Assembly (NCBI GenBank): GCA_023078555.1
Contig: CM041202.1
Span: 434,001 to 498,000, forward strand
Length of the DNA stretch: 64,000 nucleotides
Origin: Ulva prolifera
Lineage: Eukaryota; Chlorophyta; Ulvophyceae; Ulvales; Ulvaceae
Direction of reading: 5' to 3'
Numbering within the stretch: the stretch's first letter is position 1; each line of letters begins with the position of its first letter. A program made the translations under genes and the position numbers. The notes below the pieces were generated by a model. The model worked only from the letters and a program-made list of their open reading frames with translations, did no database searches and was not told the DNA's origin. Below, one piece after another: positions 1-64,000 of this stretch.

Positions 1-3000
1 AGCGGCGGCGTCCGCCAGCAGCGCCTGCGAGCGGCGGCCCCCCTCCGCGTGCACAGCCACAGCTCTTTGCAGTTCGCTCACGGTCGCGGCCAGGGACGCG
101 GCGCGTGCCTGCGCCGCCTCCATGGCCTCCGTCGCCGTCACCGCCGCGGCGTCCGCGGCGCGGCAGCGCGTGTCGGCCGCGACCCGCGCCGCCTCCGCGG
201 CGTCGACGTCGGCGCGCAGCCGCTTCAGGCTGCGGTCGCGCTCGTCGAGCGCAGCACGCAGCAGGCTCACCTGAGTGTCAATGCCGCCCTCCAGAACCTG
301 CGCAATCAGCACTGCATGTCGTGCATGGAATCGGAGTTGCTCTCTGCGTGTTCCTCAACCCTGCCGACCTTCAGAGCTCAGCAATGTTTTGGTCAACATC
401 GTTCACGATGACTTCGTTCTTGTTTCATGAGGCTGGATGAGGTGTACGCGGCTTTACTGCTGTGACAAAGCCGCCAAATTTGCGTACATGGGCAGGTGGC
501 GTGTGTGGCGCCGGCTCCGCGCACCTTCTTCTGCAAAATCAGTTTCTCGGCCATACTCTCAACCTGCCGCGTCTTGGTGCCAAGCTGCCGGTTCAGGGCC
601 GCCTCGGAGTCCGCTGCTGCGGCGGCTGCGGCGCCGACAGCCCGCCGCGCCTCCGCCGCGTCGGCCTCGGCGCCGCGCTGCGCGGCCCGGGCTGCGGCGA
701 CGTCCTGCATGAGGTGCTGCACGCGGCGCTGCAGACCGCAGTGCGCGACTTCTGCCTCCGCGGCCGCCTCTGACGCCGCCTGCTCCTTCCGGGCGATCTG
801 CCGCTTGAGCTGCACTTGAAGCGACGCGTAATTGCCAGTATTGCGGAGCGCCGCGGATCGCAGAGGGCTACTGCTGTGCAGCGCATCAGTGCAACAGCAC
901 CGAAAGGCAGACGTGCATGATCTGGGATCTCAGGATGCTCTGCAGAATCGACATGACGTCCGCTTGGCATCACCACAGCAGGTCCATCGACCGAGTGCCG
1001 CTGTTGCATGGTGCTGTATGCATGCCGCTATCAGACAATCCTGCCTTGTTGCGCTGCTCAACCCGAATGGCCCCCCTGTAGACAGGCAGGATGGACATTG
1101 AAAACAAAGCGCACATCCGAGTTCTCAGCCGTCAGTGCATGGAGCCTGGCATCGGTGTTCGCCGCAGCCTCTCGCAGCCGCGCCGTCCGCTTGTCGGCGG
1201 CAGCCGCTGCATCCTGGGCGGCTGTCACGCTCGCCTCTGCATCAGCCAGCCTGCTCTGCACACGCAGGGCCTTCTGTTGTGCATGAACAGCAGGTGCCCG
1301 AGGGAGGCAAGAGTGATAGCTTTCAGAAGGGCAAGGTCGCTCACGCATGGGCCACGTTGCCACGCATGACCGCATGGGACCTGCCGCATTTTCCAGTGCG
1401 AGTGCCGATGCCTGCCACTCGTAGTACATCGCAGCGACTTGAAGCGGTCGCCACGTGCACATTGCTGCTAACCAGTGGCATCCGCCGCGAGGCACTGCAC
1501 CCGCGCATCACTGACAACCGCAAGACTCGCGACGGCACACAGAACAGCGCCATCCTCGTGTAGCAGCCAGGTAATGCATGGGTCTGCTAAGCTGTATGAT
1601 GGCCGAAGGACAGAGTACGCGAGGGACGCCGGAGGAAAGTAGGGAGTCCATGCAACACACCTGCGCCAGCGTGAGAGCCTCCGCGGCCTGACTGCGGTCA
1701 GAGGCGGCGGCAGCAGCGTCCGCACGTGCCTCGCTTAGCCTCGCCTCGAGCCCCTCGCACTGAGCCTTGTTGTCGTTGGCCTGGCTTTTGATCTCCACCT
1801 GCATGCACAGCGTACGCATCGCGCCGCAGCAGCGGTGCCCGTTCGCATCACCGTTGAGGATCAGGTTTCGCTCCAGCGAACACGGCAAGCAAATCATCGA
1901 AACGATCGCATTTCACCCTGTGATTCATGAATCAGTTGACGAGTTGGCGCCGCCTGTAGGACTGAGGGCCGTGCAGCGCCACCAAACCGCCACCAGGAGG
2001 CTGTGGGGGGAAGAGATCGGCGGCACACCCTCGCCGCATCCAGCTGCTTCTCCGCAGCCTCGACGCGCTCCTGGAACCGCTCCAACTGCACCTGCACAGC
2101 CCTCTGGCCCTCTGCCAGGGCCTCCTCTGCGGCACGGGCCTGCTCCAGTGCTTCACCCGCGGCCGCCTCGGCCGCCGCCCGCCGCTGCTGCTCGCCGGCG
2201 AGGGTGCCGGCGGCGGCGGTGATGTTGGAGTGCGCCGCCGTCTGTGTCTTCGCGAGGGCCTTGCGCGTGGCCTCAAGCATCATCAGGGCCTCCTCCCTGG
2301 ACACCATGCTGCCGTCAGTGCTGCTGCTGCACGCGCCACACCGTGCTGCTGTGAGCATTGCTGCCGCTGTCATGACAGTGCTGGATGCACTGCTCACTGC
2401 ACACGTCATGCTGTGCCTGCAACCACACAGCTAGAGCATGCGGAACTCTTCAATGTGACAGGGCCCAGAGTCCCACGCTGGGGCTGAGATGTGGCTGTAC
2501 TGTGCTGCCAGAACGACGCAGATGTCATTGGCACATTTGCTTCAGCAGCATGGTCGGACATGAAGCAGATGGGGCCAGAGCGCCCTGCGGCGCAGCACAA
2601 ACAGCTCCTTAGGGAAACCAGACGTTCCCTGAAGGCAGAATGCTGCTGAATATGACCACTCGGTGTCCCGGGCGCAATGCAGCTTGCGCATGCACATGCA
2701 TGACAATCACCCACGCCACGACACACGACTTCGCTAGGCGGTGCAGGCCAGCAGACCAGGAGGACGTACATGCATCCACGGCGCGACGCCACTCCCCACA
2801 CAGTGGTACGGACGCGTGATGGAGGCGTGCTGAGAACGCACTTGCTCGTTGACGCGGCGGCGGCGCCCTGCTCGGCGGCAGAATGTCGGGCCTCCAGCAC
2901 CGTGATCTGAGCGCGGGCGGCCTCTAGCATGCTGCTTGCCTGCCGCATGTCGCCCTGGATCGCCTCGAGCTCCGCGGTCAAGGCCTCGCACTGCCCGGCC

Positions 3001-6000
3001 AGCCCAGACGCCTCCACTTGCAGCGAGTCCACCTACACCGCATTATGGTGTGACACCCCAATGCAATGATCAACCCGTCAGACATGAGTGCTTTGACCTA
3101 TTGGCACCAGGGCCGCATGCTGGCAGCGTCGCCATGGAAAGTGCAGCTAGGCGTGACGCCGCCCATCCACAGAGGACTGGCATGCATGCCTCTGTCAATG
3201 CAGTCACTCAAGGTAGTGAGTGTCAAGGAGACTTCTGACAGTCTTCTTCACGTGATGCAGATGTTCCTGCTGTCGGATCTTGAGAGGATCCCTGTGGAGT
3301 GAAGAGTCGCCAGGTGCGCCGGGACATCGGAGTGTTCTGGATTGCCACGCTATGCATTCTGTCACGGTGTGCTGCCCCGCAATGGCCCGAGATCATGGAC
3401 TTTGTTGCAGTGTTCGGTCCCCTCACCCAATGGAATGGAGCAATCGAGCCACACATTGAGATCAGGCACACAGAGCCAACCACAGAAGAGAGAGACTCGT
3501 TAGGCAAATCTAAGGCAGACAAGCCCTTCACCTCTGCGAGGCCGGATAAACCCGCACGGCACCGCGCATTCGGCATGGCGCAAGAACACACCTTGCCACG
3601 CAGCATCGCATTGTCTTCGGACAGCGCCGCCACGTCATCGTGCGCCACCGCCAGCTCCCGCCCCCGCGTGGCGGCGGCCTCCTCCGCGTCCCGCAGCCGC
3701 GCCGCGTGCTCCTCCCGCGCCTCATCGGCCGCGCGGCCGGTGCGCCGCTCCGCCTCACGCTGCGCGTCGGCGGCGGCCCGCAGCGAGGTCAGCTCGTCCT
3801 CTAGCCGCGTGGCTGCCGCCGCCCGCAGTGCGAGCTGCTCCGCCTGCTCTGCCACAGCGGCCTGGCCTTCCCGCACCTGCGCCTCTGTGGCCACCAGAGC
3901 ATCCTGCAGACACCCCCCCCACATGCCCGGTGTAACGTCTCAGCAGTCACTGTAGCATTAGTGCGTCTTCAATGTCCCTCTCATCTGCTAATCTGTAGTG
4001 CCCTACTGTGTGTACATCTAGGACTAGTGTGGGGAAAGCGACACAACGTAGCAGCCACACTTTCGCATCCAGTGGCAGACCACCCCTTCGAGGATCGTGC
4101 AGGCATACTTGCGGCCGCGAAATGAGATTGACATTGTCAACACACACCTGAAGCTTGACCACCTGACTCCGCGCTGCGCCGGCGTCAGCGGTGGCCGCAC
4201 GTTCCCGGTCCTCCGCCGCGGCGACACGCGCCCGCAGCGCTGCCGCCTCGGCCTCCTGCGCCGCCCGCAGCCGCGCCAGGCTATCGTCGTAGCTCGCCTG
4301 CAGGCCGGCCATCGCCGCGAGGGAGTCCTCATGCGTGTGTGCCGCCCGAGCCTCGCGCTCCGCCTCCGCACTGTCCCGCCGCGCCTCCGCCTCGGCAACC
4401 TGCATGCCCCCGCTGAACTACGAGCACTGAACTACAATAAGCCATCGAAGCAGGTCAGCGCTGCAGCACTGACACCGGCTTGTAAGCTGTAGACGCATAT
4501 GTTGCAGATCGGACACAACCACCCCCCTGAACACGCAGGCGGCGAGACGCAGCCCATCACCGCAGCCTCGCTGTGTCCGCCTGTCGTCATGCAGCCTGTC
4601 CAAATCATCACCCCCCCACACCGTGGCAACCTCACGCCACGTGCCTTCACAGGAGAGGCGCGGAGCAGGGGGATGCATGTGTGAGGGAGGACCGGCCACA
4701 CACCTTGTCCTCGAGCCGGGCTGTCACGCTGCGAATCTCCTCTGCGGCCGCAGCCGCCGTGCGCGTGATGGCCGTGTCCCGGTCGTCCTGTGCGCGCCGC
4801 ACGCGCTCGTCCGCGTCCCGCCGCAGCCGGTCCACCTCGGCGTCCTTGTCGCGCAGCGCCTCATCGCGCGCCGCACGCAGCTCGATCGCATGCTGCGCCC
4901 GAACCGCCGCGGCGTCGGCCGCGGAGGAGCGGCGCAGCTCGGCGAGCTCGGAGTCGAGGCCGTGGAGGCGCTCCGCCGCCTCGCTGTTCACGCGCCGCAG
5001 CTCCTTTGACAGCTCCTCGCACTGCATCGCACACGGGTAAGTGCACGAAAAGCAGTGGAGGAATAGGAGGGCAGGGGCTGCAAAGGGCTGGTGGCGCTCG
5101 CACCCACACTGCACCACGACTGAATCTACAAGGCCGCGATTTCGTGGTCGGTGGACGCTGGGTTGAGGCGTGCTGCCGGAGTGCGTGGGTGAAGACGTGC
5201 ATATGCGTCCGTTTACGAGGCTTGCACCCGCAGGTGTGTGTGTGGCGAAGATGTGCGCATGCAAGCATGAAGACGGCCACAACCACAGGGGCATTGACTC
5301 GAGCTCATGGCTGCCAGTGCCATGTGTGCGCAAAAGTGTACAGGCACACATGGACCTCTCGTTGCCAGACGCATGGCTCGTTCTTGTTGCCTGGCCCTAT
5401 TCGGGGCGGCAGCCCCATAATTGGCGATGTGGCCGAGCATAGCCAAGCACAGGTGCGCACCTCCTCCTGCAGAGCGTGCTTCATCGCCTGCGCCTCGGCC
5501 AGCTGCCCCGTGGCCTCCTCAGCCCGCCTCTGCAGGGCCTCGCACTGCTTGCGCACGTCCGCCACCGCCTCCTGAGCCTCCTGCAGAGCCGCAGCCTTGC
5601 TGCGCAGGGTGGCGCGCTCCACGCCGGCCTCCTCCTCCGCCGCCGCCGTGCTCGCGAGCGCCTTGCTCAGCTTCAGCGTCTTGTCGTGTAGCTCCAGGTC
5701 CAGCGCGTCTGCCTGCGATTGCGGCGCGGACATCACCCGTCTGGTAGTCCTCCAGGCAAGGTGAATGTCGCGATGTTGCATGCACGCGTGGATGCATCTG
5801 TGCAGGCATGTCTGGTTGTGGTGAGCAGTGCACAAATCCCGCTGCAGGGCTCGCACGCAGTTAAAAAAAAAAAAAAGGTTCAGATCTTGACGCAGCGTCA
5901 CCCGCCGCACAGGCACGAAGGAGTAGGGGAAGCAGGGGTGACATCTGCCAGCGATGAGGCAAAGGCTGCAGGTACAGGGTGAGATGGCTCTGTGGTGATC

Positions 6001-7931
6001 ACATCCGCAGCCGCGCCGCGGTAGGGCCCCACCTTAGTGCGCTCCGAAGCGAGCCGCTTCTCCAGCTCCTCAACGGTGGCTTCCAGGGCAGCCACCCTGG
6101 ACTGGGCGGCCTGCGACTTGACGGCCGCGGAGTCGGCGGCTTCGACCGCAGAGGAGCGCTCCCGGTCGCGCTCCCCGAGGCGCTGAGTCAGAGTCTGCAT
6201 CTCGAGCTCGGCGTCCAGGAGGGCCTTGCGCAGCCGCGCGAGGTCGCACGTGGCTGCCTCTGCACGGCCGTCTGCATCTGCTGCCTGCTTTCTGGCGAGC
6301 GACAGCTGCACACCATGCATCGCATAAGCGTTCAGTGGCCATACAACTTCCGACTCCACACTGTTGACCGCGCAGGTACATAATTGATCCTGGCATCCTG
6401 AGAGGTTCTTCATTCATCCGAGAACATGCAACGCTGCCGGCGCTCGCCCGTTGCCCTTGAAGCACACAGCGCGCAGATATATGCACACATCATCCAGCGA
6501 TCCATTTAATCGCACACATCTTTGAGAGCCATGCCAATGCCTGGCTAGTCATATGCGTGGCTGTCAGCTCCAGGCCAGGCGACAGGCCAGGAGATAGCGG
6601 ATCTCACCTGTTCGGAAAGGACTGCATGATCGGCACTGAACATGCGCTGACTGTCGTGGCTGTTTGCAGTCGTGCTGGGCGACCAGTGGGGCCCAGGCCT
6701 CAGAGGTGGCGGTGTGCTGGCCCCCGTGGCCAGCTGAGCGCCTCCACTACCGCGCCTGAGCTCCAATTCGCACCTGGCGTCCGCGAGCTGCCGACGTGTT
6801 GCATCCAGCTCGTGCGCGAGGGATGCCGTGTGCGCGTCGCCCGCCACAGGTGTGGACGCGCGTGCATATACAGCTGCCTGAGAACGCGCTTCCTGCATAC
6901 TTGATTACATATGGAACTCCGATGCGGAGGCATCGCTAGCTAGTGAGTCGGCAGGCATGCTGGTCAGCAACCTAAACGGTCACACCAGAACAGCATGCTT
7001 GATGAGTCTGGAACAGCATGCTGGATGAGTCTAGAAGATCCGGCCGTGACATTTCTGCAGGCTCACCCAGGCCACACAGGCAGGATAGGCTGAGGAGAGC
7101 ACACCGCAAGCTGGATACACAGTAAATTCTTCTCGTCTTTCAGCTTTGCATTTTCCGCAGCAACTGATCTTGAGCACGGTGGCGGACACTGCGAGGTCTC
7201 AGCTACATACGAATGCTGCGCCACAGAGTCGTACGGTATGGTTGATGGTACATGAGGTGTGTGTGGGGCACTGGACTGGGCTGGACTGCCAGGCCATGCG
7301 CACCCAGTACCCGCTCTTGCCGCCCAGGGACGCTCATGCTGGGAAGGAGACACATGCTGCGAGTGGCCAGCTGCATGACGATCTCTCAATGCATCCTCAA
7401 GCAGGCCGCAGCGATGTTCTGCTGCATCTGCTCGCAACGTTTCCGAGTGCAATTCGCTCTCCTTGGCTTTCACAATTTCTTTCAGGTCTTCCGCAGCTGA
7501 CATGCTGCAATTCCGGAACGCTGTTGCTGTGAAATAGTCAGTGACAGCATTGCGAGATGAATGGTGATGATTCAGGCACAGTGCAGAATGTACAGCTGTG
7601 ATTGGACCGAAGCGTACCATTCCATCGCTGTGTGCTGGAACTGCCTACATTTCGCTTCAGACTCATACAGACGGCGCCCCACCAGTCTCTCCAGTCTGGC
7701 AGACTTTTTGTCGCCACCAAGACACAACGCTGCCAGGAAATCATCCACAATAGACGCCACCTCATCGTCTGTGTCAAATGCTTGCTTTGGTGTGCTGCAT
7801 CCATGAGGGCGGACGCCAGCGCTTCGTGGAGACTCCCAATCTTGGAATGTTATTTCAAGATTCTCATGGCCCCTTGCTTCGCGCCCTCTGTAACGGCCTT
7901 TGGCTCCTATACTGCGTTGATGTTGGCACAT
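1..7931 (-). CDS. Long coiled-coil protein, 3' end beyond window
   Basis: Fourteen minus-strand exons join in one frame: 7931-7618, 7504-7105, 6892-6608, 6305-6033, 5712-5461, 5021-4704, 4399-4148, 3903-3592, 3032-2842, 2296-2029, 1798-1661, 1273-1115, 809-525 and 270-1. They give about 1239 residues with no stop yet. Eleven of the 13 introns are phase 0; the other two (after the first and ninth exons) are phase 2. Donors are GTGTG, GTGCG, GTACG, GTGAG or GTGGG; acceptors end in CAG, with one TAG. The product is almost entirely Ala/Glu/Arg/Gln heptad sequence, for example LEDELTSLRAAADAQ and EELSKELRRVNSEAAERL, typical of golgin, centrosomal or myosin-tail-like rods. The N-terminal 230 residues are less repetitive, with a Pro/Ser-rich stretch near residues 140-190. 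No globular domain is recognisable, so the function is unknown; an intracellular scaffold or tether is an inference. The ATG at 7931 is the first in frame, but an upstream exon is possible. Exon structure is well supported; identity is not. Confidence 0.72.
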
Positions 7932-8408
7932 CTAGCCAACAAGGCCTCTCACTGGCAAATCAGCATGCACTTATGAACACAGCCCGAAACGCTCCAACAT
8001 TATAAGACGTCAAGCACTGAACATCTTGCACACCTGGGCGGTCTCGTCCACTTTGCTGTGCGCTGTGCCAACATCGATCCCTGTCTCCGCTGCGGGGAGA
8101 GCGCCTGGTCGACATCAGGAGACATGTAAGACCATTAGTACCTTATTACACCATTTCCATGCCGCAAATTAGTTGTATAGCTTTACCATGGCCAGTTTTG
8201 CAATCTGCTCAGGTGCTGCAGTGCACTTGGTTCCGGTATCGGGTGCGCCCTGATACGCCGGGAGCAGCGAATACGCCAAGACAAATGGCTACGGCCACAT
8301 GGAATGAGCACAGTGCTGCGATAGGCTGGTATCCAATGTCTTGCGTGCAGGAGCATATTTGCCGTTGCTTCAATTGGACACACACCCGCATTTTGTCGGA
8401 CCTCCACG

Positions 8409-8693
8409 GTGAACGCAACGGGCCATGTGGAAGAGCTGTTCATGGAAGATGACCCCAAGGTCACGCGAGCCAATCGTTATCTGATTGGACGTGGATATAT
8501 CTTCGAAGCGTTCGTTGCGTTGAGGTGCCAGGCGATGGTATACTCTCGAGAGAAATCAGTCTGCTACTCGCGCAAGAATGGATCGTGTCCAGAATGCAAA
8601 AGTAGACTACAATATTCAGGAGATGCTTTGTACAGATGTCGCTTCCACAATAGCAAACGTTTCACAATTATGAATTTTTGCTGCAGAATGTGA
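8409..8693 (+). CDS. Possible zinc-ribbon protein fragment
   Basis: An open frame ending in TGA at 8693 reads through a four-cysteine pattern: VCYSR, then CPEC, then LYRC about 14 residues later. This spacing and the preceding strand-like segment FVALRCQAMVYSREKSVC recall the C-terminal zinc ribbon of replication protein A large subunits and RPA-like proteins. That comparison is from memory of the pattern only. There is no convincing ATG at the left edge (the frame opens on GTG), so an upstream exon in the 8030-8400 stretch would be needed. It could instead be a remnant of a mobile element, since RPA-like genes travel with some of them. It lies tail to tail with gene A. Confidence 0.3.
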   Translation: MNATGHVEELFMEDDPKVTRANRYLIGRGYIFEAFVALRCQAMVYSREKSVCYSRKNGSCPECKSRLQYSGDALYRCRFHNSKRFTIMNFCCRM

Positions 8694-8786
8694 GGGACCA
8701 CTCTGGTGAGAGGACGTGTTGCACGTCCTGCCAACTAGAAAATTCCTTTTGGCTTAGTGAATGTTAAGGCAGGTAACATGTCAGCG

Positions 8787-8791
8787 TTACA
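8787..8791 (-). terminator. Putative TGTAA poly(A) signal of gene A
   Basis: TGTAA on the minus strand lies about 160 bases after the stop of gene A. TGTAA is the usual chlorophyte polyadenylation signal. The pentamer is short, so this is only positional support. Confidence 0.35.
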
Positions 8792-8948
8792 ATAAACTTG
8801 ATCGCATATAGGATACTTCAATCTGCCTCTCCAGCATGTATCATTGCCATTCTACATCATTATTTGCTACAGTATCTACTCAGTCTGGCTGATATGAGCA
8901 TCAGCCATGACCCCCGTACTGGTGAATACCACATCCCACTGCAGTTGC

Positions 8949-11900
8949 TTAGTTCTTGCCGCGGCTGGTGGATTTAGCACTGGCCTTGCGACGGAACACG
9001 GTGCGGCCACCCCTGCGGCCAGCCTTCTTCACGCCCTTAGCACCACGTTTGGGGATGCGGCGCTTGGGGGTGTTACGCTTGGCGTTGCGGCGCTTGTTCA
9101 GGTTGCGCTTGGCGTTGTGGCGTTTGGGGGTGTTCTTCTTGGAGGTGGTCTTCTTGGGGTATGCGGGCACCTCCTGGACAGGGTGTGTTGGCTTCGTGTA
9201 GTCGCCATGCACAGTAATCTTGGTGGTGGTGGTGGGGCCGATGTGTACTGAGGGGTCAAGCACGACCTTGCAGACGCCCCAGGCGTGCACAGACGCATCA
9301 GCGATGATCTTGGCAATGGCTGGCGCAGCAGCCTTCACGATGACGGTCTTGGTGTGCTCCTCAAGGAAGAAGTCCTTGCCTGCACGCACAACAGCGATGT
9401 TACACAAATGCCTTGTCACACCACACCTGAGCACTGTGTTGCAATGTGAGAGTACGCAGAATCGCTGACTGACGTGTGTCTTGGTGTGAGTCATTTGGCA
9501 CATGCGATAGTCAGAACAGAGTGCTGCGGAATTGTATGCGGAAAAACATGTAGGATGCACCCTTTCTGATCAAACGAGCACGTCTCTCGTGACAAACAAT
9601 AGGCGGAGGGAGTACTCACTTGTGCACTGCTCGAAGTAGATTTTGGAGTAAGCTGTGGCGAGGACGTCCTCGATGGCGGTGGTCATGGCAGAGTACTTGA
9701 CATCGCACTGGCCAAAGCACTGGGACGAAGCCTGAGCATAGCCAGCGGACCAAGCAGTGGCCACAGCCTGCACAGAGCAGCAGATGTTAAATGTATGTGG
9801 TACACATGTGACATTCACCTGCAGTGTCATCATATACATGTCATATTAGATGTTCAAGGAGCTGCAAGAGCAGGACACCGCACAACTGCACTGTTGAGAC
9901 CTGGTTGTGAAAAGTGCATTCAAACATAATTGCATAGCATGCATGCTGGCCTGCAATGCAACGGGAATGCTTATGTGCTCCGTGCGGGGCTCCAATCCTT
10001 GGCTGGAATGCGATGGTGCGCGCTCGTGCGCGGCCTAGTGCCATAACTGCGTGAGTGGATTGGCGTGTGCGTTCATATGTAGCAACGGCTCGATGCCCGG
10101 CCTCTGTCCTTTGTAACGACATACAATGTAGAACGACATGCAATGTAGATCAGAGACAGGCGTCTACCCGTGAATGATTGTGTGGGAGGTATGAGGCAGG
10201 GAGCACACACCTTGGCGGTCTTGGTGATGTCAGCCTTGCCCATGGCGCAGCCGTAGGCTCCCTCGCCAACAATGAAGCAGGACGAGGACACCTCAGTCAC
10301 AGCGATAGCCATAGCCTCAGCGACAGCCTGCACGTTGAAACACCTAAGACGCCGATGTGTATCCAGACACTCATGATGTCACTTCCCAGTGCACTCGATG
10401 ATGCACCGGTACCAAGAACAGGTGACAATTTCAGCTCCGGCATGATATGCACTGACCGTGATTCCATAACCTCACAACGAATGACAACTTGCGCAAAGGA
10501 TTTGATAGATTATACGCGCGCACCTTTGCCTCGACGTCGTAGTACTCGGTCGCGACGTTGCCCAGGCAGGCGCTGGCACCAGCCGTTACATAGGCCGCAG
10601 CGAGCGCATCAACGACGTACTCGTCAGTGGACGCCTCAAGGTCGATTCTGCAGCCAGCAAGGTTGAGATCGCCTTTCTCGCCAGCACCCACGAGCGCAAA
10701 GGCAGAGCCGGAGCACTTCTCATCCTCCGCACGCGCCTCGATGATCGCCAGCGCGAAGGCCTCAACAGTAGCCTCCTCGTACGCCCGGGTGTACACGTCG
10801 TAATCATCTTTGACCACAGAATTCTCCTCAGTAGCCTTGCCATAGAAGTATGGCTCGAGCTGGGCGGTAGCCTTCAGATAGATCTGCTCGAAGCTCTTCA
10901 CAATGGCCTTGCCAGCAGCTGAGCACTTGCCGCAGGTCTTCGCCTTAGCCTGGGCCAGAGCGAAAGCGGAGGCGATGCCGGTAGCCTGAGCATATGCGAA
11001 AGACTTGCCATTGACCTTGTACTCAGCGTTGCCCGCTGCATGCCAGGCTGTGGGTCAAAGCTTTGTCACAAATCACATCCTTGTACACAAACCAAATCGG
11101 CCAAATGGAGTGCACGTGCGATTCCTGTCATGCAAGAAAATCCGGCATTACGGCTGTGTAGGAGCGATTGCCCCTTGAATGCTGAGCCACCTTCTCAAAG
11201 CAGATGTTGCTGCTTCAATTGTCTTCAGACTTCAGACCTCGTGTACAAGTCTATAGGATCACTTACAACACTCAGCAGATGGGCAGCAAAAGGGCAGGAG
11301 TACGCACTTGCGATGCAGTTGACGCTCACGTCCACCATCGCTTCTGCAAACACCTTAGCGGTGGCGTGGGCGGCGCCAACAGCGTGGTCGTATGGATCTG
11401 AACCATCATAGCACAGAGCAGCATTGACCTTCTTGACTGCACATACATGAAGGGTGTTACTGGTACAGTGCATGTCAAGCTCCACCGAGCCCAACCTTCA
11501 GGAGTTTCGTGGTTGAGAACGACACCAAGTGCCGTCATGCATATGGTGTCACGGCAACCCTGCCCTCGTTCCTGTACAGGAACATGCGTGCACCCACGAC
11601 CCAGAATCGTGCTTCAACACGGGGCAACAATAATATGGTAGAACCAAACAATTGTGCAATTGACCATAAGCGCAGCATGCTGCAACACATATACGATGTG
11701 ATTGCGTGGCCGCTGTCCGGACTGGGCAGCACGAGAGGCGAGCGCACCGGCGACAGCAGCCACGTGCTCGGAGTGGGACGATGCGCTCGAGATGGAGCTG
11801 ATCTTGCAGCTGGCCTTGCTCTCTGCATGACAAGCAGGAGCGTGTCAGCCCGACGTACGGTTGTTTATGAACCAGTGCATGGCTAGCAGTGAGAGGCAAC

Positions 11901-12055
11901 AGGTGGCCAGTCCACAGCACTTGCTCACAGCAACATCGATGCATCACACAGGCATATGTTGTGGCTGGCAGGGCAGTACCGTAGGTCTTGGCTGCGAAGC
12001 CTTCGCCGGTGACAGCCAGCAAGGCTGTGCCTGCAACCAGAGTCTTGAGGCCCAT
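8949..12055 (-). CDS. Gene A: secreted Ala/Cys-rich protein with Lys-rich tail
   Basis: Seven exons on the minus strand: 12055-11980, 11822-11748, 11436-11308, 11035-10524, 10327-10211, 9767-9620 and 9379-8949, giving 495 residues. The start is fixed by a signal peptide beginning MGLKTLVAGTALL, cut near residue 21. Residues 26-400 form a module rich in alternating Ala and hydrophobic residues, with 14 cysteines including KTCGKC and QCFGQC. The last exon carries a Thr/Pro linker (TTTTKITVHGDYTKPTHP) and then about 80 residues dominated by Lys and Arg (KRHNAKRNLNKRR). An even cysteine number plus a signal peptide suggests an oxidised extracellular protein. I do not recognise the family. Intron 2 interrupts the segment between the first two module cysteines and is absent in C, D and E; conversely exon 4 is one 512-base block where those genes have an intron. 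Role inferred only: a structural or matrix protein binding polyanions. Confidence 0.85.
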
Positions 12056-12099
12056 CGTTGGTTTCCTGCAGCAATTAAATTGCAATAGATTGCCATGGA

Positions 12100-12880
12100 T
12101 CACTTACATTTAGGATCACGAATCAGACAGGTGCAGCAGGTGTTTTACATGACGTATGCAGTGTGCACAAACTCACAAAGCAATTGCACCGTGCACCAGC
12201 CGTGGTGTGGGGAAAAACAAGCATGCTTTCTCCCAGATCTCCCAGATCTCCCAGAGAAGCAGATCAAGCAGATGCCGTGTAGCGGCCGCGCGTGCACGCC
12301 TTGATCTGGTGATCATGATGAGTCGCGACATGAGACGTACGTACGCCACCTAGATGTGCATGCAGAATCATCACAGCGCTATGACGTACTACATGCATGT
12401 ATCATGGCATCGTACAGAGCTAGATGCAAACTTATCAGGCACAGCGTTCGATCGATCGCGCAATACTGACACAGCCGCAGGTTGCGGCTGTGCACGAACA
12501 GGCGCCGGCTGAGCTCAGCTGAGCCAAACACCTCAAAATCAAAGAAGTACGACGCGTTAATAGTGAGGGACTATAGTCGCTTGCTCGTAGATCTAAGTGG
12601 CCGATATCGCCGCACATTGCGTAGTATATATTCCTGCAGGAATATGCTTGCGGCCGGGATTTGCGTGTACGCAGCAAGCGCCAAAATGTGGTTCAGTGGA
12701 ATCATGCGCATGCTGCCGTTTAAGGTCTATGTTCATGCCCAGAATTGACCAGGGGAGTGTGCAGCCATACCTGATTGGAATTGAACCCTTGCTGCTATTG
12801 GCCGCCACGAATGAATTGCTTAATGAAATAGACAGCTATTCAAGCAACAAGGACTGTAAGTATCGACCAGGACAACATGC
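12100..12880. other. Probable 5' leader or leader intron of gene A; nothing else seen
   Basis: About 780 bases separate the gene A start codon from its putative TATA box. No coding frame with splice support is visible. It holds a threefold repeat of the 9-mer CCAGATCTC near 12232-12257 and an 18-bp palindrome ATATTCCTGCAGGAATAT near 12630-12647. The distance suggests a 5' UTR intron, as does the similar 685-base gap upstream of gene B. Confidence 0.35.
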
Positions 12881-12881
12881 C

Positions 12882-12889
12882 TATTTATA
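12882..12889 (-). promoter_or_regulatory. TATA box of gene A
   Basis: The minus strand reads TATAAATA here, 827 bases before the ATG. The same octamer precedes gene B at a similar distance, which makes a chance match less likely. Confidence 0.5.
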
Positions 12890-13003
12890 GATCTGGCAGA
12901 GCACGGCGACACAGCCTCTATGTTTTCAAGATGCCTATCGTTAGACGGCTCGATCGACGGCGCGATCTGCACATGTGCATGCCGTGGCAGCTGCTCCTGC
13001 CTC

Positions 13004-13053
13004 TGACGTAATCGGGGCGTTGCTACGCGTATGAAGATGCATGATTACGTCAT
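13004..13053. promoter_or_regulatory. Inverted pair of bZIP-type TGACGTAATC sites upstream of gene A
   Basis: TGACGTAATC at 13004-13013 and its exact reverse complement GATTACGTCA at 13044-13053 face each other across 30 bases, about 115-165 bases upstream of the TATA box. TGACGTAA is a classic CRE/bZIP core. A GCAGCTGC box lies 10-20 bases to the left. Gene B has TGACGTAATC, a TGACGTA core and GCAGCTGC in the corresponding place, so this looks like a shared promoter module. Confidence 0.45.
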
Positions 13054-14457
13054 ACTGATGGGCCACATCTCGAGCATCATGAATCATGATGCATCATCCC
13101 AGCTGGGCCCATCATCACCCAGGCTGCAGCCGGCTGGGACTCATCGAGGCCGATAGCAGCACGGTGCACCATGCACATGGGCGTGCAATTTTGGCAACCA
13201 CATCAGTCGAAGCGCCTCGACGGTGCTGGGGCAGCATCTCGCCCTTCACATCGCTGAGCTTTGAGTGAAACGTTTTGAGAAGCGCATGCGTCACTGGGAG
13301 CGCTATTCGTCGAGGAGCTTTCGTTCTCCTGTGGTTCGAGACGGTGAATCCGCGTGAACATTCGCCAGTGACACAAATTGGATGGATTGTATATCACATG
13401 TTGTTTCTCACGGATTCAGCCTCCCGCTATAAGTTGCCAGGTCCAAGTTGCCAGGTCCATGAGCGTGAATGCCGCGAAGCTTGATGAGCTGGCATCAAAA
13501 CATCACATGTACAGCGTTGTGATAGGAATCCTGGCCATGCAGAACACATAAATACATAATTGGATGGGATCAATGGCGCTGTCCTGGCATTGGGCATATC
13601 CCGTTTAAGCGCTAGTCCGAGTTTTGCGAGGCGCAGTCTCTCACAATACACCCATGCTGAATGCTACGCCTACACAGAAGCATAAGTGTAGATCCAATCT
13701 AGATTCACGGATTTCGTGCTTCCTCTGTGCAGCCTACGTATTGTCATGACTCCCACCTTGTCTCAGGCAGCAATTGGCAATGCCACGAGTGTCATGTATG
13801 TGAGTTGACCCTTGGCGATACCGCTTGCATTAAACATAAGCAATTTGCGATAAATACTCGGTAAGAGGTAGACAAGCTGCCTTGCAGTTTGAGTAGGCTA
13901 TCTCCGCACAGCCACACAGTTTTTTGTCAAAGGTGTTTGGTTTACAAATGGGCTAGAATGAATTCTCTCTTCACTCGCCTATGCTACCACGTACATACAT
14001 ATATGCTGCCTGCTTGGCCTTAGTACCCCACACCATGGTGTTGTTCTCCACCTGCATGCCACACAGGCTGGCCCACACTAAAACCTCCCTGCAACTGTGT
14101 GTCGTGGTCCATAACGGTATCAATCAATGTGTCCGTTCCTTCCGCAATCATCTCGCTGCGGAATCCTAGCGCATGCTGGGCAGGAGGGCGACCATCACCA
14201 GGATCTCCGGTGGGATCGTTCATCCATCGTACTCCATTGCTCCTCGTGGCAGCGCCCACAAGGATACCGCCATGCTCAGCAGGTGACACTTCGTGTTCAA
14301 CTTCCTCATATGGACTAGCAGAACGCATGTGCCCTGCAGCTGCACGCTGAAGGCGACCACCATCGCGTTTCCATGCGCCCGCACGACTTGACACTCTGCA
14401 TACTGATGCACAGTGTCTTCCACCAATCTCCAAAGACGCCTCAGTGACGATGATGGC

Positions 14458-14768
14458 TCACTGCGCTGCCAGGTCGAGCTGCTTGGGTTGTATGTCAGAG
14501 GCATACCGCTCAACGACGCCTTGAACCACATCACATGCAGCTTTCACAGCATAGGCAGCTACTTGTGGGGCAGACATTCTGGTAGCAGCAAAGGCGGCAG
14601 ATCCATCAACTGCGCCATGACCGACTTGGCATGCATAGTCGACTTTCTTCAATTTGCCATTGCCAATGTCCAGTGACCTGCGAGATCTTGCCACAGACCA
14701 TGCAACCGCCGCACAAATCGCCAGTGCTACCAACGGAAGCATCGTTCCCAAACTCTGAACACCATACA
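14458..14768 (-). CDS. Possible decayed or partial sixth family member
   Basis: An ATG at 14768 opens MYGVQSLGTMLPLVALAI followed by more hydrophobic residues, a convincing signal peptide or anchor. It continues with a lysine pair, a cysteine (DYACQVG) and an Ala-rich segment AAYAVKAACDVVQGVVERYA that resembles exon 2 of genes C, D and E in spacing and composition. The frame stops at 14458, but a donor (CA|GTGAGC) at the same place could splice onward to an exon near 14350. Later family exons were not found. It may be a truncated relative, a separate small secreted protein, or chance. Residue identity to the family is low, so this rests mainly on layout and composition. Confidence 0.28.
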
Positions 14769-14810
14769 TTCTGTGACATACCGTAGGAATCTGTGCCTCC
14801 AGCACCAGCT

Positions 14811-16295
14811 TCAGTGAAGCACCTTCACAGCATCTGCAGCTCCGAACTGAACGGATTGTGTGCCTGTCATAGCTTCACACGACGCGCCACATACTGTGGC
14901 ATATTGCTCAGCACACAGCGAGGCCGTGCTCGGCTCAAAGTGTTGATACGAACTGTTCCCATGGGAAGTCATGTGCATCCAGGAAGCAGAACTTCTTTTG
15001 GGGGGACCATCAAGAGTGTATGACCTCTGATACAAGATCGCTGCAGCCCTGAGCGGCTGCACTTGTGCCTTGTACGGACACAATTCCATAGAGGACCAGA
15101 AGAAGTATGGTACAGGTGATGCCTCATATGATGCCCATGCTTCCATGAAGGCGTCAAACGAGTCCATCAGCAATCCGAATGATGACCTTGCGTCAGGGAT
15201 GTGCGATGCCCTGTGTGCGCGTTGATGCCTTGTCAAGCGATTGTGTGAATAAATTTCACCACGTCCACTTGTAGCAACAGATGATTGCTGGGTCTGGGCC
15301 ACTGGGTCCGAAGATTGAAAAGAAACGTTTACCTCCCCGGTTCCAACATATACATCAGATAGGTGGAACGCGGAAGCAGGGACGACCTCGATATTCGAGG
15401 TTGCATCAGGCTCGGCTGACAAGGATACTGTGTACATCATAGACGGGACATGATGTTGGGTGACATGCGATTGCATGTGTGGTTCGCCATTGGTCTTGCG
15501 TGGCCCGGTACCGGACGCCAGCGCTTGTCCCCCTGGAACTTATGAACCAAACTGTTGCCCAAGTTATTGTGCATCAATGGTTCTATGCAGTCGCTTCAAA
15601 AGTAGTTGTGATCGCACCGTTCCATCGGGAGTACAACCTGGCCAGGAGCGCGATGTTGACACAACTTATTACGAGCCCAGAGAGCTCAATCAGCCTTGAC
15701 CTGGCTACCATAGTTGAGTTTTAGATCAACAAAAGGAAATAAGTCCTTGCCGGGGAGCTCGCCTTGCAGATCGCAACAATGTGTGGACGCACACAAAACG
15801 AACGGGTCCTGAGGACAAGTAAAAGGCAGCTAAAATCAAAGTTGCACTCACCCACAGTCAGTATTTGCTGTCATCGTCTTAAGAGCTGCGAAAGGGATGC
15901 GGATGCTGCCGGCGTACATACGACCTGATGAAAAGTGTTGACGTTGCACGTTGCGTGTAGAAGCCTCGAGCGGAAGTAGTCGTACTGGATAGCATGTTAT
16001 GTCATGGACATTGTGGTCATCAGGGCTCAGTGCATGCTGTGCTTCAGGAAGCACAACTGTAGACATGGGCTCCGGCGGGATCCCGGGACAATGACCGAAG
16101 AACGGTCAGCCGGACGCATGAGCACCCGTGTCTAAACATTTGTGCCCGCAACGCACACGAAGCTGCATCTTGCGAGCCTGGCAAGCGTATTGTGTGAACA
16201 TAATCCACAGATGAATCGTCATATGGCGTGGCTGTGGCTTCTACTGCAAGCTCGGGATCAGTGCAAGAACGCGGGAGATTGTTGCGATTGAGCAA
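14811..16295 (-). other. Uncertain minus-strand coding region
   Basis: Several minus-strand frames look partly coding: 14811-15476 (221 codons, with FGLLMDSFDAFMEAWASYEA and a cysteine-rich end CAEQYATVCGASCEAM), 15848-16066, and 16044-16295. The 15848-16066 frame ends at a strong donor, TGTGG|GTGAGTG. A donor also follows the 14811 frame (GTGAAG|GTGCTT). I could not connect them in phase with confidence. They may be exons of one diverged gene upstream of the 14768 start, or unrelated noise. Confidence 0.22.
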
Positions 16296-16306
16296 TATCT
16301 GGGATC

Positions 16307-18501
16307 ATGCAGTTTGCAAGAACTCTAAGCATTCTGGCGTTGGCACTCGCGCTTCAGCAGGTGCGAAGTGCTGCAAGTCGTTGCCTGCCAGGTCTGGCCG
16401 TTCGGAATGCAAAGAATCACATTAGCAGCAAATACTCGCGAGTTCATTCAATTGTATTCTGATGTTCACGACGTCATTCGCCTGGTACTGGGAGGTAGTG
16501 CCTATGCCATACTGCGGAACACCGCATTTGGGTATGGTCTTTGACAACAATATTCGCATGAGTCTCTTCGTTCTATGCTGTTCAAGTGCTGCAGGTGCTG
16601 CCTGTTGCGCTGTCTCAGCTTGTGGAGCCATCACGTCCAGGTCTAGCCTGTCCACAAGGAGCATGCAGGGACTCTGTCCAGACACTCCTTACCAACACGT
16701 CGGACTCAATACTATTCGATCCCGCCATCTTGTCGTCATGTAGCAGCCCAATGAAGATGCACAGCATCCTTGTACGGAACTGCGCGGCTGACCTCTTGAA
16801 CGATGTCTTCTCTCAGGAATGCACATGTTCACAGAAGTGTGTGGAGTCCATCACAGGGGTGCGATGCCTGCGTGCTCTGCTGTGAATTCTCCATGCACTT
16901 GTCACTAAAGATCTCCAACTTTGCCCCTGTTCGATGTTGCACCAAATCTGTGGGCAGAAGTCCAAGTAGATACAGTGCATCGCACCGAATCCTGCTGTGA
17001 TGTCTGCTGCATGTGTCCCTCACCGGCTGTATCACTACTGGTCTACTTCGTCGAATCCATGCCTTTTGATGTCTCAACAGATCAGCACTGGAGGTGTGCA
17101 GGTACCAAAGGCATGTATGTCTGCGTTTGTGAGATATCTCTGTAGTATGGTGCCGGATGCCTATCAGAAGGGTGTAGATCTATTTGGGTCCCTGTGCGCT
17201 CTAATCCTCTGTGATAAGGCCACACATCTGCCCACTGACACATTCTCTGCTCATTCAACAACTGCATCTTGGCATGCCAGCCGGCACAGTGCTGATTCCA
17301 AGATGGTGACACCTGTGGCATACGAATGTCTCCGTCCGCAGGCATGCTGCATGTCTAGCATGAAACAAACGCCCACGCAATCTGACGCCGACCTTCTGCA
17401 GAGAATTTCTTATACACTCGTGTTATCATCGCCCTGGAAATCAACGCCCACCAAGTCCTTTGTGTCAAATGGTGCGCAACCACAGGTACCTGCCTCGCTG
17501 TGCACGGCCAATGACCCATCAGCAGAAGGCTATCGTATGATGCACCGTACCCCAAAGCAGTGCATAGCCTGAGTATCTCTTCCGCGCTTGCCGCGCCCTG
17601 TGCCCTTGCTCACAACTGGTCCAGGCGCGAGCTGGCACAGCCAAGAACATGGCGATGTGCTCAGCAGCTCTCCTGATCCTCTCTGCCTGCAGGTGACACC
17701 AAGGGAAGTGCACAACGTCACTGACTGTTCCACCCTGGCGTCTGCACCTGTGCGTGAGTCCAGAGGGAACAGTGCTGGGGAGACGGACTTGGCGAACGCC
17801 TTTGATCCTCCTCCTTCACCACCCAGAGAAGAGGCGACTGTCACAGACCAGTCAGTTGATGTAGCCGGGCCGAATCAAGGTCCAGGATGGGGTGCAAGTG
17901 GGGGGCCACCAAACTGTGGCAATGGCGCCTGTCGGGCTGGGCTGCCAATGTGGCTGCAGACGAATCTCGATGTGCGACATCTTCACGCTCACGTCGGCCT
18001 GTGCACCGATGCACTCTCAGATCCATGCTATCCAGCCTAGCTCCATGCAGCATGGACATGTTTGCCTGCATGCATGTGATCGCTTGATGATTCCACCGGC
18101 ATTGCCTGCTCAGCACGTTCAGTGCCTGCGTTGCCAATCCCTGTCCCACAGCAGGGTGTCTGTCGGGTGAATGCAACCATTTCCTGCTGTAGAGGTTCTT
18201 TGTGGTCACCGAGTGCGGTGACTTGGCAGTTCTCTTCCAGCTGTTGACCGAGGACTGCGTCGAGGACCTCGCCATGTCAGGACTAGACTGCCAGTGCAGC
18301 CAGCGGTGCAGGCGGGCCATGCAGGCTCTGCCAATGGCGTGCATGGCACAGGTGCGGCAGGTGATGTGCATGAGTGCAGCGGACGCACGGGCGGAGCAGG
18401 TGGAGCTGGCGGAAGCCACGTGCGTACCCGCCTCCTGGTTTTGGGGTGCGCCATGCTTTTCGTCGGGTGTTGGTCAATATGACACCGACAATTTCAGATA
18501 G
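16307..18501 (+). CDS. Secreted protein with duplicated CxC cysteine domain
   Basis: Proposed exons 16307-16360, 16595-16858, 17102-17485, 17693-17749 and 18241-18501, all phase 0, give 339 residues. The first exon is a signal peptide (MQFARTLSILALALALQQ). Two copies of one cysteine pattern occur. Copy 1 spans exons 2-3: CTCSQKCVESITG, then after the intron VPKACMSAFVRYLC. Copy 2 lies in exon 5: CQCSQRCRRAMQALPMAC and then MAQVRQVMC. Both fit C-x(10-12)-C-x-C-x3-C-x10-C-x8-C, and the exact x10 spacing across the exon 2-3 junction supports that intron. I do not recognise the domain. The right end of exon 3 (17165-17485) and the choice of exon 2 acceptor (16595 or 16619) are uncertain. Function unknown; extracellular by signal peptide. 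Confidence 0.5.
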
Positions 18502-20462
18502 GCGAGAGCAAGCTGTGCTGCGCTCATGCGAGCGACGCTCGTGACTCAACCCCTGCAGCCTGCTTTGACTCGGCAGGCGGTCTCGCATGCATCTTTCGGT
18601 ATGAGCCACATGCTGCCAGCTCACGTGTCCACCAAACAGTACGAGAATGAGCTTCTGTCTGTGAAGCATGAGGCGGGATCGTAGAGAATTTGCCAGAGGT
18701 GTCGTCTGCTGCAGAAAAAAAAAAAGACTCTGCTGCAGGTCTGATGTTTTGAGGCGGTGCTATGTTGCCGAGAATCCGGCAGCGTCAGATATGGAGGTCG
18801 CATGTGCATCGGTGTGGTACTGTCTACTCTGAAGCCTGATCCTTGTGTTTTGGCTTCAGTTCAGGCCAGATGTTCCGCACTGGAGCTGTCAGATTCATGC
18901 TGATCGGGTTTTGCAACGGTGGGCCTCGGAGTAGAAGATCATACTGATCTCATAGTGCATGTACTGTGGGGCAAGTTGATGGCTTATAGCTAGTATGTGA
19001 GTGAGCTCGCCACCCAGTGTCACTGGGCCAGTGGTACACGCTGTTCTTGCCTTTCAATCATCAACTGAAGGATTAGGCTCGCCATTCTGCAACACAAATG
19101 CAGCAAGGCGGGCTCCATCCTTTAGTTTTAGATACAGACAGCTGGGCATCGATTGGATGGGTAGGAGGAGGAAATATCTTCCTGCCCATGGAATTTTCTG
19201 GATTTCATGCACGATGGATTTGCTGCAGATCCAGTGGATGATGTTGCTGCAGTCTGGGCTGTTAAATCAGGCCAGAATTCACAAACGTGCTGCCTGTCGC
19301 AGGTGACTGACTTCGATCCTGTCACTGTGTGTGGCTCTGCAGCGGCGTAAGAGCAGTGATGTGGCAACCTGAAACCTCTCTTAACTTGGTGACAGGGGCA
19401 TTAAGCAAAAGCGCAAGGACAGCTGGGCTCCGAAGACGTTGCACATCCTAGACAACTGGCTACGATCAAGGATACGACTCGATGGCTTCAGGTTGAAGGA
19501 TGTGTCTGCCTTCCTGGCGTGATCAGAGATCACCTGTCACAACATCTGGACGTGATTGTGTTGTGCTTTTGTGTTGAAGAACACAGTTTGGAACGATGCT
19601 GGGTCTTTTTTTACTGTGTGTGCTTCAAATTTGCAAGATTAGGAACTGTTGTGTATTTGGAGGCGAGCATGGCCAACTTTGGATCTTGCGTGTTGGTCAG
19701 AAACACTTCGGTGGGTGATCGTGATGGTTTTAAGGTGAAGGTATGGAAATTTGATGGCACACAGTAGCACCTACACGATCAGCACCATCAGTATGATGAA
19801 GGATAAGAATTTAAGAGATCATGCAAGAAGGAGTGGAGCTCGGATGAGTGACCTTCCATCGGTTTGTTGTGGGTGGTTGTATTTGTTGCGAAGCCTGAAT
19901 TTGCCAGCAGAACGTACTGGAGACACGTGAGCGCTCGATACTGCACCGCTGGAAAAACAACTGTAAACGTTGGCTAGGCCGCAGGGTACATATATGCCTG
20001 ACTATCTTGCCACCATGCTACTTCAGCTTGTATGCTTGGAACAAAATAACAAACATGTCATGACCAACACAGGGAAGCCAATATCGACAGGCCAGGAACA
20101 GTGTGCACGAGGCCCGGGCTGACAGTGATGCACAGGCAGGCTTGCAGCACCATCGAATGGAGTGTTTGCATGGCAACAACAGTTCCACGCGTAGTAGCTC
20201 ACGGAGACTGAACTCACGTTGGCGTGCAGATGCACATATGGCAGAAACGAAATGGAGATGTGATGCAGCCCCTCAACGTCATCATGCCAGGTTACATGAT
20301 TGATGCAAGCTCCTACAATCCATCTCTTCAACTCTTGCGCACGTACCACTGCCTTGCTACACCATTATTTGCTAAAATACCCAGTACTTGCCACAGCTGG
20401 CGCTGAGTCCAACTGTACCATGCACCGCCGCAGACTGCATGCTGCATCCCACATCACCTCAC
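18502..20462. other. Intergenic, no supported gene
   Basis: Only short frames without convincing splice partners are present. An 11-A run at 18714-18724 is flanked by near-inverted CTGCTGCAG sequences. The left part is probably the 3' UTR of the cysteine-domain gene and the right part the 3' UTR of gene B. Confidence 0.4.
20292..20296 (-). terminator. Putative TGTAA poly(A) signal of gene B
   Basis: TGTAA on the minus strand, about 170 bases past the stop of gene B, nearly the same distance as in gene A. Confidence 0.35.
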
Positions 20463-23435
20463 TCAGTTCTTGCGGGCGATGCGCTTGGAGACAGTCTTGC
20501 TGCGGAAGAAGGTGCGGCCTCCCAGAGAGCGCTTGTGGGCAGAGAACTTCTTGACGGTCTTGCCCACCATGCGGCCTCCCCTGTGGCCGGCCTTCTTGGA
20601 GCTCTTGCGGCCAACCTTCCTTGAACCCTTGCCACCGCGCTTGGCGCTGCGGCGCTTGTTCAGGTTGCGCTTGGCGTTGTGGCGCTTGGGGGTGTACTTC
20701 TTGGAGGTGGTCTTCTTGGGGTGTGTGGGCACCTCCTTGACAGGGTGTGTTGGCTTCGTGTAGTCGCCATGCACAGTAATCTTGGTGGTGGTGGTTGGGC
20801 CGACATATGCTGAGGGGTCAAGCACGACTTTGCAGATGCCCCAGGCGTTTGCGGAAGCCTCAGCGATGATCTTGGCGATGGCTGGCGCAGCAGCCTTCAC
20901 GATGACGGTCTTGGTGTGCTCCTCAAGGAAGAAGTCCTTGCCTGCACGCTCAAACGAGGTTACACAAAGGTCTTGTCGCACCACACCTGAGCACTATGGT
21001 GCTATGTGAATGCACGCAGAGAACAGAGAGCTGTGGGACTGGAAGCAGACAGTCGTGCAGCATTGACCCGTCGGGTGTATACACTCGTGACAGGCAACAG
21101 GATAAGGGTAAACTCACTTGTGCACTGTTTGAAGTAGATCTTGGAGTAAGCCGTGGCGAGGACGTCCTCGATGGCGGTGGTCATAGCAGAGTACTTGACA
21201 TCGCACTTGCCAAAGCACTTGGAGGAGGCCTGAGCATAGCCAGCGGACCAAGCGGTGGCCACCGCCTGCACAGAGCAGCAGATGACAACGATCTTTGTAC
21301 ACGTGTGACATGCACCTGCTGTGTCATCATACAAATGTCACATTGGATGTAAGAGGAACTGAAAGAGCAGGCCATCGCATTGCTGCAATGAGACATGGTA
21401 CAGAAGCCTTGGGGTGTGTGAATGCCGACTTGTGAAGCAGGGAAGACACAGGCATTTGCCTGTGTAGCAAACTTTCTGAGAAAGAGCAGACGCGATGCAC
21501 ACCTTGGCGGTCTTGGTGATGTCAGCCTTGCCCATGGCGCAGCCGTAGGCTCCCTCGCCAACAATGAAGCAGGACGAGGACACCTCGGTCACAGCAATAG
21601 CCATAGCTTCAGCGACAGCCTGCACGATGAAGAGCGTGTCAGGCATCTATGTGACCCTTAGCATACACCAAATGTCATTTGTGCCAACAGATACTGCAGC
21701 AGGTGATGCATGAAGAAAATGTGCGACAAGAACAAGATGCACGAAGAACAACGATAGCTCCGGTAAAGCATGGATTGGACGGTACTCCAGAACCTCACAA
21801 TGAACAGTAACTCCAACACTGATCTCTTGACAAGGCATTTCTGAGCGAGCATAGCCGCGCACCTTTGCCTCGACGTCGTAGTACTCGGTCGCGACGTTGC
21901 CCAGGCAGGCGCTGGCACCAGCCGTCGCGTACGCCGCAGCGAGCGAATCAATGACGTACTCGTCAGTGGACGCCTCCAGGTCAATTTTGCAGCCAGCAAG
22001 GTTGAGATCGCCTTTCTCGCCAGCGCCCACGAGCGCAAAGGCAGAGCCAGAGCACTTCTCGTCCTCCGCACGCGCTTTGATGATCGCCAGAGCGAAGGCC
22101 TCAACAGTAGCCTCCTCGTACGCCCGGGTGTACAAGTCGTAATCATCTTTCACCACAGAATTCTCCTCAGTAGCCTTGCCATAGAAGTATGGCTCGAGCT
22201 TGGCGGTAGCCTTCAGGTAGATCTGCTCGAAGCTCTTCACAATGGCCTTGCCAGCAGCTGAGCACTTGCCGCAGGTCTTCGCCTTAGCCTGGGCCAGAGC
22301 GAAAGCGGAGGCGATGCCGGTAGCCTGAGCATATGCAAAAGACTTGCCGTTGACCTTGTACTCAGCGTTGCCCGCTGCATGCCAGGCTGTGGGTCAAAGC
22401 CTTGTCACAAATCACATCCGTGTACACAAACCACACCGGCCAAATGGAGTGCACGTGCGATGACTGTCATGCAAGAAAATCCGGCATTACGGCTGTGTAG
22501 AAGAGATTGCCCCTTGAATGCTGAGCCACCTACTCAAAGCAGATGTCGCTGCTTCAATCGTCTTCAGACTTCAGACCTCGTGTACAAGTCTATAGGATCA
22601 CTTACAACACTCAGCAGATGGGCAGCAAAAGGGCAGGAATACGCACTTGCGGCGCAGTTGACGCTCACGTCCACCATCGCTTCTGCAAACACCTTAGCGG
22701 TGGCGTGGGCGGCGCCAACAGCGTGGTCGTATGGGTCTGAACCATCATAGCACAGAGCAGCATTAACCTTCTTGACTGCACATACATGTATAATGTTAGA
22801 TGCCCAGGGTGTTACTGGTACAGTGCATGTCAAGCTCCACCGAGCCCAACCTTCAGCTGTTTCGTGGTTGAGAAGGACACCATGTGCCGTCATGGTGTCA
22901 CGGCAACACTACCATCATTCATGTACAGGGACATGTGTGCACCCAGACCCGGAATCGTACTGCCCCGTGTTGAGGCACGTGCCTCAACACGGGGCAAAAA
23001 TATCATGGCAGAACCAAACAACTGTGCAATTGACCATAAGCGCAGCATGCTGCAGCACATATGTGATGTGATTGCGTGGCCGCTGTCCGGACTGGGCAGC
23101 ACGAGAGGCGAGCGCACCGGCGACAGCAGCCACGTGCTCGGAGTGGGATGAAGCGCTCGAGATGGAGCTGATCTTGCAGCTGGCCTTGCTCTCTGCATGC
23201 TAGGCAAGAGCGTGACAGCCTGACTCACCGTTATTCCACAATAAGTGTCTGGCTAGCATCAAGAGACAGCAGCTGCAGCCCATGATCACTCCACGTGGAC
23301 AAGCCAGGCTACTCACAGAAATGTGAAACATGCTCATCTTGCAGCTGGCGGGACCGCACCGTAGGTCTTCGCTGCGAAGCCTTCGCCGGTGACAGCCAGC
23401 AAGGCTGTGCCCGCAACCAGAGTCTTGAGGCCCAT
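20463..23435 (-). CDS. Gene B: recent duplicate of gene A
   Basis: Exons 23435-23360, 23192-23118, 22775-22647, 22374-21863, 21619-21503, 21265-21118 and 20941-20463 give 511 residues. Exon lengths 1-6 are identical to gene A (76, 75, 129, 512, 117, 148). The signal peptide starts MGLKTLVAGTALL as in A. Exon 4 differs from A by about seven residues, and introns 2 and 3 are still easily aligned to those of A, so the duplication is recent or conversion is active. Differences concentrate in the last exon, whose basic tail is longer and contains RKVGRKSSKKAGHRGG and ends in RIARKN. All 14 module cysteines are kept. Intron 2 carries a perfect 36-bp palindrome missing from A. Function unknown; a secreted polycationic structural protein is the inference. 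Confidence 0.85.
22961..22996. repeat. 36-bp perfect palindrome in intron 2 of gene B
   Basis: The left half is TGCCCCGTGTTGAGGCAC, followed immediately by its exact reverse complement. The aligned position in intron 2 of gene A (near 11600-11630) has only the right-hand CTTCAACACGGGGCA, so the left arm arose by local inverted duplication or was lost in A. Confidence 0.9.
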
Positions 23436-24119
23436 CTTTGGTTTCCTGCAGGATTGCTCATATTGTCAACGAGAAACATCGCAGATCGGTCGTTCAACCT
23501 CGTCCACTCAGTCGATACAAAAGCTTGCTACAAATGTGCCGTGCGAGAACCTGGCGCAATCGCGGCCATGCAGGGCCTCAGTCGGACATGCGTCAGCGAA
23601 ATTTTTGCCTCGTCAAAGGTGTGGATACACGTGTCACATCGCGAGCGTGCGTCCAGGTCAGCCTATTCTGCCACGTAGCCAGGCATCACGACAGCGCTGA
23701 AGAAGATGTGACAGCAGCTCGTGACAAGAAACACAAACTTGACGTTAATGCTATGTCGGTTCCTGCGCGTGCGGCAATATCGCCGCAGCAGAGGCTATGT
23801 TTCAGCTGCAGGTCGACAAGACTCCATTTAGCTAGGGCCGTGCCGTGCCATGGGAAAACAGATGTGTAGCGCATGTACAGGTACTACAACAGCATGCTCA
23901 CAGATCACAAAGATGTGCAGCTTCAAGTACTCTGATCACTGGAATTCGATACGCAGTGGCAAATCGCAAGTATACATGGTGTCGTGTCGAAACCGAAGGT
24001 TGATAGCCGCACCTAGAGCTGTGAAGCGGAGCAGCAGGGCGCGAATGAAATGATGAATGAAATACACAGGCAGAAGCTCGTGTCAAGGGCTGATAACTTT
24101 GTTCCTCGGAGCACGCGTG
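23436..24119. other. Probable 5' leader or leader intron of gene B
   Basis: About 685 bases between the start codon and the TATA box, with no supported coding frame. Confidence 0.35.
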
Positions 24120-24127
24120 TATTTATA
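24120..24127 (-). promoter_or_regulatory. TATA box of gene B
   Basis: The minus strand reads TATAAATA, identical to the element before gene A, 685 bases ahead of the ATG. Confidence 0.5.
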
Positions 24128-24174
24128 TGTTTGACGTTCCGGACAACGGGGGCCCGCACGATCGTAGATTGGGA

Positions 24175-24225
24175 TGACGTATCTTGGCATGCGCAGCTGC
24201 CGCAGTTGGGGTCCATGACGTAATC
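24175..24225. promoter_or_regulatory. bZIP-type sites upstream of gene B
   Basis: TGACGTA at 24175-24181 and TGACGTAATC at 24216-24225, with GCAGCTGC at 24193-24200 between them. The same words occur upstream of gene A. Confidence 0.42.
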
Positions 24226-24229
24226 ATAC

Positions 24230-27200
24230 AATGTGTGGATGCGTGAGTAAGTCATCACCACTATCCATCTACGCGTTCGCAATCTAGATCACGGCTGGGC
24301 ATGACTAATCTCAGCTATCCAAGATGCAGCACGAGTCCTGCATCACGTCTACCTCGCACGCACAGTTTCACGCCGCCCGCTACCACCAGCCAAAACAAGA
24401 ATGCGGAAACGCGAGTGGTGCTACGTGCGTATCACATGCTCAATCCGTATCTGTCAAGTCCCCAACCGCGTCCAGGTTGTTGCGCTGATGCCCCCCATAT
24501 TGACGACCACGCATGCATGAACCAGTCAGACTTCGACGATTCAGGATGTTGCGAGAGGCCGACCGAGCAGATCGACGCGTAGCTACGTAGCGAGGCGTTG
24601 CCGCAGCATGCCGTCTGAGCGGTTGACGATGTATTGGACAATTTACACGCTTCTTTGAAGGCATAATTTCGGATTTACAAGGATTGACATACTGCCAGCG
24701 CACCATGGCCCGGGAATTATGGAAGGCACAGAACGTTCGTACACCCCTGAGAATGGGCGCCATTGACGCATGCATGACCATTAGCATCAGTTCATAATAT
24801 CCATGGGGGCCCTAATGATTGGGCGTGTGAGCACCCAGCAAACATCTCTATCTCACTTTCGCCACGCCTGCCCGGAAGAGCATGAAGAGTACATGTGAAG
24901 AGCCAGCAACATGTGCGCCTCTCGCAGTGAGCAAGATGCACAGGAGATCAGCTCAGATGTGTACATTACATAGATCATGCGTGGGTAGAAAGCGCCACAT
25001 GAGTGCAGCCACATGTGGCCACACTCCCTGAGCACGCCAGTTTGCTGGACAGTAACCCCAACGTTGCAGATGTATACATCTGCAATGTTCATACATGTCA
25101 TGAAGGGGGGCATTGACATGCTACTCAGTCTTACAGGTTGGGCTGGTCACGGGTTCTATGTATCGGAGCTGTGGCGATGAGCCCGTGGACCAGTATCCTA
25201 TAATATATTGGGTTGCTTTGCAGCATTTCCAGGACTGCCACCCCGAAATTAGATCTGAATATTCGGAATTGTTCTATGTGATCGGGCTCGATGACCCAAT
25301 TATTGACTGCCGTGGACAACGTATTAGTCTAGATTGAAAGAGCAAGTGCTCCCCAGTCGATGCGCACAAGCTCAGAGCTGTGTGAGCTGCGATGTGCACA
25401 CGCGACACGCAGATCTCCATGAACATCAGAATCTTTGGATCTATGCATACCAGTGCTGGCGATTCAGGCGAATGACCTCTCGTTGTGCATGACAGTATCG
25501 GACCACACCAAGCGCGCGTGCCCCTTGAGTGGCTCGCTGTGGCACACGTTTGACTGGCGATCCTGCAACCTGGGCGCCTGAACACAAGCAGTGCAGTTGA
25601 CCTGACAGCCTTCACACCATGACGATCGATTATGAGCTACAGACACCATGACGGTGCCTTTACACCATGGTAGTGCATGGTCCAGGTCCCAGTGCACAGC
25701 GCTAGCTACATTGCCACTTTGCGCATTGTACAGTAACATGCTGTACTTCATCCATTCCTTGGGGCAGGAAAGTAATTTCGCTTCGTCCCCACAGCACAGA
25801 TTGAGGACCTCAAGTTGAGGTCATTGGTGTTGGGGTCTGCTGCGTGCGGACAGTTTGGGGACGGTGCATGCAGACGGTGTGCACACGCATGTGGACACAG
25901 TGGGGCTAGGGCTCTGCTACACAGGTTAATGTTGCCACCTGAGGGACAGGGAGGCACAGATGCACACAGACAGTCCCCCTGGCACAGATGCACAAGCGCG
26001 ACACATATTTTGCAATTGATTGCCTACATTGTCATCTGTAGATGCTGTGACCCTTCAGCTGCGAGGTAAGCAGGCAGCATGAGCGGGGAGGTGGCGCAGG
26101 TGCAGTGGTGCTTTGCTGACTGCCGCGCGCCGCCTCTTCCACGTGATCCGGCGCCCGGACACATCCCATGGGTGCCGTGGCTTGGGCGTGCTTTGGCCCA
26201 GGCAGGCTGGCAAATGACGGCACTGCTATGTTGCCGCTCGGGGCTGATCTGATTGGACGAGGGAGTGGAGGTGGGGACGGCTGCGGCAGGGGGAGTGGGT
26301 TTGGGTCTTGTGGCTGGGGGGGGGCGGGGCCCACGGCGACTGGCGCGTTGGGCCGGCGACGGCCGGGCTACCAGCTGGGGCTGCCGCGGCCGCGCAGGTG
26401 GAGGGGTCGTTTTGCGTGAGGTCCCGGGGCTGCGGGCGTTTGGGGCTGGTGAGCGTGCGGGTACGCGGGTGTGGTGTCCATGTGTGTCCATGTGTTTCCA
26501 TGTGTGTGCGTTGGTGTGCGTGGGTGTGGGTTCGGTGGGTGCCTGTCATGCGGTGATTGGGCGCCGTGTCCGGGTTCGCCGTGGGTGAGCATCTCCTGAC
26601 GTGCATGCATTGGGGACTTGGCGCGCTCGTTCGTTGCCCTAGCGGTGCTACCGGCCACTTTGGCTTTGTCCTTGTAACACACACAGGCACAGTGCATGCA
26701 TGGAGCAGGCGTGGTATCAAAAGGTGTGGTAATTTCCTGCAGGTAGCTAAAGTGACCGTGAGCTGCCTCATATGTGTGTGCATGCATACCCCTTTGCACA
26801 AAGTCACAATAAGAATTCCAGCAGAGCGAGTCTTCTGCCGAGAACCCAGATTGCCGCGTATGTTTAAGCAGCCAGCACTGGCATGAGGCATGACCGGCCA
26901 AATGCATGTGCAGAATGTCAAGCAAAACATGCATCCAACAGCGCTGCAGTGTACTTATATCTGGAGACAACAAGGACCACGGAACTGCAATGTGGATTGT
27001 GTCTCATACCTGGTCAAGTCTTGGTCTATGTACTTGACACGAGCTGCATGCTAGCCACGCCCTGAGATGTATGACTCTGCTGCTTGGTTGCATGTACATC
27101 TGAAGAAGACCACGGCAAGACTTGCAGATTCGGGGGACATGGGACCTGTTGATCGCCCATTCACACATATGCTGCCCCAATGATCGCGCCATTCGCTCAT

Positions 27201-27530
27201 TTTCAACCTTTGTACCTGCAAACAGGCAAGGTCAGTTGGAATTTTGGTTTGTGTCATGTTTTGTGATCCATCTAGTCCATGCAAAGCTTTAAAATCTGAA
27301 AAATCTGACGCAAGGTGTGGATGTTCCATGAATGATTGGCAACCAATTCCAGAAACATTGCATGATTTGTGGTGCTATGATGTGCTCTGTGGGCGTACTT
27401 GTACCCGGAAACTATTTCATCTGTCCATATCTGGCTGCAAACAGCCCAATGTGTCTGCCCTCGAACGGGCCTCAGAGTGTGCGGCAGTGTTCGAATTTTC
27501 AACTGACCATCATTATGAATTGTCGGAGGG
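24230..27530. other. Intergenic, with a G-rich stretch
   Basis: No gene could be supported. From about 26060 to 26650 the plus strand is strongly G-rich and C-poor, with a run of Gs near 26318-26325 and GTGTGT-like repeats near 26470-26530. Read on the minus strand, several frames become Pro/Ser/Arg-rich, as expected from the base skew, so they are not taken as genes. Confidence 0.4.
25203..25310 (+). repeat. Dispersed repeat, solo copy of the 56 kb foldback arm
   Basis: The segment from TTGGGTTGCTTTGCAGCATT to about GATGACCCAAT aligns, with scattered mismatches, to 56165-56267 and inversely to 55998-56085. Copies with few differences at distant sites imply a mobile repeat. Confidence 0.6.
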
Positions 27531-28151
27531 CTAGCCGACAGACGTTGGCAGATAGTTTTTTTTGTGTTGGGCGTAGCCGACGAAGCCACCTTGGTACGTG
27601 ATTATGTGTCGTTGGTGATCACGGAGTTTTACACATTTGCCACTGTCACTACTTCTGGCTCGGACCCAAATAACGACCGCGCACAGGTGCCATTTCATAT
27701 CCACAAGCACAACCTGTTTTCCAGAAATACATGTACAAGCTATACATCTGACGTAGCTCTTTCTTGAGTCAGCTCCACCGGGTGGTTCCACTCGTTCCAA
27801 GTATCGCCTGTAGTTTGCAATGTCGTCACGGCGTCGTCTGGCAGCTTGTTTCTTCCCATATTCGCCAACGTCCTCGACATTCTCCTGATCCGAATCATCA
27901 TTGCCATCAGTAACTTCTTCAGTTTGCGGTTGGCTGGCTGCTTCTTGCTTCTTGCGTATGTGCGCTTGGCGAGTCGACGACGGGTCCACCGGCCTGCCAA
28001 GCTTTTGGCGAGTCTCCAAGTGGACGACCTTGTTTGCGCCACCAAAGAAACTAGAAATTGAATTGCAAAGAGGTCTCTTCGTACACTGGCTGCGCCCCGA
28101 GGACGGACCAGCTTGCAGCGAGCTAGACGGGCTGAAGGCGTCGTGCTCCAT
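27531..28151 (-). CDS. Hypothetical charged protein
   Basis: A single open frame of 206 residues from ATG at 28151 to TAG at 27531. It begins MEHDAFSPSSSLQAG, has FFGGANKVVHLETRQKLGRP, a central acidic stretch (DGNDDSDQENVEDVGEYG), then a basic patch (KKQAARRRRDDIANYRRYLE) and a tail with two cysteines (CIACTC). No known domain was recognised. The acidic-then-basic layout and lack of introns would suit the N-terminal part of a transposon-encoded protein, but no terminal repeats were found. A donor near 27765 could end the coding exon earlier. Confidence 0.38.
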   Translation of the reverse strand: MEHDAFSPSSSLQAGPSSGRSQCTKRPLCNSISSFFGGANKVVHLETRQKLGRPVDPSSTRQAHIRKKQEAASQPQTEEVTDGNDDSDQENVEDVGEYGKKQAARRRRDDIANYRRYLERVEPPGGADSRKSYVRCIACTCISGKQVVLVDMKWHLCAVVIWVRARSSDSGKCVKLRDHQRHIITYQGGFVGYAQHKKNYLPTSVG

Positions 28152-28518
28152 GCTGACGCACAAACACGCAATGCAGCCTTGCTCAGGTTACAACTTTTAC
28201 CCGCCACTCGTGTCAAAACGTTTATATGTGTGGCGAATCCTAGCCGCTCATAGTCTCGATTCAACTTATTTATTTGGCGGTGGCTAGCCGCACAAACAGG
28301 TCAAAATCTTTATATTTGGCCGACCAAATGTTGGATTACTTATTTTTGAGCGGCCTCTAAACGACAGCTTCCCCAATATTCGAACACTGGTGTGCGGGCT
28401 GCGCGTGTGTGATCTGCTGGAATGTGACTGCAGTGAAAGCCAACACACCAGGTGCTCGCAGTGTCGCATTATGGAGCCGTCTTCACACGTCTACAAGAGT
28501 GCCTGAACGTGCGGAGAC

Positions 28519-29922
28519 TCACCACTCATGGCTCCTAGGCGCGCTATTTTTAGCGAACGTGAAGACAAGCTGAACAATCAGACCGCCTTTCAGAGATCTC
28601 AGAGCGCATTGCAGTTGAACTTGATGATCACCAACGTGACCGTTGCAGGAGAGGGCTTGTCTAATGCACATGTCCAAGCTGGCAGGGGACCGTGGGACAT
28701 CATCGACACCTCTCTGACAGTACATCACATTCGTGTTGATGGCTCCATCTATGTCCGGCATGGCAGGCTTGCAGCCGGCCCCAGACTGAATCACGAACAG
28801 ACCCACCGAACAGTCTGCCAGGTGCCGCATCCACTGAAGAGTCAAGGGTGAAACCTGAATATCCAACCGGTGACCGTCAGTCCTCACCATAGCAATGCAC
28901 TGCTTGATTTGCGGCTATCTGCCGGCCGCTGAAGGCTGCGATCACGCGTCGGTTGGGATGAGGAGCAACACTGCAAAGGAGCTGGTACATCAGCGGCGCT
29001 GTCACGGGGACCGCGATGAGAGTAGCTGGTGTCAAATATGCACCACAATATACCTTCTCAATCATCTACTATGATGGTCGAGCAGTGTTTGCAGCGGTCT
29101 GCTGGCTCGGTTGCGATCCCTGAGCATAGCCATGCACGCACGAAAGCATGGAAATTGGGTAGCATGCTGCAGTGCTTACATGCCCTGGGGTCCGATATGC
29201 AACGGGTACTCGTGAGGTCAGCTGCACCGTGGCAGACCAGCTTCAGACCGCTGCGAGCTGTGAACGATGTGTCGAGTGGTGTGTGCAGTCCCGACGAAGC
29301 AGCGAACAGCATCCTTCTGGTACAAGATTTCGTGAGGGCTGCATGATACTATCGACTGGCAATATCCCTGAAATGCGCAAGTCGCATATACAGTTTGAGA
29401 ATTGGTTACGGTACTTTCGGATGTAGCTGTGATTGTGGAGACCGATCATTGCACTGCCGGTCATGGTGATGATACAGTACGCAACACGCCCTGCACCACG
29501 TACAGTTCCTGTAGTCAGCAAAACCAATTAACCAAAACCAATTAACACAAACGATCGATCGCGACACATACCAGCAGGGACATCAAAGTGTCGTGTCAAG
29601 GTGGTATGCGTGGTGCTCGGCATGGCAGCACTCAGCATCTTGTGTGTGGCTCAGTGCTGTTCAAGTTGGCAGACACAATGCATTCCCTGCCAAAGCCAAT
29701 GCTCGAGCCGATCCGCAGGTAAGGGGTGATAATGAAGCCAGAGTCCCAAGTGGTGTGCAGCTGGATGCGTTCACATGGTTCAACAACGTGTCCTTGCAGC
29801 GTCATAAATCTTATGATCAATACGCTCAGTGTTTGGCCAATGCCACACAATAGCTCTGTGACATGGATCAAGTTCTCTGTTGTATCATATGCATGCATTG
29901 CTGTGCGACGGTCGCACAGCAT
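28519..29922 (-). other. Possible minus-strand exons, not assembled
   Basis: Minus-strand frames at 28519-28890 (124 codons, cysteine-bearing, TLQWMRHLADCSVGLFVIQ), 28877-29065 (ending VHCYGED at a good donor, TATG|GTGAGG), 29243-29527 and 29632-29922 look more protein-like than their opposite-strand frames. Their phases do not join cleanly by eye. This may be one gene of several exons downstream of the promoterless 3' side of gene C, or a decayed one. Confidence 0.22.
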
Positions 29923-30093
29923 TCCATTTTACATCACGGTTTGGCCAATCCCACTCATCTTCTAAGTTCTGAATCAGCCAAACCACCACGCGATGGTTGG
30001 TATTGAGCATCGTGGCTGCACAAAGTCAGAAATCCGGACAGCCAATTTCAGGCTTCTGAACTTCATCCTGTCGTGGCAAATGGATGTATTGCT

Positions 30094-33000
30094 CTACGCA
30101 ACACGATCTTTTCGCTCCCTGCGTCCGCGACTGGACCGTCTTGCACGGCTGTCTCTCCTGGCGAGCATGTCATGCCTGCGCCGCTCACGTGCAGCAGCAA
30201 GTGCCATCATAGCTTTGCGAGAACGCTCAGCCTGCACAGCCACCTGTTTATTGCGGCCGGCGGGACCTTTCTTTGGGATGCGGTTTCCAGGTCCGCCAGT
30301 TTTTGGTCGCTGAGTTTTGGGTCCACCAGAGGCCGGGCGACGGCGGGTCGAAGCTTGCTTAGCTTCCTTCCCGACATGCTTTGAAGGCGTGGGGTGGGAG
30401 CTTCGTGCAGGACGAATGGACCGAGGGCGGCGGGAGTCGCGTGCAGAGCGGCGACGGCGGACAGACCGGGGTCGACGTGGTGCACGCATGGAAGGGCGGC
30501 GTCTGGAGGAATGGCGGCGGGGACGAAGGACGGTTTTCTTGCGGGGCATCTTTTGACCCCGGCTTTTCGGATTGGATCGCATCTGCTTCACCGGGCGCCT
30601 CGTTGGCATTCGCTTTGGTGCAGGCTTACGTGCAGGAGGGGATGGCCTTTGCTTCTGCTTGGGGTGCAGTTGCTTGGTTGGGTGGTCAGACTTGTAGTGA
30701 GGTTTCGATGCAGGGCGTGTGGGACGGTCGTGGGTGTCGGGTTTGGGATGCGGCTTTGAAACAGGTGCTGCAGGGTAAGGGTGGGCAGGCTCATGGTGGG
30801 GCTTGTCCGTGTTGTCTGAGTGGGTAGGTTCCACATGATGCTTCTCCATGTTGTCTGAGTGGCCAGGGTCCACGTGATGCTTCTCCACATACACAGGGTG
30901 GTCAGGCTTCTCATGGGGCTTCTCCGTGTTGTCTGAGTGGCCAGGGTCCACGTGAGGCTTTTCCACATAGGTTGCGAGGTCAGGCTCATCGTGAAGCTTC
31001 TCTTTGTGGTCAGGATCAACGTGTGGCTCCACATATGGTTCGGAAGCTGGGTTGGGGTCAGATGTATGAGTAGCAGTGTCAGAGGTGGATGCAGTGACAG
31101 TAACTTGAGCTGGAGCAACAGCCTGGGCCTGGCGTTGTTCCAGAGCTGGTCCAGACACCAAGTATTCTTCTCCAGGCGATACCGCGGCCTCAATTTCCAA
31201 CTCGATTACACAGTCACCTTCAGATGTCGCAGTTGATGCTGTCAGGATCTTTGCCAGGGCAGTGATGGACGCATCAACAATTTGTGTTTCAGTGTATTCA
31301 ATGTCAAAAAACGAATTTGGACCTGCAACACAAATCAAAGGTGCACATCAGGGATGCATTCGCTGTCAACCACTTTCTGTTTCACACGTTATATAATAAG
31401 GCCTCATGGTGCAAAGGCAACAAGCAGAATGGAAACACACCAGTGCATTGCGATTCGAGACTGTGGGAGGTGGCCGTTGCGAGCACTGAGCCGAGCGCCT
31501 CGGTCAACACACTGACATCTGTGTGACACACCTCATTGCAGCTGCTTGTAGCACTGACATATCCGAATGCAAATGCATAAGCAACAGCCTGCATACATCC
31601 TCCATTAGTTGAACAGCAGAGAGAAGTACATATACTACATCATATTGAAGCACAGTAATTTGCACATGACCCAAATTAAATGATTCATATTGCGCAGTGC
31701 TGTAGGGCGCACCTCAGCTGTTTTGGTAATATCAGCCTCGGCCATTGCACAGACATGACCCTTACCTTCGACTTGGCAATCAAGGGTGACTTGAGTAATT
31801 GCAATTGCCATTGCATTGCCAATCGCCTGCACGAATACATTCATGTACAGTGGCTGGGATCATGCATATGCCTGAGCACACTTTCAACACAACACCAGAG
31901 CTATAAGCTGCCAATGTCCTGCAACACTAAACAGTCCAAAAAACCCTGAATCCCAAACATCGATCGAAGAATATATGCTATTATTCAGGCTCGAGCCATC
32001 ATCGCGGGCATGGACTCCAGCACACCTGGGAACATGCCCGGAAAGACGGATACATCACACATATTTGCAAATGACTTGCTGCTTGAGGGACACAACCAGG
32101 CTAGACAGTACTGCTACATCCTTGCATGCACGATCATTCACTCACAGTGTACACAAAAGAGTCAAGAGTCAAATTTACTCACCTCAGCTTCAACCTCAAA
32201 TGATGAGTTTGCGATGCCAACGCCGCACACATGTGCTGCGACACTTGTTGAGATAGCAACACATGCGTTCCTCACAACTTCATCATCAGTCGCTGTGCTG
32301 TTCAACTTGCAAGTGACTGAGTTTGCATCGGTTTTGTCACCTGTCTTCACAGTGGCTTGTAATGTGCTGGCGCATTTGTCTACTTCAGCATGAGCCGTGA
32401 CGAGTACCTGCAAGCATACAGCACAGAGTGATACAAAATCATGACGACTGTACTTCTCAGACACTTCAATGCCCACCATTATCACTCTTGCTTTGCACTT
32501 TATGCTAGTACGATTATGCGGATTGTGACAGTCACCGAGATAGGAGGCTTCAGCGCACCTCCGCAAATGCAACGACGGTGATTTCAATGAAGGATGTGGC
32601 AGATGTGCTGATTGATTCAGCAACGGAGCCACCATTGGCAACGCCCAGAAGTGTAACATCAATCTGAGATGTTGCGTTGAGGAAAATCTCTTCATAGCTG
32701 TGAGCAATGAGGCTGGTTGCCGCGAGACACTTGTGGCAGGTCTCCGCAGAAGACGCAGCTTCGGCATAGGCTTTAGCAATGGCTGTGGCTTGAGCATAGG
32801 CTAGAGACCCGCCATTGATCTTGTATGAAGCGTAGCCTTCTGCACTACCAAAATATACATGTATTCTTAGTTTGCTCGAAAGCTGAAATCGCATTGTGCA
32901 TGGCGACAGATACAAGAGACAAGTGCAAGACAAGGCTGGCAGATGACAACATCTATATACTTGGCTACATACACACTCAGTGACTTATGCTTTCCTGCTT

Positions 33001-33543
33001 ACTGGCAGACTGCAGACAGACTGTCTAGACACCAATGATTTCTGGTTGTTGGTGTCCAGACATGGCACAGACAATGCTCCATAGACTCAACGACACCAAA
33101 GCACAGCTCTGGGCACGAGCCAGCCAGTAATGTGTCCAGGCATGTCATGCAGCATGCCGTCGAGTTCAGCTAATCGCGCACCTGCGTAGCAACTGGCCGT
33201 GGTGTTCACCACCGCGTTGACAAACGACTCTGCCAAAGCGAGAGCATAAGCGGGAGCTTCCTCTGGGGCACTCTCACTATCACCACAAAGATACTCATTG
33301 ACAGATTGGACGGCCTCTGCTGCCACACTGACAGAGAGCGAGGACGAGTGCGTGACAGCGGTAAGGTCACATGCTGCGATATTGCCTGCAATGGCATTAA
33401 GACTACTTGTTGACAAACTCATATTCACACAGTATCTTGCTGCAGACTGGAAGAAGCATACTGGCGCCGTGGTCGGCTGTTGCTAAGACTCTCTCGGCAA
33501 TCGAAATCAGCGCAAAGCCCGCTAACAATCGCTTAACGGCCAT
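30094..33543 (-). CDS. Gene C: family member with His/Asp repeats and Arg-rich tail
   Basis: Exons 33543-33462, 33385-33182, 32839-32559, 32407-32183, 31826-31713, 31588-31441 and 31322-30094 give 760 residues. The signal peptide begins MAVKRLLAGFALISIAERV. The module has the family landmarks: CDLTAVTHSSSLSVSV, TCHKC, the CxGKGxxCAMAEADITKTAE-type segment and SCNEVC. It has one cysteine more than A (HVCGVG), shared with E. From about residue 352 the last exon encodes a conserved helix, then tandem His/Asp/Glu/Pro units such as KPHVDPGHSDNTEKPHEKPD (candidate metal-binding), then about 200 residues of Arg/Lys/Ser/Pro sequence (RRPRSVRRRRSARDSRRPRS). Introns 2 and 3 follow the C/D/E pattern, not the A/B pattern. 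Divergent from D. Secreted polycation of unknown role. Confidence 0.82.
30815..31020 (-). repeat. Coding tandem repeat in gene C linker
   Basis: Units of about 39 and 78 bases built around TGTTGTCTGAGTGGCCAGGG and CCACGTGATGCTTCTCCA repeat several times on the plus strand. In the coding sense they give the EKHHVDPGHSDN-like units. Repeat number probably varies between strains. Confidence 0.75.
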
Positions 33544-33854
33544 TTTGTCCAGACTACAGCATATCATGAATCTGTTATTATTATGATTCTTTACCTTGCC
33601 ACCTATCGCACCAGCCATGCTCTTCTGCAATCCCGATGGATTGCAGCGAACGATAGCTGTCCACACACAGCGTCTAACAGCATGATAACATGTAGCGTCA
33701 CAAATGTCGCACCGAGAGTTGTTAAAGGTGGGTACAGGGGATGAGCAACTGTGGGGGGCGATGAGATGGGGAAGTGTGGGTATGGTGGTAGCCAGTACCT
33801 CCAACGGGGCCGATGTATAATGGATCTGGTATCTACTGCTACTTCAGCCGAAGG

Positions 33855-33861
33855 TTATATA
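33855..33861 (-). promoter_or_regulatory. Possible TATA box of gene C
   Basis: TATATAA on the minus strand, 312 bases before the gene C start codon. Confidence 0.3.
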
Positions 33862-33899
33862 GGCTTGCGAAACCGCCACGACCGTGCGCGCCACCAGGA

Positions 33900-35160
33900 C
33901 AGTCCAGTAACTCTCTGATTTCGGTGGGTTGTGGAAAAGGCGCGTTTGACGCGGTCACAACCCTCACGGGACAAATTCTGCATCATGCATGTGGTGTCCA
34001 TGATCGCGGTAATGGTGCTCAAGTAGCACCTGATGAAACTCCACGACATCAAACATATTGCATGTGCACATTGCATCCTGCCCTAGGTGCACTCGCTGTG
34101 GTAGCGTGGCTTTATTCACAGCCTCATTCTCCAGGCTGCACACCCTCAGACCAGGGCAGACTGCTTGACGTCAAAGAAAAACCCATAGGATCGCCCACGT
34201 TCCGCTCACTGACCAGAAAAGCAGGAGAATTCTGCGGGGGAGAATTGTATATCAATCATTGAGGACGTGCGCCGCATGTTCATGTTGTGCATGTTGCTCC
34301 ACGGTGTGTGTACCGAGGCCAGGTAAATCACGAAACAACGTGAGCATCCCCTGCCATCATGCAACAGGAGCTTCACGCACAGCATCATATACCTACGCGG
34401 GTATATAAGGTGTTAGATTTAGGTTTTACCTGATGTTCAATCCCGGTGGTCGTGATCATCCTTCGTGCCGAGAGAACGGCACATAAAGATCCACAACAGC
34501 AGCCTGGTGTATGCACAACATGCTCGCATATGATGTAGCAGGCGTATCGATGCGCTGTAAGTTGTCAAGACATGCTCGGCCCTTTCTCCATCGTGTGGCG
34601 AACGAGTCTGGGTCAGATGCACTCATCGAACCTGGCAGCCGTACAGTACAGAGGCCCGGAAGACTGGGCTGGCACTCTTTGACTCGAGACTACAAACGCA
34701 AAGTGGAGTGTTCATATGTCTGAAAGCATCACATCGGCGCTGTGCGACATCTACAGATCGGGTAGCGACTGCCACATACCAGCTGGTGCGGCACTTCTGA
34801 CAAAACGATGCGCGAATGCGCTTGTATCTTTCGCTGTCTCAAGAATATACTTTCAATTTAATGCTGCCCTTGCCTCAAGTCCTCGCGCATTCATGCTCAC
34901 CCCTTGCAAGGCCTTGATCACAATGTGGCATTATCGTGTCCCTTCAAGGTCAGTAGCAGTGCGGCATGCAATGCGAATGTGTACATGTGGCTGTTGGGAT
35001 GGTGCCCATAAGCCTTCCTTGGCCCTCGAGCATGGCTGTGCCGTGCTGATTGTCTGCCTGTGCTGCTGTTATCGATGTTGCACGCGTCCGCGCCTGCATC
35101 CCACGTGTCTGTTGAGCAGAGCGGTGAGCAGAACGGGTTTCTTGTTGTGGTGGCACAGCC
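33900..35160. other. Intergenic, left part of the divergent C-D spacer
   Basis: No supported gene. Long plus-strand frames that cross this stretch run on into the transposon at 35164 and are not conserved in style. Confidence 0.4.
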
Positions 35161-35163
35161 GGG

Positions 35164-35567
35164 TCCGGACCAGGGCTCTACATCCCGATCGGTTTCCCGA
35201 GAAAAAAATGGAAAAGGGCAAAAAACCCCAATGGCGAGCGAAGCGAGCCATCGGTTTTCACGACAAGCCAGGGGGGCGCCGTCGGGCGTGCCCGACGACC
35301 GCCAATGGTGCTTTTCGGGACCGCCGACAGACGCCGACAGCTTGTCGGGATCCCGAAATCCTGTCTGCCTTGGTCCAGCTCCTGGTCCCGACAGCTCCTG
35401 GTTCCGACAGCTTGCCCGGCGGAACCTTCCGTGCCCGACAGAACCTGAGGGGGTTGTCGGGAACCCCGACAACCAGCAGGCTGCATATCGGGCCAGCCAG
35501 AACAAAACATGGGTCAGCTTCGGTGTGCCCGACAGGAAAAACCCGGCCTATAGAGGCCTGGTCCGGA
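35164..35567. mobile_element. 404-bp non-autonomous DNA transposon with terminal inverted repeats
   Basis: The ends are perfect inverted repeats: TCCGGACCAGG at 35164-35174 and CCTGGTCCGGA at 35557-35567. The interior is studded with CCCGACAG / CTGTCGGG words in both directions, for example in 35330-35460. Both halves reappear, in opposite orientation and separated by other sequence, at 60595-60735 and 61116-61333. It encodes no plausible transposase, so it would depend on an element elsewhere. No clear target-site duplication was found. It sits in the spacer between the divergent genes C and D. Confidence 0.75.
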
Positions 35568-35879
35568 TTCACAATTGAGCTCCACATGTGCACTCAGGCT
35601 TCCGCTCAAATCCCCCATGCTGTCTGCCTGCAGCTGGACAGAGACAGCACCCGCTTGCGGGCATGTGCAATTGGCGTCGGTGCGCTGCATGCTTGCAGCA
35701 CCATGAAGTCCTTCGCAGCGAGCAGGTCTCCGCGCAAGTGATTGTGCGTTCCCTGAAGTGCAGAGACACTCTACCACTCTCCCCTTGCAATGAAGCACCC
35801 TGTTGGCTCCGTCAGGCCAGCGTCGGCGCGGTAGGAGCGCAGGGCTGTTAGCTAGTGGTCAGGCAAACCTGTTCTTTGA

Positions 35880-36474
35880 TATTGTCCGTCTGGTCGGATG
35901 GGATTCTAGAAACCCAAACTCATCTGCAGGATGGACCGTACAAAGAGAGCTGGCTCCATTGCGGGCAACCATATCATACACCGTAGACTGATATAGACAG
36001 TAGGTGGGTGTCTGCTTATTTCTTGCAAGGCACACCTTGAGACTCGGCATCTGCAGCTTCTTGCTGGAGTGATGCTATCTCAGCCTTCAGCACTTCTGCT
36101 TGCCGACCTGCAGCTTCTACGTATGCCTGAGATTCACCTCTTAGATCTGACTGGTATGAAGAGCGATGCAGTAGAACTGGCGTCGTTTCGGTGTTTGGTC
36201 AGAGGCGTAGGCTTGGCCGTTTCTTGACGCGGCACGCTGTGAGTACTGCTGTGAAGCGCCATACACAGGTACCCTCGAGGAGGCCCAACACGTCCCATGG
36301 CGATACAAGCTGTGCAAGCTGAGCGTCGGCGCGGTAGGAGCGCAGGGCCGCCACCTCAACAGCGAAACGGACACACACGCCCATACCTGAGACCCTACCG
36401 AGCAGCAGATCAGTACCTGTGCGGCTGCACAGTTTGCGAATTGTGAGACACTCTGAGCGTGCTGCTTTTTCTGC
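35880..36474 (-). pseudogene. Coiled-coil exons, gene remnant or small gene
   Basis: Three minus-strand blocks look like spliced coiled-coil exons. The first is 36474-36416 (after TTGCAG, KKQHAQSVSQFANCAAAQ, then a GTACTG donor). The second lies around 36360-36300 (VAALRSYRADAQLAQLV). The third lies around 36135-36035 (GRQAEVLKAEIASLQQEAAD, ending at a GTGTGC donor). The phrase ALRSYRADA recurs at 35850-35815, where a 26-base stretch is repeated. No start codon or full frame could be assembled, so this may be a decayed relative of the coiled-coil gene at the left edge or part of an undetected gene. Confidence 0.33.
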
Positions 36475-36479
36475 AACAC

Positions 36480-38409
36480 AGAAATGGGATTCGGCGCATT
36501 ATGATCACCTGTGGACTTTGAGATCGGTACACATGGGCCACTGTGTGTGGCTCAGGCGGAAAACGATAGCTAGGAGGTGGAGATGAGCTGCAGAAAAAGG
36601 CGAAAGGATCTGCCCGTGTCAGATGTAGATGTCAGCCCGAAGGTCTGCATATATATGAGATCTGTCAAGTCCTGGAGTCTACTGAATCGACGCAGTTTCA
36701 AACAGCTCCATGGATCGCTGCGTATTGGTGACATCTTGCGCATAGCCCTGCGGATGTTTTGGATGCAAATTCCGAGCCCTGACCTTGCGTCTTACCTTGC
36801 TCCTGAATATTTGGGGAGATGTGTAACGTTGGAGGTTCCATATTCCACATGCGGATTCATGCTGGGGCCTGTGCACTAAGGGGGTTGTGCACGTAGGCTG
36901 GATGCTGGGGAAGATCACTTGTCGCATTGCTGGTGCTCGTTAACAAATGGAATGTGCACACCTCTGATGGAACGGATGCACAGGAAAAACAATGACTGGT
37001 ATCGAGTCGACGACAGACACCACCAAAGGGGGATCATTGGCGGCAAATCAGAAAGGGCATCGACGTCCAGATCAGGCGCCCGGGCATACTCTCGAAATCG
37101 AGCTGGCCTGGGCCAAGGCGGGCCACTACTAGGCCGTGTGACTTTAGGTCATGAGTACCTGTACATTGCCCCTCCAGCTTGAGTGCATGTAGCTGCCTCA
37201 TACTGTCAAGCTGCAGCCATCTCAAGTGTGACTTACGCTGCTGATGTACGGTCTACAGTTGACAATCGGCGTATGTGGTCCCGTTAACTCGGAGTTGTCA
37301 ATGTCCAATAGGATACGGCTCAGTAAATTTAGGTTTACTTTACTGTACAATTGGCCGCACCGTGCAGAAGACTGTTTTGCCAATGGAAAGTGTGCGTCCA
37401 TTTATGTGCTTCAGAAAGAGCAGCCTGGATCAACAACCTCAGAAGGCGCCATACAGAGTCCTATTAAGAACCCACACTTGGCTCTGCATGCTCCCACCGA
37501 AGCCGGGGCGACGGAACTCGAGCCATAGTGGGGCTTACCATTTGCAAGACTGGTGTCTCATTGGCGCTGCATCTGATGTCACGCAGTGAGACGGCGATGT
37601 TGCGACTATTTCGTTCTGCAGTGTGACTTCCTGCTGCCAGAAGCTTGTCTCTGTTCAAGCCCCTTGTAAACGCCAGCATGGCACTGAAACCGAGCATGGA
37701 ATCATGCATGTTGGCATACACCGTCAGCCACCTGCGAGGTCCATGCACGGCCGTGCAGACAGCACAGCTGCGTCCAGCTATATACCGTTGCTGTCGCACA
37801 TTGTCTACACCAGTTGTGCTCTCCTTTCAGCCGTACCTTGGCCTCCGAGTTTCAGCAGGTCTGTGACGCTCCTACGGTGAAAGACATCAGGTACGCCTAC
37901 GCTCCCCTTTGGTACGATGTCCACGCTTTGTCACTGCTGGATTTCACACCAATCGCGCAGTCTTTGTAATTGAATTTGTTGGATCGTTCTGAAGAGCACC
38001 GCACCTTCTCCAAACAACCAATTTCCGCGATTTGATGTGACGGCATGGCCTGCAACCTGGCGCCGCGTCTGCTTCGCAACTTGATCCATGCAAGTATCAT
38101 ACTCTTTGAAGCAGTTCCCTGATGTGCGGCGCCTGAGCCGAGCGCCCTGTGGAAAGTTTAAATACCTTTTTCCAAACAAGCTTGAATTTAAATTCATACA
38201 TGCAATGCGGCCATATGCGGTGCCCTATTCAATCCAAATTGACACACTCACTGAGAATTTATGCCGTTTGTGTCGCGGCGCAGCAGCCCATTGTTCGTCT
38301 GAACTACGGTGCCTGGCCGTCCGACGAAGATGTCACCATCACTGAAGTTTTAACCCGTTCAGTACAGGCTACATACATCGCTTATTCCACTGCAGGGTTG
38401 CTCATTGCC
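36480..38409. other. Intergenic, right part of the C-D spacer
   Basis: Holds one copy of a dispersed repeat (37267-37343) and a possible TATA-like TTTAAATA at 38157-38164, about 250 bases before the gene D start. No other gene could be supported. Confidence 0.35.
37267..37343 (-). repeat. Dispersed repeat, copy 1 of 3
   Basis: The reverse complement runs from TTTACTGAGCCGTATCCTAT through GAGTTAACGGGACCACATA. It matches 42384-42466 and 55463-55535 over about 70-80 bases. A (T)AAAGTAAA motif ends one side in each copy, suggesting a common element terminus. Confidence 0.65.
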
Positions 38410-41400
38410 ATGTCTCGGCTCAGCTTGGTGACCGGCGTTGCCCTTGCCTTGTGCGGTGAGGCTGCTGGTACCTTCACACGCACGTTTAATCCAGGTACGC
38501 TTCTTGGCATGCTGACAGCTGTAATGTATTGGCTGCTGTGCATTCGGACGCTTTCACTCACACTTGTTTCAGAGAATCTATGTGGACGGTCGGATCATTG
38601 CTTTCGATTGCAAAGGCTGGTGCCATGATCTGGGGCTCTGCCATGCAATGGCCCAAGCTTCTGAGCTTCCACTCTCTACATTGCTTCCAAGAAGGGCATG
38701 GCCGGCTTGACACAAGCATACGAAGTGCACCTCTGTCTTGCTTGTACGTTGTCCTGACCATGTTGACATGCTGTGAACATGCAGGAAGTATTGCGAAGTG
38801 CGACGTCCATACTGTGAGCAAATCATCCTCGTTGTCTGTCAGTGTCGCAGAGAGCGCCGTGACGAGGATAGATGCTGTGCTGTGCGGTCCGGAGGAAGCC
38901 GTGCATGACCATGCCACATCGTCCGCACATTCCATCGCGACTGCCTTTGCTGAGGCAATCACCGGGGTTGCGGCTGAGTGCTATGCAAGTGCGTAACATC
39001 TACTCAATGTTGCATGCTGCAAGATGGCATAAGTCTACATGTTGTCCCCTGTGACATGAGACGTTATTGGGCGTCGTTGATACAACTCTTTCAGATTGTC
39101 AATGCATTCTCAGAACCCAAATCCCAGCTGTTGTTGATTCTCCAGGCCACAACCTGATGTCTGCAGAGGGCACTGCATCTTTCAAGGTCAAGGGCAAGTC
39201 AGTAGCATCTGCACAGGCTCATGCTATTGCCCAAGCATACGCAGCTGCTTATGCCACTGCCCACACCTGTCACAAGTGCGCAGCAGTAAGTGAGCTTGTT
39301 ATCAAGAGTTACGAAGACATATTCCTCAAAGCCACCTCCGAATCAACTGTTGAGTTTGAGGCCATCACACATGGAGAAGAGGTCTCTATAGCTTCTGATG
39401 CCTTCACACGGTCGTTCATCGAGAAGACTGTTGTTGCCTTCGCTGAGGTACAGACCTACTGCTGTGCTTGATGGATGCAGTCAACATGTTGTGTAGCCTT
39501 TGGTGCTTCTGCACAGCTTCTGTTGTGCATGCCATCATGTGCCATGATGTTTTGATTGTCCTGGAGTGTATGTCATCTCTTTCAGTTCACATTTGAATAA
39601 CATCACGTGTTTGGAATTTTACTCTAACATGCAAATCTAGATTCAGGACCTGTCCTATTTTTAAAAGGGGGGTGTCCTGTCTGTCTGTCACGCTGCCCTA
39701 TGTGCAGGCAATCGTGGATGCCCGAGCTGCTGCTGACTCCTGTGAAGTTTTGACCATCGCGAAAACAGAGACAGGAGATGTTGATGATAGCAATGCTGCC
39801 GTGTGCAAGATTGGTGTGATTTCATCAGATGATGAGAAAATCACAAATGGAGCCGTTGCGATAGCCACCAGTGTTTCTGCTCGGGCATGTGGTAAGGGAT
39901 TCACTACAACATCTTTCGAAGTGGAAGCCGAGGTGAGATACCACTGTATGCTGACGAAAAGCCCTGTTGCAGTAATTCATGTTCGGACAGTAGTCGCGGC
40001 GGTGCAACAAGCACAAGTTTTACACAAGTTGGCACACCAAGGCCATTGTCATGTTTTGCTGCACCACATCCTGACTCGGTTCTCGAATGCCCATTGATCG
40101 TACTGTTCCCGCTTTGCCTGGATGTACCAGTTTTTCAGCAATTGTATGTGATTGTCTATTATGTATTGTGAACCCGTTTCAGCTTTTGAAAACAGTATTT
40201 CGAGTTGGGTGGACTCACACACCAAATTCGTTTTGCAGGCCCTAGGAAGGGTGATGGCTATTGCTGTGTCTGAGATTTCTGGTCATTGTCACGTCAAAGG
40301 CAAAGGAACTGCCTGTGTCCTTGCTGAAGCACACATGGAAAAAACCGCAGAGGTGTGCAAACATCTCACATGCATTTGCTGGCGAAGTCCAGCACGTGTC
40401 AATCAACATGGCAAATATCATGTCAATATTCTTATTTCTTGTTTTTATTAATTTGTGAACAGCAGCACAAAGAATTTCTGTTGAAACCAGCTCAGGTACT
40501 GTGATATTCAGTGACGGCTTCTGCATTGCAGGCTGTTGCCACAGCTTTCGCCTCAGCTTTTTCCATTGCCACCAACGAATGTGGCGATTTGTGTGATGCA
40601 GACACAATTGTTGTGTCTGATGCCATAGGCAAAGTACTTGCAAAAGCCACATCAAAGGTCTACAAGGAGCAGTGTGATGGTACGATTTCATCCTTCTGGC
40701 TGACTGTGCTTTAAGCTGGCCGGATCTCCTTCCTGCCCAAATCTAGTCACGCAAAGGTTTTGCTCGACACATTCCAGCTCCGCGCCGTGCCCCTTTCGTG
40801 GGAATGCTTGAAGTCTTAGCGACCGAGTGGAGGTAGCCAGAGTTGAGGCCTGCGTTCAGGTCCAGACTCATACTTTGACATCAAAGTCATTGACAAGGAG
40901 ATTGTGGAGGCCACAACAACAGCTCTGGCATCAATACTCACAAGCGTATCTGTCTCATCTGAAGCAGTGTGTGATATTCACGTCGAAGTTGAAACCTCTG
41001 TCAGCCCAGGTGATCAACAGGAAATCACAGATCATGACGCTCATTACCCGCATGATGAGTCCCCGCATCATGAGCACCCAGAGCCTGCACATCGCCCTGA
41101 CACGAAACACTCACCCAAATCTCCACACGGACGCAAGCGACCAGCCCGCAATTCCGATTTCAAGCGTAAGCATGGAAAAGTTGTCAACAAACAGTCTGCA
41201 AAGCACCATGTCAAACACAAGCCTCATCAGCGCCGACCCGTTGAAGGTAAGGGCAGGAAGGTTCTGCCAAGAAAGCAGGAACGCCGTGCTGCACGGCTTG
41301 CTGCAGCCAAGAAGCATGCAATGGCCATGAGGAATGAGGAGCGCCGTGCTGCACGGCTCGCTGCAGCCAAGAAGCGTGCAATGGCCATGAAACAATTAAG

Positions 41401-41578
41401 CCGGGAAGAAAAGCTGCGTGCTATGCGGCTAGCTGCAGCTAGGAAGCGTGCATTGGCCATGAAGCGCCAAAGCGATCGTGACCAATCCTCTCGCACACGA
41501 TCACCCAGGCGGTCCCGTCGCAGCCGTGGGCCCCGACGCTCCCGGTCTAGGGGTAGCCGCACGCCTCGCAGGGGCTGA
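38410..41578 (+). CDS. Gene D: family member with amphipathic basic repeats
   Basis: Exons 38410-38494, 38785-38988, 39167-39447, 39708-39932, 40239-40352, 40532-40679 and 40860-41578 give 591 residues. The start MSRLSLVTGVALALCGEA is a signal peptide and aligns with the starts of the paralogues; an upstream in-frame start exists but is not supported. The module holds CDVHTVSKSSSLSVSV, TCHKCAA, CHVKGKGTACVLAEA and NECGDLC, 14 cysteines outside the signal. The last exon has a His/Asp/Glu/Pro-rich linker (DHDAHYPHDESPHHEHPE), three repeats of an Ala/Arg/Lys helix (ERRAARLAAAKK-AMAMK), then an SR/protamine-like end (RSPRRSRRSRGPRRSRSRG). Exon lengths 2-6 equal those of gene C (204, 281, 225, 114, 148). 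Secreted, unknown function. Confidence 0.83.
41276..41466 (+). repeat. Coding tandem repeat in gene D tail
   Basis: Three units of about 60-66 bases begin GAACGCCGTGCTGCACGGCT or a close variant. Each encodes a positively charged, alanine-rich amphipathic helix. A related single unit (SRKAMMALAAARERRR) occurs near the end of gene C. Confidence 0.8.
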
Positions 41579-41806
41579 TCTGGCCTGTCCGAATCAAAAC
41601 AGGTGTTTTATGTTCGTTTTCACTGAAAATTGTGATCCGCTAAAAACATGGAAGCTTTGGAGGACCACAAAAGTGCGTTGGGACTAGCTATCAAGCTGTG
41701 GCAGTTTGGACATAAGTAAATGCAATCGTGGATTACATTGCCTGGATTAATTCTGAACAGTATGGACCACACCCTGGCGCATTCTGGCTTGGTAGACTGG
41801 CATGGT

Positions 41807-41811
41807 TGTAA
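41807..41811 (+). terminator. Putative TGTAA poly(A) signal of gene D
   Basis: TGTAA, 229 bases after the gene D stop. Confidence 0.3.
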
Positions 41812-43131
41812 TGGAGCTCACTTCCAGTGTGCTGAACCTTGGAATTGGCAATAATTGCTTTTGAACGACACAGGGAATGCGGAATCGTGTTGGCTGGACT
41901 GAGATGATGACATTCTTGGGCTTGACTGACGCAATTTAATGTGTTCAACAACAGCCTTGAATTTCTTGCAGATCACAAATGGGGGATGTGACAGAAGAGA
42001 TTACGTCACATCCAGATCAAGCGCATGCTTGATTTGCAATTATTGTCCCCGAGCCTGTACAACGTTGCGCATCTGTGGTTCAACTCACCTGCACCAAATC
42101 AAAAGGACATTAGCAAATGCGGGCCTCACAGCTGATGTCTACAATCATGTTATGGAACTCAATGCGCAGTGCAATGAAAGCATGCAGGCAAGCGGGAGAT
42201 CAGTGCTGAGGGTCTGCTGGAGCCTGTTGCGCATCAGCTTTAAATTTAATTCATTCACTGAATGGCAGCCAATAAGCCGCTTGTCCATCTGCCAACTTCT
42301 GTGCTGCCTTGCTCAGACCGGGCCCTCCTAAGCAGCGAAGTCACACACTGCTGCAGAAGTGCCGCTGACTAGTAGCTACTGTACGTAAAGCAAAGTACAC
42401 CTGAATTTACTGAGCCGTATCCTATAGCACATTGATAACTCCGAGTTAACGGGACCACATATGCCGAAGGGGTAAACCACCTAGAAAACCCCCTCAGACG
42501 ACCGTACGCAACTCACAGGGCCTCCTCCTGTGCTGAGCGAGGTGGTAACGTACGGCCGATATAAACGACCAAAGCGCACGCAGAATCGAACCCACGACCT
42601 CCTGAAGTACGTGAACGCATGGCCCGGTGGGGCCCAGCACGTCCATCGGGAGCATGTGCGACGCAGGATGCGAGTCACTATAAAGTGCACGGTGCAATCC
42701 TGGGACTTTTCATTTCAATGGCATGACGTGAGATTGTCACGTCTCACCAGCCGAAAACCGAAGAGCATTCATGGCGCTGCTTGAGATCCTTTGCCATGCA
42801 TGCCACGAACCCCATGCATCATGGGCAAAGTAAAACTGCCAATGTACGTTGGCCCATATGCAGACACTGTTGATGCCTTGCTATATCACATGTATGTTGT
42901 TACGGCACCGCTACAGATATGAGACGCTGAGGTGCTGGTGAAGCCTCGTGGTTCGGGTTTGCTCGCATGAACGCCCTCTAAGATCAATCAAGCAGGAGCA
43001 GCACCGGCCAGTATCAACATACTCGCGACGTGGGCACAACAGTCGACACGAGCACGTTATCGGCTATCATCCTCGCGCTCAAAACTTCTCAGGTGTTCTG
43101 CACAGCTCAGCAGAAGAGGTCATCCTCACGC
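41812..43131. other. D-E intergenic spacer
   Basis: Contains a dispersed repeat copy (42384-42466). A plus-strand frame 41939-42331 has several cysteines (GCDRRDYV, CLICNYCPRAC), but no splice support was found and it crosses AT-rich sequence, so it is not called. Confidence 0.35.
42384..42466 (+). repeat. Dispersed repeat, copy 2 of 3
   Basis: Begins GTAAAGCAAAGTACACCTGA and ends GGGACCACATATGCCG. Aligns to 37267-37343 (opposite strand) and 55463-55535. Confidence 0.65.
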
Positions 43132-46100
43132 ATGACTGCGCTTATGGACATGTTTCGGCTGATCTGGGTCGCTTCGCTTTTTGGCGTCGTTTCGTCGTAC
43201 AGCACGCCGGCCAAAGGTGTGATCCAGCGCAGTGCCCATCGTCCGCTGGATCTCGGCCTGGATCTCACCCTGCGATATTGATGTCACGGCCGTCAGGTTA
43301 CAGAGAAATCTTGAGCATATCGTCCCTGGTATGTCGGGAGTGTATGTCGTGATTGAGCTCCTTGCTTGCCAGATGCTACCGGTGGTTTGAAGTTCAAACT
43401 TTGAACAATGGGCTGGTGTTCCTGCACATGACAGGCATGACGATTATGCAGACAGCGTGGCGAAATGTAGTCTCGATGCCCTTTCCAAGTCTTCCTACGA
43501 GTCTCATCAATTGGCTGCTCACGCTGCGTCAAAAGCTGACGCTGCGTTGTGTAATGACACGAACGCCGTTTCTGTAGCCAAATCATCGGCTCTTTCTATA
43601 TCCAACACGTTCGCAGATGCTTTTTTGGGAAGCATCGTTGATTGCTATGCTGGTGCGACCCTCGCACCACGTAGCTGACTTATCACTGGCCAAGACAAGC
43701 TGAAACATCCCCAATCCGCATAAAGGTTTCAGTGTCTTGCTAAGCCATAACCCCTTACGAAATCTGCTTGGGTACACGCACATGTGAGTAGCTTTGTGAC
43801 CTGTTGGCTCCAGAAGTGGTGGACCTGCCATTGCTGGATCTGAAGCAAGTGTACCTGCTGTCACTTGCCACTTGCTGTAGTCACACGTGGTGCCCATGGA
43901 CTCGGAACAGTGCAAATGTATCATCATCTTTCATCGACGTCCATCTTGCTGTTTGGGCACGAGTCCACAGATGTGTTGCATGTGCAGAGGGCTATGCATA
44001 CTACAAAATCAATGGAAAATCCCTGGCAACAGCTCAGGCCTATGCTTTTGCGGAAGCATTTGCCGAGGCGTCTGTGGTCTCGAAAACCTGCCATAAGTGC
44101 CTAGCTGCAAGTGAGCTCCTGGCTCATAGTTACGCCGAAATATACATATCTGCCGCGAAAGAAGCAGAGGTCTCGATCGAGGGACTGGCATCAGGTGGCC
44201 GAGATGAGGACGACTACACCATCATACATCAGCACCTTGTTGAGAAGACAATGGTGGCTTTTGCCCAGGTATGGTGGCTTTTGCCCTGGTCAAATATGCA
44301 GACAGCCATGTGGCGGTCAGTGTAGTCCTGCCTTTAAACTTCTCCAGCCCATCGTCGGCCACTGCAACACCAGTGCCACGTGGTTTGTATGACATTTGTT
44401 GGCACATTGTGCCCACATGCCATTCGCAGCGTTACACAAGGTTTGTGGGCACTGTGGAGGACATACTGTTCACGCAACAGAATGCTGTTCATGTGCTGTA
44501 TTCTGGTCTATGATCACAATCAACCGAGTCGATGGAAGCGCCCCCGCAGGCTGTAACTCGAAGGCGGCGTGCATAGCATGGGCAGCTTGCTTTGTGCCAT
44601 CAGATATGAAGCAAATACGTTTGATACGAGGGGTGCCGCTGTTCCAGGCCAACTTAACGTCACCTCAGGCAAGCATACCAGCTGAGACTGCTCAGCGTGT
44701 CGCAGTGTCGGTGCAGGTGATTGTCAAAGCGCAAGCCAAGGTCAACGAGTGCAAGGCATCAGCTGAGGTGAGAGTCGCAACGGGTGTTGAGGGCGATCTC
44801 AACAAGGTCGAGTGTGTGGTCAACAGTGCGGCATCGTCTGACCAAGTGGTGCAAGACGCCTGCAAGCATGCAGCAGAGGACCTGGCACTGTCCGTTTGCG
44901 ACCTGGAGGACCGCACGACCGACGTGCTACATGTCCAGGCAGAGGTGAGAAACGCCTTGCTGGGCCTTTCCCCTGTTTGTTTCCTTGTTGACACGTTCCC
45001 TCGTCGACCCCACTCGTACTGCATTCCATGGCAGGATCCGCCCATACTGCTGGCAGCTTGCACAACACAGATCAGGGCGCTGCACTGCGACTCAACCTAT
45101 GAGACGAGGCCGTGTTCTGGTGCAGCCTGCATCCTGGTGCACTTGGTCCACCGAGCGCATCTTCCACGGATGCCTGTTAGCGTCTGTAAATGGTCCATCT
45201 GCCTGGTTCTTGGCCAACACCCCTCTGCTGAGATTGGTTATGGCACTTCCAGGCTCTGACTTTACCACACCGTGCAGGCAGTTGCCAAGGTCGTTGCAAT
45301 TGCAATCACTGAGGTCTCGGCAGGCTGCACGATTGAGGGCCAGGGCATTGCATGTGCCGTCGGCTTGGCTGAAATATCCCAGACCGCCACGGTATGTTCC
45401 AAGTTCAGACACAGCATGTAGTGGATCCGTGGTGTGACTGCAAATCCAGTGGCCCTGGCACGCATTTTGTGCGAAGTTCGTGGCCACAATGTGCCCCTGC
45501 CAGTGTGGAGCAACTGAAAATGTGTGATGTGCCTGCAACTACATGCCTCTGCCGATACAGGGACTTGAGCTCTGATGCACACTATTCTCTACCCTGCGTG
45601 ATGCTTGCCTGCAAACACTGCCTGCAGCATAGGGGTAGCTGCAAAGAGCACCAAAGCAGTCTTTGCGCCTGAACGTTGGCGTCATCACCTTACTCCAGCC
45701 TGACAGTCAGGATTTTTTTTCCACGGCATTGGTTTCCACACAATCATTGGACCGATTTTACCATCATGATCGCGTCTGTGCAGGCTGTTGCAGAGGCGTA
45801 TGCAGGCGCATTTGTGAGTGCCACGGCGGAGTGTCACGAGCTGTGCCACACTGAGGAAGATGACATGGCCGCTGCCATCGGCTCGGTGCTGGTGCACGCC
45901 ACAGCCAACATCTACAAGTACCATTGCACAGGTTCGGCCGCGCCATTGCGTCATCACTCCGCTCCTACACAACTGCGCAGTTGAAGCGAAGCAGATTCTC
46001 GGTCATGTGCATCTAGCACTCTGTTTGGATGTGACATCTGGCTGGTCCGTGAAAGCTCTATGTTACACATGTTCCACATCTATGTTACACTTGCAGAAGC

Positions 46101-47862
46101 TGTGTAATTTCTTTACAGCTTTGGCATCATCGTCTGCCATTCTGCTCCGCAGGTCGATGTGGCATCCTATGCTCGAGTCTGCATTTGCCTGTCCTGTACA
46201 TCTGCATCTACATCTGCATCTGCATCTGCAGGCCCGGACTCCTATTTCCATATCGAAGACGTCAATTACGAGATCGTGAGGTCCTCGGTGACAGCCATTG
46301 CTCATCTGCTGGCCCAGGCAACAGTAGCAACCAACGATGAGCGCAAGACCGAGTGCATGGTGGACATGCAGCTGGACTCTGCCATCGAGCCTGAGGAGTC
46401 CCCCGACCTGCGACGAGCAGCGGCAGCAGCTGACACAGCAGCAGCAAACGACACAGAAGCGGCAGCAGCTGACACAGCAGCAGCAGCTGCGGCAGCCGCC
46501 GGGCCTGTGCCGGTTTCTAGCGCTCTTGGGCCTGCACCGGATCAGGATTCGGGCATGTCCAGGACGGCTGCGAGCCTCGCCGCTGCGCCCGCAGACTCTC
46601 CTCAGCTCCCGGGTGAGGTCAATGCGTCGCGCACAAGTGAGGCGGATCCATCAGCCAATGCGACATCACTGGCACCGGAGCCTGAGGCGCTCGGGCCTGA
46701 GATAGCCCCTGGACCTGTCCCTGGAAATGACTCACAGACCACGCTATTGGCAGCACCCACTCCCACAGCTCCCGAGCCCGCACCTGGACCTGGAACTGAC
46801 GCGCGCACCACGCAAGCGGCTGCCGCTGCCCCCGCAGCGCCCGAGCCCGTGCCTGGACCTGGAACTGACACATTCACCACGCAAGCCGCTGCCGCTGGAG
46901 CCACAGCGCCCGAGCCGGCGCCTGGACCTGGAACTGACACTCGGTCTGCACAATTGTCAGAAACTCGCGTCGCAGCTCCTGAACCAGCAGACGATCAGAT
47001 CGCTGAGGCAGTTGCCGCCGCCCAGCTGGCTCCAGCGCCCGCTCCAGCTCTGTCAACGAGCAGCGTCACCGCTGATGCAGCACAAGCTGCCAAACCAGAA
47101 CTTGATGATATCGACGAGTCGGATGACGACGCCATTCGCACCTCTCTGCCAAAGGATGCTGTAGACAAGCCACAGCCGGAGCCGAAACCACGTCCAGACT
47201 CCACTCAGGAACCGGTCATCGCGTACGCTGCTGCGTCCCCAGGTGGCAGCTCACACTCCGCAGCAACAGAGAAGCAGTCGCGAGTACATGGCCCGAAAGT
47301 GGAGCAGCATCCCACCAAGCCTGCACGCCGTCCAGCGATGCCAAAGCGGAGGCCGGCGCCCCGCCGCAAACAGCCAGTGGCAACATCACGGCCAGGCCGC
47401 CCGGGTGCACACACGGTCCGCCACAGACCCTCCAAGCGCGCGCCCGTCCGACCCAGACCACCAACACCGCTCCGCCGCCCCAGCCGTACCCCTGTCAAAC
47501 ACCGCAGGACGGCCGATGCCCGCAAGGCACACGTGCGGGCCTCTCAACAGCCGACGCGGCCGGCTCCCCGTGAGTCGAAGGCTGCACCCAAGGCACAGCC
47601 ACGAAAGCCCCGCACGCTCCCCGCACGCGGCCGCGCAGCTCCCGGCAGACCGCGGCGGCCCTCCGCGACAGAGCGGCCGCCGCGCAGGCCGCGGCAGCGT
47701 GTGCAGAACAGCAGCCGCACCCGCCGAGACCGCACGCGCGTGCCGCGCCGCGGCGCCAGCCCTCCCGCAAAGCAGCCACAGAAGAAGCGTGCCGTTGTCA
47801 AGCAGAGTGGTCGGCGGCCCCGGGGCGCCCGCCCCACACGCCCAAAGCGCCATTTGCAGTAG
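43132..47862 (+). CDS. Gene E: largest family member, Pro/Ala/Gly linker and Arg-rich tail
   Basis: Exons 43132-43216, 43452-43652, 43988-44268, 44717-44944, 45278-45391, 45784-45931 and 46232-47862 give 895 residues. The start at 43132 (MTALMDMFRLIWVASLFG) gives a signal peptide of the family length; ATGs at 43144 and 43150 are alternatives. The module keeps CSLDALSKSSYESH, TCHKCLAASELLAHSY, CTIEGQGIACAVG and ECHELC, with 15 cysteines. From residue 353 the last exon has a conserved helix, an Asp/Ala-rich stretch, four PEPAPGPGTD-like units separated by TTQAAAA (similar in feel to hydroxyproline-rich wall proteins), an acidic patch (LDDIDESDDDAIR) and about 220 residues of Arg/Pro/Lys tail. 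Acceptor 6 is formed by a CATCTG microsatellite. Secreted; role unknown. Confidence 0.82.
46198..46231 (+). repeat. CATCTG hexamer repeat forming a splice acceptor
   Basis: Five to six units of CATCTG (one variant CATCTA) end in CTGCAG, directly at the last intron-exon border of gene E. Each unit supplies a potential pyrimidine-AG context. Confidence 0.75.
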
Positions 47863-48858
47863 GCATGGTTGCATCATGTGGCCATTCGGGTCTATGATGC
47901 TGCTGAGCGTTAACTGCATCAAGGCAGGGCCTGGACACAGCGTGCTGCATGCGCGCCGCTACACGCGTATGCTGCCTGACCAACAGAAAACTGCTGAGCA
48001 TGTTCGTGAAGAGATCCAGCCGCGGGACCGACCCGCCAGGAGCTCCTGGGACTACTTGGGTGCAGCCGCTGAGAATATGCTGTTTGCCTGATCGATGTGT
48101 CTGCTCCTACATGTAAGAGGGATCTCGCGTTTGTTGCATGGGGACGGTCTACACGGACAGTGGCCAGCCAGTATGTCTTTTCAAATGTGCCATCGCATGC
48201 GTGGAAGACGTCGACTCAGTGCATTAAATCGTTTAGTGCATGACGAGCTGCTTGCTATATACAAGAATGCGACATGCAGAGTGCCTCGCGCTATGTTTGA
48301 CGCTCAAGATGGGCACCTCGGGCAAGAAGTTACAATTCCGTCCATCTAAGGCCACACTGGTGCCGCACAGGTGATAGATTGTCTGATTATGAAAGTTTGT
48401 CGCAATGCCTTGGGACATTGCGTGAGATGTCAGTGCACGATGTGCACAGTATTTCAAACCGTCGGAATCAGCTCCAGATGTGGCACCATTGTGTTGCAAA
48501 CGGGGCAGCATGCTATCCCGCCGCGCCGAAAGCTCGCATGCATGATGGCTACCTCGCCTTCACATGGGCCGAAAAGCGAAAATCGGCTACAAATGCAGAA
48601 CATGACAGTGCGCCTCTCACGCGTCTGATTTATGCCCGCATTCCAGCCCTGCTCGGCTGTCTACGGCACACGCTTCGCTCCGGAGCCCGCATGGGCCGAC
48701 ACAGCATCTCCCTCCCACACCCCAACAGCCACAACCTGCACATCGAATCCACAGCGACACACGACTGGTGGACGATACGGCATCAGCCACGTGGGGCTAC
48801 CATTGCCCTCATAACCCCACACACGGCCACGCCGCCGCACCACCCTCCTCGCCCCCGC
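47863..48858. other. 3' flank of gene E, no further gene seen
   Basis: TGTAA at 48112-48116 may be the gene E poly(A) signal. A long plus-strand frame starting near 48379 is antisense to the next gene and is not accepted. Confidence 0.35.
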
Positions 48859-49952
48859 TCACCGCCCCTGCGCCGGCTGCTTCGCGGTCTCCCGCGCGAT
48901 GAACGGCAGCATCTCGGCGGCCGCGCGCTCCATCTCCTCCTGGTCCGCCGGCCGCGGCACCCGCTCCCACGGCAGCTCGGTGATCTCGGCCGCCGGCCGC
49001 TCGTGCCGCAGCTGCAGCGCGGCCGTCGGCGTCCACTTGCCCTGGATCGTCGGCCGCGACACACGGTGCCGCGAGACGTTGTTGCCCCACTTGGTCGAGT
49101 GCTGCCCAGTCGTGCGTGTAAGCCACCACATGTGCTCCTCGATGTCTGCCGGCGCGAGGCCGCGGCAGTTCACGACCTTCCCACTCGGCCCCCACACCTG
49201 CATGCAAGTACTTGGGATCAACCTTCTGATGTCCGGGTTCCTTTACTCCTCAATTCATTGTGGGCCTCATGCACCACCGTTGCTGCGCGCCCGGTCTGGC
49301 CCCGGCCCCGGCCGCAGCTGCTGCCGCGCTGGCTGTGCACGCAGACGTCGGCACCGCACTCCTGCATCGCACTGGCATGCAGAACCCACGCAACAGCCCC
49401 ATGGAGCCGCCGATGCAGCCGCCGCAACCCATGCGCTGGTTGCAACCCATGCGCCGGACAGCCGCCGCAACCGGCGCACGGTGCGCAGCAGCCGCCCACC
49501 TGCGCCAGCGGGGCGCGGCAATGCGGCGAGCCAACACCTGCGCGCGTGCAACATATCTCGAGATACACCGCAGCCAGCGCACAGCGCACAGCACGCACCT
49601 TCCAGAACGCCCACTTGTAGCCACGCTCCTGTGACTTGACGTCGTACTTCGCACCGAACGCCGGGTTGTACTTCAGGTTGCCCTTCGCCGTCACGAGCGC
49701 CATCAGGCTGAAGCGCTCCCCGAAGCGGTCTGCCGGCAGGTCCGGCGCGAGCTCCCCCTCGAGCTCATGCATGTTGCGGCGGCGGCCGGTCGGGGTGTCG
49801 TTCGCGAGCACGCGCGCCGCGAGCGCCGCCTTCTCCTCGGCCGGGTTCTGCGTCACAAACGGCGGCTCGTCGAGGAGGCGGAAGCGCTCCGCACGGCGGC
49901 GGCGGCGGCGGGTGACCGGCACCGGCCTCCACCGCAGTTCGCTCGTGCGCAT
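48859..49952 (-). CDS. Unrecognised two-exon gene
   Basis: Exons 49952-49599 and 49197-48859, both phase 0, joined by a GTGCGT donor and a TGCATGCAG acceptor, give 230 residues. The ATG at 49952 (MRTSELRWRPVPVTRRRRRR) is internal to a longer open frame, so an upstream exon with an acceptor near 50007 is possible. The sequence has an Arg-rich start, a middle with GERFSLMALVTAKGNLKYNP and RGYKWAFWK, and a second exon with WGPSGKVVNCRG, EEHMWWLTRTTGQHS and an acidic C-terminal helix. The aromatic, ordered character and in-phase splice support a real protein. The Arg-rich N-terminus would suit a mitochondrial or plastid transit region, which is inference. No family recognised. Confidence 0.5.
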
Positions 49953-50019
49953 GAGGTGGCGTCGCCGGGCCTCGTCGGCGGCTTTGTTGAGGTGGAGGCC
50001 CTCGTCTGCACGCACCGCG

Positions 50020-52110
50020 CGCTCTCAGCGCCTCGAACATTCGGCAAGCTTCTGATTGAGCAACAAGAACTGCTTCTGCTTCCTGCTTCGATCTAAAATC
50101 TACTGCAAGAAAACCTGAGCGAAGCAGATAATGCTATTGATTGCAGACCAGCGTTCACGCTCCTGAATGGGGCTCCTGTACGGGGGCCGTCTGGTTGGCC
50201 GTCAGTTATTGGGATGGGGCTGGCGGCCGTGTGGCGTTCACGACTTATCGCATTGTGCAAGGGCCATGCATTGCATTGTGCAAGGGCAGAGTTGGAGAGG
50301 TAGTGGTACCGCCGGAAACGGCCAGCAGCAGGGCACAAGCAAGCCACCCAGCAGCCGCCATGCAACGCGGAGCCGTGACACGGCAATGATGTGCAGCCCC
50401 GAAACGGACATACGAGGCCTACAGGGACCTCACGTGTGTGTGTGGTGCATGAGCACCTTGGCCTCCATGGTTGCTGCAGCACCCATGCACGTGAGGTGCT
50501 CCAGGGAAGCCTGGCCCGGGCTGATGTTGCGGCCTTTCTGGATGGGCCTTCCCGAGTCAAAGGATCTGTGATTGCAATGCTGTGCAGTCTATACTGGTGA
50601 TCTGGCAATACTATGCAGTCTATATTGGTGATCTGGCATGCCATGGCTTGCGCCACTTTCCTTTCTTCAGTCTGCGTACCTGGTATGTCGTGTGCTGCAG
50701 GCAGACGTCATGTTCATGCAAAGTGCCCGCTGAAGCGCCTGGTCTTCAGGGCGACCGCTGCCTGTCACATGGCAGCACTTGCAGAGGCCCATGCCAGAAT
50801 GTTGCAATTGCAAGCCGTAGCTATAAATGTACATGATTGCAGGGATGGGAACAGAATGGACTTGTGCGATGAGACTGATGCGATCGCAGGTGACAATACT
50901 TGCTTAGCAGACCAGAGGAACAGGCGTCCTCATGGGCTGTATTGATGCGGAGGCTGCACAAGAAATGAACGCATCAACTATAGCGCCGCGTTGATTATTG
51001 CGTGATGTGCTGGGCATGTCTGGTTGTTCAGGTGGGCATACGCACAATAGCATACTCTGACCTCTGGATGATGGTTTCTTCTCACTTCGACCACTAATTG
51101 CCCACCCATGCCTTCCACGGTTGCTTTGAGGCTCTCACCTGACTTCTTCAGAAAGTCCCTGCACACCAAGACGGACATCCGTCGATGCTGTTGAGGTGCC
51201 GCTGCATCTTAATGGATGGGCAGACAGGGCGTACATCATCCCTCTTGAGCTCCCTCCCCAGGGATCAAACGTGATTAGCATTCGTGAAAGATAATGTTTG
51301 CCTCGGTGAGACATCTGAGATGTTGCAGTGGTGGCACAGGCAACGAACGAGGATGTGCGCTGCTACCGCGATCACGACGCTACACCGAGTCCCTTATGGC
51401 AGCATATGGACTAATCTCATGCCGCAAGCAGCTCAGAATATAACTCGGGACTGCAGGGATGCGAGCCGGGCGCAAGTCGCCGAAATGACAGTGTGGCAGC
51501 AGGTAGAACAAATTCTTCAAGCGATCATGGTAGCCTTGTGCAACTTAACCTTACCCGATGTAGGTACTCACTCTTCCTGGCCGCACGCCCGTGTGTGTTG
51601 CTGTGTAAACCGGAATCGATGAGGCAGCATGCATGTTCATTGAATGTGCCCGAGTCGCAAACGGACAGACGGGCATCAAACCCAACCAGTGAGTTCATCA
51701 TACAGACATGGAACAGTCAGTGTAAATTCTTCATAAGATGTGCGCGTGTTTTCCTGGCCCAGGGCACAGGCCTCTTTGCAGCGCAGCTGCATGCTAGCCT
51801 GCAGATAGGCTGTGAGCCATCCTGAGGAGCGTTCAACGTGATTCGCTGTGAAGTCTTGTACTATGCCTTAGTATCTCAACATGCAATGATCTCGCGCCCG
51901 CAGAGAAAGTGATGCTAGACGATGTTCAACAAGCACTTGGAGTTGCCTATGCCGAGGACTGAGCTGGCAGCGTGCACGAAAAATGCCTGAGCAACGTATT
52001 CTAGAGCTTAGATGTACCAGGTAGGATCTAGCTGGAATTGAGCCGAAGGTGTAGAGCATAGCTTGCCACGGGCTCAGTGATCATGTGGACATGGCTTGCT
52101 TTCAGGAAAT
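50020..52110. other. Intergenic, no supported gene
   Basis: Short frames only. A 31-bp tandem duplication lies at 50583-50644 (unit starts TGCAGTCTATACTGGTGATC). Confidence 0.4.
50583..50644. repeat. 31-bp tandem duplication
   Basis: Two adjacent units differing at a few positions, each beginning TGCAGTCTATA(C/T)TGGTGATC. Confidence 0.8.
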
Positions 52111-54759
52111 ATGAAGCAGAGGAACCGGGAAACAACTTTTCAAGCTGTCAGATGGATGAAAGGCGATGCGATGTTCGCCTGCTTGCTCGCGGTCGTGTTC
52201 CTTGCCTTCTTCCGGTTAGGGACGGTTCAGGTATGGGACAATCACCACACATCGGCTTCACAAAGATTTGAAGAGGAATATGAAGCTGCGGACTTTTTCC
52301 TCAATGACTCTGTTTCAAGGTCTGTATTCCACTCAAGGTCGGTGATGAACTGCGTCATGATTCGCCCACGCAGCGCTGTGCACAAGCATGAATTGTTGTT
52401 ATCTCGGCAACATCGCAGATTCACACAACGGAGCACCGTTGACGATGCGGCGAGTGACTCTGCAGCTGCAGTGTGACTGATGATGTCTGGCTCGCTGTCT
52501 GACTCATTCCCGGTGTTGTGTTGCAGAACGACCCCTCTTGGCGGAGCGCACCCAGCTCAAACGAGACCAGACCTTTCAAGACCCAAGATTCGACTCTTCA
52601 TAGGCATATTCGTACGTTCCCTCGGTCTCTTCCGGCTTCTGTTGCCTGACTTCATGCAGCTGAAATGATTGTCAACACTGCAACAAACAAACAGCCATAG
52701 TCATCTGTGAATTGCACACAGGCAGTACAGTTGAATGTGGAAAGTTTCCACTGGAAACATTGCCGTCGAACATTTCCACTGCTCATCGAGGGTCCAGTAA
52801 ACCATCAGGCCTGGCCTTCACCATCTGTGCTGCACACAACAGCACTTGCCCACCAGCTAATCAGCTGGTCCATAGCTTGCCCAAGTTCCACAGCGCAGGC
52901 TTGCCCTCCCTCGCACGCCGGACAAGTCCACGCTGCAGAGATCACCCCACTCGACAGATGCCAGCAGAGCTGCACAGCACCTCTGCAGCGCCTCAACATA
53001 TGGGCCCCCCGCTCAAGTCCCTGATGCTTATTAGTGCTGCAGACGGCTGCAAAAGGCGTTGACAGCAAGTTCGGCAAGCGCAGAACAGCCATCAGGCAGA
53101 CGTGGCTGCCTGATGCCAAGGCCCTGAGCGACACCGTCGTGCGCTTCGCCATCGGCAATGAGGCCGACCCCGTCATCCGCGGCAAGCTGCAGCGAGAGGC
53201 CGCCCAGTTTGAGGGCGACTTCCTGCACCTGGACGTCGACGTGCGTGCCCCCCACAGCAGCTGCCCCCCCTCTTCCTGCCTACATCTCTTTCCCCTCTTC
53301 ACGACCTGTCGCGACTGGCTGTGTCACAAATCTGGATCGAGGTGTGGAAGTGCCGGTAACTACTGAAATAGTACACCACCATGCGCTAGACAGTAGAGCG
53401 CTCCGAGCTTATGAACCATTCTGCTCGGAACGTGTTGGGCCGAGTGTTGGACCACCGGTGCTTCCACATGCGATCGCAGAGTCACTGGCGTTATCTTGAG
53501 ATACGGTGATCCAATACTGTGCCCAAAACGTTTTGGGCGGAGTGTTGGACCCCCGGTGCTTCCGCATGCGGTCGCAGAGTCACTGGCGTTCTCTCGAGAT
53601 ACGGTGGGCAGATCTAGACCGGTCTCTGGCGTGGTGCACTGGGCAGCCACGCTCGGGCGGGTTCAGTCCACAGCTGCGCACCGCTCCGGCCATCACACAC
53701 CCCCCTCGCACACAGCATGCGCCCACAGCACGCCTCACCATCGCCGACTCGCACCCACACACGCGCATGCGACCCGCACACGCCACCCCCCGCACCTGCA
53801 GGACTGCGAGGCCTGCTTGCCGGACAAGCTCGCGGCGTTCCTGCTCGCCGTCGACGCCGCGTGGCAGGCGCGCTGGGTCCTCAAGCTCGACGACGACGTC
53901 TACCTCTCGCCGCGGCGCCTCCCCCCCGTCCTCGCGCAGTGGGACCGCATCGGCGCCGGCCACACCGGCTGCTTCCGCCACGGCGCCGTGGCGTCGCGCC
54001 GCGGCGGCGCCGGCCCCGGCGAGCCGGCGGCGGCGCTCTTCGCCGCCGACTACCCACTGCATGCGTATGGCTCGGTGTTCGGGGTGCGGGGGGATGTGGC
54101 GCGGCACGTGCTGCGGCCCAACGCAGACATGCTGCGGCGCTTCGGCTCCGACGGTGCGCGCCCTGCATGCCACTGGGCATCAACACCATGTGAGCCTGCT
54201 GGCCTTGCCAACTATGTAGCACATACCTCTATGGTTGATGATGAGTCACATCTGTGCCGGCAGCGGTGGAAGTGTCCGGGTGGTGTTGAGTGCAGTACGC
54301 GACGAAGCATCGTGAGCGCTGGTCGGTCGATCTGCGACTGCCTAATCGACCGCACAGACCGCTTCTTGCTGCCGCGGCGTGCCGCCGATCCCCCGACCTT
54401 GCTGTGGTGACAGGCGCGCAGTCAGTGGCCACACCCAGCACGCACAGCCCCGTGCATGCCCCTACACTCTTGCCTCCACAGCTGCGCCACACATTCATGC
54501 AGGCGTGACGCTCGGCGTGTGGCTGCTGGCGTTCAACGTCACCTTCTTCGAGGACACGCGCCTCTGCGAGCCGCTGTGCCGGCCCGCGGCCGTCGCGTTC
54601 CAGGACCTTGCCTGCCGCGGCCTCTGCTCGCCCGTGCCCGACATGCTGTCCATGCACAAGCGCAAGGGCTGCTCGGCGCCCCCCGACCCCGGCGCGCCGG
54701 CGCGCTACCTCCCCTCGCAGTCCGGCTCGGGCGTCTTTGATGCGATGCAGGTGGCATGA
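52111..54759 (+). CDS. GT31 family glycosyltransferase (beta-1,3-galactosyltransferase-like)
   Basis: Exons 52111-52319, 52527-52611, 53043-53240, 53802-54153 and 54503-54759 give 366 residues, a usual length for GT31. Residues 20-37 (AMFACLLAVVFLAFFRLG) are a single membrane anchor after a basic N-terminus, as in type II Golgi enzymes. The family blocks follow in order: IRLFIGIF at the start of the lumenal domain, RRTAIRQTWL near residue 111, LKLDDDVYLS with the DxD metal and UDP-sugar site near 194-196, DYPLHAYGSVFGVRGDVA, and VTLGVWLLAFNVTFFEDTRLC. These enzymes add galactose or GlcNAc in beta-1,3 linkage to glycans, including arabinogalactan proteins in plants. The usual NEDV before LG is SDGV here, spanning the last intron, so either that acidic residue is lost or the splice is slightly different. 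The final residues after the cysteine block are low in similarity. Confidence 0.8.
53429..53606. repeat. Tandem duplication inside intron 3 of the GT31 gene
   Basis: Two units of about 80 bases, 53429-53508 and 53527-53606, share AGTGTTGGACC, GGTGCTTCC, GCAGAGTCACTGGCGTT and GAGATACGGTG in order, with a 98-base period. Confidence 0.85.
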
Positions 54760-55460
54760 CCCTGGTAGCCTCAACACCAGCGCGCGGGGCTCCCGCAGCG
54801 CAGGTGAGAATCGGGTGAGCAAGGCGGCGCTGTGACCCCGCCGTGTGCTCCCTCCCGGGAAGCCGTGTGGCAGAAGCCACGTGCGGGAACTTATGTGGGA
54901 GAACGCAGATGAGGGGAGGCGTGTGGAGAGCCACGTGCGGGAAGCAGTGCGTTCGAGTGCCTGTGAGGCGGAGGCTGGGGGTGCAAGGCGGCTCCTCCGC
55001 AGAGGCGGTTTGCTCCCCCTCCACACTGGAGCCTCGCGCGCGGTGTGCGCCTGTGGCGCCTGGTCCGGAGCACGCGGCGGGCAGAGTCGGCGGTGCTGTA
55101 AAGTAAAGTAAATCTGAATGTGTGCTGTGCTGTGGCGGCAGCGTGAAGCCACGCCTCTGCACGCGCCGCGCCCGCGACAGCGCCCGCGACAGCGCGGTGC
55201 TTCAGTTTTACAGTCGTGCACGGCCCTCTCTGTCACCTGACGGCTGCAGGCCACGTACAGCGGGCTGGTGCGGCATGTGCCATCACCGAGGTGCATGTAT
55301 CACCGCATCGCAGGTGGGATGGCAGCTGGCCGCGGCTGGGTAGCGGGGACGTGACCGCACGTGTGGGGGTGGGGGGGGGGGGGCTACAGGGCAGATGTGT
55401 GTTGCACCGGTCTGGGCCTGGGCTGCGTTGCAGTGCCTCCGTGCGAAGTGCAGCCCCTCT
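54760..55460. other. GC-rich 3' flank with G-runs
   Basis: No gene supported. Contains a TAAAGTAAAGTAAAT motif near 55099, a short CGCCCGCGACAG tandem near 55165-55190, and a 13-G run at 55371-55383 that could fold as a quadruplex. Confidence 0.4.
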
Positions 55461-55462
55461 TG

Positions 55463-55535
55463 GTAAAGTAAAGTAAATACTATCCCGTATCCTATTGGAC
55501 ATTGACAACGCCGAGTTAACGGGACCACATATGCC
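55463..55535 (+). repeat. Dispersed repeat, copy 3 of 3
   Basis: Starts GTAAAGTAAAGTAAATACTA and ends with GGGACCACATATGCCG. Aligns to copies at 37267 and 42384. Confidence 0.65.
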
Positions 55536-55997
55536 GTTGGTGGGAACCGAACGTGTGACGTTGCGCCGGATGTTTGTACGCCGAGATGAGAGATGGTGGC
55601 TCACAGGTGGCCCGTGCCTGGCAGGCCGTCTGGGCGTGCACTGTCGCGATGCTGCCTGGCGAGGTAATCTAACGTTGCACAGCACAGCAGTATGCCTGCA
55701 TCATGAAAAGTAGCACCGTGGTAATGGATGCAGTGTGTGCCCCGTACCCGTACCCACACAGAGCGAGGGACTGCTCAGAAGCTGTGCGAAATGGTACCTC
55801 CGTATTTGGGGTTGGGGTTCATCATGAGTGATCCAGCATCGTCTTGAGATGCAGTGCTGCCTGTGCGCATGCATGCAAATGCTGTGTTTGTGCTGTTGCA
55901 TGGATCAAGTACATCTACCAGAAATACTCTCTGGATACAAAAAAAATCGTCAATGGGGGGCCGAGGCAGCCATGGCGTGAAGCCTCACTGCTCCACG

Positions 55998-56267
55998 CCA
56001 GTGTTGGGTCGTCAGGATCATGTGCAACACATCCGAACATTCAGGTCTAATTTCTGGGTGGCAGCCCAGGAAATGCTGCAACGCGACCAAAGTCTCCTCC
56101 ACACACTGCTTCAACAATGCAGCCGTGCTCAGCGCCCTCTGTCACCTGCCGCCTGTGTTACAAGCAGTGTTGGGCCGCTTTGCAGCATTTTCAGGGCTGC
56201 CACCCAAAAAATAGACTTGGATATTCGGAATTGTTCTATGTGACCGGGCCCGATGACCCAACACTGG
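55998..56267. mobile_element. Foldback element with about 90-100 bp inverted arms
   Basis: The left arm (55998-56085) begins CCAGTGTTGGGTCGTCAGGA; the right arm (56165-56267) ends GATGACCCAACACTGG. The arms are imperfect reverse complements, sharing CAGCATTT(T)C-AGGGCTGCCACCC and its complement, around a central stretch of about 80 bases. A solo arm lies at 25203-25310. The transcript would form a long hairpin. No coding capacity. Confidence 0.65.
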
Positions 56268-57079
56268 TTACAAGGATAAATGCGGCGAGGCGGGCAGCAC
56301 CGCGAAAGAAGCCAGCAGAGCAAGCACAGAACCCACCACGCACTCTGACGTCGGTGCAGCTGTGGCGGCTATGTATGAACCTGGGTGGTTTTGAGTGCGT
56401 ATTACACACGGGGCGGCGGCTGGCTGTTGTTAGGGTGTAGTGGGGCTTAAGCCAATTGGCCTCCTTGTTCGGGGGGTGTGGGTGCCGCCAAGGCCAGTCC
56501 TGGACAAGATCATGAATGTGGCCGGAAGCTGCATCAGGGGTGGGAAGAGGGCCTTCTGCTGCTGTGTCAGGCGGGGGTGCCCGTGAGGCGTGTATGCACA
56601 TGGCGCCGGTTTACTGGAACCTCAGCACGAGTGCAGCCCTGCGGCCCTGCTAGGTCATACCCAGCTGCTGCATGGAATGTGAGTAAACTCTAGGGAATGG
56701 ATACGGTGGTGGCCTGATGGCAGACAGGCCCGGAGCTCCCAACGGTCGCTGCTGATGTCCACCGTACACTATAGCTACAGCTGCAACCGCACAACGGGAA
56801 TCCCAAACGCCCGACTCCTAGCACAACCGGCCCCACGCAATGCAGGGGCCATCCCAGCCCCACAGAAACCCGACCCAGCACATGTTGTCACACGCACGCA
56901 GGGGCGCGCGATGGCACAGCGCACACTCGGTGCAAGGCTAATGCCGCACGTCAGCTTTGGATTTCGACGCAGCACTTTTGTTCGTGTTCTCGTACTTCAC
57001 TGTTAGATCCCGTACGCTTCAGCAGGTGAAGCTGTAGTGTGGAATTCTTGGCAAGCGAAGACCCACACCACCAGTGTTT

Positions 57080-58430
57080 TGACCAGTTTTTCAGGGGGAG
57101 TTCCAGCTGAAGTTTTTGTACCCCAGAGATGTCACCCCTCTGACGCCTGGTCAGTTGAGAGGGCTACAGTGCTCTACAGGGCCAGTTTTTGGAGGGGGGA
57201 TTCCCCTCTGTAAATGACTAATCCCAGAGGTATTACCCATCTGGACCTTATCATTTCCAGAGGGCTTTCCCGATGCGATGCTGTGATCCCAGAGGGAGGC
57301 ACACAAAACATTTGCGGTGCAACTATCGGCCATTCACAGTGCCAGGCATTGCATACACACAAATTCAAACACGCAGTAACGACGATAATAACATGAATTG
57401 CTATCTTTGATCAGGTTGTGATATCTTGATATCTTTCATCACTTAGCAGCCAAAATGCGGTGGGTCACCGACGCATTCTTATTGGCTGCAGCTGGGTGGT
57501 TGCCTGCATCAAGATCGGCGGCAGCCTCGACAGAGGCCGCAGCCTCTACATATCCTGGGCCGTCATTCGTATTATCATCATTAAGTGAGCTTGATGCAGC
57601 TACATGGGTGCCTGACGTGCTAGCAACCTCATCGCGATCGAGCTGCTTTGGGGCTGAACCCGTGAAACCGAATCGACAAAGCATTGTAAACAGCTGAGAA
57701 GACAAACAATGTTGAGTTACAGAAGGATCGAGCGTCAAATATTTGCGTTGCAGTGGAGTGTTAGCATGCTATACATGCGCCGCTGACGACCAAGCACGCT
57801 GTACTGCCCAAGCTAGCGCGCTCGCTGCACTCGCAAGGAGGGTTGCTCACTCCACTCGTGCTGTCACAACATCCCCCTCGCTACCCTCGCGTGATGAATA
57901 CTCCAGCGGGAAAGCCTGTTGACGTACAGATGCCAGCGGGCTGCGCCCGCTGATATCTATAGAGTAGCTACTCTAGGAGCCCCTCTTCAGCGGGCGATCC
58001 CGCTGCCTTCAGCTCACTCGTGGCGGGATTTACATACACAAACCCCTATTTCAGTGGGAATCCCGGCGGGGTGTAGAGCACTGGAGGGCTATCCCGCTGT
58101 AACACTGTGATCCCGGAGGACTGACAACATATTTTTTGGCTCGCTCCGCTGATTGTTTGCTCGCATTGCTCACGCTGTATGAACATCCCGCTCGTTTCGC
58201 TCGTGTGGTACAGTAATTGAAATACTCTGCAGCGGGCAAGCCCGCTGTTGACTTCCAGATGCCAGCGGACTGCACCCGCTGACATGATGTCAACATGAGC
58301 AGCCCTTTTCAGCGCGCTGCAGCGGTCAAATTTGCTGCATCAAGCTTTCTCCTAGAGGAACTGTTCAACGACAGTGCTGTTTCCGCGGGGATCCGAATCC
58401 CGGCGGGGTGCAGAGCGTCGCTGTACGTAC
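57080..58430. repeat. Field of small GC-rich palindromes
   Basis: Stem-loops such as CAGCGGGCTGCGCCCGCTG (near 57931-57949), CAGCGGGCGATCCCGCTG (57986-58003), CAGCGGGCAAGCCCGCTG (58231-58248) and CAGCGGACTGCACCCGCTG (58262-58280) recur. Longer blocks also repeat: the region around 57259-57300 and that around 58075-58125 share GAGGGCT-TCCCG and CTGTGATCCC-GAGG, and 58045-58065 resembles 58385-58412 (AATCCCGGCGGGGTG). This looks like a decayed tandem or modular element; no coding role seen. Confidence 0.6.
57439..57684 (-). CDS. Small acidic hypothetical ORF
   Basis: 81 residues from ATG 57684, beginning MLCRFGFTGSAPKQLDRDEV, then Ala/Asp/Ser-rich. A short N-terminal hydrophobic-basic piece followed by a low-complexity acidic stretch is compatible with the start of a transposon protein, but there is no domain. 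Could equally be non-coding. Confidence 0.18.
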   Translation of the reverse strand: MLCRFGFTGSAPKQLDRDEVASTSGTHVAASSSLNDDNTNDGPGYVEAAASVEAAADLDAGNHPAAANKNASVTHRILAAK

Positions 58431-59114
58431 AGTCCGCACTACTGATGCGCACAGTGATACTTAGGTCTGCGGACAGAAACATCATGTACCGGCATCTTGC
58501 AAATCATACGATTTTCACAGGACAACCTTGTCAACCTATCGCACGGAAGATGGGTGGCACGTTCGTCGTGTTCATATGTTTTGGGCAGCTACGAATATCT
58601 GCAGCACAAGGAATGATGGCCAGGTTCAATAGACAATCACTAGACAACGAATGGCCGAATTTTACCTTTTATCTTTTTTTATTTTTATATTGTGGTCGAA
58701 AAAGGTAACTGCAGCACACCTCAAGCGGCACTGGATCGTGGGGCACCCCCCGGGTTCGATCGGCAGACCATCGGTGCAGGGCTCGGGTCTAGCATTACAC
58801 ATGACACCTTGAAAACACCCACTGCGTGTGTACCTGGACAACTGTGTGGCATCGGTACATATATAGGCAACCAAAAAAAAACCCCCCGCGCATGCTTGCA
58901 CGGCCTCCGTGTGCATATGTTGGACTGCCGTTGTTCATGATATGGTGGGCACATCAGTCTCGTGGGGTCCCGTGTCATAATTCATCATCACTCACCCGGA
59001 AGACGAGCTACGCCCGCATACACCGGCAGAATTGACAAGCGCTTGAGTGCGAGACAGCAGGGGTATCAGATATAACATCCGGTATCACCATGCGGCCTTC
59101 TGTGTCTCGAAGCC

Positions 59115-59954
59115 ATGGGCTACCATCAGGCGTGCCTGAGGGGAGTCTTCGGGCAGATCTGGCGAGGCTCGCACAGACCGCCACGCTCCTGGCCAACACA
59201 AGGGCTACTCTGTGTTGAATGCACATCCAGATGCTGTTTTCGTCAGCCGCCGGCTTTGTCACTGACAGGTTCTTTATCTGACATGTACAGTGCACAATCG
59301 CTGGCGAAGCTGTGTATGGCGCAAGACAATCGTAGCGGATCACCATCTAGTCGATTTTTCTACAACACGAGTCTGTGCTGCTTCGCTAGAGTAGTGCAGC
59401 TGATTTCAGCACTCGGCCATGTCGAGGTGGTGAGTGATGTCCAGCGAAAAGTAAGCGACTGCATTTCGTGGCTGGCCAATGTAGCAGTCGATTTTCTAGT
59501 TTTGCCTGAGGTGGCTGGTGGAGAGACTCCTGACATGATTGACTGTTTTGCGTGTCCGCCAGGTGATCGTGGTTGTTGTCTTACTGGCCCACAGAGCGTG
59601 TTGTCCGCTGCGCTTAGCGAATCAGGCTGTTCAATAAATATGTATTTAGACGTGCACCTACAGGCCCGATATGGCTGCGGATACCTTTGCTCGCGCCTGC
59701 AGCTGACAAATCCAGCATGGCCCGCTGGTGCAGCCCTTAGGCGAAGCCAGACGACTGCCCAGTCAACATGTGAGCAGCTAGAATTTCATCTGATATCACT
59801 GCATGCCTACGTCACCTTGGTGACCTCTCTTTTGCTGAACAGGCTCTGCCTTGTGCCACGAAGAGTTGTGCACCACAACTCCCTCTGTACCGCGCCCCCT
59901 GGCCCGCCATTGGCCTATTTTGGGATGGTAATATATTGTGGTGATAGAATATGA
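59115..59954 (+). CDS. Hypothetical cysteine-rich ORF
   Basis: An intronless frame of 279 residues from ATG to TGA. It is cysteine-rich (for example FACPPGDRGCCLTGP and RYGCGYLCSRLQL), with hydrophobic stretches near the middle and end (ISWLANVAVDFLVLPEV; YVTLVTSLLLNRLCLV). There is no signal peptide and no recognised domain. At this base composition a frame of this length is unusual but not impossible by chance. The lack of introns sets it apart from the neighbouring genes. Confidence 0.28.
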   Translation: MGYHQACLRGVFGQIWRGSHRPPRSWPTQGLLCVECTSRCCFRQPPALSLTGSLSDMYSAQSLAKLCMAQDNRSGSPSSRFFYNTSLCCFARVVQLISALGHVEVVSDVQRKVSDCISWLANVAVDFLVLPEVAGGETPDMIDCFACPPGDRGCCLTGPQSVLSAALSESGCSINMYLDVHLQARYGCGYLCSRLQLTNPAWPAGAALRRSQTTAQSTCEQLEFHLISLHAYVTLVTSLLLNRLCLVPRRVVHHNSLCTAPPGPPLAYFGMVIYCGDRI

Positions 59955-59959
59955 CATAC

Positions 59960-60594
59960 GTTGGGGCTAGCTATTTGGGTGCAAAGTACCAGTGGATGGG
60001 CAAATAGCATGTGTCGCCAGGTGGCCAAGCTGCCACAACGCAATTGTCATGCGATCGGCTTGAGACTTGTCTTCGATTTATGTAGTCATGCTCAATGCTG
60101 TCGTGTTGTTTGAGTGTCAGTGGTGGGGTGATGTGTGATCTGGACAAGCTTGGCTCAGAGGACACATTTTAGAGGCCTGTGGGAAGGCAGAAGAGAATTA
60201 CAAATAAAGATCGAAGCTAATGGACTGAATATGCGTATCTATAGACTCCAGAGTGGGCCCCACTGATCACATCTACATCATTCAGGCCTCTTGAAATTTC
60301 GTAGCCCATGATACCTTGTGTGGTCCCAAATCTCACTAAGTTAAGGGCGGTGTGACAAAATTCTTTCTTGTAATGATGCAAAGGAAACGGCTACGACAGA
60401 TGACCCTTAGTGGTGACCGGGGCACACGAGGCGCGGCTCGTTATGCAATCGCAGACAGCGTGCAGGTCACACAACAGGAAGATTCTCCATCTCAGCGCTA
60501 GGCTGATTCGCTGTGCTGGCGCGCTGTGTTGTTATTGTGAGAAGGGTGACGGAATGTGTGAGCCATGCAGACGTCAAGAGCTGGCTCGGGCCGC
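59960..60594. other. Intergenic, no supported gene
   Basis: AT-richer stretch without open frames of note. Confidence 0.4.
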
Positions 60595-61333
60595 ATCTGC
60601 ATCAGGGCTCTACATCCCGGTATTTTCCTGTTGGGAAAACCGAAGCCGTACCCCTTTTTTGGTCGGGTTGGCCCCGATATGGAGCCTGCTGGATGTCGGG
60701 GTTTCCCGACGACCCCTTCATGGGGGGTGTCACAAATAAATTTCGGGTGATTTGTACTAGCGATATAAGAGTCACAAACAGAACATGTCCAACAGGGAGC
60801 CTTATTGACTGGGCCTTGATATACACTCCATGGATACTCAAGCTGGCGATCGCGAACTTTCGTTTCAGACAATCGTGGCGTATCGCCTGAGCGTTCTGCA
60901 GTCATTTTCTTCGAACAACTGGATTTGTTGCTGTTCATAAGGCTAATTAGGTCGGCTGATGCAGAAGTTTAGGCCGTGCGCATGCCCTTGACCAGTGAAC
61001 CCGAACGAATTCGAATGCAAGGTCATTCTCGCAATGCGCAAGCAGCAAGCAACACTGTTGTGACTCAACGGGTGGATACTCTTTCATTGCAATATGTATC
61101 TGGTGCCTTCAGGCCCGCTAAGCTGTCGGGACCAGGGCCGACAGGATTTCGGGGTCCCGACAAGCTGTCGGCGTTTGTCGGCGGTCCCGCAGCACCATTG
61201 GCGGCCTGCGGGCACGCCCGCCTGCACCCCCCTGGCTTGTCGGGAAAACCGACGGCTCGCTTCGCTCACGGTCGGTTTTTTGGCCTTTTCCATTTTTTTT
61301 GTCGGGAAACCGATCGGGATGTAGAGTCCTGAT
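60595..61333 (-). mobile_element. Decayed, interrupted copy of the 404-bp transposon
   Basis: 60595-60735 matches the reverse complement of the right half of the 35164-35567 element (GGGCTCTACATCCCGGTATT, then GGCCCCGATATGGAGCCTGC). 61116-61333 matches the reverse complement of its left half, ending GATCGGGATGTAGAG. About 380 unrelated bases separate the halves, so an insertion has split the copy or two copies lie side by side. Confidence 0.65.
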
Positions 61334-61369
61334 CTTCTTGCATATAGAATGCATTCTATATGCAAGAAG
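61334..61369. repeat. 36-bp perfect palindrome at the transposon edge
   Basis: CTTCTTGCATATAGAATG followed directly by its exact reverse complement, immediately after the terminal match of the decayed transposon copy. Confidence 0.9.
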
Positions 61370-61928
61370 TCAGCAAATCGGGACGGTGCCTCTTCGAGGA
61401 AATCAGTGCGAGCGCGCGACAGCAGGCAGTGTCCCCGTAGCACAATTTTTCCGCAATGAGCGCAAAAGCACCATCACCCAGTCCGTGGAACCAACTTAGT
61501 GCTACTCCGCAGCTCGCTGTTGGCTACCGCACGGGGGCAAGGAGCTGCGATAAGAGTCACCTCTCCGGTGTAGACCCGCTCGAGGAGGTGCAGCACGTCC
61601 GGGTGAGGAAACCTTTTGATTTCAGGGAAGTTCATCGAAGCATCTTGCTGCGGTCTGGAGTCACACAATGAGGGACATGCTGAATGAAGAGCTTATTCTA
61701 TTCACGGTTGGCACCTGCTCGCAAACTGCATGTTGCACTCACGGGGGAGCATGCTTCGTTGCGATGGGGACGTTTCAGCAGCCTTTACCTTACGCCCGCA
61801 CTAAATGTGCTCTGCCGCTTGGTACTGGGGTGGTTGATTGGTCGAACCAGCGTCAAATCTCAGATCAAGAGGTCCTTGCATGTTCGCTTCATTCGTGGTC
61901 TCTGCCTCTATGCCATCAATTGCTTCAG

Positions 61929-62655
61929 GTTCAAGGATTCACCGCAGTGAAGCAAATTTCCGTTGTGCGTGTGATAAGGCTACCGGCAGGTATCGGCTGC
62001 GTGCCAAGGCCAGGCCCTGGCCGGGCCTGAGTTGCGATGGCAACATGACCTTGCCAATAGGGTTTTGGGTATGGCTTCTGATCTGCCTGCCACTCGCACT
62101 CCTCTGCAGCCATGTCAGTCAGACGATCGCTAGCATGTTGCGTGACGTCTTGTCACACCGTCCATGTTGCAGACAGCTGAGGCTTATAATCTGTTTGCGC
62201 TTTATCGTTCGAGAATTTATTTCCTTGTCTCCCTGCAGCGGGGTGAAGACGGTGTGAACACGTGGAATACATATCTGCGTACACCACCGCATGCGCCCTC
62301 ATTCACCTGTGGCTGCAGATTTATGACAAGCGACAACGTGTCGTGCCACTCGTGCAGCCAGCTCACCCTTGGAAATTGCACGTCCTGCTCCCACTGCCAC
62401 ATGCCGTTCGGCCAGCTCTGCGGCTTTTTCATATCTAATCGGTACGCCTGGAACGTTGACGACGCCCATCCGACAAAGGAGTGGGTCTGCCGTGACCTTT
62501 ACAATTGTTCCGGGCACCGCTTGCGCCGCGGCTGGGCGCCCACAGGCATCATGTGCGTGGCCAGCCCGCCCCTCACACTCCCAGGCGCAACGGGCCAAGC
62601 CTACGCACTCTGTTCGTTATCGGCTTGTGTACCATGTTTGGATTTAGCCATATGA
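61929..62655 (+). CDS. Possible cysteine-rich single-pass membrane protein, partial
   Basis: One exon from about 61929 to 62113 encodes a cysteine pair (FRCACDKATGRYRL), LSCDGN, and a hydrophobic segment (LPIGFWVWLLICLPLALL), ending at a GTCAGT donor. A second block, 62239-62655 after CTGCAG, is cysteine-dense: FTCGCRF, VSCHSCSQL, NCTSCSHC, FGQLCGF, WVCRDLYNC. An upstream start was not found, and the phase between the blocks is unproven because a small exon could lie between them. The CAC-D-x-GRY pattern is faintly EGF-like. No family is assigned. Confidence 0.33.
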
Positions 62656-62659
62656 TATC

Positions 62660-64000
<1,341 letters not shown>

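Follow-up and report, generated by a model that had tools for sequence, protein, structure and literature searches.

We find that five genes (A-E) in a 64,000-nucleotide stretch of Ulva prolifera DNA (hereafter the window) encode proteins that join a conserved Ala/Cys-rich head to a variable basic tail, and we consider it slightly better than an even chance that they are secreted and serve as structural proteins in the cell wall or matrix of Ulva, where the head would assemble and the tail would bind acidic polysaccharide. They are part of one clade within a much larger gene family in the same genome, most of whose detected ends are a different, CBM1-like module. Ulva walls contain cellulose, ulvan, xyloglucan and glucuronan, as passages of two papers describe (PMC10762512, PMC8307928), and passages of one of them term the wall glycoproteins essentially uncharacterized (PMC8307928).

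The five genes, proposed in an earlier note as seven-exon models, were rebuilt with splice sites and phases, and the seven exons held in each case. Genes A, B and C lie on the minus strand: A at 8949-12055 (exons 12055-11980, 11822-11748, 11436-11308, 11035-10524, 10327-10211, 9767-9620 and 9379-8949; 495 aa), B at 20463-23435 (23435-23360, 23192-23118, 22775-22647, 22374-21863, 21619-21503, 21265-21118 and 20941-20463; 511 aa) and C at 30094-33543 (33543-33462, 33385-33182, 32839-32559, 32407-32183, 31826-31713, 31588-31441 and 31322-30094; 760 aa). On the plus strand are D at 38410-41578 (38410-38494, 38785-38988, 39167-39447, 39708-39932, 40239-40352, 40532-40679 and 40860-41578; 591 aa) and E at 43150-47862 (43150-43231, 43452-43652, 43988-44268, 44717-44944, 45278-45391, 45784-45931 and 46232-47862; 894 aa). 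As first modelled, 29 of the 30 introns followed GT...(G/T)CAG, and intron 2 of C was then re-set to a GCAG acceptor. Intron positions and phases form one common set in C, D and E; in A and B, exon 2 is split and exons 3 and 4 are fused. Two observations argue that these models did not arise by chance. Gene B nearly duplicates A and shares its orientation, and their heads differ with a dN of 0.021 against a dS of 0.141. In addition, when each exon is aligned separately, exons 3-7 of A, and likewise exons 2-7 in C, in D and in E, tile P0002 over residues 26-412. P0002 is an independent protein whose source is a 1,829-bp contig, too short to hold the A-E introns; the cysteines of the tiled exons fall on its cysteines, apart from a single additional Cys in C and another in E. 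Gene D is nearest to another protein, P0001 (jgi/Ulvmu1 UM082_0008.1). A HMMER search of the window for further head copies recovered 32 of the 35 A-E exons (in C, D and E the leader exon was missed) and gave three matches elsewhere (5.2-6.5 bits) that we take as noise; by this search, the window contains no sixth head gene.

The head spans about 390 residues (411-415 aa with the leader), is 18-21% Ala and carries a net charge of -5 to -35. Exactly 14 cysteine columns are invariant across A-E, including a C-x2-C (TCxKC) and a C-x3-C, and a hydrophobic N-terminal leader is found in all five proteins by hydropathy, in agreement with the secreted-looking, 14-cysteine Ala/Cys-rich head that had been described from the first reading. 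Across 33 heads, 12 of the 14 columns are Cys throughout, column 94 is not Cys in two, and column 251 is shifted by one in six. These cysteines are laid out as two six-Cys units with one extra pair in the second (14 of 14 in A-E), and by profile comparison the head is an internal tandem duplication of a six-Cys unit of approximately 190 residues. The half-versus-half profile score was 122.8 over 180 columns, compared with at most 16.2 among 40 column shuffles. The half-reversed control itself reached 43.1 over 113 columns (E 3.7e-6), so composition has inflated the significance given by the E-value of 2.1e-19, and we accept the duplication because of the score gap and the cysteine register. 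This repeat of one six-Cys unit had been missed in the earlier note. As in the earlier note, no named family was found for this layout: none of 17 proteins scanned (four of which contain part of the head or none) matched Pfam at its cut-off, a profile search placed the head in no characterised family, and no solved fold stood out in fold searches with the head. AlphaFold gave a poor model for P0003 from a 14-row alignment (pLDDT 49) and a better one for P0002 from 38 rows, 23 of which are window exons (pLDDT 61.9). When the P0002 head (31-400) is divided into 37 blocks of ten residues, 24 of them reach a pLDDT of 70 or more. The P0002 head model is helical, whereas hydropathy angle analysis favoured a strand-like period of 2.

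The cluster of five is real but does not stand alone, since the genome holds about 63 head loci. This figure is approximate because head matches were compiled manually and merged when within 2.6 kb of each other, extra exon matches of listed loci were omitted, several sets were excluded beforehand (long Ala-rich ORF matches on C8, C1 repeats near 4-18 kb and 1.2-1.28 Mb, C3 1.35-1.97 Mb, single C2 and C4 matches, and C9:4139936), and weak single-exon matches such as C6:2001598 and C2:2778093 were retained. Profile-checked head genes of the genome number 23 (A-E and 18 loci). A pattern scan gave 38 matches in viral contigs and 72 in GTDB species genomes, none of which was a relative by tblastn. 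A description of the family was not found in the open-access PMC literature, and prior mention in subscription papers is possible.

At 43 of the 63 head loci, a CBM1-like module of 64 residues with eight cysteines follows on the same strand within 4 kb downstream, which makes it the commonest end detected in the family (pairing used 72 of 74 module matches, and 29 of those used had no head partner). The module was undetected in the window, where the best score was 9.4 bits. Among the 20 head loci where it was likewise undetected, a polycation was read in A-E and four others, and the remaining 11 include L067 (C7:2208465), which has a degenerate module. The CBM1-like ends, which the polycation replaces, had also escaped the earlier note. 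CBM1 (PF00734) is a fungal cellulose-binding domain that also occurs in oomycete and algal wall proteins and contacts cellulose through three aromatic residues on one face. The module shares its C-G-G...C....C...N..(F/Y)SQC pattern but differs by an extra Cys, a sub-threshold Pfam score and a weak aromatic face. Of 12 modules tested, three gave any CBM_1 match (best E 0.03), the best score shown being 14.6 bits against a gathering cut-off of 20.6, and full-length P0003 scored 13.5 bits. Only two PDB matches to the module profile had an E-value of 10 or less (0.041 and 0.19), both in stretches read as CBM1. Read by eye, the three aromatic sites are occupied by N/R, R and F in the module consensus, and most copies have no aromatics at two of them; the L065 copy reads NYNYAQC. 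Given the score and the weak face, the comparison to cellulose binding may fail. The linker also varies: in nine tails read, Pro makes up 22-55% of the 60 residues before the module in four, 13% in one and 0-7% in four, so that a Pro-rich linker is not constant across the family.

In 12 of the 33 tree heads (A-E, four other loci and three database proteins), a polycationic end stands in place of the module. A single branch (support 90/91) separates these 12 from the other heads of the tree. Ten of them form a core (100/99) to which L013/L064 and P0006 are sister, and none of 500 label shuffles matched this grouping; a single exchange of the tail on one branch of the family therefore fits. For L023, L031, L059, L081 and L086 in this tree, the end is known by module match only, the P0008 sequence stops before the tail, and P0009, P0010, P0011, P0014 and P0016 lie outside the tree.

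The tails change as was first described, from Lys-rich in A and B to Arg/Pro/Ser-rich in C, D and E, and all five are Cys-free. The A tail (8949-9203, minus strand, inside exon 7; 84 aa, net +29) and the B tail (20463-20765, minus; 100 aa, net +34) are polycationic, as is the D tail (41039-41578, plus; 179 aa, net +45), which has a 20-aa repeat. The C tail (30094-31143, minus; 349 aa) has a mixed-charge His/Asp/Pro linker with 13-aa repeats before an Arg/Lys-rich end, and the E tail (46423-47862, plus; 479 aa) has an Ala/Pro-rich, net negative linker with 23-aa repeats before an Arg/Pro-rich end; in L013/L064 and P0006, a Pro-rich linker precedes a Lys-rich end. The final 80 aa carry a net charge of +20 to +36 in all 12 polycationic members. 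D and P0001 are 64% identical in the head and 31.5% in the tail, while K+R makes up 33% and 30% of their tails, and the A and B tails differ with a dN of 0.232 and a dS of 0.374. Tail charge is thus conserved while sequence and length drift. The P0002 tail (403-526) has a pLDDT under 50, and the tail is predicted to be disordered.

Matrix assembly or binding of acidic polysaccharide is still the best reading of A-E. The proteins consist of a leader, putatively for secretion, an acidic head of two tandem six-Cys units putatively stabilised by disulfides, a low-complexity stretch and, at the end, a block that would serve for binding; the head would dock or self-assemble, possibly with cross-linking, and the terminal block would tie the protein to a wall polymer. 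For CBM1-like forms this polymer may be neutral and cellulose-like, whereas polycationic forms may hold sulfated or uronic polyanions (ulvan, glucuronan) by many weak charge contacts, so that a tail swap would tie a different polymer to the same head. The positive tail probably grips acidic wall sugars. Two points count against this reading: simple charge binding is weakened by seawater salt, and A, B and D contain no N-glycosylation sequon. Mineral templating was dropped, as we found no evidence bearing on it.

An unlikely alternative is an adhesive: swarmers or rhizoids would secrete the polycationic members, which would then harden into a glue through complexing of acidic polysaccharide and disulfide exchange. 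An acidic head plus a polycation gives the charge layout of a coacervate. Ulva spores and rhizoids attach by a glycoprotein adhesive (PMC11966768, PMC4347444), for which the literature passages name no gene. However, three of the five proteins (A, B and D) have no N-glycosylation sequon although the adhesive is described as a glycoprotein, the size of the family and the predominance of CBM1-like ends point to a general use in the wall, and a term search of the main text of the gametogenesis paper PMC8734247 returned none of four gene-id strings. A combined version, which we hold to be slightly less probable again, is that the family swapped a cellulose-type knot for a salt-tolerant polycation once, and that this branch serves as the ulvan partner, including the spore and rhizoid adhesive, as a coacervate glue with a disulfide-linked head. 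A role of the tail in surface defence, as a cationic antimicrobial directed at epiphytic bacteria either in free form or after cleavage from the head, is quite improbable: the tails are strongly basic, and their fast change in A and B together with tandem copies would fit an arms race, but equally relaxed constraint, and dN stays below dS, the D and P0001 tails are unconserved beyond composition, and a head common to CBM1-like relatives points to anchoring. Linker-histone tails are also rich in K, R, P and A, yet a histone-H1-like role in condensing DNA, RNA or vesicle cargo inside the cell is very improbable given the leader in all five, the 14 conserved cysteines, the relatives with Cys-knot ends and the lack of any linker-histone Pfam match at E≤1 in full-length A, D, P0001, P0002 and P0006. 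Finally, although GC climbs to 64% over 46-48 kb, the site of the E tail, we give hardly any credence to tail frames being annotation artefacts of GC-rich 3' sequence, as similar tails occur in the independent proteins P0001, P0002 and P0006, tandem-repeat periods are divisible by three in 11 of 11 rows in tail exons versus 3 of 15 elsewhere in the window (some rows overlap), and the tails run open to a stop in the frame fixed by the conserved head.

If A-E are wall or matrix proteins, the family would offer some 63 candidate loci that share a conserved head for the Ulva wall glycoproteins, which are essentially uncharacterized according to passages of PMC8307928. It would also offer a testable rule (the head is constant, the terminal block varies, and the wall polymer varies with it) and a short list of basic members as candidate ulvan partners or adhesive proteins, with possible relevance to biofouling, to green tides and to how a multicellular wall is built. 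Among known systems, the pherophorins of Volvox and its relatives are matrix proteins that have a Pro-rich spacer as well as Cys-rich ends. The present family resembles them as a large matrix-type family with a Cys-rich globular part and, in some CBM1-like members, a Pro-rich linker and terminal domain; a layout of globular end, Pro-rich rod and globular end may apply to the four of nine tails read with at least 22% Pro before the module, and A-E have no second globular end. It differs by its Ala-rich head with 14 cysteines in a duplicated unit, and none of the 17 proteins scanned had a pherophorin Pfam match at E≤1. Polycationic ends are, to our knowledge, not a feature of pherophorins. Silaffins and the byssal and sandcastle-worm cement proteins are polycation-tailed matrix or adhesive proteins, and by description they would share the mode of a disordered basic chain that complexes polyanions; the difference is that in the present family a conserved Cys-rich head carries the polycation.

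Our comparisons indicate that genes A-E, each encoding a leader, a 14-Cys Ala-rich head and a Cys-free basic tail, belong to a family best described as the same head with an exchangeable end. We rebuilt all five genes with their splice sites, and the resulting models bear out the earlier note in their coordinates, number of exons, size of the head, number of cysteines, and kinds of tail. The places and phases of the introns are common to C, D, and E; A and B are near-identical copies in the same orientation and, relative to C/D/E, have one exon split and two others fused. Independent support for the gene models comes from the database relative P0002, as its residues 26-412 are tiled without overlap by singly translated exons of A (3-7) and of C/D/E (2-7). 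The cysteines of the A, C, D, and E exons fall on those of P0002, bar one extra cysteine each in C and E. P0002 is probably transcript-derived, because its 1,829-bp source contig is too short for introns of the A-E type. Five of the six exon junctions are gap-free in A and B against P0002 and in D against P0001, and the leader junction (the first of the six) has a gap in each of these. The best named relative, P0001 (jgi/Ulvmu1 UM082_0008.1), shares 58% identity with gene D by BLAST and 64% across the head by global alignment. All six named protein matches carry the prefix jgi/Ulvmu1, which we take to mean Ulva mutabilis, and this places the window in Ulva or a near relative. A profile scan of the whole window found no sixth head copy. 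Between A and B (about 16300-18100, + strand) lie Cys-rich open frames with a leader-like start (MQFARTLSILALALALQQVRS...), possibly encoding another secreted Cys-rich protein outside the head family. Beside the cluster, an open frame at 53415-54407 (+) matches Galactosyl_T (PF01762; 23.6 bits, cut-off 23). This glycosyltransferase-like frame, close to matrix-type genes, has at its start a 98-bp direct repeat (53429-53606; 1.8 copies, 91%). A perfect (AC)n microsatellite, at least 493 bases long (63508-64000), continues past the window's end.

Using the heads of D and A and a portion of the relative P0003 as queries, we searched the genome (88.9 Mb, 44 contigs; the window is C7:434001-498000) and found about 63 head loci. 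The end module of a relative, a 64-residue, eight-Cys CBM1-like module, matched 74 places, and 43 of the 63 head loci are followed on their own strand by a module no more than 4 kb away. We read nine module tails directly: eight from these 43 loci (L010, L017/L054, L018/L022, L019/L065, L020/L066, L027, L028/L068, and L061; slashes join two handles of one locus) and one degenerate copy (L025/L067) missed by the module search. Pro content before the module is 22-55% in four of the nine, 13% in one, and 0-7% in four. Ten database relatives carry the same end module or, judged by eye, a diverged form. Among the 20 head loci without a detected module, a polycation was read in A-E and four others (C7 at 140, 151, and 171 kb; C9 at 3.197 Mb), and the remaining 11 include L067 and L088 (C9:3.185 Mb), the latter read up to a Pro-rich stretch. 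The database proteins P0001, P0002, and P0006 are also polycationic. In P0007 (jgi/Ulvmu1 UM020_0006.1), an acidic Met/Asp-rich linker, a further linker kind, joins the family head to a CBM1-like end. At C4:3.22-3.40 Mb of the genome (G000), 12 CBM1-like module matches, 11 on one strand, have no family head paired with them; these may represent a second use of the module.

In a maximum-likelihood tree of 33 heads (A-E, 18 loci, and 10 database proteins), a single branch separates the 12 polycationic members from all other heads (support 90/91; 84% of 200 bootstrap trees; FastTree support 0.961), with a core of ten at 100/99, and 0 of 500 label shuffles matched this grouping. This pattern fits a single exchange of the end. 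The other 21 rows comprise 15 in which the module was read directly, at the locus or in the protein, another five with a module match only, and P0008, whose sequence stops before its tail. On this unrooted tree, we take the exchange to run from CBM1-like to polycation because CBM1-like ends occur throughout the remaining branches. The sisters of the core of ten polycationic members are L013/L064 and P0006, and in both a Pro-rich linker leads to a Lys-rich end. In A-E the tail shares one exon with the end of the head, which argues for a change inside the last exon and not for exon shuffling at an intron there.

All 14 cysteines are invariant in the A-E heads; across the 33 heads, 12 Cys columns are at 100%, column 94 is non-Cys in two, and the Cys of column 251 is shifted one place in six. 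Cysteine spacing first hinted at a duplication of a ~187-residue unit within the head, and profile comparison supports it: half against half scores 122.8 over 180 columns, the best of 40 column shuffles 16.2. A reversed-half control reached 43.1 over 113 columns (E 3.7e-6), so that the duplication E-value is inflated by composition; we accept the duplication because of the score gap and the matching cysteines (six per half, with one extra pair in the second), not the E-value. The predicted structure of P0002 (38 alignment rows; pTM only 0.41) has five helices per half, with pLDDT of at least 70 in 24 of 37 ten-residue head blocks and below 50 in the tail, and an earlier P0003 model is likewise helical, though poor. 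In contrast to these models, a hydropathy-angle test points to strands, reading as strand-like the frequent alternation of conserved Ala (27 of 60 gaps between conserved Ala columns equal 2). In fold searches with this P0002 model (pTM 0.41), no solved fold stands out for the head.

The last 80 residues carry a net charge of +20 to +36 in all 12 polycationic proteins; the three CBM1-type proteins compared with them have +3 to +5. The tails of D and P0001 are only 31.5% identical, yet contain 33% and 30% K+R; in C and E the basic end comes after a half with net negative charge. Between A and B, dN/dS is 0.021/0.141 in the head and 0.232/0.374 in the tail, so the head is constrained and the tail much freer. 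The tails appear to lengthen through in-frame repeats, since the period is divisible by three in 11 of 11 tandem-repeat rows in tail exons (for the rest of the window, 3 of 15; some rows overlap). The Ulva wall contains sulfated and uronic polymers (PMC10762512, PMC8307928, PMC9266709), and the polycation tail suits these as putative ligands. A matrix cross-linker is our first candidate role for A-E, an adhesive the second, and surface defence the third. For the common end module, cellulose binding would be a lead only, because the module misses the Pfam cut-off and is without the full aromatic face of CBM1, the domain it otherwise resembles.
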